Translations under genes and position numbers: made by a program
NCBI GenBank assembly: GCA_964035545.1
Contig: OZ037770.1
Span: 4,135,662-4,199,661 of the forward strand
Length of the DNA stretch: 64,000 nucleotides
Direction: 5' to 3'
DNA from: Bugula neritina
Lineage: Eukaryota > Bryozoa > Gymnolaemata > Cheilostomatida > Bugulidae
Notes under the pieces: model-generated
What the model saw: only the letters and a program-made list of their open reading frames with translations
What the model was told of the DNA's origin: nothing
The model's database searches: none
In this document: piece by piece, positions 1 to 64,000 of the stretch
Layout: the number at the start of each line of letters is the position of its first letter
How positions within the stretch are numbered: the first letter of the stretch is position 1

Positions 1-1099
1 AGCCCTACTATCTGCTTCACTGATTGCACAGCTCTAAAGACATTAAGTTACGGATTAGCTTAGCTTACTTCTATATTATGTATACTTCATAACTGTTGAG
101 AATTGAACTAATAGTATTAGAAGAGCATATATTATAAAACTAGTTTTTGTACCTTTTAGTTTAATGTTGAATTTCTACTTTACTATTATTTTGCTAAGCA
201 GGGTATCATTCTAACTATTTGAATTATGATCTGTACATTCCTAGTCTGTGATGAAATAAAATATATTTTGTAAATTGACATGTTATCAGTTTTCACATCC
301 TGTGCATGAGCTGAATCCACCTTTGATTCATAATCACTGAAGAGGTCAATTTTTGTTAATAAGTACCTCTAATAACTCCAAACCAGGTGTTTATGGTTTG
401 TGACTTGAAACTTACTTAAGTTCAACTTGTAACTACTTGATGGTCAACCATCCTAATAAATTTCACAGCATAATAAATTACAGTATAATTTAAAACACCT
501 GCAATCTAGTATAGGCTATCTTTTTCAGTGTGTTGAACTATAACATAATATGTTCTATTTAGACCTAATTCTACATACATATACCATCTTAATTTTAGAC
601 CTACATGTAGTCTTATATTGCATGCTAGTTGTTGGGACTTTACATATGCTGGGAAAGCTTTTCTCTAATGCATGATATATTTTCGCATATCTCAGCTATG
701 CCAGCTACATTATGCTTTTTCCATATTCAGTACAGCTACTACGCGAAAGCTAACCTTTTTCACTAGTTTAAAACCCAGAAGTTCCGCTTATCCGCACACT
801 TACACTTAAATATTTCTATACACAGCACTAGTGAAGACTTTTTGCTGTGATATACACAATTTAGACCAAGTATTATATACTAGTTAGACTTATTGCTATT
901 CAGATAATGTATTTCTCATTGCTACATAAGTTGCAACTGTTAGTTAAGTTTGAGTACGATTTACATATTTTGACAATACTCTATTTGAAGTTAAATCATG
1001 CGTTATTCTACAGTTTCACAGGGTACAACATCAACTTTTTAACTTCAACCAAATAAAGAGTGTTCTTTATGCTGACCTTCTCATGTATGACTATTATGT
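1..1099. other. AT-rich intergenic sequence, no gene seen
   Basis: No long reading frame, splice-supported exon or repeat was recognised. The sequence is AT-rich and ends at the 5' LTR of the gypsy element. The last four bases, ATGT, are the left copy of that element's target duplication. Confidence 0.6.
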
Positions 1100-1406
1100 T
1101 GTGGTGGCTCGTGGAGCTACCAACAGCACAATACGCAAGGTCGCGTATTGACCCGGAACTATGTACTCAGCCAATTAGCGAAGCTGCTAGTGAGTAGCAG
1201 TAGTTAGCTTCGGGGTACTAGTCAGTTGAGGATAGTGCAGTAAATTAAATAGACGTGTGACTTGTTAACTGTTATTATATCGTTTTTATTATGTATTCTT
1301 GTACTTAAAATATAACGATAACAACTCGACTCATCCTGGTGAAGTTCTCTAGCAGCAAATAGACTCTCTTGGTTACACATCAACCCTAATTCCGAAAAAG
1401 ATAACA
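1100..1406 (+). repeat. 5' LTR of the gypsy element
   Basis: About 307 bp, beginning TGTGGTGGCTCG and ending GATAACA. It aligns along its whole length with the sequence at 10798-11106, with scattered substitutions that indicate some age. It should carry the element's promoter, but no TATA box was assigned. Confidence 0.93.
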
Positions 1407-1407
1407 G

Positions 1408-1425
1408 TGGTGGCAGCGGTGGGAT
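1408..1425 (+). promoter_or_regulatory. Candidate primer-binding site
   Basis: TGGTGGCAGCGGTGGGAT lies one base after the 5' LTR, where a tRNA primer pairs in LTR retrotransposons. The minus-strand gypsy at 43-47.7 kb has TTGGTGGCAGCG in the same place, which supports the call. The matching tRNA was not identified. Confidence 0.6.
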
Positions 1426-1439
1426 AGTGTACATCAAAG

Positions 1440-2306
1440 ATGGAGACTGGAAATGCTAGAATGCAACCACCCCAAGTAGATGGTGAGCGTAGAAATGATG
1501 TTAATCCTGTGAATCATGTGGGGGAAGAAGCTTATCGATGTTGCTTGAAAGCCCCCACCTTTACTGGGTCAGAAGATGTCGAACAGTTTATACAGGAATT
1601 TAGAGAAGTAATGGATATTGCCCAATGGCCACATAGAGTGGCCCTTATCCAATTGCAGAGAGCGTTGACGGAGCAAGCCAAGCCGTACGGAGTAGGAATA
1701 AACGTAGACGGGATATTGGCTGCGTTGCGGGCCCGTTTTGGCATCTCCGCAAAAGACGCCAGGACCATGTTACAGAGATTGTGCCGCGCCTCGCGGACCT
1801 CGCTGCAAGAACATGCCGCGACGGTGAAGAAGCTGGCACAAATTGCATATGGTGATCTACCAACACAACACCAAGAGCGTTACACCTATGACGCTTTTGT
1901 CCAGTCACTAAACGACCTGGGCCTACACCATCAACTACGAGCTAAAGGGATAACCAGAATAGAGGATGCCCTGAAGGCTGCAGAAGCTTATCTGTTGGCT
2001 ACCCAAATGCATCGAGCGCAAAGGAACCTACCAGCAGTTGGAGTCAGTGCTGCCAGAGCTACGACGGACCACGAAGCTCTCCCTCTGGAAGCCGAAGTAG
2101 ACCGTATGGTAGAGATGTTGGGACAGCTGGTAACGATTCTGGCCGGCGCTGGCCCCGGTCGGGCCCTGCAGTTGTCCCCAACACCTGTGGGGCCGGGCTG
2201 GAGTAGTGCTGGTCAAGACCATGGACAGCAAGGACGACCCCAACACCAGGGGGCATTAAACTGTCACGGCCCGCGGACGCCCTTCCTCCCCGCGGGCCGA
2301 AACTGA
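1440..2306 (+). CDS. Gag-like capsid protein of the gypsy element
   Basis: A 288-codon frame starting at an ATG 34 bases after the 5' LTR. Residues of about 35-190 have the helical, tryptophan-containing make-up of retrotransposon Gag capsid domains (LKAPTFTGSEDVEQFIQEF near the start, a run of short helices after it), which form the particle around the RNA. The C-terminal part is low complexity and rich in Gly, Gln and Pro. A zinc knuckle would be expected after about residue 270 but is not readable; a single Cys-His remnant sits where the frame breaks, so a frameshift there is likely. Protease-RT follows in another frame. Confidence 0.8.
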   Translation: METGNARMQPPQVDGERRNDVNPVNHVGEEAYRCCLKAPTFTGSEDVEQFIQEFREVMDIAQWPHRVALIQLQRALTEQAKPYGVGINVDGILAALRARFGISAKDARTMLQRLCRASRTSLQEHAATVKKLAQIAYGDLPTQHQERYTYDAFVQSLNDLGLHHQLRAKGITRIEDALKAAEAYLLATQMHRAQRNLPAVGVSAARATTDHEALPLEAEVDRMVEMLGQLVTILAGAGPGRALQLSPTPVGPGWSSAGQDHGQQGRPQHQGALNCHGPRTPFLPAGRN

Positions 2307-2616
2307 AGGAGCATAGTGGGACACGCCGCCGCCTGTCCGTACGGACACGACGGTACACTCCCCCCGAGTGGCAGGTACCACGCAGGACTAGCAGGCCTGC
2401 ACAGCGGCCGAGTACCTTCTCCCTGCCACTCACCAACCGGTTCCACCGGTCACCTCGGGAAGAGGAGCCCGCCAATGAATTAGAGCCGGAAGGCCCAGTG
2501 GAGAGCCCCGAGTCCCGCCAGCACCAACCACGCCGCCGGAAACCCCGTAAACCACGGGTAAAACCCCCGCCGTCCTACCCATTCAGGACAACACATGCTA
2601 TTTCCTACCCGGAAAA

Positions 2617-4017
2617 GTGGCGGGTAACGCCGTCACCTTCTTGCTAGACTCCGGTTGTACTACCAACCTTCTCAGTCGTAGAATCTTTGAGGCACTGCCT
2701 CGCCGGGACAGGGATAGAGTACGACCGTATATGGGAGAGCATGGCACCCTAGCGGACGGGTCGTGCCTTCCCTTCTACGGTATTATCGAGCTCCCTGGGC
2801 GTGTCCGAGACCAGGCTGTACAAGAGACCTTTGTCATAAGCCAACTGGAGGAAAATGCTATCCTCGGAATGCTTTTCTTGAAGCAGCACCAACGCCGCAT
2901 AGACTTTAGCAAGTCGGCAGTGCTGATGGGCGGGCGAGAACTCGCCTGTGTGGATAAGTTTGGGCGTCCTCTGGTGGGCGGTGTTCAGGTAGTCCGAAAC
3001 TGCACTGTACCCGGACGCTCCAGAGCCACTATCTACTGCCCAGTGAACAGCAGCCGGATAGCAAGACTCGGGGTCGTTGAAAGCGCGCACGAAAGGATCC
3101 AACTCGCCAGTAGTTTAAACCGACTAACTGAGCGAGGGGAGATCTTAGTGCAGTGTGTCAACCCCTTTACCAAGCCCATCGAGCTTTTAGCTGGGTCAAT
3201 GCTGGGCCGGTTCCACTCCGTCCAGGAAGAGGACGTGGGCCCATCGCTGGGTGATGCGACGGAGGCACCCCCTCGGCACCCTACTCAAAAGAGAGGGGTG
3301 GTCCCAACACATGTCCGGGAGTTATATGAGACAGCCTGTGGTGGCTGCGCGAGCAACCAGGAACGCCAAGTTATGGCGAGGTTGCTACGCGACTACGGTG
3401 ATGTGTTCAGCAGCGGAGATCATGACGTGGGGCTGACTGGAGTTGTCAGACACGAAACACCGCTGACTGCAGGGACGACCCCTGTCCGGCAACCCACACG
3501 AAGGCTGGGCCCGGAGAAAGAGAAGGAGGTTAGCCGACAAGTACGGGATCTTCTGGACCGGGGACTCATAGAGCCCGCCCGTAGTGCGTGGAGCTCGCCG
3601 GTCGTACTGGTCCGGAAGAAAGACAGCAGTTGGCGGTTCTGTGTGGATTACCGCAAACTCAATAGCGTAACCATACAGGACGCCTACCCTCTACCTCGTA
3701 TTGACGAGTCATTGGACGCCCTTGCCGGCAGCAAGTACTTCAGTACGTTAGACTTGCTGAGTGGCTACTGGCAAGTTCCTCTGAGTCCCGACGCCCAGGA
3801 GAAAGCGGCGTTTATCACACGGGACGGTTTGTGGAAGTGGAAGGTGTTGTCTTTCGGGTTTCTCTCCGCCCCAGCCACCTTCCAGAGGCTGATGGAGCAA
3901 GTCCTCAGTGGGCTCCATTGGAAGACACTGCTGATCTACCTCGATGATGTCATCGTGAACTCTCCAGACTTTGAGACGCATGTCAGTTGTCTGCAGAAGG
4001 TCTTCAAGAGACTCTGA
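2617..4017 (+). pseudogene. Gypsy pol, first part: aspartic protease and reverse transcriptase
   Basis: The frame (466 codons as listed from a GTG; it is open further upstream, so it is a continuation rather than a true start) has the retropepsin motif LLDSGCTTNLLS near residue 10. The reverse transcriptase follows: SSPVVLVRKKDSSWRFCVDYRKLN, the TLDLLSGYWQVPL block, the FGLxxAPATFQ-like block and catalytic YLDD near residue 446. It ends at TGA 4015-4017 where the family normally has arginine, so the stop probably arose by CGA to TGA. The rest of the RT lies beyond the DNA transposon at 4037-6601. Function: polyprotein processing and synthesis of element cDNA. Inactive as it stands. Confidence 0.93.
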
Positions 4018-4955
4018 GGTGCCGGTCTTAAGCTCACACAGTTAGTTTAATGTCATTACTTTCCAGAATCAGGCACTGCTTTATGTTATATATAAACGGT
4101 TTCCAGGGGATAGCTCGAACAGTTTTTGTCTCACATTAACAAATTTTACATGAAAAGATAGCTCTTGCATTCTTCTTTCATATACTTTTTTAATTTTTCA
4201 ATAAAAAATTTTCTGAGAAAGTTGTTGCATAATAAGTAAAATTTTACACCCTCCATGTTCCACTGCTGTAGCACAGGGGATTCATTTTATATAGTCTAAA
4301 AGTTAAACTTGACATTCCTTGATATGTTTTCTCTAATATAATTTCTTTGTTTTTTGAAATTCTGTTTATGCTCTTCACAATTTGGTAAAAACATACACCA
4401 TTTTGCAAGTTTCACTGCAATTTTCTAAATTCTTCATATGGTGGTTCTAGCTACGCTCCTGTGACTAATTATAACATTCCTAGTACGTTTGCCGCTCTGC
4501 GCGCTATCACAATAACATATAGTACCCTCTCGCACAAATTGGCAATCTATTGGATTTCTGCCAATATAATGTTCCCTGTTTTACATTAGCGCTTAGCTGA
4601 ATCATCTCACTATGTTACAATAATATATTGAAAATGCCTCAGCACAACATAATTCTTTGTTTGTTTGGCAGAGTTAATTTCAGCTAAATCACTTCACTTT
4701 GCAGTCTTGTCAGTAAAGGTCTGTCTATAGCGCAGCAGGTGTACTTTCAGTTTCTCTAATTCACATATAATTATTTTAAGTACATTGTATTCTATAAGAT
4801 CAATTTAAGGTTTAGTCCAGTGTTCAGTATCTAATTATTATGCATGTATGTTGTCTTACTGTTGAACAAAAGTTAAAAAAAACTTTACAATTATAGCCAT
4901 ATTTATTATACATGCGTAGGATTTGCATAAGTTGACAAAAAAATTGCAACAAAAC

Positions 4956-5017
4956 AGGGTTGAACCATGACCAACCAACTCGTCACTGACGCCTCTTACC
5001 TCTGGACCACGCTGTCA
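4956..5017 (-). repeat. tRNA-derived SINE head
   Basis: Read on the minus strand, the sequence has an A-box-like GTGGTCCAGAGG and, about 40 bases on, a B-box-like GGTTCAACCC. This is the spacing of a tRNA gene's internal promoter. No complete cloverleaf was drawn, and the segment lies in the extra 1 kb of copy 1 of the TIR transposon. A SINE is more likely than a working tRNA gene. Confidence 0.45.
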
Positions 5018-5773
5018 TCGTTTATGAACCGCGCACTATATGAGTAACTATCATTACATAAATATTTCGCGCGCAAATGGGTTATAATTATTAGGCTGTC
5101 AATTCATGTTGATAGCGGTCAACTGTTGCAATAGTCTCGGGTTACTAGCAAAGCTAATGGTTTTGAACAAATAACCCAAAAGTTTAAAAATAGTAGCTTG
5201 CAATATATTACTAGCTACAAAAACAGGTCTGAAATAGACTGGTAAAGCAAGCTCTTATTGTAGAGTTTGCAGATGTGCTCTAAAATAAAACTTAAACTGT
5301 AAGCTATTACATAAGTATTTGTATGCGAGAGATAAATGGACATTACTGAGTTTCTGGAAAACAACATACTTGAAGTTAACTTTGACAATGGTGTGTTATT
5401 TTCATCATAGCTAGCCTATAGCATAAATCTCTAATCATATGAATCTTTATGAAGCCCACAGCTCATGTAAGGGTGGCAATGTAATTTGAAACGAACAATT
5501 ATGTTGCTGCATTGTGTCTAAGGTATACTAGAGAGCAGAATTTGGTTTTACTAGCCTACCCCAACGGCATTCTACAATGCAGCTTATATGCTGGCAGTTG
5601 TAATAAGTACTGCCAATAGCAAGGTTACTATCACTGCTAGCTCTGTGCAGTATGTAACCTCTTGAATAATTGCGCCAATTTTAAACTCTTGGAAGTTGGC
5701 CAAGTTATCATATCGCAGCCAGCCACCGGAGACAAAGCATCAGAGCTATTCACATAATATTATACTGATGCAC

Positions 5774-5820
5774 TTGGTAGCAGAGTGGCTAATCTAATAT
5801 AGTTCATAGTTCAACACCCT
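5774..5820 (+). repeat. tRNA-like segment carried by the TIR transposon family
   Basis: GGTAGCAGAGTGGCT resembles an A box and AGTTCAACACCC, about 20 bases on, a B box. The same segment is present in inverted orientation in copy 2 (about 48690-48760), so it belongs to the ancestral transposon rather than to a later insertion. The short spacing argues against a functional tRNA. Confidence 0.35.
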
Positions 5821-6601
5821 TTACTTTGGGAATACAGCCTCTTTTTTTAGGTTTACCTTACAAAGCATGAAAATATCTAAATTGATATTCTGATAATTTA
5901 GAGTTACATTTTGAAAACTAGGTTAATTGCACTTGTTTGCACAACAACAATAATAAAATAGATATTATGCAGTATAATAAAAACACACATAATACTATAT
6001 AATAAATTATAATGATAATAATATAATATTATAAGTACCATTACTGCATTTTATAAATCACATGGTTGCCAAAAAAATGTATCACAAATTTTGTAATTAT
6101 ACATCAAAAATAGAACTAGCTAGGCAGCAGGTTAGAATAGAGTAAATTTTTAAAACATGAAATCATGATTTGACTATTGTTTTATTTAGGCCAACCAACC
6201 TAGGAATACAAGATTGGGTTTTAGCTGACAGTTTATAACATTTAGCTTTTGAGCCAGCAGCACTGGCACTTGTGAAGTATGGGCAAAGTTAGTGAAGCGA
6301 GACTAACAAGCACTCAAATACAAGGCATATTGAGACACAATAACAAGTCAGGAGCGTATAAATTGAAAAGAATGTGGAAGGGGGACTATGTTTTTCAACA
6401 AGCTATAACTTAAACATGAATTGGCTTTTGAAAAAAATTAAAAAGTATATTGGAGAACATAAGTTTCTTTATCTTTTCATATTTTTTTTGTTCCTGTGAC
6501 ATTCAACCTGTTCGAGCTATCAGTGGAACATTGTTCATATAGAACATAAAGCACCTGGCAAAGAGCCAGAAAATGAAAAGTATGACCTTAAACTAACTGT
6601 G

Positions 6602-9193
6602 CAAACCTTCCAAGTGCGCTCTATTGCAGCCGGAGGTCAAGTACCTGGGGCACGTTGTCAGTCGAAACGGCGTGGCAACGGATCCCGAAAAGGTACGGGC
6701 GATAGAAGACTGGGTCACCCCCAAAGACTTGACCGGACTCCGGGCTTTCTTGGGGCTGGTAGGGTATTACAGGCAATACATACCAGACTTTGCGGGCATA
6801 GCACAGCCGTTAAACCGTCTCACCGCAAAGGGAGTGACGTGGCAGTGGACCCCAGTCGAACAAGGAGCGTTCGACCGCCTCAAGGGCTGCCTACTAACGG
6901 CGCCCATCTTGGCCTACCCAGACCCCACTCTGGAGTACATCCTCGACACTGACGCCAGTGACCAAAATGTTGGCGCTGTGCTGTCTCAAGTGCAGGAAGG
7001 CCGAGAGGTAGTAGTAGCCTACTACATCAAGTCTCTCTCACCCACTGAACGAAATTACTGCACTACCTGCAAGGAGCAGCTGGCAGTAATCAAGTCAGTG
7101 AAGCACTTTAGACCATACTTATACGGCAGGAAGTTCCGGCTGCGTACGGATCACGCCTCGCTGATCTGATTGTGCAAGAGAGCAGAGCCCTCCAGTCAGG
7201 TCACCCGGTGGCTTGAAATCCTAGCTGAATTCGCGTACCGGATCGAACATCGACCGGGCAAGAGGCACAGCAACGCGGATGGTTTGAGCTGCCGACCTGA
7301 TGGAGGTTGCAAACAGTGTCTCAACATCGAGAAGAGGGACGGAGGTCCCCCGCGATGTGAGTTGGAGACGTTGGCTCACCACGGAGCACCGTTTGACTGG
7401 GACCGGGGTCAACTCAGGCAGAAAGTTGACGAGTCCCCGGAGGTTGTACAAAACCTCCGCGCCAATCCTGTACTGGCCGATAATGTCTGAGAGCTGAAGA
7501 AGCTCCAAGAAGAGCTGCCTGGGGTAGTGGCAGACATATATCGGGCCAAGAAGGAAGGGCGACGACCCAGCGAGGAACGCATATGCCAGGGATGCGCCGA
7601 GTTCCGGCTATACTGTCAGCGTTGGGACTCGCTGCGAATCGGGCAGGATGGTTTACTGACCATCTTTCTAGCTGCCAGCGGCAGACACCCGGAGAGGAAG
7701 AGGGTGGTCTGTCCCACTGCCATCCGCCGTGAGCTGATTTGGGACACTCACAAACAGGCCCACGCAGGGGTCAAGAGAGTGATCTCCAAATTACGACTCC
7801 GGTGGTATTGGCCACAAATGGAGCGGGACGTCCGACTCAGAGTCAAACAGTGTGAGATCTGCCAGGCCAGTAAGCATGGCCGTCTCCCTGGTGAAGCGGG
7901 ACAGAGGAGGCTATATGCTGGAAGGCCTTGGCAAGTAGTTGCTGTAGACCTGGTCGGACCCATGCTCCAAACACCCAGAGGCAATAGTTGGATCCTAGTA
8001 TTGACCGACCACTTCACAAGTTGGGCGGACGCTCTGGCCATCCCAGACGCGTCAGCCCCAACAGTGGCCAGGGTACTAGACCAACATGTATTCTGTTATT
8101 TCGGTCTCCCCGAACAGATACACTCTGATCAAGGCGCTTAGTTCCAGTCTCAACTGATGAGCGACCTTTGCCGCCTCTGGGGAGTAAATCAGAGCAGGAC
8201 CACCCCCTACCACCCCCAAGGTAATGGGGTGGTGGAGCGCAACAACCGGATGCTAGGTGATGCGCTCCGGAGTCTCCTCCTTGGACGCAGCCAAGAGGAA
8301 TGGGACACGGTGTTGCTGCAGGTCATGCGTGTCTACCGTAGCACCCCACACACCAGTACTGGTGAGACCCTAAACCTCTTGATGCTCGGGAGAGAGACCT
8401 GGGTTCCTGACCATCTTACCTACCACGTTCCAGAGCAAGACAACTCGGTTCACGAGTATGCCAGTGAACTAGTGGAACAGATGAAGGCCGCACATGAAAT
8501 GCTGCGCAAACAGCAGTGGAAGGTGCGACACGAAGATTCCGAGGAACCACCCGTCTACCAAACGGGAGATAAGGTGTGGATGGTCAATTACCGTAGGCGT
8601 CGTGGACAGGCGGCTAAGTTACAGCCTAAGTTTCTGGGACCCTACATGATTGTCGAGGCTATGCCCAACCATACGTACGAGATTGAGCGCTCAGGACAGG
8701 TGTCTATCCAGAATGAGTCTTGCTTGAAGCTGTATTGGGCTAGCCCCGACGCAGTGGGAGAAGCCCCCCCCCGTTGTTGGAGCCCAGGAGGCAGACAACA
8801 ACACGCGGGCGACGGCGGCATGGATCTGAATATGAAGTGGTCATACCGCGAGAGGAAGACTTGGTGAGAGAAGAGTGACAGCTTTTGCCAACAAAAGCAC
8901 GTCCGCCGCCGCCAAGTCTGATTCCATCATTTCCAGAAACCGAGCCGGTTCCAGAAGTGCAAACCCCCACGGAGGGAGGGGCTCCATCCGGAGAACAAGA
9001 AGAAGTGACCGCTAACGGTGAAGTAGAGACGCCATTAGAGGCCCCTGCTAATAAACCGGCGAGCGTGTCACCCCCCCTAGAACGGGGACAGTGTACAAGA
9101 AAACCTCCACCATATTTAAAAGACTTCGTATGTGACTGCATTAGAAGCGGCACGCATGAAAGTCTAGGGGAAAACCGTACGGGGAAATGTTAG
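6602..9193 (+). pseudogene. Gypsy pol, second part: RT end, RNase H, integrase
   Basis: The frame resumes at the RT thumb (LQPEVKYLGHVVSRNGV) and runs into RNase H (YILDTDASDQNVGAVLSQ; RTDHASLI). The integrase has an HHCC-type zinc-binding region (H-x3-H near 7750, CEIC near 7855) and a DDE core with D in VAVDLVGP, D in HSDQG and E in GVVERNNR. The C-terminal tail after 8757 is proline-rich. Breaks: TGA 7167-7169 (expected Trp), TGA 7488-7490, TAG 8139-8141 (expected Gln), and a frame change at the run of C near 8763-8771. Function when intact: RNA removal and insertion of cDNA. Dead copy. Confidence 0.93.
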
Positions 9194-9447
9194 AGTTGTG
9201 AACCCCACGCAAATATCAACTTTTGCGAGGGCGGAGTAGTGGGAGGAATTAATGCGCATAAAGCAAATAGTTCCGACCTCGTGCCTCAGAAACGATGCCC
9301 AGCCTTTTTTTACGCTGACATCGCCAAGGGCAGACGTACTTCACAATTAGCTCCAACCTTACCAAGAACAATGAGTATAGACGCTAATACCGAGTTCACA
9401 GGTAACCCAGTATAAGTTTTGTATTCCTATCCATAAAAACAGGCTCG

Positions 9448-10508
9448 ATGCCAGTAAATTCTGAGCTAATTCATCAGATTGAATCAGAATTACTGGGGAC
9501 CACGTTTCACGTGAGTGACGACGAGGACACTGTAATGGCCGACGGTCTGTTAGACCTGGAGCTAGACACTGTTCTTAGTCAGTCCACACATGATTCACTG
9601 GTCTCTCGAGTGCATTCTAAAAGTTGTGACTCTCAGACTAGTAACAGTCGACAGTCACTAGAATTATGTTGTGAAGATCCACTGCGATCTGACAATAATT
9701 CTACTTTTGTAGACACACTCGCGCCCGTCTCTCCGGGCATGCCTTCCCTAGAGATGGCGTGGGACCCAGAGCCGGCCCCACCAACTTCCACAACCAGACA
9801 ACTGCCACCCCAGCTAAAAGCAACCTCTAACTGGACTACCCCTGCCACAGAGACAGAAATTAAGAAATATAGAGGGGATGACAATACCCGCGAATGCCAG
9901 CTATGTCAACAGCGGTTCACAACTCATCGTAGATTAAGAGTCCACTTGCCGCAGCATTTTATCACAACGTTCTGCCCCTGCGGGGAATATAGTGATCACC
10001 GAGACTATCTACTGCGTCATCAACGCACCATGCGTTGCTTTCAGGGACATGTATACGACGTGGATAAATCATCTTACTCAGCATTTCTCGAAGCTATCAG
10101 ACCTCTCATCACCGACCCAGCTCGGCTATCTTGCCTGGAGCAAGGCTTTCCCTCCCCGAGACCCATCATCTCGGAACCCGTAGATAAACCTACGAAGTCA
10201 TCTAATTCCCCACCTCTCAGCCCCATACGTCAACCACATACACTCCCCCGTGTCGTACTACAGAGGATAGACACGAGGACGTACACACTTCCTCCCCACT
10301 CCCATCCGCAGAACGAAAAAGACACCGGCAGCAGCAGACTTTCTCCCACTCATCCCCTCTGGCCCGCAACCTATGAGAAGTAGAGACTAGGGCAAACGAA
10401 CTGGAACAAGAGGTCTACAGACTGGCCCCCCACATTCATGCCGCATCCAGTGAGCTCCGGTCGCTACAGGAGTCTATCAAACGTATGAAACGAGCAGCCC
10501 AGGTTTAA
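9448..10508 (+). pseudogene. Third ORF of the gypsy element: C2H2 zinc finger plus C-terminal coiled coil
   Basis: An open frame of 311 codons runs from ATG 9448 to 10383. Its N-terminal half is acidic and Ser/Thr-rich. Residues of about 145-200 hold CQLCQQRFTTHRRLRVHLPQH, spaced like a C2H2 finger, then a second Cys-His cluster (FCPCGEY, YLLRHQRTMRC). Comparison with the related copy at 12930-13545 shows the protein originally continued to about 10508 with a heptad-like, Leu/Glu-rich tail; here that part is cut off by a one-base frameshift near 10300 and a CGA-to-TGA stop at 10374-10376. It occupies the env position, between integrase and polypurine tract, but has no signal peptide or transmembrane segment. 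Function unknown; nucleic-acid binding is likely. Confidence 0.75.
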
Positions 10509-10783
10509 CATGAGTGCCCTCTCCAGCCTCCCACCTCACTCCTCTACTACCTCTCTGTGGCATTCCCTACCGTTACTGTGGCATGTAGTCTACCTGTAGA
10601 TAAGACTTACTAATTACCTAGTGTCATTCATTGTGTATATATTTTTTTTATACATATATATATATATATATATCTAACTAGATTGGTTCCTGTATGTACA
10701 TTTTACATCTTTTCTCTCATTAGTCCACTGATGTACCTAGTTACTCGTGAATTATATTTTATATATCAGAAAGAGGGCTTTCT

Positions 10784-10797
10784 GCTGGTGGGGGCGG
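10784..10797 (+). promoter_or_regulatory. Polypurine tract of the gypsy element
   Basis: GCTGGTGGGGGCGG ends exactly at the 3' LTR. It is the expected primer for plus-strand DNA synthesis. The same arrangement, GCTGGAGGGGACGG before an LTR, recurs at 17440-17453. Confidence 0.75.
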
Positions 10798-11106
10798 TGT
10801 GGTGGCTCGAGGAGCTACCAACAGCACAATACGCAAGGTCGCGTATTGACCTGGAACTATGTACTCAGCCAATTAGCGAAGCTGCTAATGAGTAGCAGTA
10901 GTTAGCTTCGCGCTACTAGCCAGTTGAGAATAGTGCAGTAAATTAAATAGACGTGTGACTTGTTAACTGTGATTATATCATTTTTATTATGTATATTATT
11001 GTACTTAAAATATAACGATATCAACTCGACTTATCCTGGTGAAGTTCTCTAGCAGCAAATAGACTCTCTTGGTTACACATCAACCCTAATTCTGAAAAAA
11101 ATAACA
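10798..11106 (+). repeat. 3' LTR of the gypsy element
   Basis: Second copy of the 1100-1406 LTR, starting TGTGGTGGCTCG and ending AATAACA, followed at once by ATGT, the right copy of the target duplication. Confidence 0.93.
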
Positions 11107-11999
11107 ATGTATACTTATATACTAGTATATACAGACTGGTATACCCAAAACCTTGTATACTGCCATGCAAAGATAATTTCAGAAGTTACTCTACGATGCA
11201 GCTTCAGCTCTCAGCAAGCAGCAGATATATAAATTAACAGAAATTATTACAAGTAAAGGAAACAACCTCCAAACTGAAACAAGGAACTCTACTTTGAAAT
11301 GCTAGATGTATGCCAATCAAACTGCAACATCTTAAACCGATTAGAAAATTTTGCTAGAAGTGGGACAACTTTGAACATCTTCAGGACTAATGTTTAGTTG
11401 ACTGAGTTTTAGATATACTTACTACTATACTAGATTATATGGCATAAGTTTCATTTTTAAACAATGAAAATTCAACAATGAGCTGAAAATAAAAGTTATG
11501 TCATAACTTAATGTAGTGAATTCCAAAGTACAAATTAGTTATAACTCGAAACTAAATATGGCTGTAATTAGATTACTCATGATAAATATATTATTCATCA
11601 TGTTTTTGAAACTTTGTGAGAAAAGTTCTGTAGTGTTCAGTGATGAGCACATCATACTAGTTGTGTTCAGTTTTATTATTCAGCGCAGGTAAGATTTCAC
11701 ACAGCTTCTATATGCTTCTTTATACGTAGGCCTATAATATACTTCATATTTTATTATGTTAAATTTGTCCTAATAATTATGTTGTTTATGCATGCACAAA
11801 TAGGTAACTTGACAGATTAATAGATATACATACACAACTGCACTCATTGAAGGGACAGTTACTATATATGAGCTTCTTTTTCTTTTTCATATTTTAATAT
11901 GCTGTCATTGCCTATAAGAAATGAAAAATATATTTTGTTTAAATATTGTATTACCTTTTGATAAAACCTGATCTGTTTCTTTTTTGTTAGGGTTATCTT
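11107..11999. other. AT-rich intergenic sequence
   Basis: No gene, TIR pair or LTR recognised. The sequence between the gypsy 3' LTR and the candidate exon at 12000 is low in GC. Confidence 0.5.
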
Positions 12000-12385
12000 C
12001 TCAAAACAAAGATGCAGACGTCCCAAAAGAGTCTTCAAAATAGATAACTCAAGCCAGACATCAGAAGATTTTATCATATCCGGAGCAGAAAATCTACAAA
12101 ATTCACCTGATAAGAAGAAATATGTGCAACAACAAGCACATGTATAGAAACTTGGTAGAGAAGTTGGATAGTATCAGCCCTGAGATGCTAGATGACGCAG
12201 AAGAAAAGCTAAAGGTAGCAGAGAACAAACTTAAAGAGTTGGCAAACGTTATAAGACTATTTGACAACACTTGGGATAACTTATTTAACAAAGATGAAAA
12301 GATGGTGGAAGGCTTCACAGATGACTTTGGCTCCTTAAGCTCAGAAACTACAAAGAGTAATCTAAACTCTGGAAACTCACAATAA
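12000..12385 (+). pseudogene. Candidate exon or gene remnant, unknown product
   Basis: A pyrimidine-rich stretch ending TTTTTTGTTAG precedes about 150 bases open in one frame. The frame then shifts by one and continues from 12122 as 87 codons (MCNNKHMYRNLVEKLDSISP and on) to a TAA at 12385. The protein is charged, with Glu/Lys/Leu-rich helices (EEKLKVAENKLKELANV). The codon use looks like protein-coding sequence, and the shift suggests a broken terminal exon or processed pseudogene. No family was recognised and no partner exon was found. A chance frame remains possible. Confidence 0.25.
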
Positions 12386-12402
12386 CCTACAAATAGAACT
12401 GG

Positions 12403-12807
12403 TGTTGTGAAATTGTGCTTTACTGCAATCACTGGGTCTATTTAATGAATGCCACTACGCCAGGTTTACTAATTGCTAAGAGTTTATTTACTTCAAATTA
12501 CATGCATAAAAGAATAACACAAACTAACACAAAACGATTACATAAATGAGAGCTAACTGTACACAACTTCACGCTAACAAGTCCAAGTCCTCTCTGCTGG
12601 TCATGCTGCCTATAACTGGCTTCCACTACAGTCAGCAGCTACGCCTTCTAATTAACAGGTCAGTCCTCATTGATTGGCCAAGACAATCAGGACACCCAAG
12701 TAACATGACACCAGCTGCATCACTCCACTGTCGGCGAGAAGTATCCTTTCAATACAAATACAAAATACTAAAATCTACTAAATACAATTATTAATACAAT
12801 TACCACA
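12403..12807. repeat. Solo LTR, degraded copy (same family as 24219-24630)
   Basis: It starts TGTTGTGA and ends TTACCACA. Blocks such as GGGTCTATTTAAT and GCCACTACGCCAGG match the copy at 24219-24630 in the same order. No internal retroelement genes adjoin it. A matching target duplication is not visible, so the exact ends are less certain than in the other copy. Confidence 0.55.
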
Positions 12808-12929
12808 CTATGAAAAACGCTTACACTCTCCCTTCCTATCGAAAGGTACTGCTCTGAGAAAAACAATATAAGAAATATAAAATAATACAAGGGTAACACA
12901 ATCAGAATATGGAAAATCCACAATTACAG

Positions 12930-13545
12930 GGGCGATGAAGGTAACACTGTTTGTCGGCTCTGCCAACAACACTTCACCACCCACCGCCGGCTGTGGGTAC
13001 ACCTCCCACAGCACTCCGTTACCACCTTCTGTCCCTGTGGGGAGTTTAGCTACTACAGGGACTATATACTAAGGCACCAACGTACCATGAATTGTTTCCA
13101 AAGAAATCTATTTGAGGTGGATGAAGCCTCCTACCTCACATTCCTCAATCTCATACGACCGTTCATCTCAGACTCCGCTCGGCTAGAGCGTCTTAACCAG
13201 GGATTTTCTGCGATCACCGGCCCATCACCCCTGTACCCACTACGAAGCCTCCCAGATATCTGCAGAACTCCCCTTGATCTATCCCTCGTGTCTTACTACA
13301 ATGCATCAAAATAAGTCTTACAAACTTCCTCCTTTTTCCCCTCCTACAGACCGAAAAAGACGGTGGCAGCAACCCTCCCCTCCACGTTCCTCAGCGCTGG
13401 CCCGCAACTTGCGGGAAGTAGAACTTAGAGCCAACAAACTCGAACAGGAGGCACATCGGCTTGCTCCTAGGGTTAAAGAGGCAGCAAGTGAGTTATGATC
13501 ACTAGAAGAGTCCATAGCCCAGCTCAAACAAGCCGTCAAAGATTA
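12930..13545 (+). pseudogene. Third-ORF relative: C2H2 finger and coiled coil, broken
   Basis: Translation in shifting frames gives CRLCQQHFTTHRRLWVHLPQ, then FCPCGEF, RHQRTMNCFQ and a region ending GFSAITGP. All match the third ORF of the gypsy element in order. The C-terminal piece (REVELRANKLEQEAHRL) is a clear amphipathic helix, followed by a TGA at 13496-13498 and a short tail ending at TAA near 13545. At least two frame breaks are present (near 13087 and 13300). Conservation of finger and helix between two diverged elements argues that this ORF is a true element gene. Confidence 0.65.
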
Positions 13546-13702
13546 ATATAGTATTCACCAACCCGCCACGAACCCCCTACTCAGGGTGACCTGCTCCCCT
13601 CCATGACAAACTGATGCTCAATAGGTGATATCGGAATATAACTGTACATATGGTAGACAATCACTATGGTTCTTTGTTTTATTATTTATATATATATATA
13701 TA

Positions 13703-17034
<3,332 letters not shown>

Positions 17035-17056
17035 ATTAAATTGCTAGCTCGTAAAG

Positions 17057-17280
<224 letters not shown>

Positions 17281-17453
17281 GTGTGTCTCGATGGATGTCA
17301 TTTTCTTTTTATATATAAGTTTTTTTTGGATAAACACCTTTTGTAAAATTGCCTTAGTTAGCTTTGTTTTTATATATATAATAGTTTTTTTATAGTACGC
17401 TTCTCTTCCACTCTAGGTTTAGCAGGAAGTACGCTCCCTGCTGGAGGGGACGG

Positions 17454-17666
17454 TGTAGTGGCCAACGAAGCATACTAGTTATACACATGCATTAAAGCCA
17501 ATCATATGGAAGCACGTGATTACCCCCGGCGAAGCAGAATACTTTCGGACAGTTTTTATATAGTTACAGTTGAGAGTAGTATGTGAAAATAGATAGTAGA
17601 CCTGTGAATGTGTTATAGAATTTGAAAGTATTTCTATTATTACTTGTATTAATATAAAAGCAAACA
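17454..17666 (+). repeat. LTR of the second gypsy-like element
   Basis: It starts TGTAGTGG directly after a polypurine tract. Segments such as CAGTTGAGAGTAGT resemble CAGTTGAGGATAGT in the LTRs at 1100 and 10798. The right end is placed at GCAAACA by the TG-CA rule and is uncertain. Confidence 0.5.
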
Positions 17667-18116
17667 TTCTAACATAATATAATTGAATAAAATTTATTGA
17701 TAAAATATCAAGAGGAAACTTTGATATACTAGCAAGCTAGTTGATATAATAATATTGATAACATGGCAGTTAAAACATGTGCTTGAGACTTGACCTAGTC
17801 ATAACTTAGTGTCACATCAAAGTAGAAAGAATAATAAACTTGGCTAAATAAAAGGTGTGATATAAATAGGGGTTGTTGGTGTTTAAAAAATCATAAAATC
17901 AACTGTTACAATATATTGATAATAAATATTATAACGTGACATTCTATATACTGTAGGTACAATTAAAGTACAGTAGTTAAAAGTCTTTGCTAGATAATAT
18001 GGCTGTCAAGTAATAATAAACAAGTCTCACAAACTCACTCTATGTTTCAAGTCAATAATCTTCAATAATTGAATTAAGCTTTGTGCAGCTTCAAATTTGA
18101 GTTGTGTACCGGGTAC
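17667..18116. other. AT-rich sequence 3' of the ROCO-caspase gene
   Basis: No gene recognised. It should contain the 3' UTR and polyadenylation signal of the minus-strand gene. ATTGTAATAATA-like AT-rich stretches are present but no signal is assigned. Confidence 0.4.
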
Positions 18117-20223
18117 TTAGGGGTTTTCTTCTCTACTAAGCCCATCGAAGCCAGGAAACAGGTAAAGTCTTTTACGGAGAGGAAGAGTCTTCCAGATTAC
18201 TACCAAATTTCTGCTTCTCTCTGAATCTTCATCTGTATACAGTTTCTTAACTAGTTTAGTCTGTACCTGTAAAGTAAGTGATGACTAGTAAGATTGTTTA
18301 TCAATTCACTATTATAGCTGTGATAAAATGTAAATTTCAGCTTTTAGAATATTGTATCCCACTTGTAACAAATATGAACAGCAAACACTTTGGGAATTGT
18401 CTACCGCAGTCATATCATATAGCATATAGCAGTACAGTGGCACTAGTATATTAGCAAACTACAAGAACATATAGACAAGGAAGAGAAACTATAATCAATA
18501 TAGTGAGCCAATATATGCTAAAGGAATTGTAGGAGCAAAAACTACCAGGTAAACTAGAAAAAACTAGGAAGGATGTTCTGTTACTAAAACTATAGTGGAT
18601 ATTTTCTTTTAGAAGACAATAGGGTTTAAACATAGAAATGAATAAAATGATATGATGAGAAATAATATTTTAATTTCTTAAATAAAAGTTGAGCTAGCCA
18701 AAAAAGTATTGTGATTTTTAAACTTTAAAAGTATAAATAGTTTGTGAATTATAAACCCACCTGCTGAAAGATGGTGTAGAGATCCCGGTGACAGGCATGT
18801 TTGTAGATTGAAGATACTAGAGCTCTAATCATAGGAGATCCATACTCAGGATGTCTCTTTGATGCTAAAATACAATTAAGTGCAACCAAAATCTATAGGC
18901 TTATAGCCAGACCAAGTTTAACAGGTTTTAGTTATGGCATAGGCTTATCATATTTAAAATCTCAAAGTTCTGGAACACATTCTACTCTTTTCAGTTTAGT
19001 AGTTATTAGAATCAAAGCCCTTACAAAATGCGGGAATAATACAAAATCGGTAAACCACATTTTATGCAAGGTACAACAGCTCAGACAAGCTTATAGCCAA
19101 TCACTGTCTCTTATTATACTTACAGCAGACGTTACTCTTCAGAACAAGAAGATTATCAACATCCAGTCTGGTCATATGTTCTTCTATTCTATATTCTGGT
19201 GGTAAGACAGGTCTGATGGGTCTTATCACACTGGGTGTTTCAGGATATACAATATCATCCTCAGATTCAGAATGTGTAGAAGAGACAGCTTCAGTTTCTT
19301 CTTCTTGAGCTGCTGCAAGACCTGATCTCTCTGGATTCTCTTCAATGTTTGCTGCAACACATATAATTTAGTTATCAGGGAAGTAAGATAGATCAAAACA
19401 TCCATTTTCGTAGCAAAGTTGCCTAACCAATTTTATATGACACATTTCTGAAGATGTCCTTTTTTTTCTGTAAAAAATCATCTTAATGAAACAAAGAAGT
19501 TTTGACTACTGTGTAACCACTCAAATAAGTGTGTCCGTTTTTATTACAAAACAATATTCACCTTCGCTGCAAGCTTCCAGGATGACAACTGTAGGTTTAG
19601 GCTTTAAACTCAAAGGAGCGAGCAAATCATAAAAGTCTGTAAGGTTGACCTTCTCAAGGTCAGTTCCATAGATGCAGTTATCTTCACCACCATGAGTCAT
19701 AATAACCAGTATTTGACAACCCAAGCCATTGTTTTTTTCTCCTCTTATCTCAGACTTCACAGCCGACATCATTTCCTACAAATTTGGAAACAACTATAAT
19801 AATATTATATAATTGATACAAGTTTATGATAACTGAATAAAAGAATAATTTTTGAACTAGCAAAAAACAAAGTTTTGACCAGCAATAAACATGATTTGGG
19901 TTTTTTATTTAGGCCTTATTTTGAAGCATTGATAAACTAAGTAGTTAGGTGATGGTGTCAATTTTTAAGGTTTAATCAAGCAAGTGTCATGTTTCATATA
20001 CATGTAGATAAACTGAATGAATACTATTGCTTTCAGTCTAACAATATTATACCTCTGCTGTTAAGTCTGTGTGTGTCTCAACATCAAACTTAAGAGAGTT
20101 CAACATGACAGACATGTTCTCAACATCAGCATCTGAACCTTCCCTGCATAAGTCTGGTCTTTCGACAAAGTTCTTGTTGTTTATTATCAGAGCTCTTCCT
20201 CTCTCTCTGGTCATACTGAACAC
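18117..20223 (-). CDS. Caspase domain exons (p20 and p10) of the ROCO-caspase gene
   Basis: Five exons. Exon 20223-20053 encodes VFSMTRERGRALIINN, LCREGSDADVENM (with the S1-pocket Arg) and LKFDVETHTDL. Exon 19775-19562 encodes LVIMTHGGEDNCIYG, with catalytic His near 19692-19694, and VVILEACSE, with catalytic Cys at 19569-19571. Exon 19351-19124 is an acidic linker with several Asp residues (ESEDDIVYPETP) suited to self-cleavage. Exons 18864-18761 and 18266-18117 give the p10 part (HPEYGSPMIRALVSSIYKH; LPLRKRLYLFPG) and a TAA stop. Length, about 290 residues, is normal for caspase p20 plus p10. The active-site block EACSE departs from the usual QACxG, which could alter or lower activity. No CARD or DED was found in this region. 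Confidence 0.85.
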
Positions 20224-23200
20224 CTAGATTCAATTTTCAGACAATCGCGTACAGTGGTGCCATACAAGTATGTATATCGACATTATATTTTGAAGCACTC
20301 CAAGAAAAATAATTACAATTATTCTAGAGCTCATGAAGCCATTTGGAGCCTCAAAGTTAGAAGTCTCATAGAAAACACTATAACCAGGGATGTAGTGGCA
20401 AAAATATTCTAGGCCATACTCTCAGGCCGGGGGTCCAGGGGGCCGCCCAGGCCCCCCGCGGGGTCCGGGGCAGCGCCCCGGCTGCTGAAGCCCTCAGGGC
20501 TCTTCTGATGCAAATTTATGCAATTTAAAGCCATTGTGAATTCTAATTCTTCTGAAAAAATATGTGTTGAAATGTGCACTTCACCATTATTTTCATACCA
20601 TCCCAGCTACATGACGACTGGGCATTGCTGCAAACTATATAAATATTCAGTATTGTCCCATACTTGTTGACTGTAATTTTAAATGTAATCTTACTCAACT
20701 GCAGTTAGGTTTGTTCTGACATGCACCAAGTCCAAACTGTACAGAAAAATTGCTGAAGATCTCACAAAGATGGAAGGATAGAGGCAGGTAACAAGTGCTC
20801 ACCAAATGCAACCTGATTATTTTAATAATAACTAATAGACTGAGGTGCCCAGAAAAAGAATAATAGATCAGAAAGGAGGCAGATTACAAATCAGAAAATG
20901 TGTGGTTGTTTTTTATAAAGAGCAATTTGAATTGATAGCTCATTGGCAAGCAGAAATTGGTTAAAAACCTAATTGGAGTTTATTAGAGTATTAGTCTAAA
21001 CCATAAAGAGATACCACCACACCTACTTAACACACAATAAAGCAAACCCAAGAAGAGTATGTTAACTTGGTTTTAAAATAAAACCCTTAAACTTTCACTA
21101 GACACATCAAGGAAACATACCCCAAATGAAAAAATTTGACAGGTTTAATATGTGTTAACCTAGAAGATGATTAAATATAAAGCCAGATGTTAGTTAGTAC
21201 AATCAAACATAAACGGTTACTTATGGTGGTGTACAGTTTGGAAAAAACTCATTGCATTGATAATTAACATGCAATAACGCTAGGTTTTTGAGCAAAATGT
21301 GGACATAGTACCTGTGGACCTCAGTGATAAATTTTCGTTAACCTCTCCTACACAACTGGTATTGTTTCTTGAAGAGATTTTGATTTTATTTCTGGATTTC
21401 ATGTTGGTTTTTTTAAATTTCATTGCTTATTGACAAAATACAAGTCCACACAAGATAGATAAGGGCAACCTTCTAGCTGTCACTGCCTAATTGTGCTAGA
21501 ATAAAAATTTAAAAACCATGTTGTAGATCTACCTGTTCCTCAGAGCACCTGCTTTTTCGAGTTTTCAATACTTTTTTGCAAAGTTTTAGACAAAAAACTA
21601 CCCATTTTTGCCAATTTTATCTGAAAAGTTTATTTTTCAAAATCTGCCAAATTTCTCAGCAGGAAAGCATGTTATTGGAATAGAACAAACACTGTCGGAA
21701 ACCTGAGAAATTTATGCATAGCAAATTTTTTGATCCTTTCAATAGCCTTCATAGATTTTCCACAAATTAGTGATTTACACACTGAAATGAAATATTTTTC
21801 TCTTAGCAATCACCAATGCACAGCACTTCGCGCTTCAGTGAACACGTAAAGATGAGAAGACGGAATGTTGATAGCTCTTATTATTCATAGTGTAATCTCA
21901 GGCTAAACCATCACAAGTAGGTAACACGCATGCCACCCACATAGCATCAACATAACAAGAACTTAAACTAGATTGTGAGCGAAAACTTATGATATTCTCA
22001 GTGAGGATGCCCTAACTATCCTGTGCACTAATCATCTTTCAAAAATATTATGCCCATACGGGCGTATGGCCTAGAACAGTCTGTTTTCTTCTAGGCCATA
22101 CGGCGTATGGGACCGTATGGGTACCACTACATCCCTGACTATAACACTCTCTTGCAAAATCAATTTTTATTTTTGTGCCAAGTTTTAAGTTCATTACTTT
22201 TTAGCTATAAAGTTGAATAAAAAATTTTTGTTTAAAAGATCAATTGTCAGCTTTACCAAAAAAAAACATTTAAATACTCAATTAAGTGCTAATCGGTATT
22301 TTGGCACGAGTCATTCAGGATATGATTTAATGAGGTTACAAAATACGAGTTATTACACTGCATGATTCTACTTTATCAAAAATAGCTTATATATTTAACA
22401 CTAAGTTTTTACAAACCAAGCATGTGTTTGCAAAGTTGTAGAAGTAAATAAGGACAATTTATGGTTATAATGGATTTTCTTTGCACATAACACTTTACTG
22501 GCCTTAAAATAGACCATGGTCTAATTTATGTGAACAAAATTTCTAAAACCAAACCATCTGCAAAACATTCACTTAGCTCACAGATACAATTGATCGCAAT
22601 AGCAATTATGGTAAAATCAACTTCAAGTTTGAAGGTAAAAAAAATCATATAAATATTTGTCCCACTAGGATTACTCTATGGCCATAGGAGATATTACTGG
22701 GAAATCCCAATCCTTCATTCCAAGCAACTCTTTTGGCTTCAATTTATAACTCGTTCAGTCTTCAGGCTCTCTTAGCCTCTCACCTCCTTAGGAGTACCGC
22801 TACTCCTACTACTACTCTTTACAAAAGGTCAAAAAAGCCCAAAAAAATTGCCCCCTCCCTACTGGAATTCAAATGGCAGAAGGCCAGCTTTCAAGCATGC
22901 AAGGTTGGATAAACATTACACCACAATGACTAAAGAGTAATCTCCACACAACAGATGCCTTCTAATCATGATAACCAATTGAACCCAAATGAATAAAAGC
23001 AGAGCAGAAACTATTATGGCTAAACCAAAACGTATAAGTATAGTGAAATGATGGTATTTGAAAATTTGCATGCATTCAGGTCAATTGATTATCAAATGTA
23101 ATTGAACAACTGCACATGACAATTTAGTAAAAGGAGTTTTAGAAACTGAAATACTGTGGTAAAATTGTGTATACTTCAATAATTGTTTCGTGTATTTCTT

Positions 23201-26200
23201 ACTAGTATTTCTTTTATTCCTATGGAATGCGTGTTTTTCCTAAATGTATTAGTTAGCGTAGCACCAGTCCATTAACAGCTAGGTGTCATGATAGTAATGA
23301 CTGAATTAGTTATTGTTCCTAGCTAGGCATTATTATAGTAAAGCTGGATTAGCAACTATTCATAGCTACGCATAGGACTGCTCATATAACTAAAGATGAC
23401 TGGAAATTTCACTCGAAATTCGCTTAATTCGAGCAAATTCCTGCTGACCTTTTGTTATTACCCTGCGAATCCCCTGCGATTCAAGCAAACTCCCTCAAAT
23501 TCGCATAGAACTTTCTAGACTAGTTACATCCAAATATATTAAAGGATTGCTCTATCTTGTCTAATAAATGGCCATTTAGGTCAAACACACATAATATTGT
23601 GTTTTTCTAAGCATGCATTGACAAAAAGCATTTGACCAAAGGTAGAAAAAGTTAGTTGAAGTTGAGGGTGTAGATTGGTAACAGTCAAAACGCTGATTTT
23701 GAAATGAGCTGGGAAATGTGACGTAACAGCGCCAGCATTCCTGCTGGTCTCGTGACTATACAAATGAATAACAATAGAAATATGACTGTGAGATGTGATC
23801 TTTCAGCTCGTAATTTGTATATTTATAGAAGTGCAAATGTGAATTATCTCAATCTATAGTTTTTTGACATGTTAAATAACATGTATGTGATAACATTAGG
23901 CTGTATTTTGCTTGTAAACATAGAAAAAAGCATTGCAAAAACATGCATTCTTTAGGATGAATGCCTGCGATCGATCTAAACTAGGTCAGATTGTGCAATA
24001 TTACGGGCGCACCAAAGCTGATCTATATAGCGCACTGTAACTGCTTGAACGTTATTGGTTGATGTTGCGCTCAGCAACCTTGAATAGTAGCGTTATAGTT
24101 AGCACGTGCAGCATAGTTACTGGCGTTCACACGTCACGTATTAGGCTATTCTTTCTCATGGCTGAAAATTTTACCTCCCTCAAAATTGGAATTTTGAAAA
24201 GCTGTCTTCTAGGCATATTGTAGTGAATTTTGCCAGTTCACTATTATTATTTGTGGGTCTACTTAATCAAAGCCACTGCGACAGGTTGTTTACGATAAGA
24301 TATTTTATTAGTTATACAAATAATAAGAAGGTTATTTACTGCTAGCATGAATAGAAAAACGGTTACATAATTAACGAGCTTTAATACACAACTGTTCTAA
24401 ATGAAATCCCAAGCTGCTCTGCCGGCTAGCTACTCAGCGCACTGCAACTACGAGTAGCTAGCTCCACCTGCTATCAATTAATGTCATTGTCCTGATTGGT
24501 GGCTACTAGTGGTGCCACTACTGCCCATAGCTACACTCCGACAGTGTCGAACTCACAAGATGCATAAAACAATATAGAGTTAACCTTTTCGATTAATACC
24601 ATAATACTTGCGCCACTAAAATCTACCACAATATATCCCTTTGCAAAGTCACAATTGTTTGCATACACATTAGATTATAGTTCATAATTACAATGTGATT
24701 GTAATAAACTAAGATAGAGCAATCCTTTAAAGGGAGCCTTCAAACCAGTGAATTGAGTTGACTGCCAGCATATCAGATGAAGACACAACTCGGAGCTACC
24801 AAGCAAGGACACTTGTATACCTAATGCATGGTTATTTACCTTATACTTAGAATAATAGTAGTACATATAGTTTTCCACGTGATGTAAGGAGTTATCCTCT
24901 CTAACTCTTTTTCTATTTTTGGATATATATTGGAGTACAATAAAGGATAGTGAGTATAAACTTTCTTATTTGTTTATTAATAAATATTCTCAGCAAAGAA
25001 TCACTGTGTTCCATCAGCTAATAACCCACACCAATAATTACATGCAGCGATTAATAACATTCCACGCATAAAATTATTACAATACTCTATACTGGGCGGA
25101 GAAAGGAGAGCTGCTATAACTTATGTTCATCAGCTGAAAAACTCACCTTGTCAGTGTTTGAGAAGAGTTGTTTTATCTTTGGGTTGGTTGTTGGCTTTAG
25201 TTCAATTTTTATTAACTTCATGCCTTCTTCAGGTTGCAGATTGTCATCATCTTCAAAGAGATTACTCAGATCTTCATCATTTAACTCATCTACGATCACA
25301 TGATTAGACAGATTATTGCCAAAATTTGAAACCATAAACTGCACATTTTGCTTAGACAGGAGTAGAAGCAATTAATTTCAAAAATCACAATTAGATATGA
25401 TTTGTAGGGAAGTGTAGAGCAAAATTTGCAAAGCCTTTAATTTTACCAATACTGTGGGTTTAAAAAGTAAGTTCTGTCTAAAAAGTTTACCGTTTGATTT
25501 GTTCTGCTCTCTTCGAAGTTTGAGCTCAGAAAGGAACTTCTTCAATTGATTTGTTTCTGCTTCAGACAAAGTCTCACCTGAGCAAAACAGATGTAATTAG
25601 TAACATTAAAACTGGATGAGAGGCATTAGAAGAATATGAGACATAATCAAAGGCTCATGTATCAAGTTTACACTTTATAAGTCAGTCTAAAAGTTCGTTA
25701 AAGTAGCTGTGTAGTTTGCTAATGTCCATCTAGCTGCTATTAAAATTCATCAATGCCTGAAAAAACAGTAGATACGTTTTGATAGTGCAACAAACTATTT
25801 AAAAACATTTGGGCAAAGCAATCAAAGGTGAATCATAGTTGTAAACATACATGGATGAATTAGAGCACTGGGTATCTCTTCATTGTTACACAATATCTTT
25901 GAAGATCCATGACACTTCTTGACATTTAGTGGCAGTTGGCTTTTCAAAGATCGGAGACACCATTTAGGATGCAAAAGCTTTTTAGGGCAAGAAACCCCCA
26001 GTAGCATGCAGTGAGCACAGATGCAGGCAGTAACTGGTCGACTAGCAGTCCAAGTTTCCATGACATGTTTGAGAATGTTGTTTGTAGCTGAGATGAGTTT
26101 CTCCCACATCTTGGAAATGTGAGGAGCATCGGATGACACATAGAGTAAGACTCTTCTAGATTCATAGTCATGTGTCAGCTGTGTGTATGTCTCATCTTGA

Positions 26201-29200
26201 TAGACATTAGCTCCATTTCTCTTCACTTTCATTGTAGCAAACTTTTTAGAAAACAGTTCTAGCAAACCAACTGTCATTTGATAGTAGACATGCTGCGGTA
26301 AAGCCAGGCCCTTAAACTTTATCTCAGTGTGAAGGACCATATCCTTTGGTGAGGTGTAAGACACACCGTGATGTTCCTTAGCAAACTGAGGGACGATGAA
26401 GTACGGTTCATGGACATCATTTTCGAGAGGGCCATATAACAAACGGAATGTTCTAAGCAAGCAAACAGCAGTTTCAACATCATGACAGCTTTTAAATAAT
26501 GTTTCCTTTGCGATCAAATATGTTAGAAGAGATTTCATCATCAAACCTGTTGTTTTGAAGCAATTCACAGACTCTTCAAACTCTTCTGTTTCAATTCTCA
26601 ACCCTTCTTCGGAAACGCATGATTGAAAGTGATCAACTCTTTTCTGCCAGATCTCTGGGTTATGATGATACAAGACACAGAGTAGTTTGGTAACTTCTGT
26701 GATCTTGTGAAATATGTATAGTTTAAGTGCTTCAATATTCTTATACCAGAGAACTTTACCGCAGTCATGCATGTATGTGAGAATAGTATCTAGCTGATGT
26801 GGCTCTACCTCAAAGCCTTCTTTTGTCAATTCCACCAGAATAAATGAAAAAGAGCTGAATGCTCCGGTTAAAGACAAAACTTTCTCATTCACTTCTTCCC
26901 AGATCAGTGGCAAAAGCTTAACAAAGGGCTGACTGCTTGAAAGAAGAGAGCTCTTTATTATTTCAAACTCAGCATACTTGTCATCCTTTCCAATCTGATA
27001 AATATCTGCACTGGCAAAAACCTTTCCATTTGATGAGTTGAAATGCTGTATTTTCGCAAAATTTCCATCTGAACCTTTCTCTTCATCAAGAACCTCTTTG
27101 CACAGCTGTTCAGATACTCTAAGAAAGTTTTCTTTAAGCTGTTGGAAGTGTTGACTCTGGAACTTATCCTTGTGTGTAAAGACAAGCTTAGGTGGGCCAA
27201 GAGATGGATGGGCAAGATAGAGGTGAGACATAAAGTCAAAGGCCAACTTTCTGACAGCCTCTGTGTTTGTAAACTCATTTGAAATCTGATCATACTGCTC
27301 CATGTTGACTACAATTACCGGTACACAATTCTGTCTCAGTGTTAAATGGTATGTGATATGGTAAACTTCTTGGCCTCCCATATCTATGAGACGAAGAGTT
27401 GTACCATCCACCTCCACCTCTTCTACATTGAACACTTTTGTGGTCTCATCATACTCTGCATTAGGACTTCTGTCAGTCAGAACTCTCTTCTTATCAGTGC
27501 TCTGTAATGTTCTGATTAGACTAGTTTTACCTGCCATGGTGTTTCCCAAAACCACTATTGTAGCAAATGGCAGATTTCTACCAGCACCCTTAGCCAAATC
27601 TGTGTAGTATTGTCGCACAGCATCTAATCCTCTTTGACAGACTTCTAGTGGAGGAGATGTAAGAGCATCACATCTACGTGTATAGAGAGACTGAAGACGC
27701 GTTAGCTGTAGTATCTCAGGGTTCAAAGATGTCATGGATTTGTTGTAGGATATATCCAGTGTGTACAGATTACTCAATGTACACACTGAAGATGGTAGAC
27801 TGGTGAAGTTATTCATTGATATGCGTAGTTTCTGTAACTTTTGTAGATTCTGTATTCTAATAATATATTATATTCATATTATCAGCACATACTAAAGGTA
27901 TAAGTGAGATCTAATTATAGCTGTCATAAATCTACAATGATAGTAAAGGATTATACACCGAATTTGGACGTATGAAGTGGCAATGGCTACAGTGACCTTA
28001 TTATATAAAAGCCTTTAAAGTAGTATGGGATATAATTGTAATTCTAGAATTTTCATTTATTGACATTCTCACAATTATCAAGTGGTATTTTGATATTCCA
28101 AATCATTTACAACACTACAACTACAATGAATTGGTAAAAGATATTAAAGAAGTATTTTACTGTCACAATTCATAATTCTTCCATCATAAACAATATTGTT
28201 CTATAATATAACATGTAGTTGAGTATAACTGCTTACACTGATATTTTATTAGATATGTATAATATATCTTATATATATGTACTCTATATAATACAGTTAA
28301 TCTGCTACCGGGAACCATGTAACCGGTACTACCTGTTCCATGGGTCGGACTGTCGGCGACTAAACCGATACCCCCTAATGTCTTGACATTAGGGAGGGTG
28401 TACTGGACATCCATGTAGAACTAAAAATAACATCTACTAAAAATCTGAAAGACCATTCCAGTGGGTATCTGTGGCAGCCCTCAAGGGCGTGTACAGACAA
28501 ACGTGTATAACGGCCAGCCACTGCAGCAGGTTGTAAATGCTAGCATATCTTGACCTGTTCTTGCCGCTAGATCCCATTTACACCCTGCCGAGAGAGAGAA
28601 CATGGTAACGCGAAAGCCAAGTTCACTTAACCACTTCGCATGCAGTTTTATGGACTATGACAATGGAAACAGTATTTGATACCGGCACGAACGTCGCCCG
28701 GGTTAACAAGGTTCGCGCTGGTCTGCTCCCGCTCCGGCAGCCAGTGAAAAGTCAGCTAGGACGCAATGGAAAGTTCAGAAAAGTTCTGAGACTAGCAGAA
28801 TGGAATGTTAGAACATTACTAGACCGGAATAATTCAAAAAGACCAGAGAGGCAGACAGCACTTGTTGCAAAAGAGCTGGGCCGATATGATATCGATATTG
28901 CAGCTTTGTGTGAAACTCGGCTTGCCCTGAATGATAGCCTTGTTGATAATGGGTACACATTCTTTTGGAGTGGAAAAGGCGAGGAAGAAAGAAGAGAATC
29001 AGGGGTGGGGTTTGCTATCAGGAATACAATTATGCCTTATCTAGAACAAGAACCAACAGCAATAAGTGATAGAATTATAAGCATGAGACTTCCACTGAAA
29101 AAGAATCATTATGTGACAATAGTGAGTGCTTACGCTCCAACAATAACAAATACGGAAGAAAAGAAAGAGGAGTTTTACAATAAATTGAGAGAAACAGTAA

Positions 29201-32200
29201 AGAATATATCCATCACAGACAAACTGATTATAGCCGGTGACTTTAATGCAAGAGTAGGGTGTGAAGCTCAAAATTGGCCAGGCGTTATTGGTAATCAAGG
29301 AATTGGAAAATGTAACACAAATGGAGAGCTGCTACTGGCATTCTGTTCTGAATACCAGCTTGTTATCACGAACACAGTATTTAAGCACAGGCAGCATCAT
29401 AAAGTCACCTGGATGCACCCACGTTCTCAGCATTGGCACCTCCTCGATTATGTGATTACAAGACGGAAAGACCAGAATGATGTGCTAGATACTAGGGCAA
29501 TGAGAGGTGCTGATTGCTCAACTGACCATACCATGATCAGGTCCAAGCTAGCATTTGCATTAAGGAAAGCAAAGAACAAGACAAGAGGGAACTCCGCATG
29601 CAAACTCAATGTGGGGAAACTACAAAATCAGGATATGCTACAGGAGTTTCAGAAACAGATGGATAAGGCAATGGACTATAGGGATGATGATGGTGTAACG
29701 TTAGAAGAGAGATGGGGAAGGTTAAAGATCTCAGCCTTCAACACAGCTACCAAAGTCTTAGGTAGAGCAGAAAGAAAGCATCAAGATTGGTTTGATGACA
29801 ATGATGCAAAGCTGAATGCATTACTTAATGAACGAAATATGGCTAAATCAAAAGCACTACAGAGAAGAACAAGAAGTAGCACTGACCGATTAGCGCAAGC
29901 ACGCAGCAAGTTGCAAAAATACACTCGAGAGAAAAAGTCTCAATGGTGGGAGGAAAAAGCAGAATCACTCCAACAGGCAGCTGATAAAAACAACATGAAG
30001 GCATTTTACAATGGCCTTAGAGAAGTCTATGGGCCACAGAACAGGGGAATCACCCAATTGCTGGACCAAAGTGGTAAAACAGTACTTACAGCAAAGAATG
30101 ATACCTTAAAAAGGTTCGCCCAACATTTTGACCTGTTGCTGAATGTACCAGGGGAAGTGGATCAGGAAGCTCTCAATAGTCTCACAAATATGCCACCCAA
30201 TTTAAGCCTAGATGATATGCCAAGTTTTGATGAGCTTCTGGATGCTATAGATGCAACCAAGGAGAATAAATCTCCTGGAGAATGTGGCATTCCAGCTGAG
30301 GTGTGGAAGTACGGTGGAATCAGGCTTAAAGAGAGACTATATGATCTGATTGCTTATATATGGAGTAATGAGAAGATGCCACAGAACTGGAAAAATGCGA
30401 ACATTGTGCCCATTTTTAAAAAGGGTAGTAGGAAGGACTGTGGTAATTATAGAGGAATCTCGCTTTTGTCTATAGCTGGAAAGATTATGGCCCGTATCAT
30501 CCTCAACAAAATCAATGTAAATATAACTCCAGGAATACTTCCAGAAACACAGTGTGGCTTTCGAAACAGCAGGAGCACCATTGATATGATATTTAGCTTT
30601 CGACAAATTCAAGAAAAATGTGCTGAACAAAACATGGAGCTGTATGCTGTATTTATAGACTTTACAAAAGCCTTTGATACAGTATCAAGAGATGGCCTCT
30701 GGAGGGTACTGAAGAAGTTTGGCTTAACTGAGAAGGTCACCAACCTGATAAAAGCTCTTCATGCAGGCATGCAAGCCAAGGTAGTGCAAGGTAGAGATGC
30801 TTCAAATGAGTTTGTAGTAACCAATGGTGTCAAGCAGGGGTGTGTTCTTGCGCCAACACTATTTTCATTATACTTGACCGCTATGCTTGAGGTGGCATTT
30901 CAAAATGTAAATGAAGGGATTTATATTCAAACTCGACATGGGGCTGACCTCTTTAATGTGGCTCAGTTCAAGTCTAAGACCCGTACTACCAAACACCTAG
31001 TCAGAGAGATGTTGTTTGCTGATGACAGTGCTTTGGTGGCACATTGCGCTGCAGATATGCAGGTGCTAATGAACAACTTTGCAAAAGCAGCGGCTCAGTT
31101 TAGCTTGAAAATCAACATAAAAAAGACAGAATGCATGTACCAACCAATCAAACTCATCCACCCTCCACCTGAACCTGAAGTTGTCATGATAGATCAAGAA
31201 CCAGTTGTACTTGCCTCAGACTTTACTTATCTAGGAAGCACTGTTTCCTGTATGGCAAAAATAGATAAAGAGCTACGGAACAGATTAGGCAAAGCAAGTG
31301 CGGCTTACGGTAAGCTGCAGCAGAGACTCTGGAACAACAGACACGTATCCATCAGGGTAAAGTGTAAAGTCTACAGAGCGGTGGTGCTCTCAAGCCTGCT
31401 GTATGGAGCAGAAACATGGACAATATACAGGACACAGGTGAAGAAGCTAAGCGCTTTCATGATGAGGCAACTGAGAGACATAATGGCTGTAAAATGGTAT
31501 GACAAAGTTACGAATGAAGAAATATTAAGACGTGCCAATTTGCCAAGCTTGGCCGACATCCTTATAGAAAAGAACTTGAGATGGCTAGGCCATGTGCACA
31601 GGATGGAACATAGCCGGCTACCAAGACAATTGCTCTACTCTCAGCTGAAAGAGGGTAAAAGAAATACAGGGCGACCTAGACTCAGACTTAAAGATGTTGC
31701 TAAGAGGAATATGAAATGGAGAGCAATAAACTTGAGTTCATGGCAGCAGACAGCTGACAACAGAGCTGCGTGGAGAGCTGCAACCAAATCTAAGCTTAAT
31801 CCATAAAACAGTCATAGTCGTATCGACTGACTGCAAGAGAGAGAGATATAATACAGTTATAATCAAACTAGATAGAGACAAAGTTAATATGTATGAGTCT
31901 GCATGAAGTTTTACAGAAAGTATGTCAGGGAAGAACATAATACTATTCTCTATATTCTACCTAACAATGGTAAGAAATACACTTTTTGAACAGAAAGTTC
32001 AAGTTTTGATCAACTTTGCTATATGATGAAATACAAGTTTAGGGTACCATTGCACTATCTTGCAGGGATATTACGTGTGCATTCTTTGAAAGACAGTTTT
32101 GTAATTTATAAAGGAAAGCGAATTATTGAACGTAATATAGATATGAAAAACTTGTTATGTATATACTATTTCGAGCTTTACAGAGGAGAGATATGAACAC

Positions 32201-35200
32201 CATAATGTAGTTTAACTGTATTGACTATTTAGTTGAAAAATGTTTAAAATGGTAAGTCTATTGTGACACACAAACCTCTCAGGTAGAGTAGATATTTCAC
32301 AGTTCCCCATATCCAACTCTTTAAGTGATGTGAGTGATGACACAACTTCTGGTACTGTGTTGAGAGGATTGTCTACTATGTCTAGTTTCTCTAACTGAGT
32401 CAGCTGACACAGACTGTAATATAACGTTTTTAATATATGTTATAGTCAGTAGTCCACTTGTAGTTTGGTATAGTTTGACATATATACAGAGTATAATTAC
32501 AGATCGTTGCTATAACTTATACCACATGGTTGTGAGGGACAAGATAACTACTATATCAATTCAATTATTTAATTTGACTACTTGACCACTTACAGGTGCA
32601 AATATAATATTTTTTTATAATAGAGTACAAGTATTCAATACTCAGTAAATACTAGTAAACTAGAAATGACTGCTTACTATATAAATTAGATTTTTGTAAA
32701 ATAAGAATATAATATTATAATATAATTGCATATTTTAAAATTATGGGATTTCCATGATATTACAAACCATTACATGCATATAACTTTAAAAAAATAATTT
32801 TATATTTTAATTTATATAATGACTTACCATAATGCTACTTCGTAATACTACTTTATGTAAGCATATAAAGTTGTGAAATATTGATTGTTTCATACAACAC
32901 AAAGTTGTGACACACAAACCTCTCAGGTAGAGTAGATAATTCACAGCTCCACATATTTAACTCTTTAAGTGATGTGAGTGATGACACAACTTTTGGTACT
33001 GTCTTGAGAGAATTCTCTGTTATGTTTAGTTTCTCTAACTGAGTCAGCTGACATAGACTATAAACATATACAGTGTTTGATATATTCAGTTTTACTTATA
33101 CAGAGTGCAATTACTAGAGTTACTTCAGCTACCACATGATTATGAGGGATAAAAAACTATACTATCAAGTTATTTCTTCATAGCAAATCTATATAATGTA
33201 ACATACTATCATAAAGCTGGACTACTAGGTAAAAATATAGCAATTTATCATAATAGTACACAAGTATTTATTTTTAAACTCACTGAATACTATATAATAG
33301 ACTAGAAATTATTGCTAAGCCTAGGGCCACACTGTGCGTATTTTCGCATGCGAACATTTAAACCAGGAGTAGCAAAGGTGTCCACTGTATGCGTTGAGAA
33401 AACATTTGCACTTGTCGCTCAGCATTCTGAACGCAAGTGCGAATCCTCTCTGTCGCCGTCACCTAATTGGCTGGTAGTTATTAGCAAGCTCAATTCTTTA
33501 ATTTTAGTGCTATGTTCCAGTAAATTGCGTTTTGTTAAAAGCAAGTGCAATTTAAAAATGAAAGCTTCATTTATCCCGCATTACTGACACTACAGTGGAC
33601 ACCTTTGCTACCTGTGGTTTCAAATTTCGCATGCGAAAAAACGCACAGTGTGGCCCTAGGCTTAGATGTTTCACGCATGGACGCTTCCCATCTAGACGAT
33701 ATTTATAGATTTTAGTGTAATATATGTATTTTATGCTATTATTTAGCACATAATAGAAAGCAAATAAGCCACCAGCAAGCCACTTAGCCTAGGGCCACAC
33801 TGTGCGTATTTTCGCATGGGCAAATTGAAACCACAGGTAGCAAAGGTGTTCACTGTAAGTAGATGTAATGGGGGAGGTTCCTGCTCACTTTTCCTCACCG
33901 TCGAGTCTACGACTCGTAGGTGTTAAAAAGTTGAGCTAGAACGCCCCCCAATACATCTACTCCAACTTATTTTTATTAAATGATAATTATAAAAAAAATA
34001 TAATTTGTGTTTATACTTATAAACACAAATTGTATTTATATTATATAAAAATTTGTTTTAACTTGGTCATTATTTTTCATAGAAAATAAAGTTTTGAACG
34101 TTATAACTCTAAAATACGGGTTGCGAAGGAGATTCGGTAGATTTTATTATATCACCATCGCTTGTTGATATCAATAATTTATTACCAACCGGTGCTTGTA
34201 ATTTAGGAATAGCGTAACCCGGTATATTATTTAGCGTAATAAGATCGACAATATCTATGCCAGTTTTTACAATATTACCATTGCTCGAAAGCATTAATAA
34301 TTTAGCTCCGATTGACGGTTGTATTTTAGGCATAGCGAAATTAGACACATTAGTTTTCGTAATAACGCCGCTAACGCTTAAATTACTATCTTCAATGCTA
34401 CCGATATTAGTTGATACGGTTAACTTATTATTAGGATTATTTATAAGGGGTATAGGTTGTTTATCTATATTAGTTTTTGTAACGACTTTGCTAATACTTA
34501 TACTACTATCGACAACGCTACCGATATTAGTTGACGTGGTTAATTTATTTGTTGGATTTTGTATGAAAGGCATAGCGTAATTAGATACATTAGTTTTTGT
34601 AATGAAATCGTCAACTTTTAAATCGCTATCTATAACGTAACCAGCGTTAGTTGATATAGTTAACTGATTAATGGGGTTTTGTATGAGAGGCATAGCGTAA
34701 TTAGACGATTTCATAAAAACGTCTTCAACGCTTAAGCTACTATCAGCGACATTACCTTCTTCATTCCATATACGACTAATGTTTTATTAGGGTTTTGTAT
34801 TTTTGGTATACTTGCGTCATCAACGTATTGTTTTGTAGCGACGTCTTGATAGTCAACAGGATCAACGACTCTAGATATTTTATTAACGCCTATATCTAAA
34901 GTACCCGTAAGCGTATCACTACCGTCTCTTAAAACGAAATCGATATTTATTCTATTAATTACGTCGTTTGACGTTCCTCCAAATATATACACAGGACTCC
35001 ATTTATAATATAATTTTAATGACACTAAATCGAATGGTATAAATATAAGCGCGTCATTATCAATTGTTACATCATCGGATTTACGACTTGTAAAATTATT
35101 CGAACACTCTAATATTAGCCCGATATTTTACCCGCGTTGATTATTTCTAATATAGGATTTTAATATACCGAAGATTATGTACGCCGCCTCAAATTAAATA

Positions 35201-38200
35201 TTCTTTAGTAATGTGCTCGAAAGGTTTTGTCGTATCTCCAATTATTAGCGTTAATTTTTTATCTTTCCAATACAAAGGATTATTACTAGGACGCTTGTGA
35301 AATTGTATTAACGTGTAAGTTAATTCTATTCGTTTATCTACTATAAAACCCAACAATAACGCCGTGCTAATTTCATTACTAAAAGTTTGTATAAAATTAT
35401 TTTGATTTTCATTTATACTTCTTTCGTATAATTTTCTTCTTTTATATTTTCGGAAGAACCTCGAAATATATACACAAAACTCATTTATATATACTTATAA
35501 TAAAGTTTAAATGCTACTTATTGAAAAGGTATTGCCTCACTAGTATTTTCAGTTAATGGAAAATCTGTAAGAATTATGTTATCGGGTTTATGACTGGGAT
35601 AAGTTTTTGAAAGCGCTATTGTTGTTGAAAAGTTTTTATTAGCTTCAATAGTTTTATTATTCGGAATTTTAATATACGGAACACTATGCTCATTAACACT
35701 AATATCGTAAAAAGTATCTTCATTAGATGGCCCGGATAATGCGGTGCTATCCTGAATATGTATAATACCGAATTGTTTAAGAGAATCCATTTATTATAAG
35801 AAAAAAGTTAGTAAGCTATAGCTTGACCGCTTCCTTCTAAAATATTACTAATATTATTTCGAGGTTGACTAAGCATTTTTAATACGGCTCAATTTTTAGC
35901 GTTTAAATTTTATTTTTGACCTAGCTTTTTTAATGCGGCTCGATTTCTTATTGCGTTATCAATTTTTTCACCGGCCGCGTTACCGGCTTTAGCTATAACT
36001 TTTTCCCAATTGCCGTGGCCGCTTTTCTTACGCTGGCATTTCCAGCTATTTAACTTACTACGTTTCTAATAGAATCGAATATTCCACCACCGGCGTAGTG
36101 TCTTTGTAATCGTTGTCTTTTATCGTAAACATACATTTATTATAGGCAAAAAAGAATGTTTTTGTACTCGTTACGAGTAATTTGTTTCATTCTAAGTAAT
36201 TCGTCTAATATAGCTACAATTTCGTTTTGCACTCCCGTATTCCCTGCTTTAACGCTAGAAAATAAAAGTTGAAGTCGTTCCACTAAAGCGTCGGGGTTAA
36301 ACGATAAATAAACTACTCCGTCACCGATTTGCCTTTTAGCATTTTTACTATCGGCGAGTCTCGCTCTTTGAGGATATAATTGTTCCCAAATAGGTCTACC
36401 GATATGTCTCCGTGTTTACTTTGATATATAGCACCGCCGTTATCGAGTATATTAGCGTAATTCGCTAAATCATTTTCGCTATAATCTATCGGCGTTTTAC
36501 GCGTTAAAAGACTTAAAAGTCCTCTAATCGCTTGATATTCTTCACCGTCAAAAATTATTTTACCGTCATTAAAATTTATAGGTTTAGTACCTATAACGTG
36601 TCTATTACCATCCTCTTTCACGTTATAAGCACCGGATTCTAAGCCCGCTAAAGCAGTTTGAGTAAATTCGTCTAAATTTATAACTCCATCCGTTATAGCC
36701 GGTTGAACATTATAATTGGGTAATGTAAGCAATTGTTTTAACGCTTCAGTCGTTTGAGCTTGCGGAGTCGTTACGGGTTGAAAATATTTTTCTTGAGCCA
36801 TAGCGGCGTTCAATTCCTGCGCGCGCTCTCATTTAAATTCTTCTTTTATTCTATTCTTTCAAGATATAAAATCTTGTACGATCTCATCTCTTTTCGGCGG
36901 ATCATTAATCTTTAATAAACTCATTTATATAGACACAGATTTGTGTCCACTGTTGTGTCTAGTGTCTACGTTTGTTTCCACTATACACGTTCTAAAACAT
37001 TCAAATTTACCCATGAGTTTTGCGACTCGGAATAACCCAGCCATTTTACTAAAGCTTTTTTACCTTTCTTTTTAATTACGCGCTCTATTCTATAAATTTT
37101 TTGACTCGTCTTTTGCAATTCCTGTTCGTAAAAAAATCCTTGAATTTCTTCTCCTCCCGAGTCAATTAATTCATAAGTCGTCGGATTCGTGTATAATATT
37201 TTATTTATCGTAAACACTTCCTCAGCCCATCGTTCCTATTATCGCCGAGGCAATACGACTGTGTCGTTGTTTAGCGAGCGTAGAATCCGATATAGCTTTT
37301 AGTTCGTTGAGCATAATTTTATCGCATATTTCGTTTCTAGTCTTAGTATCTTTATTATTAGCGTGACATATCGTGTCTCATAGCTATAGCGTCGTCTCGA
37401 TCTACCGGTTTACTCCATTCTTTAGGAGTCATGTCTTCATTAAGACGCTTATTTAATTTAGTACCGGGACCTAAAAAACTATGACCGGGATAATGTAATT
37501 CAACAGGTAAATTATTTATTAAATTATTCGCTAAACTCGACCCAACAAACAAAGTTTGTTTACCTCCGCATTGACCGCAAGTACCGTAACTGATTAGTCT
37601 ATTGTTTTTACTTACTTTTTCTCCGTAATTAAGAGTTTTAGTTTTAATTTTACATTTACAACAGTACATTTATTATAGTAAATTGAAATACAAAATCTTT
37701 CGTGGTAAAACAAAATTAATCGTAATAATAATCGTTACTCCCTATAAGTAGAAGGGGTGTTATCATTGGAATGTCGGGGTGCGGTAAAACTACTTTACTC
37801 TGCAATTTACTGTTACAACCTAATTGGCTTGATTATAATAAACTCATGATTTACGGTAAAAGTCTCGATCAACCGGTATATAATATTATGCGAAAAGCTA
37901 TCTAAAGAAAATTTTTTAGAAGTATTTAAAAATAGCGATGTAATAATTAATTCCGGTATAAACGTAAATCGTATTTTAAAAAATTACGCTACCGGTAACG
38001 GTAATATAAACGCTGAATTTGTTGAATCGAGTGATAAAGTTTATGACCCTAGTGATTTAGATGCTAATAATAAAAATCTAATAGCGTTTGACGATTTAAT
38101 GCTTGAAAAACAAAACGTGTGCAAAAAATATTACGTAAGAGGACGACATAATAACGTCGATTGTTTTTATTCATCGCAAAATTATTTTAAGCTACCCAGA

Positions 38201-41200
38201 GAGTCTATTCAAGAAAATGCAAATTTTATTTGTTTTTTTTCTCAAGACGGTAAAAACCTAAGCGATTTACATCGAGATCACGTAAGTGGTGATATGCCTT
38301 TACACGAATTTAAAAACTTTTGTTATAATGGATGGCAAAAACCTCACGGCTTTATTACTTTGGACCTATCTTCTTCGAAAAACAATGGAAAGTATAGGCA
38401 CGGGTTAGACGAGTTTTATATATGCGACTAGACACTAGTGTCCACTTTTGTGTCTAGTGTCCACTTTTGTGTCTACATTAGTGTCCACTTTTAGGTCTAG
38501 TGTTTACTTTGTATTCACTTTGTGTCTAGTGTCTGCATTTGTGTTCACATTATATATACACTAGTGTTTACTTTTATATTTAAACGTTTATTTTTTAATA
38601 AAAATAAGTTAGAGTAGATGAAATGGGGAGCGTTCCAGCTCACTTTTTTAACACCGGGGAGTCGTAGACTCGACTGTGGGGAAAGGTGAGCTGGAACAAC
38701 CCCCCCCCCCATTACATCTACTACTGTAGCGTCAGTGGTGTGGCATAAATAAAACTTTCATTTTCAAATCGCACTCGCTTTTAATAAAACCCAATTTACT
38801 GAAATATAGCACTAAAATGAAGGAATTGGGTTCGCTAATTAACTACCAGCCAATTAGGTGACGACAACAGAGACGATTCGCACTTGCGTTCAAAATGCTG
38901 AGCGACAAGTGCAAATGTTTTCTCAACGCGTACAGTGGGCACCTTTGCTACTTGTGGTTTTAATGTTCGCATGCGAAAATACGCGCAGTGTGGCCCTAGG
39001 CTTACTATTAATTACATTTTTATAGCACAACAATATATAATGGCTTAAAATTTTGTTATTCCCACAATATAATAAACAATTGCATATATATGTGTAACTT
39101 TAAAACACTGCATTTTCTATTTTTCATTTATACAATGGCATACCATAACAACACTTGGTAAGCATAAAAGTTGTCAAATATTGAATCTTTAAAAGAACAC
39201 AAAGTTGCGACACACAAACCTCTCAGGTAGATTAGATAATTTACAATCCACCATATTCAACTTTTCAAGTGATGTGAGTGATGACACAACTTCTGGTACT
39301 GTCTTGAGAGAATTCTCTGTTATGTTTAGTTTCTCTAACTGAGTCAGCTGGCATAGACTATAAACATACAGCGTTTAATATATTTAGCTTCACTTATACA
39401 GAGTACAATTACTACAGTTACTATAACTACCACATGATTATGAGGGATAAAAAACTATACTATCAATTTATTCCTTCATAACAGATCTATATAATTCAAC
39501 ATACTATCATAACGCTTGGCTATATTAGGTAAAAATATAACAGTTTATTGTAATAGTATGCAAAAAAATTAATTTTAAACTCACTGAATACTAATAAACT
39601 AGAAATTATTGCTTACTATTAATTACATTTTTATAGCACAACAATATATCATGGCATATAACTTTAAAACTGTGTTATTCCCACAATATTATAAGCCATT
39701 GCATATATGTGTGTAACTTCAAAACATTGCATTTCATATTTTTCAATTATACAATAAAATACCATAACAATACTTGGTAAGCATATAAAGATGTCAAATA
39801 TTGAATGTTTAAAACAATACAAACGTTCTGCCACACGAACCTCTCAGGTAGAGTAGATAACCTACAGCTCCCCATATCCAACTCTTTAAGTGATGTGAGT
39901 GATGACACAACTTCTGGTACTGTGTTGAGAGGATTATATCCTATGTCTAGTTTCTCTAACTGAGTCAGCTGACACAGACTGTAATATAAAGTGTGTAATA
40001 TATGTAGTCTGCATTACTATAATATTTTATACTATACTCACATTTTGTTTTCAACCAGGTAAAACTATATACAACTCAACTACCAAGCAATTTATTGTAG
40101 CATTGTACATGCAAAGCATGGGAAGTTAACAGTTTATTATAATAGTATACAGGTATTCAATTATTATATATACTCAGTGTGTGAATACTAACCAACTATA
40201 CAACTGCTTACTATTATTTACATTTTTATAACACAAGAATATATAATGGCATAAATACCTTAAATTATGTTGTTTTCACAATATTACAGACCATATTTCA
40301 TATGGAATTAAAAAAAATTGCATTTCACATATTTTTCAATTATATAATGACATGCCCTAATTATACTTGGTAATAAGAAACTATTTTATGATTTCAAGTA
40401 ATAAATGTTTCAAACAATACAAAACCTGTGACAAACAAACCTCCCAGGTAGAGTAGAAAATTTACAGCTCTTCATATCCAACTGTTTAAGTGATGTGAGT
40501 GATGACACAACTTCTGGTACTGTGTTGAAAGGATTATCTTCTATGTGTAGTTTCTCTAACTGAGTCAGCTGACATAAACTGTAATATAAAGTGTATGATA
40601 TATATGTAGTCTGCATTACCATAACATTTTATACTATATTCACATTTTGTTTTCAACCAGGTAAAACTATATACAACTCAACTACCAAGCAACTTATTGT
40701 AACATTGTACATGCAGAGCATGAGAAGTTAACAGTTTATTATAATAGTATACAAGTATTCAATTATTATATATACTCAGTTTGTGAATACTAATCAACTA
40801 TACAACTGCTTACTATTATTTACATTTTATAGCACAAGAATATATAATGGCATACCTTAAATTTTGTTATTTTCACAATATTACAGACCATATTTCATAA
40901 AGAATTAAAAAAATTGCATTTCACAGATTTTTCAATTATATAATGACATAACCTAATTATACTTGATAAGGAACTATTTTATGATTTCGAGTATTAAATG
41001 TTTCAAACAATACAAAACTGTGACAAACAAACCTTTCAGGTAGAGTAGATAATTCACAGCCTTCCATATTCAACTCTTCAAGTGATGTGAGTGATGACAC
41101 AACTTCTAGTGCTGTGTTGAGACGATTCCATCTTATGTCTAGTTTCTCTAACTGAGTCAGCTGACATAAACTGTAATATAAAGTGTGTAATATATGTAGT

Positions 41201-42121
41201 CTACTGTATCATATATATAATAATATAATCTGTACTCAGCTATAATGTAAATTATGGAGCAAACAATTTTGTTGAAACAGGGTACAGCAAAAAAAAGCTA
41301 TTATATGCCATGTTATACGTGTAATGGGTGCCCTGTGTAGAATTGAGTGATTAGATGTACATGTATAAAGACATCCTGTAAGTTTAATAGATAAGGGTTA
41401 CCCTACAATGTAATGCTAATATATAGTATGATTTATAATTATAAATGGTTTACTTTGTTATAGCTAATCTGACACAAATTAGCATGTATTTAACATTCCG
41501 AAAATTTTTTATTTTCAAATATATGGCTACATATATTATACTTATATATATATATATATATATTGCAGATAAAAACCTTCTGTATAATCCTACACGTATA
41601 CATGTACTACATATAGTATGTTACTTCTGTATTCAACTACATAAAACATGTTTTAATTTGTGATGGCATGTGTAACACTACAAACAGTTTCCCGCTGTCT
41701 AATTTCTACAACTTGTTCAGCTGGTAGAGATACAATGTTATACATATTACTATAGCTTTTTATAGTGCATGATTACATCATGAGTATAAGAATGTACTTC
41801 AGCATTGACTTAGATACATGCACCGTGGGTTCTATTTATCACAACTAAACTCATTTAACATTTACACAGCTATCTTAATAGACACTCACTGGTCTAGACT
41901 TGCTCTGTCAGTCAGGATAGAAACATTTAGACACAGGGCTTTACCGGCAACCTCTCCAATGTTGTTTGGAATTCTCCCTCCTAGTTTTAGATCTGTGATG
42001 TAAAAACTTCCAACTTCACGTTTCACATCAGCAGTAGTATATGACTTGGTTTTAGTTTTCCATACATCTGACCAGCTCACAGGAGGCTGTCCAGAATGTC
42101 TGAACCAGATTCTCATACTCT
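18117..42121 (-). CDS. Predicted LRR-Roc-COR-caspase fusion gene (N-terminus not determined)
   Basis: Exons on the minus strand: 42121-41890; LRR exons 41170-41033, 40578-40441, 39978-39841, 39357-39220, 33057-32920 and 32413-32276; Roc-COR 27856-25851; linkers 25577-25491 and 25289-25147; caspase 20223-20053, 19775-19562, 19351-19124, 18864-18761 and 18266-18117. Every intron is GT-AG and every phase fits, giving roughly 1,390 residues. The join from linker to caspase reads TDK then VFSMTRERGRALIINN, the usual caspase N-terminal block, where I recall caspase-8 having LDK-VYQM. Known of the parts: ROCO proteins are GTPases dimerising through COR, and caspases cut after aspartate to drive cell death or inflammation. 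Inference: a GTPase-controlled protease acting in the cytosol. The large intron 25146-20224 is the least certain join; two adjacent genes are the alternative. First exon and promoter were not found. Confidence 0.68.
20385..22137. mobile_element. Non-autonomous hAT-like transposon
   Basis: The termini are CAGGGATGTAGTGG and its inverted complement CCACTACATCCCTG. An exact 8-bp duplication, ACTATAAC, flanks both ends (20377-20384 and 22138-22145), as is typical of hAT elements. Further subterminal inverted repeats contain TAGGCCATAC. A very GC-rich block with GGGGTCC-like runs lies at 20425-20490. There is no transposase frame. It sits in the large intron between linker and caspase exons. Confidence 0.9.
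22138..23542. other. Intronic sequence, no gene seen
   Basis: No exon with fitting splice sites was recognised. A weak tRNA-like arrangement on the minus strand near 22852-22930 is not strong enough to call. Confidence 0.4.
23543..24726. mobile_element. TTAA-flanked TIR element (piggyBac-like target), with a solo LTR inside
   Basis: AGGATTGCTCTATCTT at 23543 and its inverted complement ending at 24726 form exact 16-bp terminal repeats. TTAA lies immediately outside both (23539-23542 and 24727-24730), the target duplication used by piggyBac-type elements. No transposase is encoded. Removing the LTR at 24219-24630 leaves about 0.77 kb, MITE-sized. The superfamily is inferred from the target only, since the terminal bases are not the usual piggyBac CCY. 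Confidence 0.65.
24219..24630. repeat. Solo LTR, 412 bp
   Basis: It starts TGTAGTGA, ends CTACCACA and is flanked by ATAT on both sides, a 4-bp target duplication. It shares ordered blocks with 12403-12807 (GGGTCTACTTAAT, GCCACTGCGACAGG, GTCCTGATTGG). No retroelement genes adjoin it, so it is probably the product of LTR recombination. Confidence 0.75.
25147..25577 (-). CDS. Two linker exons of the ROCO-caspase gene
   Basis: Exon 25577-25491 (87 bp, phase 1 to 1) encodes ETLSEAETNQLKKFLSELK, a short amphipathic, lysine-rich helix. Exon 25289-25147 (143 bp, phase 1 to 0) encodes an acidic stretch (DELNDEDLSNLFEDDDN) and then KLIKIELKPTTNPKIK. Acceptors TTTTGCTCAG and TGATCGTAG and donors GGTAAAC and GGTGAG are clear. 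The phases let them join the Roc-COR exon upstream and the caspase exon downstream without a break. No domain was recognised; the Asp-rich part could be a cleavage site. Confidence 0.7.
25851..27856 (-). CDS. Roc-COR exon of the ROCO-caspase gene
   Basis: A single 2-kb exon of about 669 residues. It opens with the last leucine-rich repeats (LQKLRISMNNFTSLPSSV, LYTLDISYN), then the Roc GTPase: P-loop GNTMAGKTS near 27546-27520, switch DMGGQEVYH and base-specifying THKDK. COR follows from about WEEVNEKVLSL to the C-terminal third. The exon ends with a Cys-rich tail (CICAHCMLLGVSC) and EEIPSALIHP before a strong GTATGT donor at 25850. If that donor is ignored, the frame stops at 25822, giving an alternative short ROCO protein without caspase. 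Roc-COR proteins bind and hydrolyse GTP as dimers. No kinase domain is present, unlike LRRK proteins. Confidence 0.92.
28300..31845 (+). mobile_element. Full-length RTE-like LINE retrotransposon, antisense in a ROCO-caspase intron
   Basis: An exact 14-bp duplication, ATATAATACAGTTA, flanks it (28286-28299 and 31846-31859). It contains one intact ORF, a 5' UTR of about 357 bp and a 3' UTR of only about 39 bp ending in a (GA)n run. Short 3' UTRs with simple repeats are typical of RTE-type LINEs. The intact ORF and perfect duplication point to a recent insertion. Confidence 0.93.
28657..31806 (+). CDS. LINE ORF: AP-like endonuclease and reverse transcriptase
   Basis: An uninterrupted 1,049-codon frame. 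Residues of about 45-300 form an exonuclease-endonuclease-phosphatase-type nuclease (LAEWNVRTL, AALCETRL, IIAGDFNARVG, STDHTMI), which nicks the target. Residues of about 560-850 form the reverse transcriptase: NWKNANIVPIFKKGSRKDC, YRGISLLS, AVFIDFTKAFDTV and the catalytic block LFADDSALVAH. The C-terminal part (LRWLGHVHRMEHSRLPRQLL) is the usual tail of this LINE group. The start is the first ATG of the open stretch. Annotators often label host-like hits to this nuclease craniofacial development protein 2-like. RTE clade is inferred from layout. The frame has no stop, so the copy may be active. Confidence 0.93.
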   Translation: MTMETVFDTGTNVARVNKVRAGLLPLRQPVKSQLGRNGKFRKVLRLAEWNVRTLLDRNNSKRPERQTALVAKELGRYDIDIAALCETRLALNDSLVDNGYTFFWSGKGEEERRESGVGFAIRNTIMPYLEQEPTAISDRIISMRLPLKKNHYVTIVSAYAPTITNTEEKKEEFYNKLRETVKNISITDKLIIAGDFNARVGCEAQNWPGVIGNQGIGKCNTNGELLLAFCSEYQLVITNTVFKHRQHHKVTWMHPRSQHWHLLDYVITRRKDQNDVLDTRAMRGADCSTDHTMIRSKLAFALRKAKNKTRGNSACKLNVGKLQNQDMLQEFQKQMDKAMDYRDDDGVTLEERWGRLKISAFNTATKVLGRAERKHQDWFDDNDAKLNALLNERNMAKSKALQRRTRSSTDRLAQARSKLQKYTREKKSQWWEEKAESLQQAADKNNMKAFYNGLREVYGPQNRGITQLLDQSGKTVLTAKNDTLKRFAQHFDLLLNVPGEVDQEALNSLTNMPPNLSLDDMPSFDELLDAIDATKENKSPGECGIPAEVWKYGGIRLKERLYDLIAYIWSNEKMPQNWKNANIVPIFKKGSRKDCGNYRGISLLSIAGKIMARIILNKINVNITPGILPETQCGFRNSRSTIDMIFSFRQIQEKCAEQNMELYAVFIDFTKAFDTVSRDGLWRVLKKFGLTEKVTNLIKALHAGMQAKVVQGRDASNEFVVTNGVKQGCVLAPTLFSLYLTAMLEVAFQNVNEGIYIQTRHGADLFNVAQFKSKTRTTKHLVREMLFADDSALVAHCAADMQVLMNNFAKAAAQFSLKINIKKTECMYQPIKLIHPPPEPEVVMIDQEPVVLASDFTYLGSTVSCMAKIDKELRNRLGKASAAYGKLQQRLWNNRHVSIRVKCKVYRAVVLSSLLYGAETWTIYRTQVKKLSAFMMRQLRDIMAVKWYDKVTNEEILRRANLPSLADILIEKNLRWLGHVHRMEHSRLPRQLLYSQLKEGKRNTGRPRLRLKDVAKRNMKWRAINLSSWQQTADNRAAWRAATKSKLNP
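32276..33057 (-). CDS. Two LRR exons of the ROCO-caspase gene
   Basis: Exons 33057-32920 and 32413-32276, each exactly 138 bp (46 codons), phase 2 at both ends. Each encodes about two leucine-rich repeats of the form LCQLTQLEKLDI, NPLNTVPEVVSSLTSL and LSTLPE. LRRs normally form a curved ligand-binding surface. Because length and phase are symmetric, an exon can be lost or gained without changing the frame. The second exon of the pair joins the Roc-COR exon once the LINE-bearing intron is removed. Confidence 0.85.
33315..33666. mobile_element. MITE with long TIRs
   Basis: CTAAGCCTAGGGCCACACTG at the left and its inverted complement at the right extend to inverted repeats of roughly 75 bp that include TTCGCATGCGAA and AGCAAAGGTGTCCACTGT. 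It is about 350 bp and non-coding. A second copy lies at 33785-39004, split by the Polinton-like element. It sits in the intron between LRR exons 39220 and 33057. Confidence 0.85.
33858..33981 (+). repeat. Left TIR of the Polinton-like element, internally palindromic
   Basis: The outer 105 bases start AGTAGATGTAATGGGGG and end CCCCCCAATACATCTACT, so the end can fold on itself. A perfect inner hairpin, CGAGTC-TAC-GACTCG, sits at the centre. The same sequence is inverted at the right end. Confidence 0.88.
34109..35025 (-). pseudogene. Fibre-like repeat protein of the Polinton-like element, frameshifted
   Basis: Two abutting frames, 35025-34732 and 34714-34109, read as one protein broken by a frameshift near 34730-34760. 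The N-terminal part has VYIFGGTSND and then DIGVNKISRVVDP...ATKQYVDD, a pattern known from phage and viral tail-fibre proteins. The rest is about six imperfect repeats of some 33 residues, each with a core like YAMPxIQNPxNKLTxSTN followed by Gly and Asp-Ser. Repeats of this kind suggest a fibrous shaft, so a role in particle attachment is inferred. No known receptor-binding domain was recognised. Confidence 0.6.
35044..35480 (-). pseudogene. Decayed reading frame of the Polinton-like element
   Basis: Minus-strand coding remnants open with MSFVYIFRGSS, similar to the VYIFGGTS start of the neighbouring fibre-like protein. They continue in another frame with ELTYTLIQFHKRPSNNPLYW and LTLIIGDTTKPF before several stops. 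It may be a second fibre-type gene. Function not recognised. Confidence 0.35.
35518..35790 (-). CDS. Small hypothetical protein of the Polinton-like element
   Basis: A 90-codon frame from an ATG, ending TAA. It contains SVPYIKIPNNKTIEANKNF, which echoes the xIPxIQNPNNK core of the fibre-like repeats. A structural or fibre-associated role is likely from the similarity and position only. Confidence 0.5.
   Translation of the reverse strand: MDSLKQFGIIHIQDSTALSGPSNEDTFYDISVNEHSVPYIKIPNNKTIEANKNFSTTIALSKTYPSHKPDNIILTDFPLTENTSEAIPFQ
35815..36137 (-). pseudogene. Small basic protein of the Polinton-like element, with stops
   Basis: It starts MYVYDKRQRLQRHYAGGGIFDSI and continues with a basic, alanine-rich stretch (GNAAGEKIDNAIRNRAA) interrupted by about three stop codons. 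A glycine-rich start followed by a basic amphipathic region recalls minor capsid or core proteins of adintovirus-like elements. This is a weak, composition-based call. Confidence 0.35.
36135..36923 (-). pseudogene. DUF8207-like protein of the Polinton-like element, broken
   Basis: The longest open part is 36813-36313 (166 codons), with a block GLLSLLTRKTPIDYSENDLANYANIL that is common in Polinton-borne proteins of cnidarians and other invertebrates (DUF8207, name from memory). Upstream, the same frame reaches an ATG at 36923 (MSLLKINDPPKRDEI) but crosses two TGA codons. Downstream, a frameshift near 36320 moves to a conserved C-terminal segment with PDALVERLQLLFSS and ILDELLRMKQITRNEYKN. Function unknown; probably structural or morphogenetic. 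Three lesions make it inactive. Confidence 0.6.
36981..37245 (-). pseudogene. Integrase C-terminal fragment with chromodomain
   Basis: The frame is open from the region of the PLA2-like gene's end through 78 codons after the ATG at 37217. It starts WAEEVFTINKILYTNP, the strand-rich tail found after the core of Polinton integrases, and ends in a chromodomain (YRIERVIKKKGKKALVKW, SQNSWVNL). The zinc-binding and DDE catalytic domains are absent, so it could not integrate DNA. Chromodomains bind modified histone tails and steer insertion. The fragment abuts the PLA2-like frame, which suggests an internal deletion joined them. Confidence 0.75.
37240..37669 (-). pseudogene. Phospholipase-A2-like protein of the Polinton-like element, frameshifted
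   Basis: It begins MYCCKCKIKTKTLNYG with a zinc-ribbon-like Cys set (CxC, CGQCGG), then ELHYPGHSFLGPGTKLNKRL, the calcium-loop block of the viral PLA2 family, and DRDDAIAMRHD with the catalytic His-Asp pair. A one-base shift immediately after the His-Asp stops the frame at 37358. The conserved continuation is readable in the next frame down to about 37240. In parvoviruses and adintovirus-like elements this domain alters membranes during entry. It is disrupted here. Confidence 0.75.
37753..38431 (+). pseudogene. FtsK/HerA-type packaging ATPase of the Polinton-like element, frameshifted
   Basis: Walker A GMSGCGKTT lies near 37770-37796, and Walker B LIAFDDLML near 38080-38105. Family blocks YYVRGRHNNVDCFYSSQNYF, LPRESI and HRDHVSGDM, and a C-terminus GKYRHGLDEFY, follow. 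No ATG precedes Walker A in frame, and a frameshift near 37900 (stop TAA) separates Walker A from the rest. This family pumps viral DNA into capsids. Length without the breaks is about 225 residues, near that of Polinton ATPases. It is the only plus-strand gene of the element. Confidence 0.82.
38430..38570 (+). repeat. Short tandem repeat inside the Polinton-like element
   Basis: Imperfect copies of about 19 bp built on AGTGTCCACTTTTGTGTCT. Related words (GTGTCCACTGTTGTGTC) recur at 36940-36985, just before the integrase fragment, so this may be a dispersed intergenic or promoter repeat of the element. Confidence 0.7.
38595..38722 (-). repeat. Right TIR of the Polinton-like element, internally palindromic
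   Basis: Inverted copy of 33858-33981. The outer 110 bases start AGTAGATGAAATGGGG and end CCCCATTACATCTACT, with the inner hairpin GAGTC-GTA-GACTC. Confidence 0.88.
39220..41170 (-). CDS. Four LRR exons of the ROCO-caspase gene
   Basis: Exons 41170-41033, 40578-40441, 39978-39841 and 39357-39220, each 138 bp and phase 2 at both ends, spaced about 600 bp. They encode variants of LCQLTQLEKLxI, NxxNTxxEVVSSLTSL and LSTLPER, differing mostly at surface positions. The introns are also similar to one another, so exon plus intron was copied as a unit. Every acceptor is in the TATATTACAG or TTTATAG class and every donor is AG-GTTTGT or AG-GTTCGT. Together with 33057 and 32413 they give six copies. 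Confidence 0.87.
41890..42121 (-). CDS. Candidate N-terminal-side exon of the ROCO-caspase gene
   Basis: An open exon of about 77 residues with acceptor GATGTTACAG and donor CCA-GTGAGT. It ends in phase 2, exactly what the first LRR exon requires. It reads SMRIWFRHSGQPPVSWSDVW, then REVGSFYITDLKLGGRIPNN. Tryptophan-rich; no domain recognised. The true first exon lies further upstream or was displaced by the gypsy element at 43-47.7 kb. Confidence 0.6.
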
Positions 42122-43128
42122 CTGTAACATCATACAATGACAGTTTAATTATTACACAGTGCTAGCAGGTGATGTCTGTCATTCTGAAACCTGTCACATA
42201 CATCTATTATTTGCCGTGTGTCAAACACTATTATAGCTACATATAGACATGTCTGGCTACTTTAGGTTTATAAAGGTAAAATCTGCAAATTTAAAATGAT
42301 CTCTAATTTTCTAAGAACAACTGCTTTGTGTAAATACTTTAAAATTATGCTGCTTCGGTTTCAATAAAGATCTTTTTAAATAATGTTGACATATATTAAA
42401 CATTATATAAATATATTAAAACATTTTAAAATGATTTGAATTTAAAGCAGCCAAAAAAACGCTGAATTATTATTTCATATCTATGCATGCACAAAAAGGT
42501 ACGAATAGCAACATTGATCCGATCAAGTTAAAACTTTCTATATCTGACACTGCGTACTTCCTACCCTATGAGTCACACAGCCAATGTTTACAGGATGATT
42601 ATAAAAATACATGCACTAGTATATAGCTAGAACACTTTTTGGATAGTTGAGTACTTGGATGTTGCTCATATATGAGCTATGGAAACACATTTACCACTAA
42701 AGAGGTTTTAGAAAACTCTTGTCCCAATAGCTAAAACCTTTACTAGTCTTGCTAAAATGAGATTCATACTAATGCAGAGCTGCTTTTGTTCAAACCTATA
42801 TTCAAATGAATGCTAAGTATTGTCTAAATACAAATAGTAACAACCAGTAGATAACTTTGGTTGAAAGCAAAACTTGTAACTTTGTTTTTCAGCACAAAGT
42901 TATCAAAATAACTCACCATCTGTTGCCATGGTTACTAAAGATTTTACTGCCGATTTATTTCAATTCTGTACATCTAAAGGTAGGCAGCCCTATCTCTACA
43001 AAATGTAAATGCAGATTCCTAAAAAAATTGCAGATTTGAAAATAATAGATTAGCTGCAATATTTTCAACTGCCACTATTAAGCACTTTATAGACAAAACT
43101 GTATAATAGTCAACAGTTAATTAACTAA
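42122..43128. other. AT-rich sequence upstream of the first recognised ROCO-caspase exon
   Basis: No convincing exon, promoter or mobile element recognised. Confidence 0.4.
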
Positions 43129-43564
43129 TGTAATAAATTAGTAAGGTTGGAACAATAACGTAAAAAACATAACTCCTTGTAATTACTAGAGAAGAGGGTA
43201 TCTTGAAATGTGTAGAAATAACTTTATTGTAGATAGCAATATCTAAAAGTTGTCTGTATCTGGTGAGCTCCAGCCTTAGATTCACTCTACACTACAAACC
43301 CCCCTCCTTCTCCACTCAGGAAACAGTCCTTTCAAAAGTTTTTACCATTTTTCGGTTAAAAATATATCATGTCAGATGTGCTGGAGTTTCCGATAGAACG
43401 CCGACACTCCGACATGATCGCCATTGGTCATATCGGACAAGCCAGAGCTTCGACTGAAATTTCTGACATGCCTGATGTCAGACAAAGACCGGTTTACAGC
43501 ATACAAAAGTAGAAGAGATCAAAAAAGAATTAGAATATTGTTTCGCTAGGCTAAAAAATAGTAA
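43129..43564 (-). repeat. 3' LTR of the minus-strand gypsy element
   Basis: It starts TGTAATAAATTAG and ends AATAGTAA. It shares ordered blocks with 47261-47694, such as CTTTATTGTAGATAGCAAT, ATCTGGTGAGCTC and CGCTAGG near the end. Confidence 0.8.
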
Positions 43565-44405
43565 AGTTAAAAAACTCCAAAGGTCCTCCGACTAACTCCC
43601 CATCGAAAAGTATCTCTTTTCAATAACTACCAAAAATAACACACAGAGAAACAAGATGCAAAGAATAAAATAATATAATTAAAAAAAGTTAATACACACC
43701 ATTATTTCAAAGAAACGAAGTAAAACTTACACATTACATAATAAGATAAAACCAAATTTACAAGCTACCACTGGATTAAATAATGAATTAGGTAAGAATA
43801 TTGTCCATACATAATTATACAAGTGTACATAATACAGTCCCTCTCTCCTTGGTGCTCAAGGCAAAAGACATGTCGCTTGAGGTAGAATAACATTTCCTGA
43901 TGGCGGCACATCGGCCGCCTTAGCTGACATGCTTTGCAATTGTAGGAGCAAAATCAGTTGCTAGAGTAGCCTGCTGTTTCTTGACTTCTTTTTCTGTGTT
44001 GTTGTTGTCTGCTTGGGTACCAGACTGCCGTTCACTCGAGGCTGGATGGCTGCTGACTGGGAACCTCAGAGCTAGCTAGACAAAGCTTTGGATTAAGGGG
44101 CAGTTCCAGTCTGCCGTCTGGTCTAGAGATAAAGATCTGCTATTTCCTGGGTTAAATTGTGTGCCTTCGTATGATGTGCCACTAAGCTGGCTTTTGTAGT
44201 GGAGGTGCCTGTCCTGCAGCGTCTGGGCGGCTCATAGTGGCTTAAGCGGTTGCTTACTATAAACCGAGATTTGTTCAGAGTGCTCCACCCAATAGTTGTA
44301 GTTGGGCATAAACCTCCACCACACGTTAGGGTCTAACAAACTTGGCAGAAGACTTAGCAAACTGTCCGTGATGCCTACGATAACTAATCATCCAAGCCCA
44401 GTCAC

Positions 44406-45035
44406 CTACCTGTTGCAGAAGAGGGGGTTCTCTAAGTCTTTCATCGGCACTTCCCATTGTTTCTCTTGCAGAACTTCATGAGCTGTACTAAATCTCTCTA
44501 TCAGTTTCTCTACATACACATGTAGTAGAGATTTGGGCACTGGAACAAGGTAAGACCGGTGTTCTGGAACCCTGGTCCCTCGGCCAAGTATCAGAAAAAT
44601 TGTGGTTTCTTGGCCAAGCATCAGAAAGTGTGCTATAGTGTGGCATGATTTGTGGCAGCACCATATCCCTTTCTCCTGACTCCTGCTCAGGTGTCGGCTC
44701 CTGGGAGCATCACCCAACATTCTGTTGTTCGGCTTCATGACTCTATGCACTTGCGGGTAATATGGAGTTGTCCGACTCTGGTTCACCCCTAGATTCAGCA
44801 GAGGTCACAAATTAGTTGGAACTGGAATTGAGCATACTGGTCCGTAGGAATCTTTTCTGGTAACCCAAAACAGCAGAACACATGTTGGTCTTGAGCATAA
44901 GCCACTATGGGAGCTGTAATGTCTGGAATAGCCATTGCCTCTGCCAAACAGGTGAAGTGGCCTGTGAGAACTAGTATTCAAATGTTTCTTCTGGTGGAAG
45001 ACAGCATAGGGCTGAGTAAGTTCACCCACCACCAT
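44406..45035 (-). pseudogene. Integrase remnant of the minus-strand gypsy element
   Basis: The longest frame (44786-44406) begins MNQSRTTPYYPQ, matching NQSRTTPYHPQ of the integrase at about 8190, but the catalytic-Glu region (VVERNNR in the other element) reads VMKPNNR. The frame 45035-44805 holds out-of-frame traces of the integrase core. Several shifts; inactive. Confidence 0.75.
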
Positions 45036-45038
45036 TTC

Positions 45039-45688
45039 CTATGGCCAACGACGCATAGCTGGCGTCGACCAGTGTAGCCAACTGACGACCTGTTCCATGA
45101 GTATTTGGAAACTTGGTAAGGCAGACATTAATACAAATGACAGTACTCTCCGTTTCCACAGTCTTTTGTGGGTAGTAAATGCTGCCTTGTCCTGAGCCTC
45201 AGGACCCAGGGGCACTTGCCAGTACCTACTCAGCAGATCCAAAGTACTGAAGTACTTGGTGCCCGCGAGAGCATCCAAAGACTCGTCCACCTGAGAGAGG
45301 GGGTTAGCATCCTGAATGGTAACACTGTTGAGCTTGCAATAGTTCACAAAGAACCTCCAACTGCCACTTTTTTTCTTGACCAAAACTACTGGTGAGCTCA
45401 CTGCAGCTTTCTTGCTTAATCAAATCATGGTCAAGAAGGTTTTGCACCTGTCGACCCGCTCCTTCTCCAAACCCTGCAGTCGAGTTGGCTGCCTTATTGG
45501 CACAGTGCGGGCTGCCATGGGAATCTCTGGTGGATAATTTTAGTCAGCCCCAAATTACCACCTTCACAGTTGAAAACGCCACTGTACTCCAAAAGTAGTT
45601 CAGCCAGTGTTTGGCACTCCGAGCAACTTGTACAGCTTCCACAGGCTCTTTCATACAGGTAAGCCACATGCTTCGAGACCGTTCTCAT
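45039..45688 (-). pseudogene. Reverse transcriptase remnant of the minus-strand gypsy element
   Basis: 45401-45039 encodes SPVVLVKKKSGSWRFFVNYC, KLNSVTIQDANPL and KYFSTLDLLSRYWQVPL, closely parallel to the other element. The YxDD catalytic block is lost at the 3' break. 45688-45494 encodes the preceding linker (RACGSCTSCSECQTLAELLL). Inactive. Confidence 0.85.
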
Positions 45689-45728
45689 GCTCCGAGACTG
45701 TGATTCGTCTGGTCCAAGAAGTGGTTTC

Positions 45729-46785
45729 CTAGGTGCTGATTACTTCCTCCAGTAGCAGTCTCACATCTGCTTCTTGGATAAAATAGTAGTTCGCTACCAA
45801 TGCACCAGTAAGCAGTTTGATGGGTTGATGCAGTGCTCGAGAAGCTCCCCAACAGTCTAGCCAATTCAGGCTGTTTGTCAGTTGAGTCTTCATATACATC
45901 CCTTCCACCACTTCAAGCTACGTAATCATCCTGCAGTTGACTCTGCAGCGAAAGGTCACCTGAGATTGTCCTGGAACTATGCAGCCTTGTACTACCTGGG
46001 TTCTTCCAAGGACCTGCCAAATTTGGCGACACAGATATGTTTTTTTCCAGCCATCACCATAGCTAACTTTTAGAAATCCATGTGACACTGGTGTTTCTGT
46101 AGAAATACAATGCCCAAGATAGCATTCTCTTTCAACTGGTTGAAGATGAAGGTCTTGTAGATCACCTGATCATGAACTGGCCTATAGGTAGTGTAATGAT
46201 GCCGTAGAAAGGAAAGCTTGACCAGTCTGCTAGCATACCATGTGCACCTTCACACGGCTCAAAGCTTGCCGGCTTCTGAGCTCAAAAAGTTTTGAAGAGA
46301 TCCCGACTCACCATGTTCATGGTGGACCAGTAGGAAGGCTCCAGTTTTACCTGTTTTCTTATCGAGTAGAAAGTAGCTGCCACTGTACGGCCGAGTGCTC
46401 CTAAAGCAGTCAGTGTCTGGTGGAAACACTTCTTGGGGTCTTGACCAGACAGGGACATTCAATGACTGGGGCATATGCTGATTAGCTTGAGTCTGCTGCA
46501 TTTTCATCACCGCTGTCTGCAGGTCCTTCACCGTATCCAGCAACATTGGAAGTTTTGTAGGGGCCGGCTAGGTCGTGGTATCAGCAGCGACATGAGGTCC
46601 TGGCTTGGTGAGTTGGACCGCCTCTTCTGCTGTTTCTTCAGTTTGGTTAGCAAGGAAATCTGCTCCTTGGGGCTTTTCACATTGTAATAGGCTTTTCCCA
46701 TCTTTTCTGCTACTTCTATAGAGTCCACCTTAGCCACCAGGAAGTAGCGCAGTAGTCCTGCATTATTTAGTGTTCTTAAAACCAA
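45729..46785 (-). pseudogene. Gag C-terminal and protease-region remnants of the minus-strand gypsy element
   Basis: Frames 46785-46528 and 46546-46259 give Lys/Gln-rich and Ser/Pro-rich peptides without a recognisable domain. 45911-45729 has SLNWLDCWGASRALHQPIKL, which resembles SSLNRLTERGEILVQ and NPFTKPIELL of the other element's post-protease region. The assignment rests mainly on position. Confidence 0.5.
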
Positions 46786-47260
46786 CTCATATGCCAGGTT
46801 CTGCGCTATTTTTTGTTGATTCGACTGTGGGCGGTCTGTGACAACCTCTCTATCTGGTTATTGTGATCTTGAAAGGATGTCCTACAGTCTCTTCTGAGAC
46901 TCTGCAGCTTTTCTGCTGCGTCTTGAGTGGTCATAGCAAATCATGTCTCTAGGGCCTGCAAAGATGTGCGGCTCACGTCAGAACCCAGGTCTTAACACTT
47001 GTTCTTATCTGTTAAGCAGGTCCGGAGCTGGAGGAGTCGCATTGGCGCCAGCAATTTGGCAATGGTGGCCACATTTTCGAACTTGAACCTGTCCGGAGGT
47101 GTCGCCTGCTCAGTTCAGCTGACTTCTCATGGGACTCTAACCAATGTCTTCGTTATGAGGGCTTCTTTTTCTGGCCGTCCTCTTTTTGCACTGCTCATCC
47201 TGCCCTTCTGTCTTTCTATTTAAGACCCTAAATGTTCCAAAACTCCATCGCTGCCACCAA

Positions 47261-47694
47261 TGTAATAATTTGGTGTGGTTAGAACAATTGGGTGGAGAAC
47301 ATAACTCCTCGTACTTAATAGAGAGAAGAGTGTATTTTCAAAAGTGTAGAGTTAACTTTATTGTAGATAGCAATTTCCAAGAGTGGTTTTTATCTGGTGA
47401 GCTCTGGCAGTTGAATGGCTCTACACTGCGAGCTCGCCTCCTTATGCCCTCTGGAAACATTTCTTCTAGAAAATTCTACTGATTCTTGGTCAAAATTTGA
47501 TTATGTTGGAGTCTTCAATCGGATGCCCGACACTGCGATATGACTAACATTGATCCTGCCGTTTGTGTCGGAGCTCCGATTCGATTGTCTAACACTCTGA
47601 CATGCTAGATCTCAGACGAAGATCGTTTGTTTCAGCATGCAAAAATAAAATTGAGCGCAAAATATTTTTTGTTGCGCTAGGTTAATAATAGTAC
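47261..47694 (-). repeat. 5' LTR of the minus-strand gypsy element
   Basis: It starts TGTAATAATTTGG and ends ATAGTACA, matching 43129-43564. The primer-binding site TTGGTGGCAGCG adjoins it on the minus strand. Confidence 0.8.
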
Positions 47695-47914
47695 AGTGAT
47701 ATACTGAAAAATACTGTAATAAATTGTAATATACCGATCCATACTGTACTACATTGTAATTATACACTGTAATATACTGTAACAGACTGTAATATAGTAA
47801 AAAAGACTGCAATTATACACTGTATTACACTGCAATATACCATAATTTAGTGTAACACACTGTAAAACATTGTCAGACAATGCAACATCCAGTAATATTC
47901 TGTAACACATGGCG
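47695..47914. repeat. ACTGTAATA tandem repeat, left part
   Basis: Degenerate copies of a unit of about 10 bases, mostly ACTGTAATAT or ACTGTAATAC. The same repeat resumes at 49501-49690, so the transposon between them inserted into one array. Confidence 0.85.
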
Positions 47915-49500
47915 ATACAATGTAAGGTCATGTTTTTTAGTTTCTGCCTTTTTGCCAGGTGCTTTACATTATATATGAACAATATTTCATTGATAGCTCA
48001 AACAGGTTGAATGTCACAGCAACAAAAAAAGTATGAAAAAATAAAAGAACTTATGTTCTTCAATATACTTTTTCAATTTTTTCAAAAGCCAATTAATGTT
48101 TAAGTTATAGCTTAAGTTGAAAAACATAGTCCCCCTTCTACTTTCTTTCTAATTTATACGCTCCCGACTTGTTATTGTATCTCAATATACTATATTTGAT
48201 TGCTATAGTTAGTCTCCCTTCACTCACTTTGCTTATACTTTACAAGTAACAGTGCTGCTGGCTCAAAAGCTACATGCTATGACCTGTCATACAGCTAAAA
48301 CCCAATCTTGTATTCCTAGGTTGGTTAGCCTAATTAAAATCATGATTGCATGTTTTAGGATTCTACTCTATTTCAACCTGCTGCCTAGCTAGTTCTACTT
48401 TCTTATCATAATTTAATTTTTTATGTATTTACAAAATTGATGTAATAGATTTCTTTGGCAACCCTCCGAGTTATAAATGCAGTAATGGTACCTATAATGT
48501 TATATTATCATCATCATAATATATTATATAATATTATATGTTTTTTAATATATTGCATAATATATATTTTACTATTGTTGTTGTGTAAACAAGTGCAATT
48601 AACCTAGTTTTCAAAATGTACCTCTAAATTATTAGCATATTAGATATGTTCATGATTTGTTAGGTAAACCTAAAAAAGAGGCTGCATTCCCAAAGTAAAG
48701 GGTGTTGAACCATAATGAACTATAATAGATTACTGGATGAGCCAGTCTGCTACCAAGTGCATCAGTATAATATTATATAAATAGCTGTGATGCTTCGTCT
48801 CTATAGTTGCTGGCTGCAATATGATAACTTGGCAAACTTCTGAAAGTGCAAAATTTGCGAAATTATTCAAGGGGTTACATACTGTACAAAGCTAGCAGTG
48901 ATTGTAACCTTGATATAATGAGTATATATTACAACTGCTAGCATATATATAAGCTGCATCATAGAATGATGTTTGGGTAGGTTACCAAAACCAAATTTTG
49001 CTCCATAATATACCTTAAACACAATGCAGCAACATAATTTTCAGTGTCAAATTACATTGCCATCCTTACAAGAGCTGTGGGCTTCATAAAGATTTATATG
49101 ATTAGAGAGGTAATCTATAGGCCCTACTGGTGCTACTTTTGACCAAATTGCAAAGAGCATAAACAGAAGTTTGAGAAACAAAGAAAGTATAATAATATAT
49201 TATAGAGAAAACATAACAAGGAAAGTCAAGTTTGAATTTTAGACTTAATAAAATGAATCCCCTGTGCTACAGCAGTGGAACATAGAGGGTGTAAAGTTTT
49301 ACTTATTATATAACAACTTTATCAAAAAATATTTTTTGAAAAAATAAAAGAGTATATGGAAGAGGAATTTGAGAGCTACCTTTTCATGTATAATTTGTTA
49401 ATGTGAGACAAAAACTGTTCAAGCTATCCCCTGGAAACCGTTTATATATTACATAAAGCAGTGCCTTAACCTGGAAAGTTATGACCTGAAACTAACTGTA
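47915..49500. mobile_element. Non-autonomous TIR DNA transposon (copy 2), inverted and shorter
   Basis: The right end, read inverted, is ACAGTTAGTTTCAGGTCATAA, followed by GCACTGCTTTATG and ACGGTTTCCAGGGGATAGC, nearly identical to the left end of copy 1 at 4037. The left end matches the right end of copy 1 (CCAGGTGCTTTA, CAGGTTGAATGTCACAG). It is about 1.6 kb against 2.57 kb. No transposase. Confidence 0.82.
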
Positions 49501-49690
49501 ATAAACTGTAAATTAAACTTTAATTTACTGAAATATACTGAAATATACAATAATACAAAGTGACACAATGTTATACTCTGTAATATACTGTAATGCACAG
49601 TATAATACTGTAACATGCTGTAATATACTAGAAAACACTGAAATGAACTGCAATAAAATGCAATACACTGTAATATGCTGTAATACATTC
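49501..49690. repeat. ACTGTAATA tandem repeat, right part
   Basis: Continuation of the array at 47695-47914, with units such as ACTGTAATATACTG and ACTGAAATATACTG. Confidence 0.85.
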
Positions 49691-51280
49691 TACTAGACAA
49701 CTCCTAAGCTCATGCCACACTATGCAATTCTAATCATTGTAATGTTGTAGTAATTAGTGAATCAGAACCAGAAACCTGTTTTGTAATCTGTGTTGTTATT
49801 TCACCCCTGTTGCAAGAGTCGTGTCAGGTCAGCAACAGGAATATATGATTTGCTATGTTTATGTACACTTATGAAGTTTAATAATAAATCAGTCTAGATC
49901 TGTGTGACAAACTACATGCAAAGACGTTTCCTTGCTGCTCCTATCATATAATATACACTAACATTAAAATCATGTTCCCCAGAACCATTAAAATCAAGGG
50001 CTCTGCAGACTCAGTTACATATAATGTATGTGATATGTTGATCACATTTTGTACTACTTGCATTTATATACAATGCATAACTTTGTGTAGCTATTAGTGA
50101 CTGTGAGACAGGTTCACTAGAAGTAAGCTTCAGTTGAAACCTCATGTAGTGTTATTAATATGTTACAAAATCTTGAAACTTACTTGGCATGATTAGTGTG
50201 AGCTGTTGATTGCTAGTTTCCACCTGCTATAGCTACTTTCCAGCTGCCATCTGCTAATTGCCAGTTGCCCTTTGCTGATAGCCAGCTGCCATTTGCTAGT
50301 TTTCAGTTGTAGTTTCTACACCTAAATGATCCTTCAACCTCGACTTGCAATGTTGAAGTAAAACTCAACTGCCTGTTGATTTGTTACTGGTCCTGTTACT
50401 ATGCAGCTGTAACCAAAACATATAATTGAAATACTAATGCATTTACTGAGTGCATAGCAACATACACAACAGTCAATAGAAATTTTAGGCTGCTGCTTAG
50501 ATTTGCCGGCTCAAATACTGAAAATAATCTTTGTGCTCAGGTATTGTGTATATTTTTACAGCATTGTTTAGATTTTCCAGTTCAACTAAAAAGCTCTTTG
50601 GAAGCAGAAATAATTCTTAATATAATTGTAATCAAGAAGTAATGCTGCATTTTGTTCTCTTTGTGAGAAAATTGTATTGGTTAGAGCTAACAATAACGCT
50701 GTCAAATGTACACATACGGAGTTCACTATTTGCATACTTTATTCTTTTACGCAGTTTAAATAACTACAAATATTAGCAGTAATATAAGTTAGAGCAGGTG
50801 AGGGAGTTCCTATATAACACAAAGCACACGCAGTGCATAAAAGTTGTTAATAAAAGGAGTTACATAGACATATACTATGAAAGCCGTAAAGCCATTTACT
50901 CTTGTGTCAGCTTTCTATGTAACTTGATGAGAGCCATCTACATTGCTGTCACAATAAAAGTAGTCAGCTAGGTGACAGCTGACTCAATCACCTAAAGATC
51001 AAAACCGAGCTATGATTCCCTCTACAAACCTAGTCTCTCTCCTTTGCTTGTCCCAAACGTATAGGAGAGGTAATTAGTAAGATTGTTAGCTGTGCTGTGA
51101 GTACAGTAGTTAATGCTTTGTTACTGTTAAAAAAACAATGGTTAATACTACTATCAAATATTCACGAAACGTTATAGCTGGCCTTCCTGTGAGCAACTCC
51201 TAATGGGAAGAGTTTTTGTTAAATCCGGCTAAGGACTTATTCAGATGTGGCACAGATTGAGTAACCAAAATAACTGGCTG
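49691..51280. other. Intergenic sequence with a small imperfect repeat
   Basis: No gene recognised. At about 50208-50330 the words CCAGCTGCCATCTGCTAATTG and similar recur about five times at roughly 21-base spacing, a weak minisatellite. Confidence 0.5.
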
Positions 51281-51287
51281 CTCCCTT

Positions 51288-51447
51288 AGATAATATTACA
51301 ATAGTTAAGGCTAAATTCCTTTTGAAGCAACACTGGCTAGGATGATATTACAATGGTTAAGGCTAAATTCCTTTTGAAGCAACACTGGCTAGGATGATAT
51401 TACAATAGTTAAGGCTGAATCCCTTTTGAAGCAACACTGGCTAGGAT
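51288..51447 (+). repeat. Minisatellite, three copies of about 55 bp
   Basis: Three nearly identical tandem copies of a unit starting GATGATATTACAATAGTTAA and including TTTTGAAGCAACACTGGCTAG. It is followed at 51480-51610 by degenerate TACAGTAGTTATTAC repeats. Confidence 0.9.
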
Positions 51448-51618
51448 TAAAGCAATTACCACTATAGTAGGCTATGCTATGTGGTTATTACTACAGTAGT
51501 TAATACTAAATTGGTTAATATTACAGTAGTTATTACTGCAGTAGTTATCACTACAGTGGCTGAGTATATAGTGGTAAATAATACAATGGTTGCTGTTACT
51601 GTTACAATGGTTACTGGT

Positions 51619-52258
51619 TATATACAAATATATAACTCTTTTGTAAATTCTAAATTAACATATTGCCTAGAATGGTGGGGTAATGCAGCAAACATTTATC
51701 TTGAACCACTACATTTACTACAAAAGAAAATACTGAGAATTATATATAAAAAGCATCACCTTTCCCCATCTAAACCACTGTTTCTTAGTTCTTCAATCAT
51801 GCCTATTCACACTCTACACAAATTCAAACTAATACTGCTCTCACATAAACTTTACTATTCTCAACTAACACATCTCACACATAACTATCCCACAAGATTT
51901 TCAGAGTTCAGCCTACAAACTCCTCCATCATCAACTGCTGCAGGTCAACGAAGAGTGGAATTCCAATGTTCGTCGCTATGGAATAAATTGCCTAGTTCTA
52001 TTCGTGCTGTGGGGAGGGAGGCTGGTTTCAAACTTGCCCTGAGAGACCATCTAATGGCAAATTTCCAGATAAAAAAATAATACTTTTTGAGTTGCTAAAA
52101 CTTCCAAAAACCTAAACAAAAATCTTATATAACTGTCAACCATTCATGGCTCGGTGCCTCGATTAGCTACAGTGCTATTGCGCCATAGGCCCTGTCATTT
52201 TGTTTATTTTTCTCAATTAATTTTTCCCCGACTACGACAAAATAAAAACAAACAAACA
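51619..52258 (+). mobile_element. 5'-truncated LINE (CR1/Jockey-like), 3' end
   Basis: 51619-52080 encodes about 153 residues of the region after the reverse transcriptase: YIQIYNSFVNSKLTYCLEWW, LLQKKILRIIYKK, IMPIHTLHKFKLILL, then FQCSSLWNKLPSSIRAV. This is the standard C-terminus of CR1/Jockey-type LINEs. A 3' UTR with an (AAAC)n-like tail ends near 52264. Upstream the frame runs into simple repeats, showing 5' truncation. The frame itself is intact. Confidence 0.8.
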
Positions 52259-52264
52259 AACAAA

Positions 52265-53215
52265 CAGTAGCTAGCAGCATGTTTACATGCACACTGTGTG
52301 TATGGTGTTTCATAGTCCATCATCATAGTATATTAATAGCTCTTAAACAAAACAATAAATTCCTACAACTGCGCAGCAAAAACCACAACTATATAGTGAA
52401 TCAAGTGTATTGCAAAAGTTTAAGGCAACAAAGCTGCCAGAACATTTCTGTGCCATTTTTTGGAATTACTTGGGGCTGGTGGTGCAATTTGGGTGATTAA
52501 TGGGATCTGGAACACATCATTTTTGTTTATTTGCTTTTGTGTATTATGCTGCTGCTGTTGGAAAGCATTGGTTATCCTGATCAGTTGCAATTCAAAGAGC
52601 CAAAGAGCAAGTTATACTACTTATAATTTTACATTATACAAGATAAATATTACTAACTATTGAAATCTAAGAGCAGAAGCTATATTATCAAGTTATCAGA
52701 GAAGCGCTAAAGGTTTGTCTGCTATTAATCTTTTTACCATTATTGTCTTAATGCTGTAATATCGATACATTCAGTCTATATTATATAGAATAGCTTAGTA
52801 TAGCTGACATTATTATTAGTGAACTATTATGCAGTAATATTTTTTCCTACTTTAATAATTTTTATGTGTGTTATTTCCTTACAGTTCTTATACTTTCTTG
52901 TACTTTATTTAGCCTCATATTGTGTGTACTTTATTTAGATTTCACGGTATGTAGCTTTGTGAGCAAAAGTGTTATAAGTTGGAATAAAATACTGATAACT
53001 ACACTCACAAGACATCAGTTGAATTCTTAAACCTACTCTGATAAGCTTGCTGTTGCTAGCAGACCAAACAAAACTGCTACAGTTACTACTAGAGTTATTA
53101 TTGGTATTTTCTGGTATTCTGTTACAACTTACTGTATATAGTGGTTACTAATATGGCTATGTCTTAGTGATTTACTATAACAGTATTATATGCATATATA
53201 ACTTATGGTAATTAC
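52265..53215. other. AT-rich sequence, no gene seen
   Basis: No supported exon or repeat was recognised. AT-rich throughout. Confidence 0.4.
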
Positions 53216-53340
53216 CTTGTAGATGACTCCTCTCGTTCTGGGTACGTCTATCTGAAGCTGGGTCCTACAGAGAAGTGACTTCAGATAGCTGTTGGGTGTA
53301 GCAAGGTACTTCTTTCCTGTTAGGTCCACCTCAACTCAGC
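53216..53340 (-). other. Candidate orphan exon, unknown product
   Basis: On the minus strand the sequence encodes VEVDLTGKKYLATPNSYLKS, then LLCRTQLQIDVPRTRGVIYK and a donor AAG-GTAATT at 53215. Codon use looks like protein. Upstream the same frame meets a TGA near 53341, after a stretch (LYEDAATLDVNWLS) that also looks coding, so the exon is either shorter or broken. No partner exon or family was recognised. Confidence 0.3.
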
Positions 53341-53556
53341 TCAGCCAGTTAACGTCAAGGGTGGCTGCATCTTCATATAAGGGTATGGCCAGTTCAATGA
53401 AAACTTGTTGAACTAGTTATGCAAAGTCCTTTATTAACACATTAGTGTAGAATTTGTGTTTACACAAAGAAGACTATTGAAGACTATATAATAAGCTGCT
53501 TTATTTCTTTGTGCAGTTTAAATTGCTTGCAAAAACTGATTTAGAGCAAGCTTTGC

Positions 53557-53942
<386 letters not shown>

Positions 53943-54649
53943 GTCTGTAAGTACCAGAAGTGTTTACTACAAATGAAACTTTGCCTGCAATGTTAAGCCA
54001 CGCCCACTGATATCTACTATTACTATATGAAATGTTATATTTGGGTATATGTAGCAAAAGTGAATTATATTTTTTGCACTACTAATACTAAAACATATGA
54101 ATGGCTGTCGCACAAGAATATTTTCATAAATAAAGCTAAAAGATATCAGTTTCTGCTACATAAAAAATGTAAATGAGATTTGTGATATTTGTATAACAAT
54201 AAATTAACAATTATTTTGATATAACAAATGCTTTGCTGTTATACGCATAGAATAAATGGCTTCCAGCCTAAAATGTTTCCAGAAGTAAATTCTTTAGAAA
54301 GGATTTCAAGTGAGTCTGATTATGAAAGAAAAACAGTGCACAACAAAAGCGATCGTGAAAACTGCAATTAAATTAACCCTGAAGCAGTTATTTGAGAGTT
54401 GTCTTTCTCAATTTTGCTGCAAAGAGCGAGACTTATATTACCAAAGTTCAACGTACGAATAGCCACAAAGCTACACGATGTTGAAAATGCCATTTCAACA
54501 AAAGCTTTCCTGAATCCATTTCGTACACTTCTACACTTATGCCAGTTATCAAAACATTGATTATAAAAAATAATAGTCAATAATTAAAGTGCTCCAGCAT
54601 CCCATATTATTCGTGTTTATTTTATGATCATAATTTTTCAGAACGTGTC

Positions 54650-55190
54650 CAGTAGCATTAATAATGCTCATATAATTACTAATAGTAATACTAATTTTAA
54701 TAGTATTTAGTATTAATAATATTAGTATTACTAGTAGTAGTAGTAATTTACTAAAACTAAAAGTAAAAGTAAATTGCCATTACTATTACTATTAGTATTA
54801 CTATTAGTATTACTATTAGTATTAGTGTATTACTATTAGTATTAGTGATTACTATTGCTATAAGTATTAGTATTACTATTAGTATTAGACTTGGTAAAAC
54901 TAAATTAGGTTAACTCAAATTTGTAATTTAATATCGTTATTATTATTAATAAAATTTTCAATATTCATTAAACTTGAAAAATACAATGGTCATGGATACA
55001 CTAATCTTTGAAGTTGATAAATTTCAGTTTCAGTGTTAGACTAATAGTAATACTATGAGTATGATATTCATAGCGACTTATGCTATTCGTATTAGTATTA
55101 CTATTAAAGTATTATTATTACTCAATATTGCTATTAGTATTACTTGTACTTATAGTTATAGTGTTAGTGTTTTAGTATGACTCTTGTTAA
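54650..55190. repeat. Degenerate ATTAGTATTACT repeats
   Basis: Interrupted runs of TATTACTATTAG and TAGTAGTAG words over about 500 bases. No coding potential was seen in the surrounding 53997-55938. Confidence 0.75.
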
Positions 55191-55938
55191 TGATAATATT
55201 AAAAGTGACTTCATGTTATACCCGATCACAATGAATAAGATTGGCAAACTTAGAATGCTGATTTGGTACTGCAATGTGAATCTTTGGCCTGTTTTATATG
55301 TGATGCTCATACACTTTGACGTACACTGATCCCCATTAATTATCAGTAGGATAATCCTCTGTGATGATGTTATTGTTACTGATTAGTGGGTTGCAAAAAC
55401 TGATGAGTGAATGAATAATATAAATCAGTAGTATTTGATAGTTTATTGTTGTAATCATGCCGTTGTTGATACTCACAGCTACAATGCTTCATTACTGATC
55501 ATACTCGTAGTGGTACTAATAATCTAATAGTAATAGTCGTAGAGCTAATCATAATCATCACGATGTGAGAATGTTAAGTGATCACTATGGTTAGTTAAAC
55601 TTAAAGAATTTACATTAAATATTTACTGAAAAGCTGTTTGATGAAGATGTGTTCCTATTTTGTATGATCACTCGCAATGACACTGTCTACTGTATTTGTC
55701 AGTTATATATCACCTTTTCATTGAGATCACAATTTTAAAAATGGCTCTAAATTGTTTTACTTCTGTCACTATTACTATCATTTTATTATTGTACCTATTT
55801 TTTGCTTTGTTGAATATTAATATAGGTATCATTGCATTTGTAATCACTTTGATAAAATTAGAATTTAACCAAACTAATCATTGATTTAAAAATACTATTT
55901 ACTTTTTAGGGATATGTGATGTAGTCTGCCATTGACTG

Positions 55939-58900
55939 ATGATGCTATCTGACAAGCTATGTCTCAGTCTGTTGGTGGCTGTGTGTCTTGTAGTGTACCA
56001 AGGAGCTCTCCACTGTGACTTTGTGTTTGATGATGTGTCTGCGATTAAGGAAAATAAAGACCTCAGGCCAGACACCTCCTATCTTAACTTGTTCTATAAT
56101 GACTTCTGGGGCACTCTCATGAGTAAAGTATGTTGTTTATTCTAGCCCTTATAAAGCTTATCAAAACGTTTAGTAACTGAGTTTATTTAATAATATAGTT
56201 CCCTGATTGATCAGCTGTATATCTAACTAAGTTTTCATACATATTCTGTTTGTTGCAATAATTTGGTTTTTCTTCAAGTTCATGAACTCAGCTCCTTGAT
56301 AAAAGTAAATTTTATTTGAGTTTATATAATAATATGTTTTAAATTCATCTCTTTGTATGCTTTTGTGGTAATACTTCGGTGCTTTATTTTTGGTATTTGT
56401 TTATTTTGTGTCACCACTTTATTATCTTAAGTTACTCAAGCTGTTATGTTTATTGTTTTAGACTCCACTAAATATACATTATTGTTTTTAGTTATTGATT
56501 AATCAATGTTAGTCTCAGAAACCTATAAGCTTTTTGAGTACATACTTTTATGATTTTATGATAATATCAACAGTTTTCTGCATTCTAATTCTGGGATATT
56601 CCTTGTAGGAGAAAAGTCACAAATCCTATCGACCTCTAACTGTACTCACTTTCCGATTTAATTACTGGTTTGGAGAACTGGAGCCGTATGGATATCATCT
56701 ATACTCAACATCATTCTACACTCATTAGTCACTATCCAGTTTTATTGGTGAGCTCAGGCTATGTAAAGATATACTCAAGTATTGTATACTCTCAGGCTAT
56801 GTAAAGATATACTAAAGTATTGTATACTCTCAGGCTATGTAAAGATATACTCAAGTATTGTATACTCTCAGGCTATGTAAAGATATGCTCAAGTATTGTC
56901 TGCCCTCAGGCTAGGTAAAGATATACTCAAGTATTGTATATTCTCAGGCTATGTAAAGATATACTCAAGTATTGTATATTCTCAGGCTATGTAAAGATAT
57001 TCTCAAGTATTGTATACTCTCAGGCTATGTAAAGATATACTCAAGTATTGTATACTCTCAGGCTATGTAAAGATATACTCAAGTATTGTATACTCTCAGG
57101 CTATGTAAAGATATACTCAAGTATTGTATACTCTCAGGCTATGTAGAGATATACTCAAGTATTGTATATTCTCAGGCTATGTAAAGATATACTCAAGTAT
57201 TGTATATTCTCAGGCTATGTAAAGATATACTCAAGTGCTGTGCGATGGCTAGCCTCAGTTCCTCACTCTTATTTGCCGTTCACCCGGTGCATGTTGAAGC
57301 TGTGACTGGCGTTGTGGGTCGGGCCGAATTACTTTCTGCCTCACTGGCTTTATTAGTCATGCTGGTATACGACAAGTCAATCCACAGCAAAGGAATTGCC
57401 AGTAAGTGTTTTGTCATTAGAGTTATCTTTCTTATTTTATTCCCATACAGTGTTCCCTCCATATCTCGCTAAGCTGCAGGTTCTGAAACCTCAATCCGTG
57501 ACATAGTAGAATGCTAGATTTAACTCATAGATCTGTTAGAGTCAGCCATCTTGTCCCTATACACACACATAAGCCACCAAACAAGGGTCCAAGCTTTTCT
57601 AGTGAATTATGGGATTCCGTGAGATATGGAGCCGTGAGATATGGAGGGAACACTGTATTGTCATGCTGACACATGTCAATGAGGTCATCACTAATGTTTT
57701 AGAGACTAGGATCAGTCTAATTGATTTAATCATTTATTTAATTATCTATTCAATGTAGTCCTTAGCTACATGAGTTTACTATTACAGCATGAGTCAGCTT
57801 TGTGTTCAGTTGAAATAGAATTTTGTCTTCTAAACCAAACAACAACAAAAATATTTCGTAGGATAACAGTTTTTTAAAGTACAAAATTTGTTATCCCATG
57901 AAATATTTTTGGAGTTTTCTTCCTTTCATACCAACTGATCAGTTGTCTATCTACCAATATAATATTTTGTGTTTATTTCTACTTTGTGATTGGCAGATAA
58001 ACAGTCTACTAGTAATCACTCTCCTGTATCTTCACTACTCTGCTACCTGTTAACTCTAAACCTTTCAGGTATATTTGGTTACCTGTGTACTGTACTGTTG
58101 CTGTTGGCTGCCACTCTGTGTAAGGAACAAGGCATCACCATCTCTGCCGTCTGCCTGCTTTACGATCTATTTATAGTACAACAGGTAAGAAGTACCTGCA
58201 CCTTGGTGTCACTCAATGCGTGAATTACAGCAAAGCTGGCCAACAGGTGGCCCCAGGGTCGGATGTGGCCCCCAGCTTACATTTATGTGGCCCTTGAAGG
58301 CATAACAGATAAACTTATATATGAATTAGAGTAGGAAAACCTCCCTTTAAATGTCTTATCTTTATATAAATTAAAAACATGCAGCCTGCAGTAGTAAGAA
58401 AGACTTTATTGTGTAATGATTCATAGGAATTTGGAATAAATTTATTAGAAAATTACTGATACTTTGGCTCCCCCAGCTCAAGCTACATTTACAATGTGGC
58501 CCTCACTACCAGAATATTCCCTTTCAGTGACCCTGAAAAGGTTGGACAACCCTTAATTATAGTTTAGTGATAAGTGATGACCTGTTTAGTAGTAGCAAGT
58601 AGTTAATCAAAGTAGTCCAGGCTGCATCACCTGAACTTGTATCTATGGAAATGGTAGTAGATTCTAACCTACACTCTGGTTGCTATGGAAACTCATTATA
58701 TACTATAATTAGACCAACCAAGTGTTCGAAAATAAGCTGCAGTCAATTTTACATAATGCACATTTATACAGTTGATTTTGCCTTCCCATAACATAAGATG
58801 TACTTTTCTGGTTCACATAGTTTCTTTACTCAGTAAATCTCAGCATTCTATCACAAAGTGCCAGCTTACAAATGAGCTTCAAATTAAAATGTCCTTTAAA

Positions 58901-61900
58901 TAGAATATTTTAATAAAACACACAAACTTAGACCGGAGTATTTGTAATGTTGATGTTAATGAACACGGATATGGCATTGTGATATCATATTAACTTGTAT
59001 TGCAGATGGTATTGAAAGATGTGTTGGATTTAGCAATGAAAGTGTTGACTTTGAAGTTGTCTTCCCTTTCCTCATCACACAAGCAGCTGATATACAGAAC
59101 TGTGTTCATGGTTACTTCAGTCATTCTGATTTTGATACTTCGAGTTGGTGTCATGGGGGCACAACTACCTGTATTTACCACGTGAGTTATGAAATCTTCT
59201 ATAAGCAGCTCCGAGTTGGAGGTGACTGGGTGCAGTAGTTCGGGGATTCTCAATTTTATAGTTGGCGGTTCCAACCTAAAGGCCTGGCCTCACACTTGTG
59301 AGAATCACACAACATTTTGTGACGATTTTTGTGAGTTATCCTCTCGTTAATACCAGTCACACACTCGTCGGACGAAAAACATAATAAATAGTCCGTGAAA
59401 AAGTCTCCATTGTCAAATAGAGAAACGAGGTAGAAATTAAATAATTACTGTTGCTAAATTTCTATTGACCAAGCAAAAAGTGTTTATCATTGATTGTGAT
59501 TTTTCGTCCATCGTCTTCGAAGATGATTTTGTTTGAATTCCCTCAAATTCTCCCATATGAATGTTTTTTTTTCGTGTTAGACAATTTCATATGATTCTCA
59601 CGAGTGCATGGCAAGGCCTTAACCCCTCAACTCCCAACTACTGCACTCAGTTACCCAGTAAGGAGAGCTGCCTATAAAACCATCCGTGAGGTATAATGTT
59701 GCATTAATAAATATTGTTGCATGCAGGTGAAATTTCATTCCAAATTCTTATAAATTTAGCATTAAGTCTGCACTGTTGACGAATTCTTTTTAACAAAGTG
59801 TAATAGCTGATATATTTTGCACCCTCAGCTACATGGGATAGTTTTGCAAAGTGACATTATATTGTTTAGCCTGAGAATCTGTTACTCCAGTCTTCTTACT
59901 ATTCGGGTGTCGGTTTAGCAAACCCCATTTTCTAAATGTTTTGAGGGAATTTCCAAACTACACAACAATTTTTGTATAAAGTATTGATTTGGAAATCACT
60001 GAGTAGTGCAAATTGGTTGAGGGAATTATTTTCTCAACCAATTTGCACTACTCAGTGATTTCCAAATCAATACTTTATACAAAAATTGTTGTGTAGTTTG
60101 GAAATTCAGTTATTTTGTGTTATAGCCTCAGTTCTAACCCTAGTTTAGTGTGTTTGGTAGATCTCAGACTTGCTTTATTATTAGTAATACAAAGCTTTAA
60201 ATGCTATACTTTCCTCATAATATTCTCCCTTCTGTTTATTTTGTAGATTTGATAACCCAGCTAGTAATGAGACAATTCCCTACAGACAACTGACTTACAA
60301 CTATCTAGTAGCTGTTAACATGTGCTTGTTGGTATGCCCCGCCTACCTCTGCTGTGATTGGTCAATGGGTACTGTGCCTGTCATACAGTCCTTTCTAGAC
60401 TATAGGAATGTGTGTACAGTTGCAGCATATATAGCAGTCTTCAGACTGGTCAAATACTCCATTCAGTTCAGATCTACCTTCTCAGACAGGATATTTATGG
60501 TAAATAGCTCCTTATAGCTGAAAATATTTAACTTTTTGAAACTATTATTACATCTTAGTGACGTTGTCTTTCCTTAGCTTACACTGTTTCATCAGTATAG
60601 CTAATGATTAAACCATTATATATTGACTTGTATGTTGTAGTCATTAGTACTGATAGTATTTCCATTTCTACCTGCCAGCAACCTGTTCTTCCCTGTCGGC
60701 TTTGTTATAGCTGAGAGAGTGCTTTATATACCTAGCTTAGGATACTGTCTTCTGATTGGCTCGGTATTCACCTACCTGTATAACCAACACAGGTAAATAT
60801 GTTAGAGTGTGTGTGCGTGTGCATTCGTGTGTGTGTACTTGTGCGTTCGTGTTTGTGTACGTGTGCGTTCGTGTGTGTGTGCGTGTGCGCGTGCGCGTGT
60901 GTGTGTGAGCTGGCGGGCGGGGGTGTGTGTACGTATTACAATTTTGAAATTCTAATCTCCTTATTTAACATTTTTTTTTGCATATTTCAACCTTCCTTTT
61001 AATTAGGAAGGAAATATATAAAATAGTTATTATAAACTGTTGTACTATATCATAGTTGTTATGGTATTATATTATATAACTACTTCTCTTGTAGACAGTC
61101 TATATACAGGTATATCCTAGCAGGGAGTTATCTTCTCCTCATTATCTCTGGTGTCATGAGAACTGTGTCCAGGAATAAAGACTGGGATAATGATTACTCA
61201 TTATTTAACTCTGCCTTGAGGTTAGTCACATTCTATTATATAACATGTTTTCACGACAAAACTTCTCATTCAATACGTTTAAATTTTAGATTTACTGATC
61301 AGAATGCTAAAGCGTGGAACAATGTGGGGCACTCTCTTGAATCGGAGGGAAAGTTTGAAGAAGCCTTGCACTATTTCTACAGAGCTGTTAGGTAGTTATC
61401 TTCTCTTACTTGTATCTGAGATGTTATTATAAAATAAGAGACATTGTATAGCTAGTCTTACACTCATTACAACAGAGTACAGCCGGATGATATTGGGTCA
61501 CACATCAATGTAGGCAGAACACTGAAGGAACTGGGAGACAACTCTGGTGCTGAAGTTGCCCTTCGTTCAGCCTTGGAGCTTCTCCCGCCCGTGAAGAAAG
61601 GTGAGTCATTTAAAGATGCCAAATAGGTTCCATTTTTATTGAAATTTTAGTTAGATGACATGTTTAACATGTATAAAACTGTGATGTGTATTTTCTAGGA
61701 AAGTCCTACACTGCTAGAGTTGCCCCCTCTCATCTCAAAGTGTTTCTCACACTAGGAAATCTCATCTCCCAGAATGCTTCTCGATACTCAGACGCTGATA
61801 TACTCTATAAGAGAGCTATTAGCATGAGACCAGAGTTTATTGACGTATGTTAAGTATACATAAGCATCTATAAGCATATATAAGCATGGGAACTGTAAGC

Positions 61901-63504
61901 ATATGAATATTTTTCTGTGTAGAGGAAAGCACTTTTTGCTGTTAGCCCATCTAGATTATCTCAAAGTTGCTTACTTTGGCGAGTTTCACCAACAAACAAG
62001 ATTTTCCTGCAAGAAGTTTCCTTTCAAATGTCATAGCAGAGTATGAGTTTTGAAATACAGTGCACCCTCCAAATCTCACGATTTCTCATAGGGAAGGAGA
62101 AGAGCTTGAACCACCATTTTGTGGCTTATGTATATGTATATTTAACAGATCCGCAAGTTGAATCTAGTATTCTACTATATCACAAATTAAGGTTTTGGGA
62201 CCCACAGCTCAGTGAGATATGGAGGAAGCACTGTATTGATGACGGCCATACTTTCTTCTTATTAGATGTGCTGCTTTCTTTACCATTCTGTTTTAAATTA
62301 AAACAATTCCGGTGTTTCATTCAGGCATATCTGAACTATGGTGAGTTGTTGATGAAAATGGGACGTAGGAAAGAAGCCTCAACCCTCTACAATAAGGCCT
62401 TAGTCTATGATAAGAGAAATGCTGACTTGTACTACAACCTAGGAGTTGTCTTCTTAGAGCTCAAGGATGCTAAGCAGGCTATGAGTCACTTTGATTTGGC
62501 TCTCTCTATCCACTCCAAGCATCAGGTATGTTAAAGCAGCGTAACAGAGGCAGCGTAGGCAGATAGGAAAATGAATTCACCAACTGCTACGAGTTCTTTA
62601 ATTTGATTTATCTTTTATCAAAGTTAAGAGAAGCATTTGACTTGTATCATGTGGAATCAGTTTATAGGATTTTACTGGTTGCTGGTTGCTTCACTTGACA
62701 AATTTATAAGCTATTTTCTATTTAGTAATTTAATTTATTTAATTTCTCTTATGTCCTCACCTGGGAATTGTCATCTCGTGGTGACATCTTTTAAAGTCCA
62801 ACCATTATAAAGTAGAAAGTATCTATATATAGTAACATGTTGCAGTTGGCTCTCTACAACTCAGCTCTGCTCATCCAAGAGTCGGCCCAACAAGAACTTT
62901 ACGGGGAGGGGCTGAGACGTCTCGATCTCCTCATTGAACTCGACCCTAAGGAACCCCGCAACTATTTCTCTGCCGCTCTGTTGGCCACCGACAGCCAGCA
63001 GTTTGCTTTGGCTGAAAGATATTTTATTCAGTGTTTAGAGGTGAGAGATTTTCGTCTAGTCTAGTCAAACGTCTTTCAGATGTTCTGACTTTTACCAACA
63101 AATTTTGTTCCGAAATAAAGGCGAAGGTTTCAAAAAAATTTGCGTGAATAAAAGCCAGAATTTCTTCAACTGTTCTTCAGTTTTTCATTCTAAAGCTGAT
63201 TTCAATTCCTTATAACTTGTGTTGTTTTCTTCCTCTAATGTTTTCTACTTTCTCTTCAAAACTGTGTGAGATAAACCGAAGTTGCCTCCTCTTTTTTTCT
63301 ACTGCTATTTCACAGGCTGATCCTGGTTTCAAGGGAGCGCTATTTAACTTAGCCTTACTTCTAACAAACAGTTTACAGCGGCCCTCTGACGCCATCCCCT
63401 ACCTGAATAGAAATATCCAACTATATCCTGACCATGTTAAGAGTTACCTTCTCCTGGGAGATATCGCCATAAATCATAAGAAAGACCTCCAACTGGCTGA
63501 ACAG
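55939..63504 (+). CDS. TMTC: TMTC-family transmembrane O-mannosyltransferase with TPRs (3' end outside window)
   Basis: Exons: 55939-56127, 56609-56747, 57253-57401, 57997-58184, 59006-59181, 60247-60499, 60641-60792, 61095-61220, 61290-61391, 61476-61600, 61699-61844, 62325-62525, 62846-63040, 63316-63504. Apart from exon 2, all phases fit with GT-AG introns. Hallmarks are [15 protein letters not shown] (Asp pair of the catalytic loop), [41 protein letters not shown], and [20 protein letters not shown]. Several hydrophobic segments lie between, then TPRs from exon 9 ([20 protein letters not shown]) onward. TMTC proteins in the ER transfer mannose to cadherin-type domains. Closest in feel to TMTC3; the paralogue is not proved. 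Exon 2 has an apparent 2-base excess near 56700. The gene runs past the right edge. Confidence 0.9.
56751..57235 (+). repeat. 38-bp minisatellite in TMTC intron 2
   Basis: About twelve tandem copies of a unit containing CTCAGGCTATGTAAAGATAT and ACTCAAGTATTGTATACT. It fills the whole intron from just after the exon-2 donor to within about 20 bases of exon 3. Confidence 0.97.
57448..57655. mobile_element. Pogo/Tigger-like MITE
   Basis: It starts CAGTGTTCCCTCCATATCTC, ends with the inverted GAGATATGGAGGGAACACTG, and is flanked by TA. 208 bp, non-coding, in TMTC intron 3. A diverged second copy is at 62058-62233. Confidence 0.88.
58210..58560. mobile_element. Possible hAT-like MITE
   Basis: The left edge has GCTGGCCAACAGGTGGCCCC, and the right edge AGGTTGGACAACCC. 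These form imperfect inverted repeats, with several GTGGCCC words inside. The make-up recalls small hAT-derived repeats. The ends and target duplication are not resolved. Confidence 0.4.
59193..59690. mobile_element. Fold-back MITE (GCAGCTCCGAGTTGG family) with another MITE inside
   Basis: TATAAGCAGCTCCGAGTTGG at the left and a diverged inverted copy at the right (CAACTCCCAACTACTGCACT) match the compact copy at 63697-63857. Between them, about 59280-59625, a second element has its own inverted ends (AAGGCCTGGCCTCACACTTG and inverted TGAGAATCAT-type sequence). It lies just inside TMTC intron 5, about 12 bases after the donor. Confidence 0.7.
59948..60106. repeat. Near-perfect palindrome, 74-bp arms
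   Basis: The left arm 59948-60021 and right arm 60033-60106 are exact inverted copies around an 11-base loop. The word TTGAGGGAAT occurs both just before the left arm and at the loop, hinting at a template-switch origin. It is in TMTC intron 5. Confidence 0.92.
60800..60935. repeat. (GT)n-rich microsatellite in TMTC intron 7
   Basis: Interrupted GTGTGTGCGTGTGC tract, starting a few bases after the exon-7 donor. Low-complexity frames here are not genes. Confidence 0.9.
62058..62233. mobile_element. Pogo/Tigger-like MITE, diverged copy
   Basis: It starts CAGTGCACCCTCCAAATCTC and ends GAGATATGGAGGAAGCACTG, flanked by TA on both sides. Same family as 57448-57655, in TMTC intron 11. Confidence 0.82.
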
Positions 63505-63696
63505 GTGAATTTCTGATGTATATTTAGTATTTCAAGTTTCACTTTTCAATTTTAGAGTTCAATTCAAAATAGAAAGGAAACTTGTGTAAAAAGCATGGCT
63601 TAGTTTTATGTATTTCTATTTATTAATAATTTGTGTTGAGTGTTAAAACAAAACAGACTTGTTAATGTTGACAATTTGATAGCAAGTAGAAAGTCG

Positions 63697-63857
63697 AACT
63701 GAATGGTTCAATAAGCAGCTCCGAGTTGGGGGTCACTGAGTGCAGTAGTTATTGTGTTTGAAGTTGGGGTTTCAATAAAGGAATAAACCCCAACTCTAAA
63801 GAGAACTACTGCACTCAGTGACCCCCAACTCAGAGCTGCTTATAGAACCATTCAGTT
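63697..63857. mobile_element. Fold-back MITE, about 160 bp
   Basis: Inverted arms of about 65 bp starting AACTGAATGGTTC and running through GCAGCTCCGAGTTGGGGGTC and GAGTGCAGTAGTT, with a short loop. It is the compact form of the element at 59193-59690, in the TMTC intron after exon 14. Confidence 0.88.
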
Positions 63858-64000
63858 GCACTAATTAACTTTGTATACATGTTATTGTAAACTGCTTTCC
63901 TTAGTCTGTTGCATTTCATTTACAACTAAGTATTCAGAAATATTAGCTAATGGATATGCCACATCTAATCTATGTAGGCCTCAGCTATTCAATATAAATC

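Follow-up and report, generated by a model that had tools for sequence, protein, structure and literature searches.

LRRK1 and LRRK2 carry a kinase and DAPK1 carries a kinase and a death domain, while MFHAS1 is an LRR-ROCO protein that is not known to carry a caspase. Bacterial LRR-ROCO proteins (PDB 6hlu and 3dpu, listed as 'Rab family protein' and presumably both CtRoco) share the order LRR, hinge, Roc with our protein, but have no caspase, and the best-aligned stretches on the solved chains span the LRR-Roc part only. Caspase-3, caspase-8 and CED-3 (C14) have the p20-p10 layout, the His and Cys and the RxG[ST] segment in common with the caspase studied here, but their N-terminal part is a CARD, a DED or a short peptide instead of LRR-Roc-COR. 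Excerpts of published reports describe ROCO proteins coupled to death or immune adaptor domains: those of Trichoplax carry CARD or death domains (PMC4104024), and Aplysia has TIR-ROCO proteins together with eight caspases (PMC9334734). In contrast, the protein described here couples ROCO to the protease itself. Brown algae have LRR-ROCO candidate immune receptors, 9-47 genes per species. The excerpted text gives them several features of our family: an expanded set of genes, LRRs that occupy separate exons, shuffling of exons and diversifying selection. It names no caspase, and in three group-3 members the C-terminus has a peptidase domain of another type, IPR009003 (PMC11378527).

The gene lies in the window, a 64,000-nucleotide stretch of the bryozoan Bugula neritina, on a contig (C6) of the 216-Mb genome. 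A first-pass annotation, made from the sequence letters, had proposed that a ROCO GTPase is fused here to a caspase. We find its exons where it had placed them and, on re-deriving the splice ends and phases in a 16-exon frame, its GT-AG ends and phases are right at every exon. The minus-strand model runs from 42929 down to 18117 as one frame of 1391 amino acids, with all exons open, every internal junction GT-AG and the phases compatible, in the order cap, six 46-residue LRR exons, Roc-COR, two linker exons and a p20-p10 caspase:

42917..42929, minus strand: candidate start exon ATGGCAACAGATG (MATD), 13 bp, phase 0-1, predicted from sequence and frame continuity
41890..42121, minus strand: N-terminal cap exon (..MRIWFRHSGQPP..), phase 1-2, aligned by the Watersipora proteins P0033 and P0051
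41033..41170, minus strand: LRR exon 1, 138 bp, phase 2-2, two LRRs
40441..40578, minus strand: LRR exon 2, 138 bp, phase 2-2
39841..39978, minus strand: LRR exon 3, 138 bp, phase 2-2
39220..39357, minus strand: LRR exon 4, 138 bp, phase 2-2
32920..33057, minus strand: LRR exon 5, 138 bp, phase 2-2
32276..32413, minus strand: LRR exon 6, 138 bp, phase 2-2
25851..27856, minus strand: large exon with the last LRRs, the Roc GTPase and COR, 2006 bp, phase 2-1; Roc by Pfam, COR-A by profile-profile alignment
25491..25577, minus strand: linker exon A, or linkA (ETLSEAETNQLKKFLSELKLRREQNKSN), phase 1-1, in 20 of 20 fetched paralogs
25147..25289, minus strand: linker exon B, or linkB, acidic and then KLIKIELKPTTNPKIKQLFSNTDK, phase 1-0, in 18 of 20 fetched paralogs
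20053..20223, minus strand: caspase exon 1, or casp1 (VFSMTRERGRALIINN.., CREGSD), phase 0-0, 92 genome matches
19562..19775, minus strand: caspase exon 2, with His1188 (MTHGG) and Cys1229 (LEACSE), phase 0-1, PF00656 at 1.6e-5 by itself
19124..19351, minus strand: caspase exon between p20 and p10, acidic, phase 1-1
18761..18864, minus strand: caspase p10 exon (SSKRHPEYGSPMIRALV..), phase 1-0
18117..18266, minus strand: last caspase exon (..LPLRKRLYLFPGF..), phase 0, TAA stop

Each of the six LRR exons is exactly 138 bp, or 46 codons encoding two LRRs. The start exon, which lies upstream of the 42121 limit of the first-pass annotation, reads on from MATD into ESMRIWFRHSG, and the cap that follows is matched by P0033 (30% identity with residues 5-184 of the window protein) and lies within the end-to-end alignment of P0051. 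Mobile or virus-like elements occupy two of the introns. The intron that separates LRR exon 6 from the Roc-COR exon contains a plus-strand, LINE-type ORF of 1065 amino acids (28609-31806) with endonuclease and reverse transcriptase (PF00078, 1.7e-31), and between LRR exons 5 and 4 is a second mobile or virus-like element (34109-38431), whose small ORFs match a chromo domain, DUF5679 and, below the cut-off, a phospholipase A2-like domain. Long TA-type simple repeats lie immediately downstream of the gene (16600-17300).

The Roc domain of the window protein matches PF08477 at 33.1 bits (Pfam cut-off 27), and its G1, G3 and G4 motifs (GxxxxGKTS, GGQE and THKD) are intact in all 21 loci compared. 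LRRs stand N-terminal to it, both in the six LRR exons and at the opening of the Roc exon. As the Pfam match to COR-A was too weak (14.6 bits against a cut-off of 35.3), we used hhalign against other ROCO proteins, where the alignment (100%) begins in the last LRRs, continues across Roc and ends in the COR-A-matched region, covering columns 9-410 of 692. Among 11 Watersipora relatives scanned at E 0.05, five had COR-A and three had COR-B. For the protease, the joined p20-p10 region matches PF00656 at 2.6e-28 over positions 1-213 of the 233 in the profile, and the C-terminus of the protein aligns with P0051. His1188 and Cys1229 align with the SHG and QAC catalytic segments of caspase-3 p17 chains, and the QACxG pentapeptide is replaced by EACSE. 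At E 0.1, we found no match to CARD, DED or Death in the joined window protein, and none to NACHT or NB-ARC in it or in five Watersipora proteins; it resembles an NLR in mode of working at most.

The pairing of Roc-COR with a caspase recurs across the genome. A search with the Roc-COR exon returned 67 rows, two of which are one locus, giving 66 loci with the window included; a second search added six, chosen for open frames over 580 amino acids, and a third added seven, for a set of 79 that leaves out the other PF08477 rows (small GTPases, small contigs). A caspase exon lies downstream on the same strand within 3 kb of 69 of these 79 loci, within 6 kb of 73 and within 15 kb of 76. Upstream on the same strand, there is one within 6 kb of none and within 15 kb of three, and the opposite strand contains none within 15 kb of any locus. 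After displacement of the caspase loci by 20-300 kb, a mean of 2.6 and at most seven Roc-COR loci had one within 6 kb (200 draws), compared to the 73 observed; thus, the two are not neighbors by chance. Reading the DNA of the remaining three loci, we found a linkB-like stretch and caspase exon 1 in each, and later caspase exons in two; the stretch at the third (L035) ends within exon 1. Stop codons fall inside the Roc-COR exon at three loci (C6:3755216, C6:3939254 and C6:4987054).

Viewed from the caspase side, the association is less complete. The listed caspase exon matches merge into 133 places, 76 of which have one of the 79 Roc-COR loci within 15 kb upstream and 57 of which have none, so that some caspases either stand apart from Roc-COR or have one that the searches did not pick up. 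These 57 may be stand-alone caspases, or fusions whose Roc-COR has diverged or was missed. Places with none of the 79 loci upstream include C9:9.32-9.41 Mb, C7:7.58-7.71 Mb and C2:30.5 Mb. L003, L005 and L008 (C1:32.8-33.6 Mb) form a caspase subgroup that is more diverged (VVIVVAC, LLACRE) and are possibly further fusions; L008 has a weak Roc-COR match upstream of its caspase.

In 20 fetched paralogs, linkA was present in all, linkB in 18, and caspase exons 1 and 2 within the fetched stretch in 18. The two exceptions, L018 and L026, have linkA, a linkB-like stretch that is weak (E 0.43 and 0.076) and no caspase inside the fetched 6.5 kb; their nearest listed caspase exons, 10.2 and 14.9 kb downstream, are at most possible partners. 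The reading of these two as loci without the fusion is only weakened, as both have linkA and the weak linkB-like stretch. Among more distant loci, L029, L031 and L032 have both linkers and L030 has linkB only.

We scored splice dinucleotides in the paralogs at the places predicted from the window gene. The Roc-COR donor was GT in 20 of 20 and the linkA acceptor AG in 20 of 20, with the linkA donor GT in 15 of 20. For linkB, the acceptor was AG in 7 of 18 and the donor GT in 18 of 18; the linkers differ in length at their ends, and the extension was ungapped. At casp1, both the acceptor AG and the donor GT were present in 18 of 18, as were both ends of the second caspase exon; the donor of the third was kept in 17 of 18 and that of the fourth in 15 of 17 (the other two being GC), and the acceptor of the fifth in 16 of 16. 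Neither the linkers nor the caspase exons of the compared paralogs contain a stop codon. Pooled pN/pS was 0.31 for Roc-COR, 0.53 for linkA, 0.35 for linkB and 0.24-0.61 for the caspase exons; linkA and linkB are under purifying selection.

The first-pass annotation had suggested a search of related genomes for the same domain order, and the bryozoan Watersipora subatra provides it: annotated proteins of this species, among them P0051, P0034 and P0058, have the LRR-Roc-COR-caspase order of the window protein. In a word-based search of 5.8 billion proteins, which scored the 7999 candidates with most shared words, the hits covering at least 84% of the query were Watersipora proteins. The alignment with P0051 is end to end (window residues 2-1382), with 31% identity, and P0058 aligns over residues 68-1384. 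Twelve Watersipora proteins have a precomputed caspase domain; of the 11 that we scanned, all matched PF00656 and nine matched Roc. Their QACxG, present in 11 of 11 segments, which were located by that very motif, contrasts with EACSE in the window. Metagenome fragments of Roc-COR are closer in sequence but shorter (P0001, 87% identity over 65% of the query; P0003, 91% over 55%). Outside Bryozoa, no protein with both Roc and caspase appeared among the matches of the word-based protein searches. The Watersipora relatives, some of them named 'malignant fibrous histiocytoma-amplified sequence 1 homolog', are database annotations.

In a p20 tree, 39 bryozoan segments grouped against six vertebrate proteins and L006 (96/92), with long-branch warnings. 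The bryozoan set comprised 28 segments from this genome, including L003, L005 and L008, which are possible fusions, and 11 from Watersipora; P0038 (segment not located) and P0062 (an isoform) were omitted, and of three other caspase loci tried only L006 (75 amino acids) entered. One fusion before the two bryozoan species parted is the simplest, though unproven, reading. Variation on the common plan is seen in P0057, a Watersipora Roco-caspase that also has fibronectin III domains and whose hydrophobic C-terminus is a possible membrane anchor, and in P0035, an LRR-Roc-COR protein with a linker-like tail (..TEIKDLFDNTDVAST) that ends about where a caspase would begin. The Watersipora N-termini MGCSLS (P0033), MGAKSS (P0051) and MGQKRL (P0035), which look to us like acylation signals, differ from the MATDES of the window protein.

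The caspase halves appear to have a history of their own. Over 153 pairs, mean synonymous divergence was 0.371 in Roc-COR and 0.396 in the linkers, compared to 0.193 in caspase exons 1-4; the caspase value was under half of the Roc-COR value in 74 pairs, and the reverse held in one. Clade tests on the 18 of 21 loci with caspase exons 1-4, using clades picked from identities and trees already seen, gave conflicting topologies. Under the caspase data, a Roc-COR clade of eight was rejected, with a log-likelihood 89 lower and p-AU 0.0004; under the Roc-COR data, a caspase clade of six was rejected, with a log-likelihood 336 lower and p-AU 1.7e-7. This pattern is most simply read as gene conversion or unequal exchange that broke near the intron between linkB and casp1, which in the window gene is 4.9 kb long. 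The active site varies as well. At the catalytic position, 12 of 19 loci have Cys and seven have Ser, while His is kept in all 19. Ser replaces Cys on at least two backgrounds (L010, L011, L012, L015 and L017; L014 and L016), and the surrounding motif is QACS in L023-L025, QACSG in L030 and EVCS, ETCS or FHACS in other loci.

The LRR exons form arrays. With one LRR exon as query, we found at least 150 matches in the genome; of the 146 listed on C6, to which the placement was confined (three on C7 and one on C1 were left out), 140 are found upstream of a Roc-COR gene on the same strand, at most 60 kb from it, over 28 genes. At L033, 15 LRR exon copies are spaced 526-596 bp apart, 14 of them with the same splice ends. 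As the six window exons were too few for a test of selection, we added these 14, leaving out the one copy with no GT at 138 bp, and compared those LxxLxLxxN strand positions presumed to lie on the concave side with all others. Across the 20 exons, whose pairs are not independent, pN/pS was 1.40 at concave positions (1.08-2.15, bootstrap over exons) and 0.39 elsewhere (0.30-0.49). The window exons gave 1.50 and 0.53 and L033 1.35 and 0.35; L033 is the fairer test, as the concave positions were chosen after the window exons had been seen. This excess of amino-acid change on the concave face suggests that the sensor surface is diversifying. In its use of LRR exons, the bryozoan family would follow a strategy like that of the brown-algal ROCO genes, presumably of independent origin. 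Six further LRR exons (C6:6034113-6057996, plus strand) lie 70-93 kb from the next listed same-strand Roc-COR gene, as an orphan array or part of a missed gene.

Could the arrangement be a ROCO gene beside a separately transcribed, short-prodomain caspase gene, the two having been co-duplicated as a pair? The separate history of the caspase halves would fit such neighbors, as would a Met four residues into casp1 in most copies shown (P0052, with VYQLA, is an exception), the lack of a caspase domain in Watersipora P0035 and P0042, and the 57 of 133 caspase places that adjoin none of the 79 Roc-COR loci. Several findings speak against it: linkB or a linkB-like stretch separates Roc-COR from the caspase in the fetched loci (weakly in L018 and L026), both linkers are under purifying selection, the linkB donor and casp1 acceptor are kept in 18 of 18, the gap is 710-760 bp in five loci, and Watersipora annotation joins both parts. 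We consider this arrangement extremely improbable. Nor is it much more credible that, in a real family, the window copy has become a pseudogene whose introns took in transposons: the 1065-codon LINE, the second element and the long linkB-casp1 intron speak for it, but 16 of 16 exons are open with intact splice ends, and the stops are found instead in the three other Roc-COR loci. Given the conserved linker, the splice ends and phases at linkB-casp1, the dozens of loci with the same order and the Watersipora proteins, the fusion of LRR-Roc-COR with a caspase in one gene, as the first-pass annotation had proposed, is almost certainly real.

A fused caspase need not cut. cFLIP is a pseudoprotease that serves as a dimerization or docking surface, and the caspase domain of this family might mainly do likewise, its active sites decaying. 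Pointing that way are the EACSE of the window, the seven of 19 loci where Ser stands in for Cys, on at least two backgrounds, and EVCS, ETCS or FHACS elsewhere; yet Cys is kept in 12 of 19 loci and His in 19 of 19, QACS persists in L023-L025 and QACxG in L030 and the Watersipora segments, and the caspase exons have pN/pS of 0.24-0.61, so that we regard a mainly non-proteolytic domain as unlikely. The trigger, too, might be other than a foreign or non-self ligand. Colonial bryozoans recycle their zooids, and a family serving developmental cell death, such as regular zooid degeneration, would suit both this habit and a caspase output. Recognition systems, however, more typically show what is seen here, dozens of copies, LRR exon arrays and an excess of amino-acid change at concave positions, and we think a developmental role distinctly unlikely. 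We favor, as the somewhat more probable account, a family of single-chain receptor-proteases with an LRR sensor, a Roc-COR switch and a caspase output, and a role in immunity or allorecognition is probable. The division into LRR sensor, GTPase switch and protease output, to which the first reading of the locus had also come, would fit the diversifying LRR surface and the expansion.

How might such a receptor-protease work? Initiator caspases activate by dimerization. We propose that a ligand at the LRR concave face, together with the GTP or GDP state of Roc-COR, would shift the LRR-Roc hinge and the oligomeric state of the protein. The changed assembly would let caspase domains meet and activate by proximity; the caspase would then cut its own acidic p20-p10 linker, leading to cell death or an inflammatory output, so that the whole would amount to an inflammasome or apoptosome compressed into one chain. 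In the excerpted text of one study, CtRoco is monomeric with GTP (PMC11052575), and hence GTP-driven dimerization cannot simply be assumed. Members with Ser for Cys could be dampeners or decoys that poison the assembly. New pairings of sensor and effector would arise from growth of the family, from arrays of LRR exons and from the swapping of caspase halves, and such pairings would most probably serve immunity or self/non-self recognition in a colonial animal. In the parts of the literature drawn on here, allo-incompatibility in colonial animals including bryozoans is mentioned in one paper (PMC8195603), and ROCO appears in the reference lists of that paper and another (PMC7159879). More speculatively, and with considerable doubt, the large, clustered repertoire, recombining LRR sensors with active or Cys-to-Ser caspase halves between loci, might be an adaptor-free suicide system for both allorecognition and infection sensing, comparable in animals to the NLR clusters of plants or the incompatibility genes of fungi, but with a ROCO instead of a NACHT switch.

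Among the titles and abstract openings listed from the open-licence literature, none describes a ROCO-caspase fusion, and we therefore describe the family, which is unusually large, as ROCO proteins with a new output domain. The first-pass annotation had known of no well-described protein with this layout; databases contain automatically annotated Watersipora proteins that have it. These proteins, the large family and its Ser-for-Cys members were all beyond the view of that annotation. Should the fusion be produced as protein, a caspase would be under the control of a GTPase switch in the same chain, and both the effect of the ROCO nucleotide cycle on an attached enzyme and the triggering of a caspase without death-fold adaptors would become directly testable. 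Family size, diversification of the sensor face and the separate caspase history would together make an immune or allorecognition repertoire of a kind undescribed in those titles and abstract openings.

The genome searches also touched sequences of another sort. On contigs C58, C90, C99, C144 and C210, small-GTPase matches contain in-frame TAA and TAG but no TGA, as if they came from an organism that reads TAA and TAG as an amino acid, perhaps a ciliate-like contaminant.
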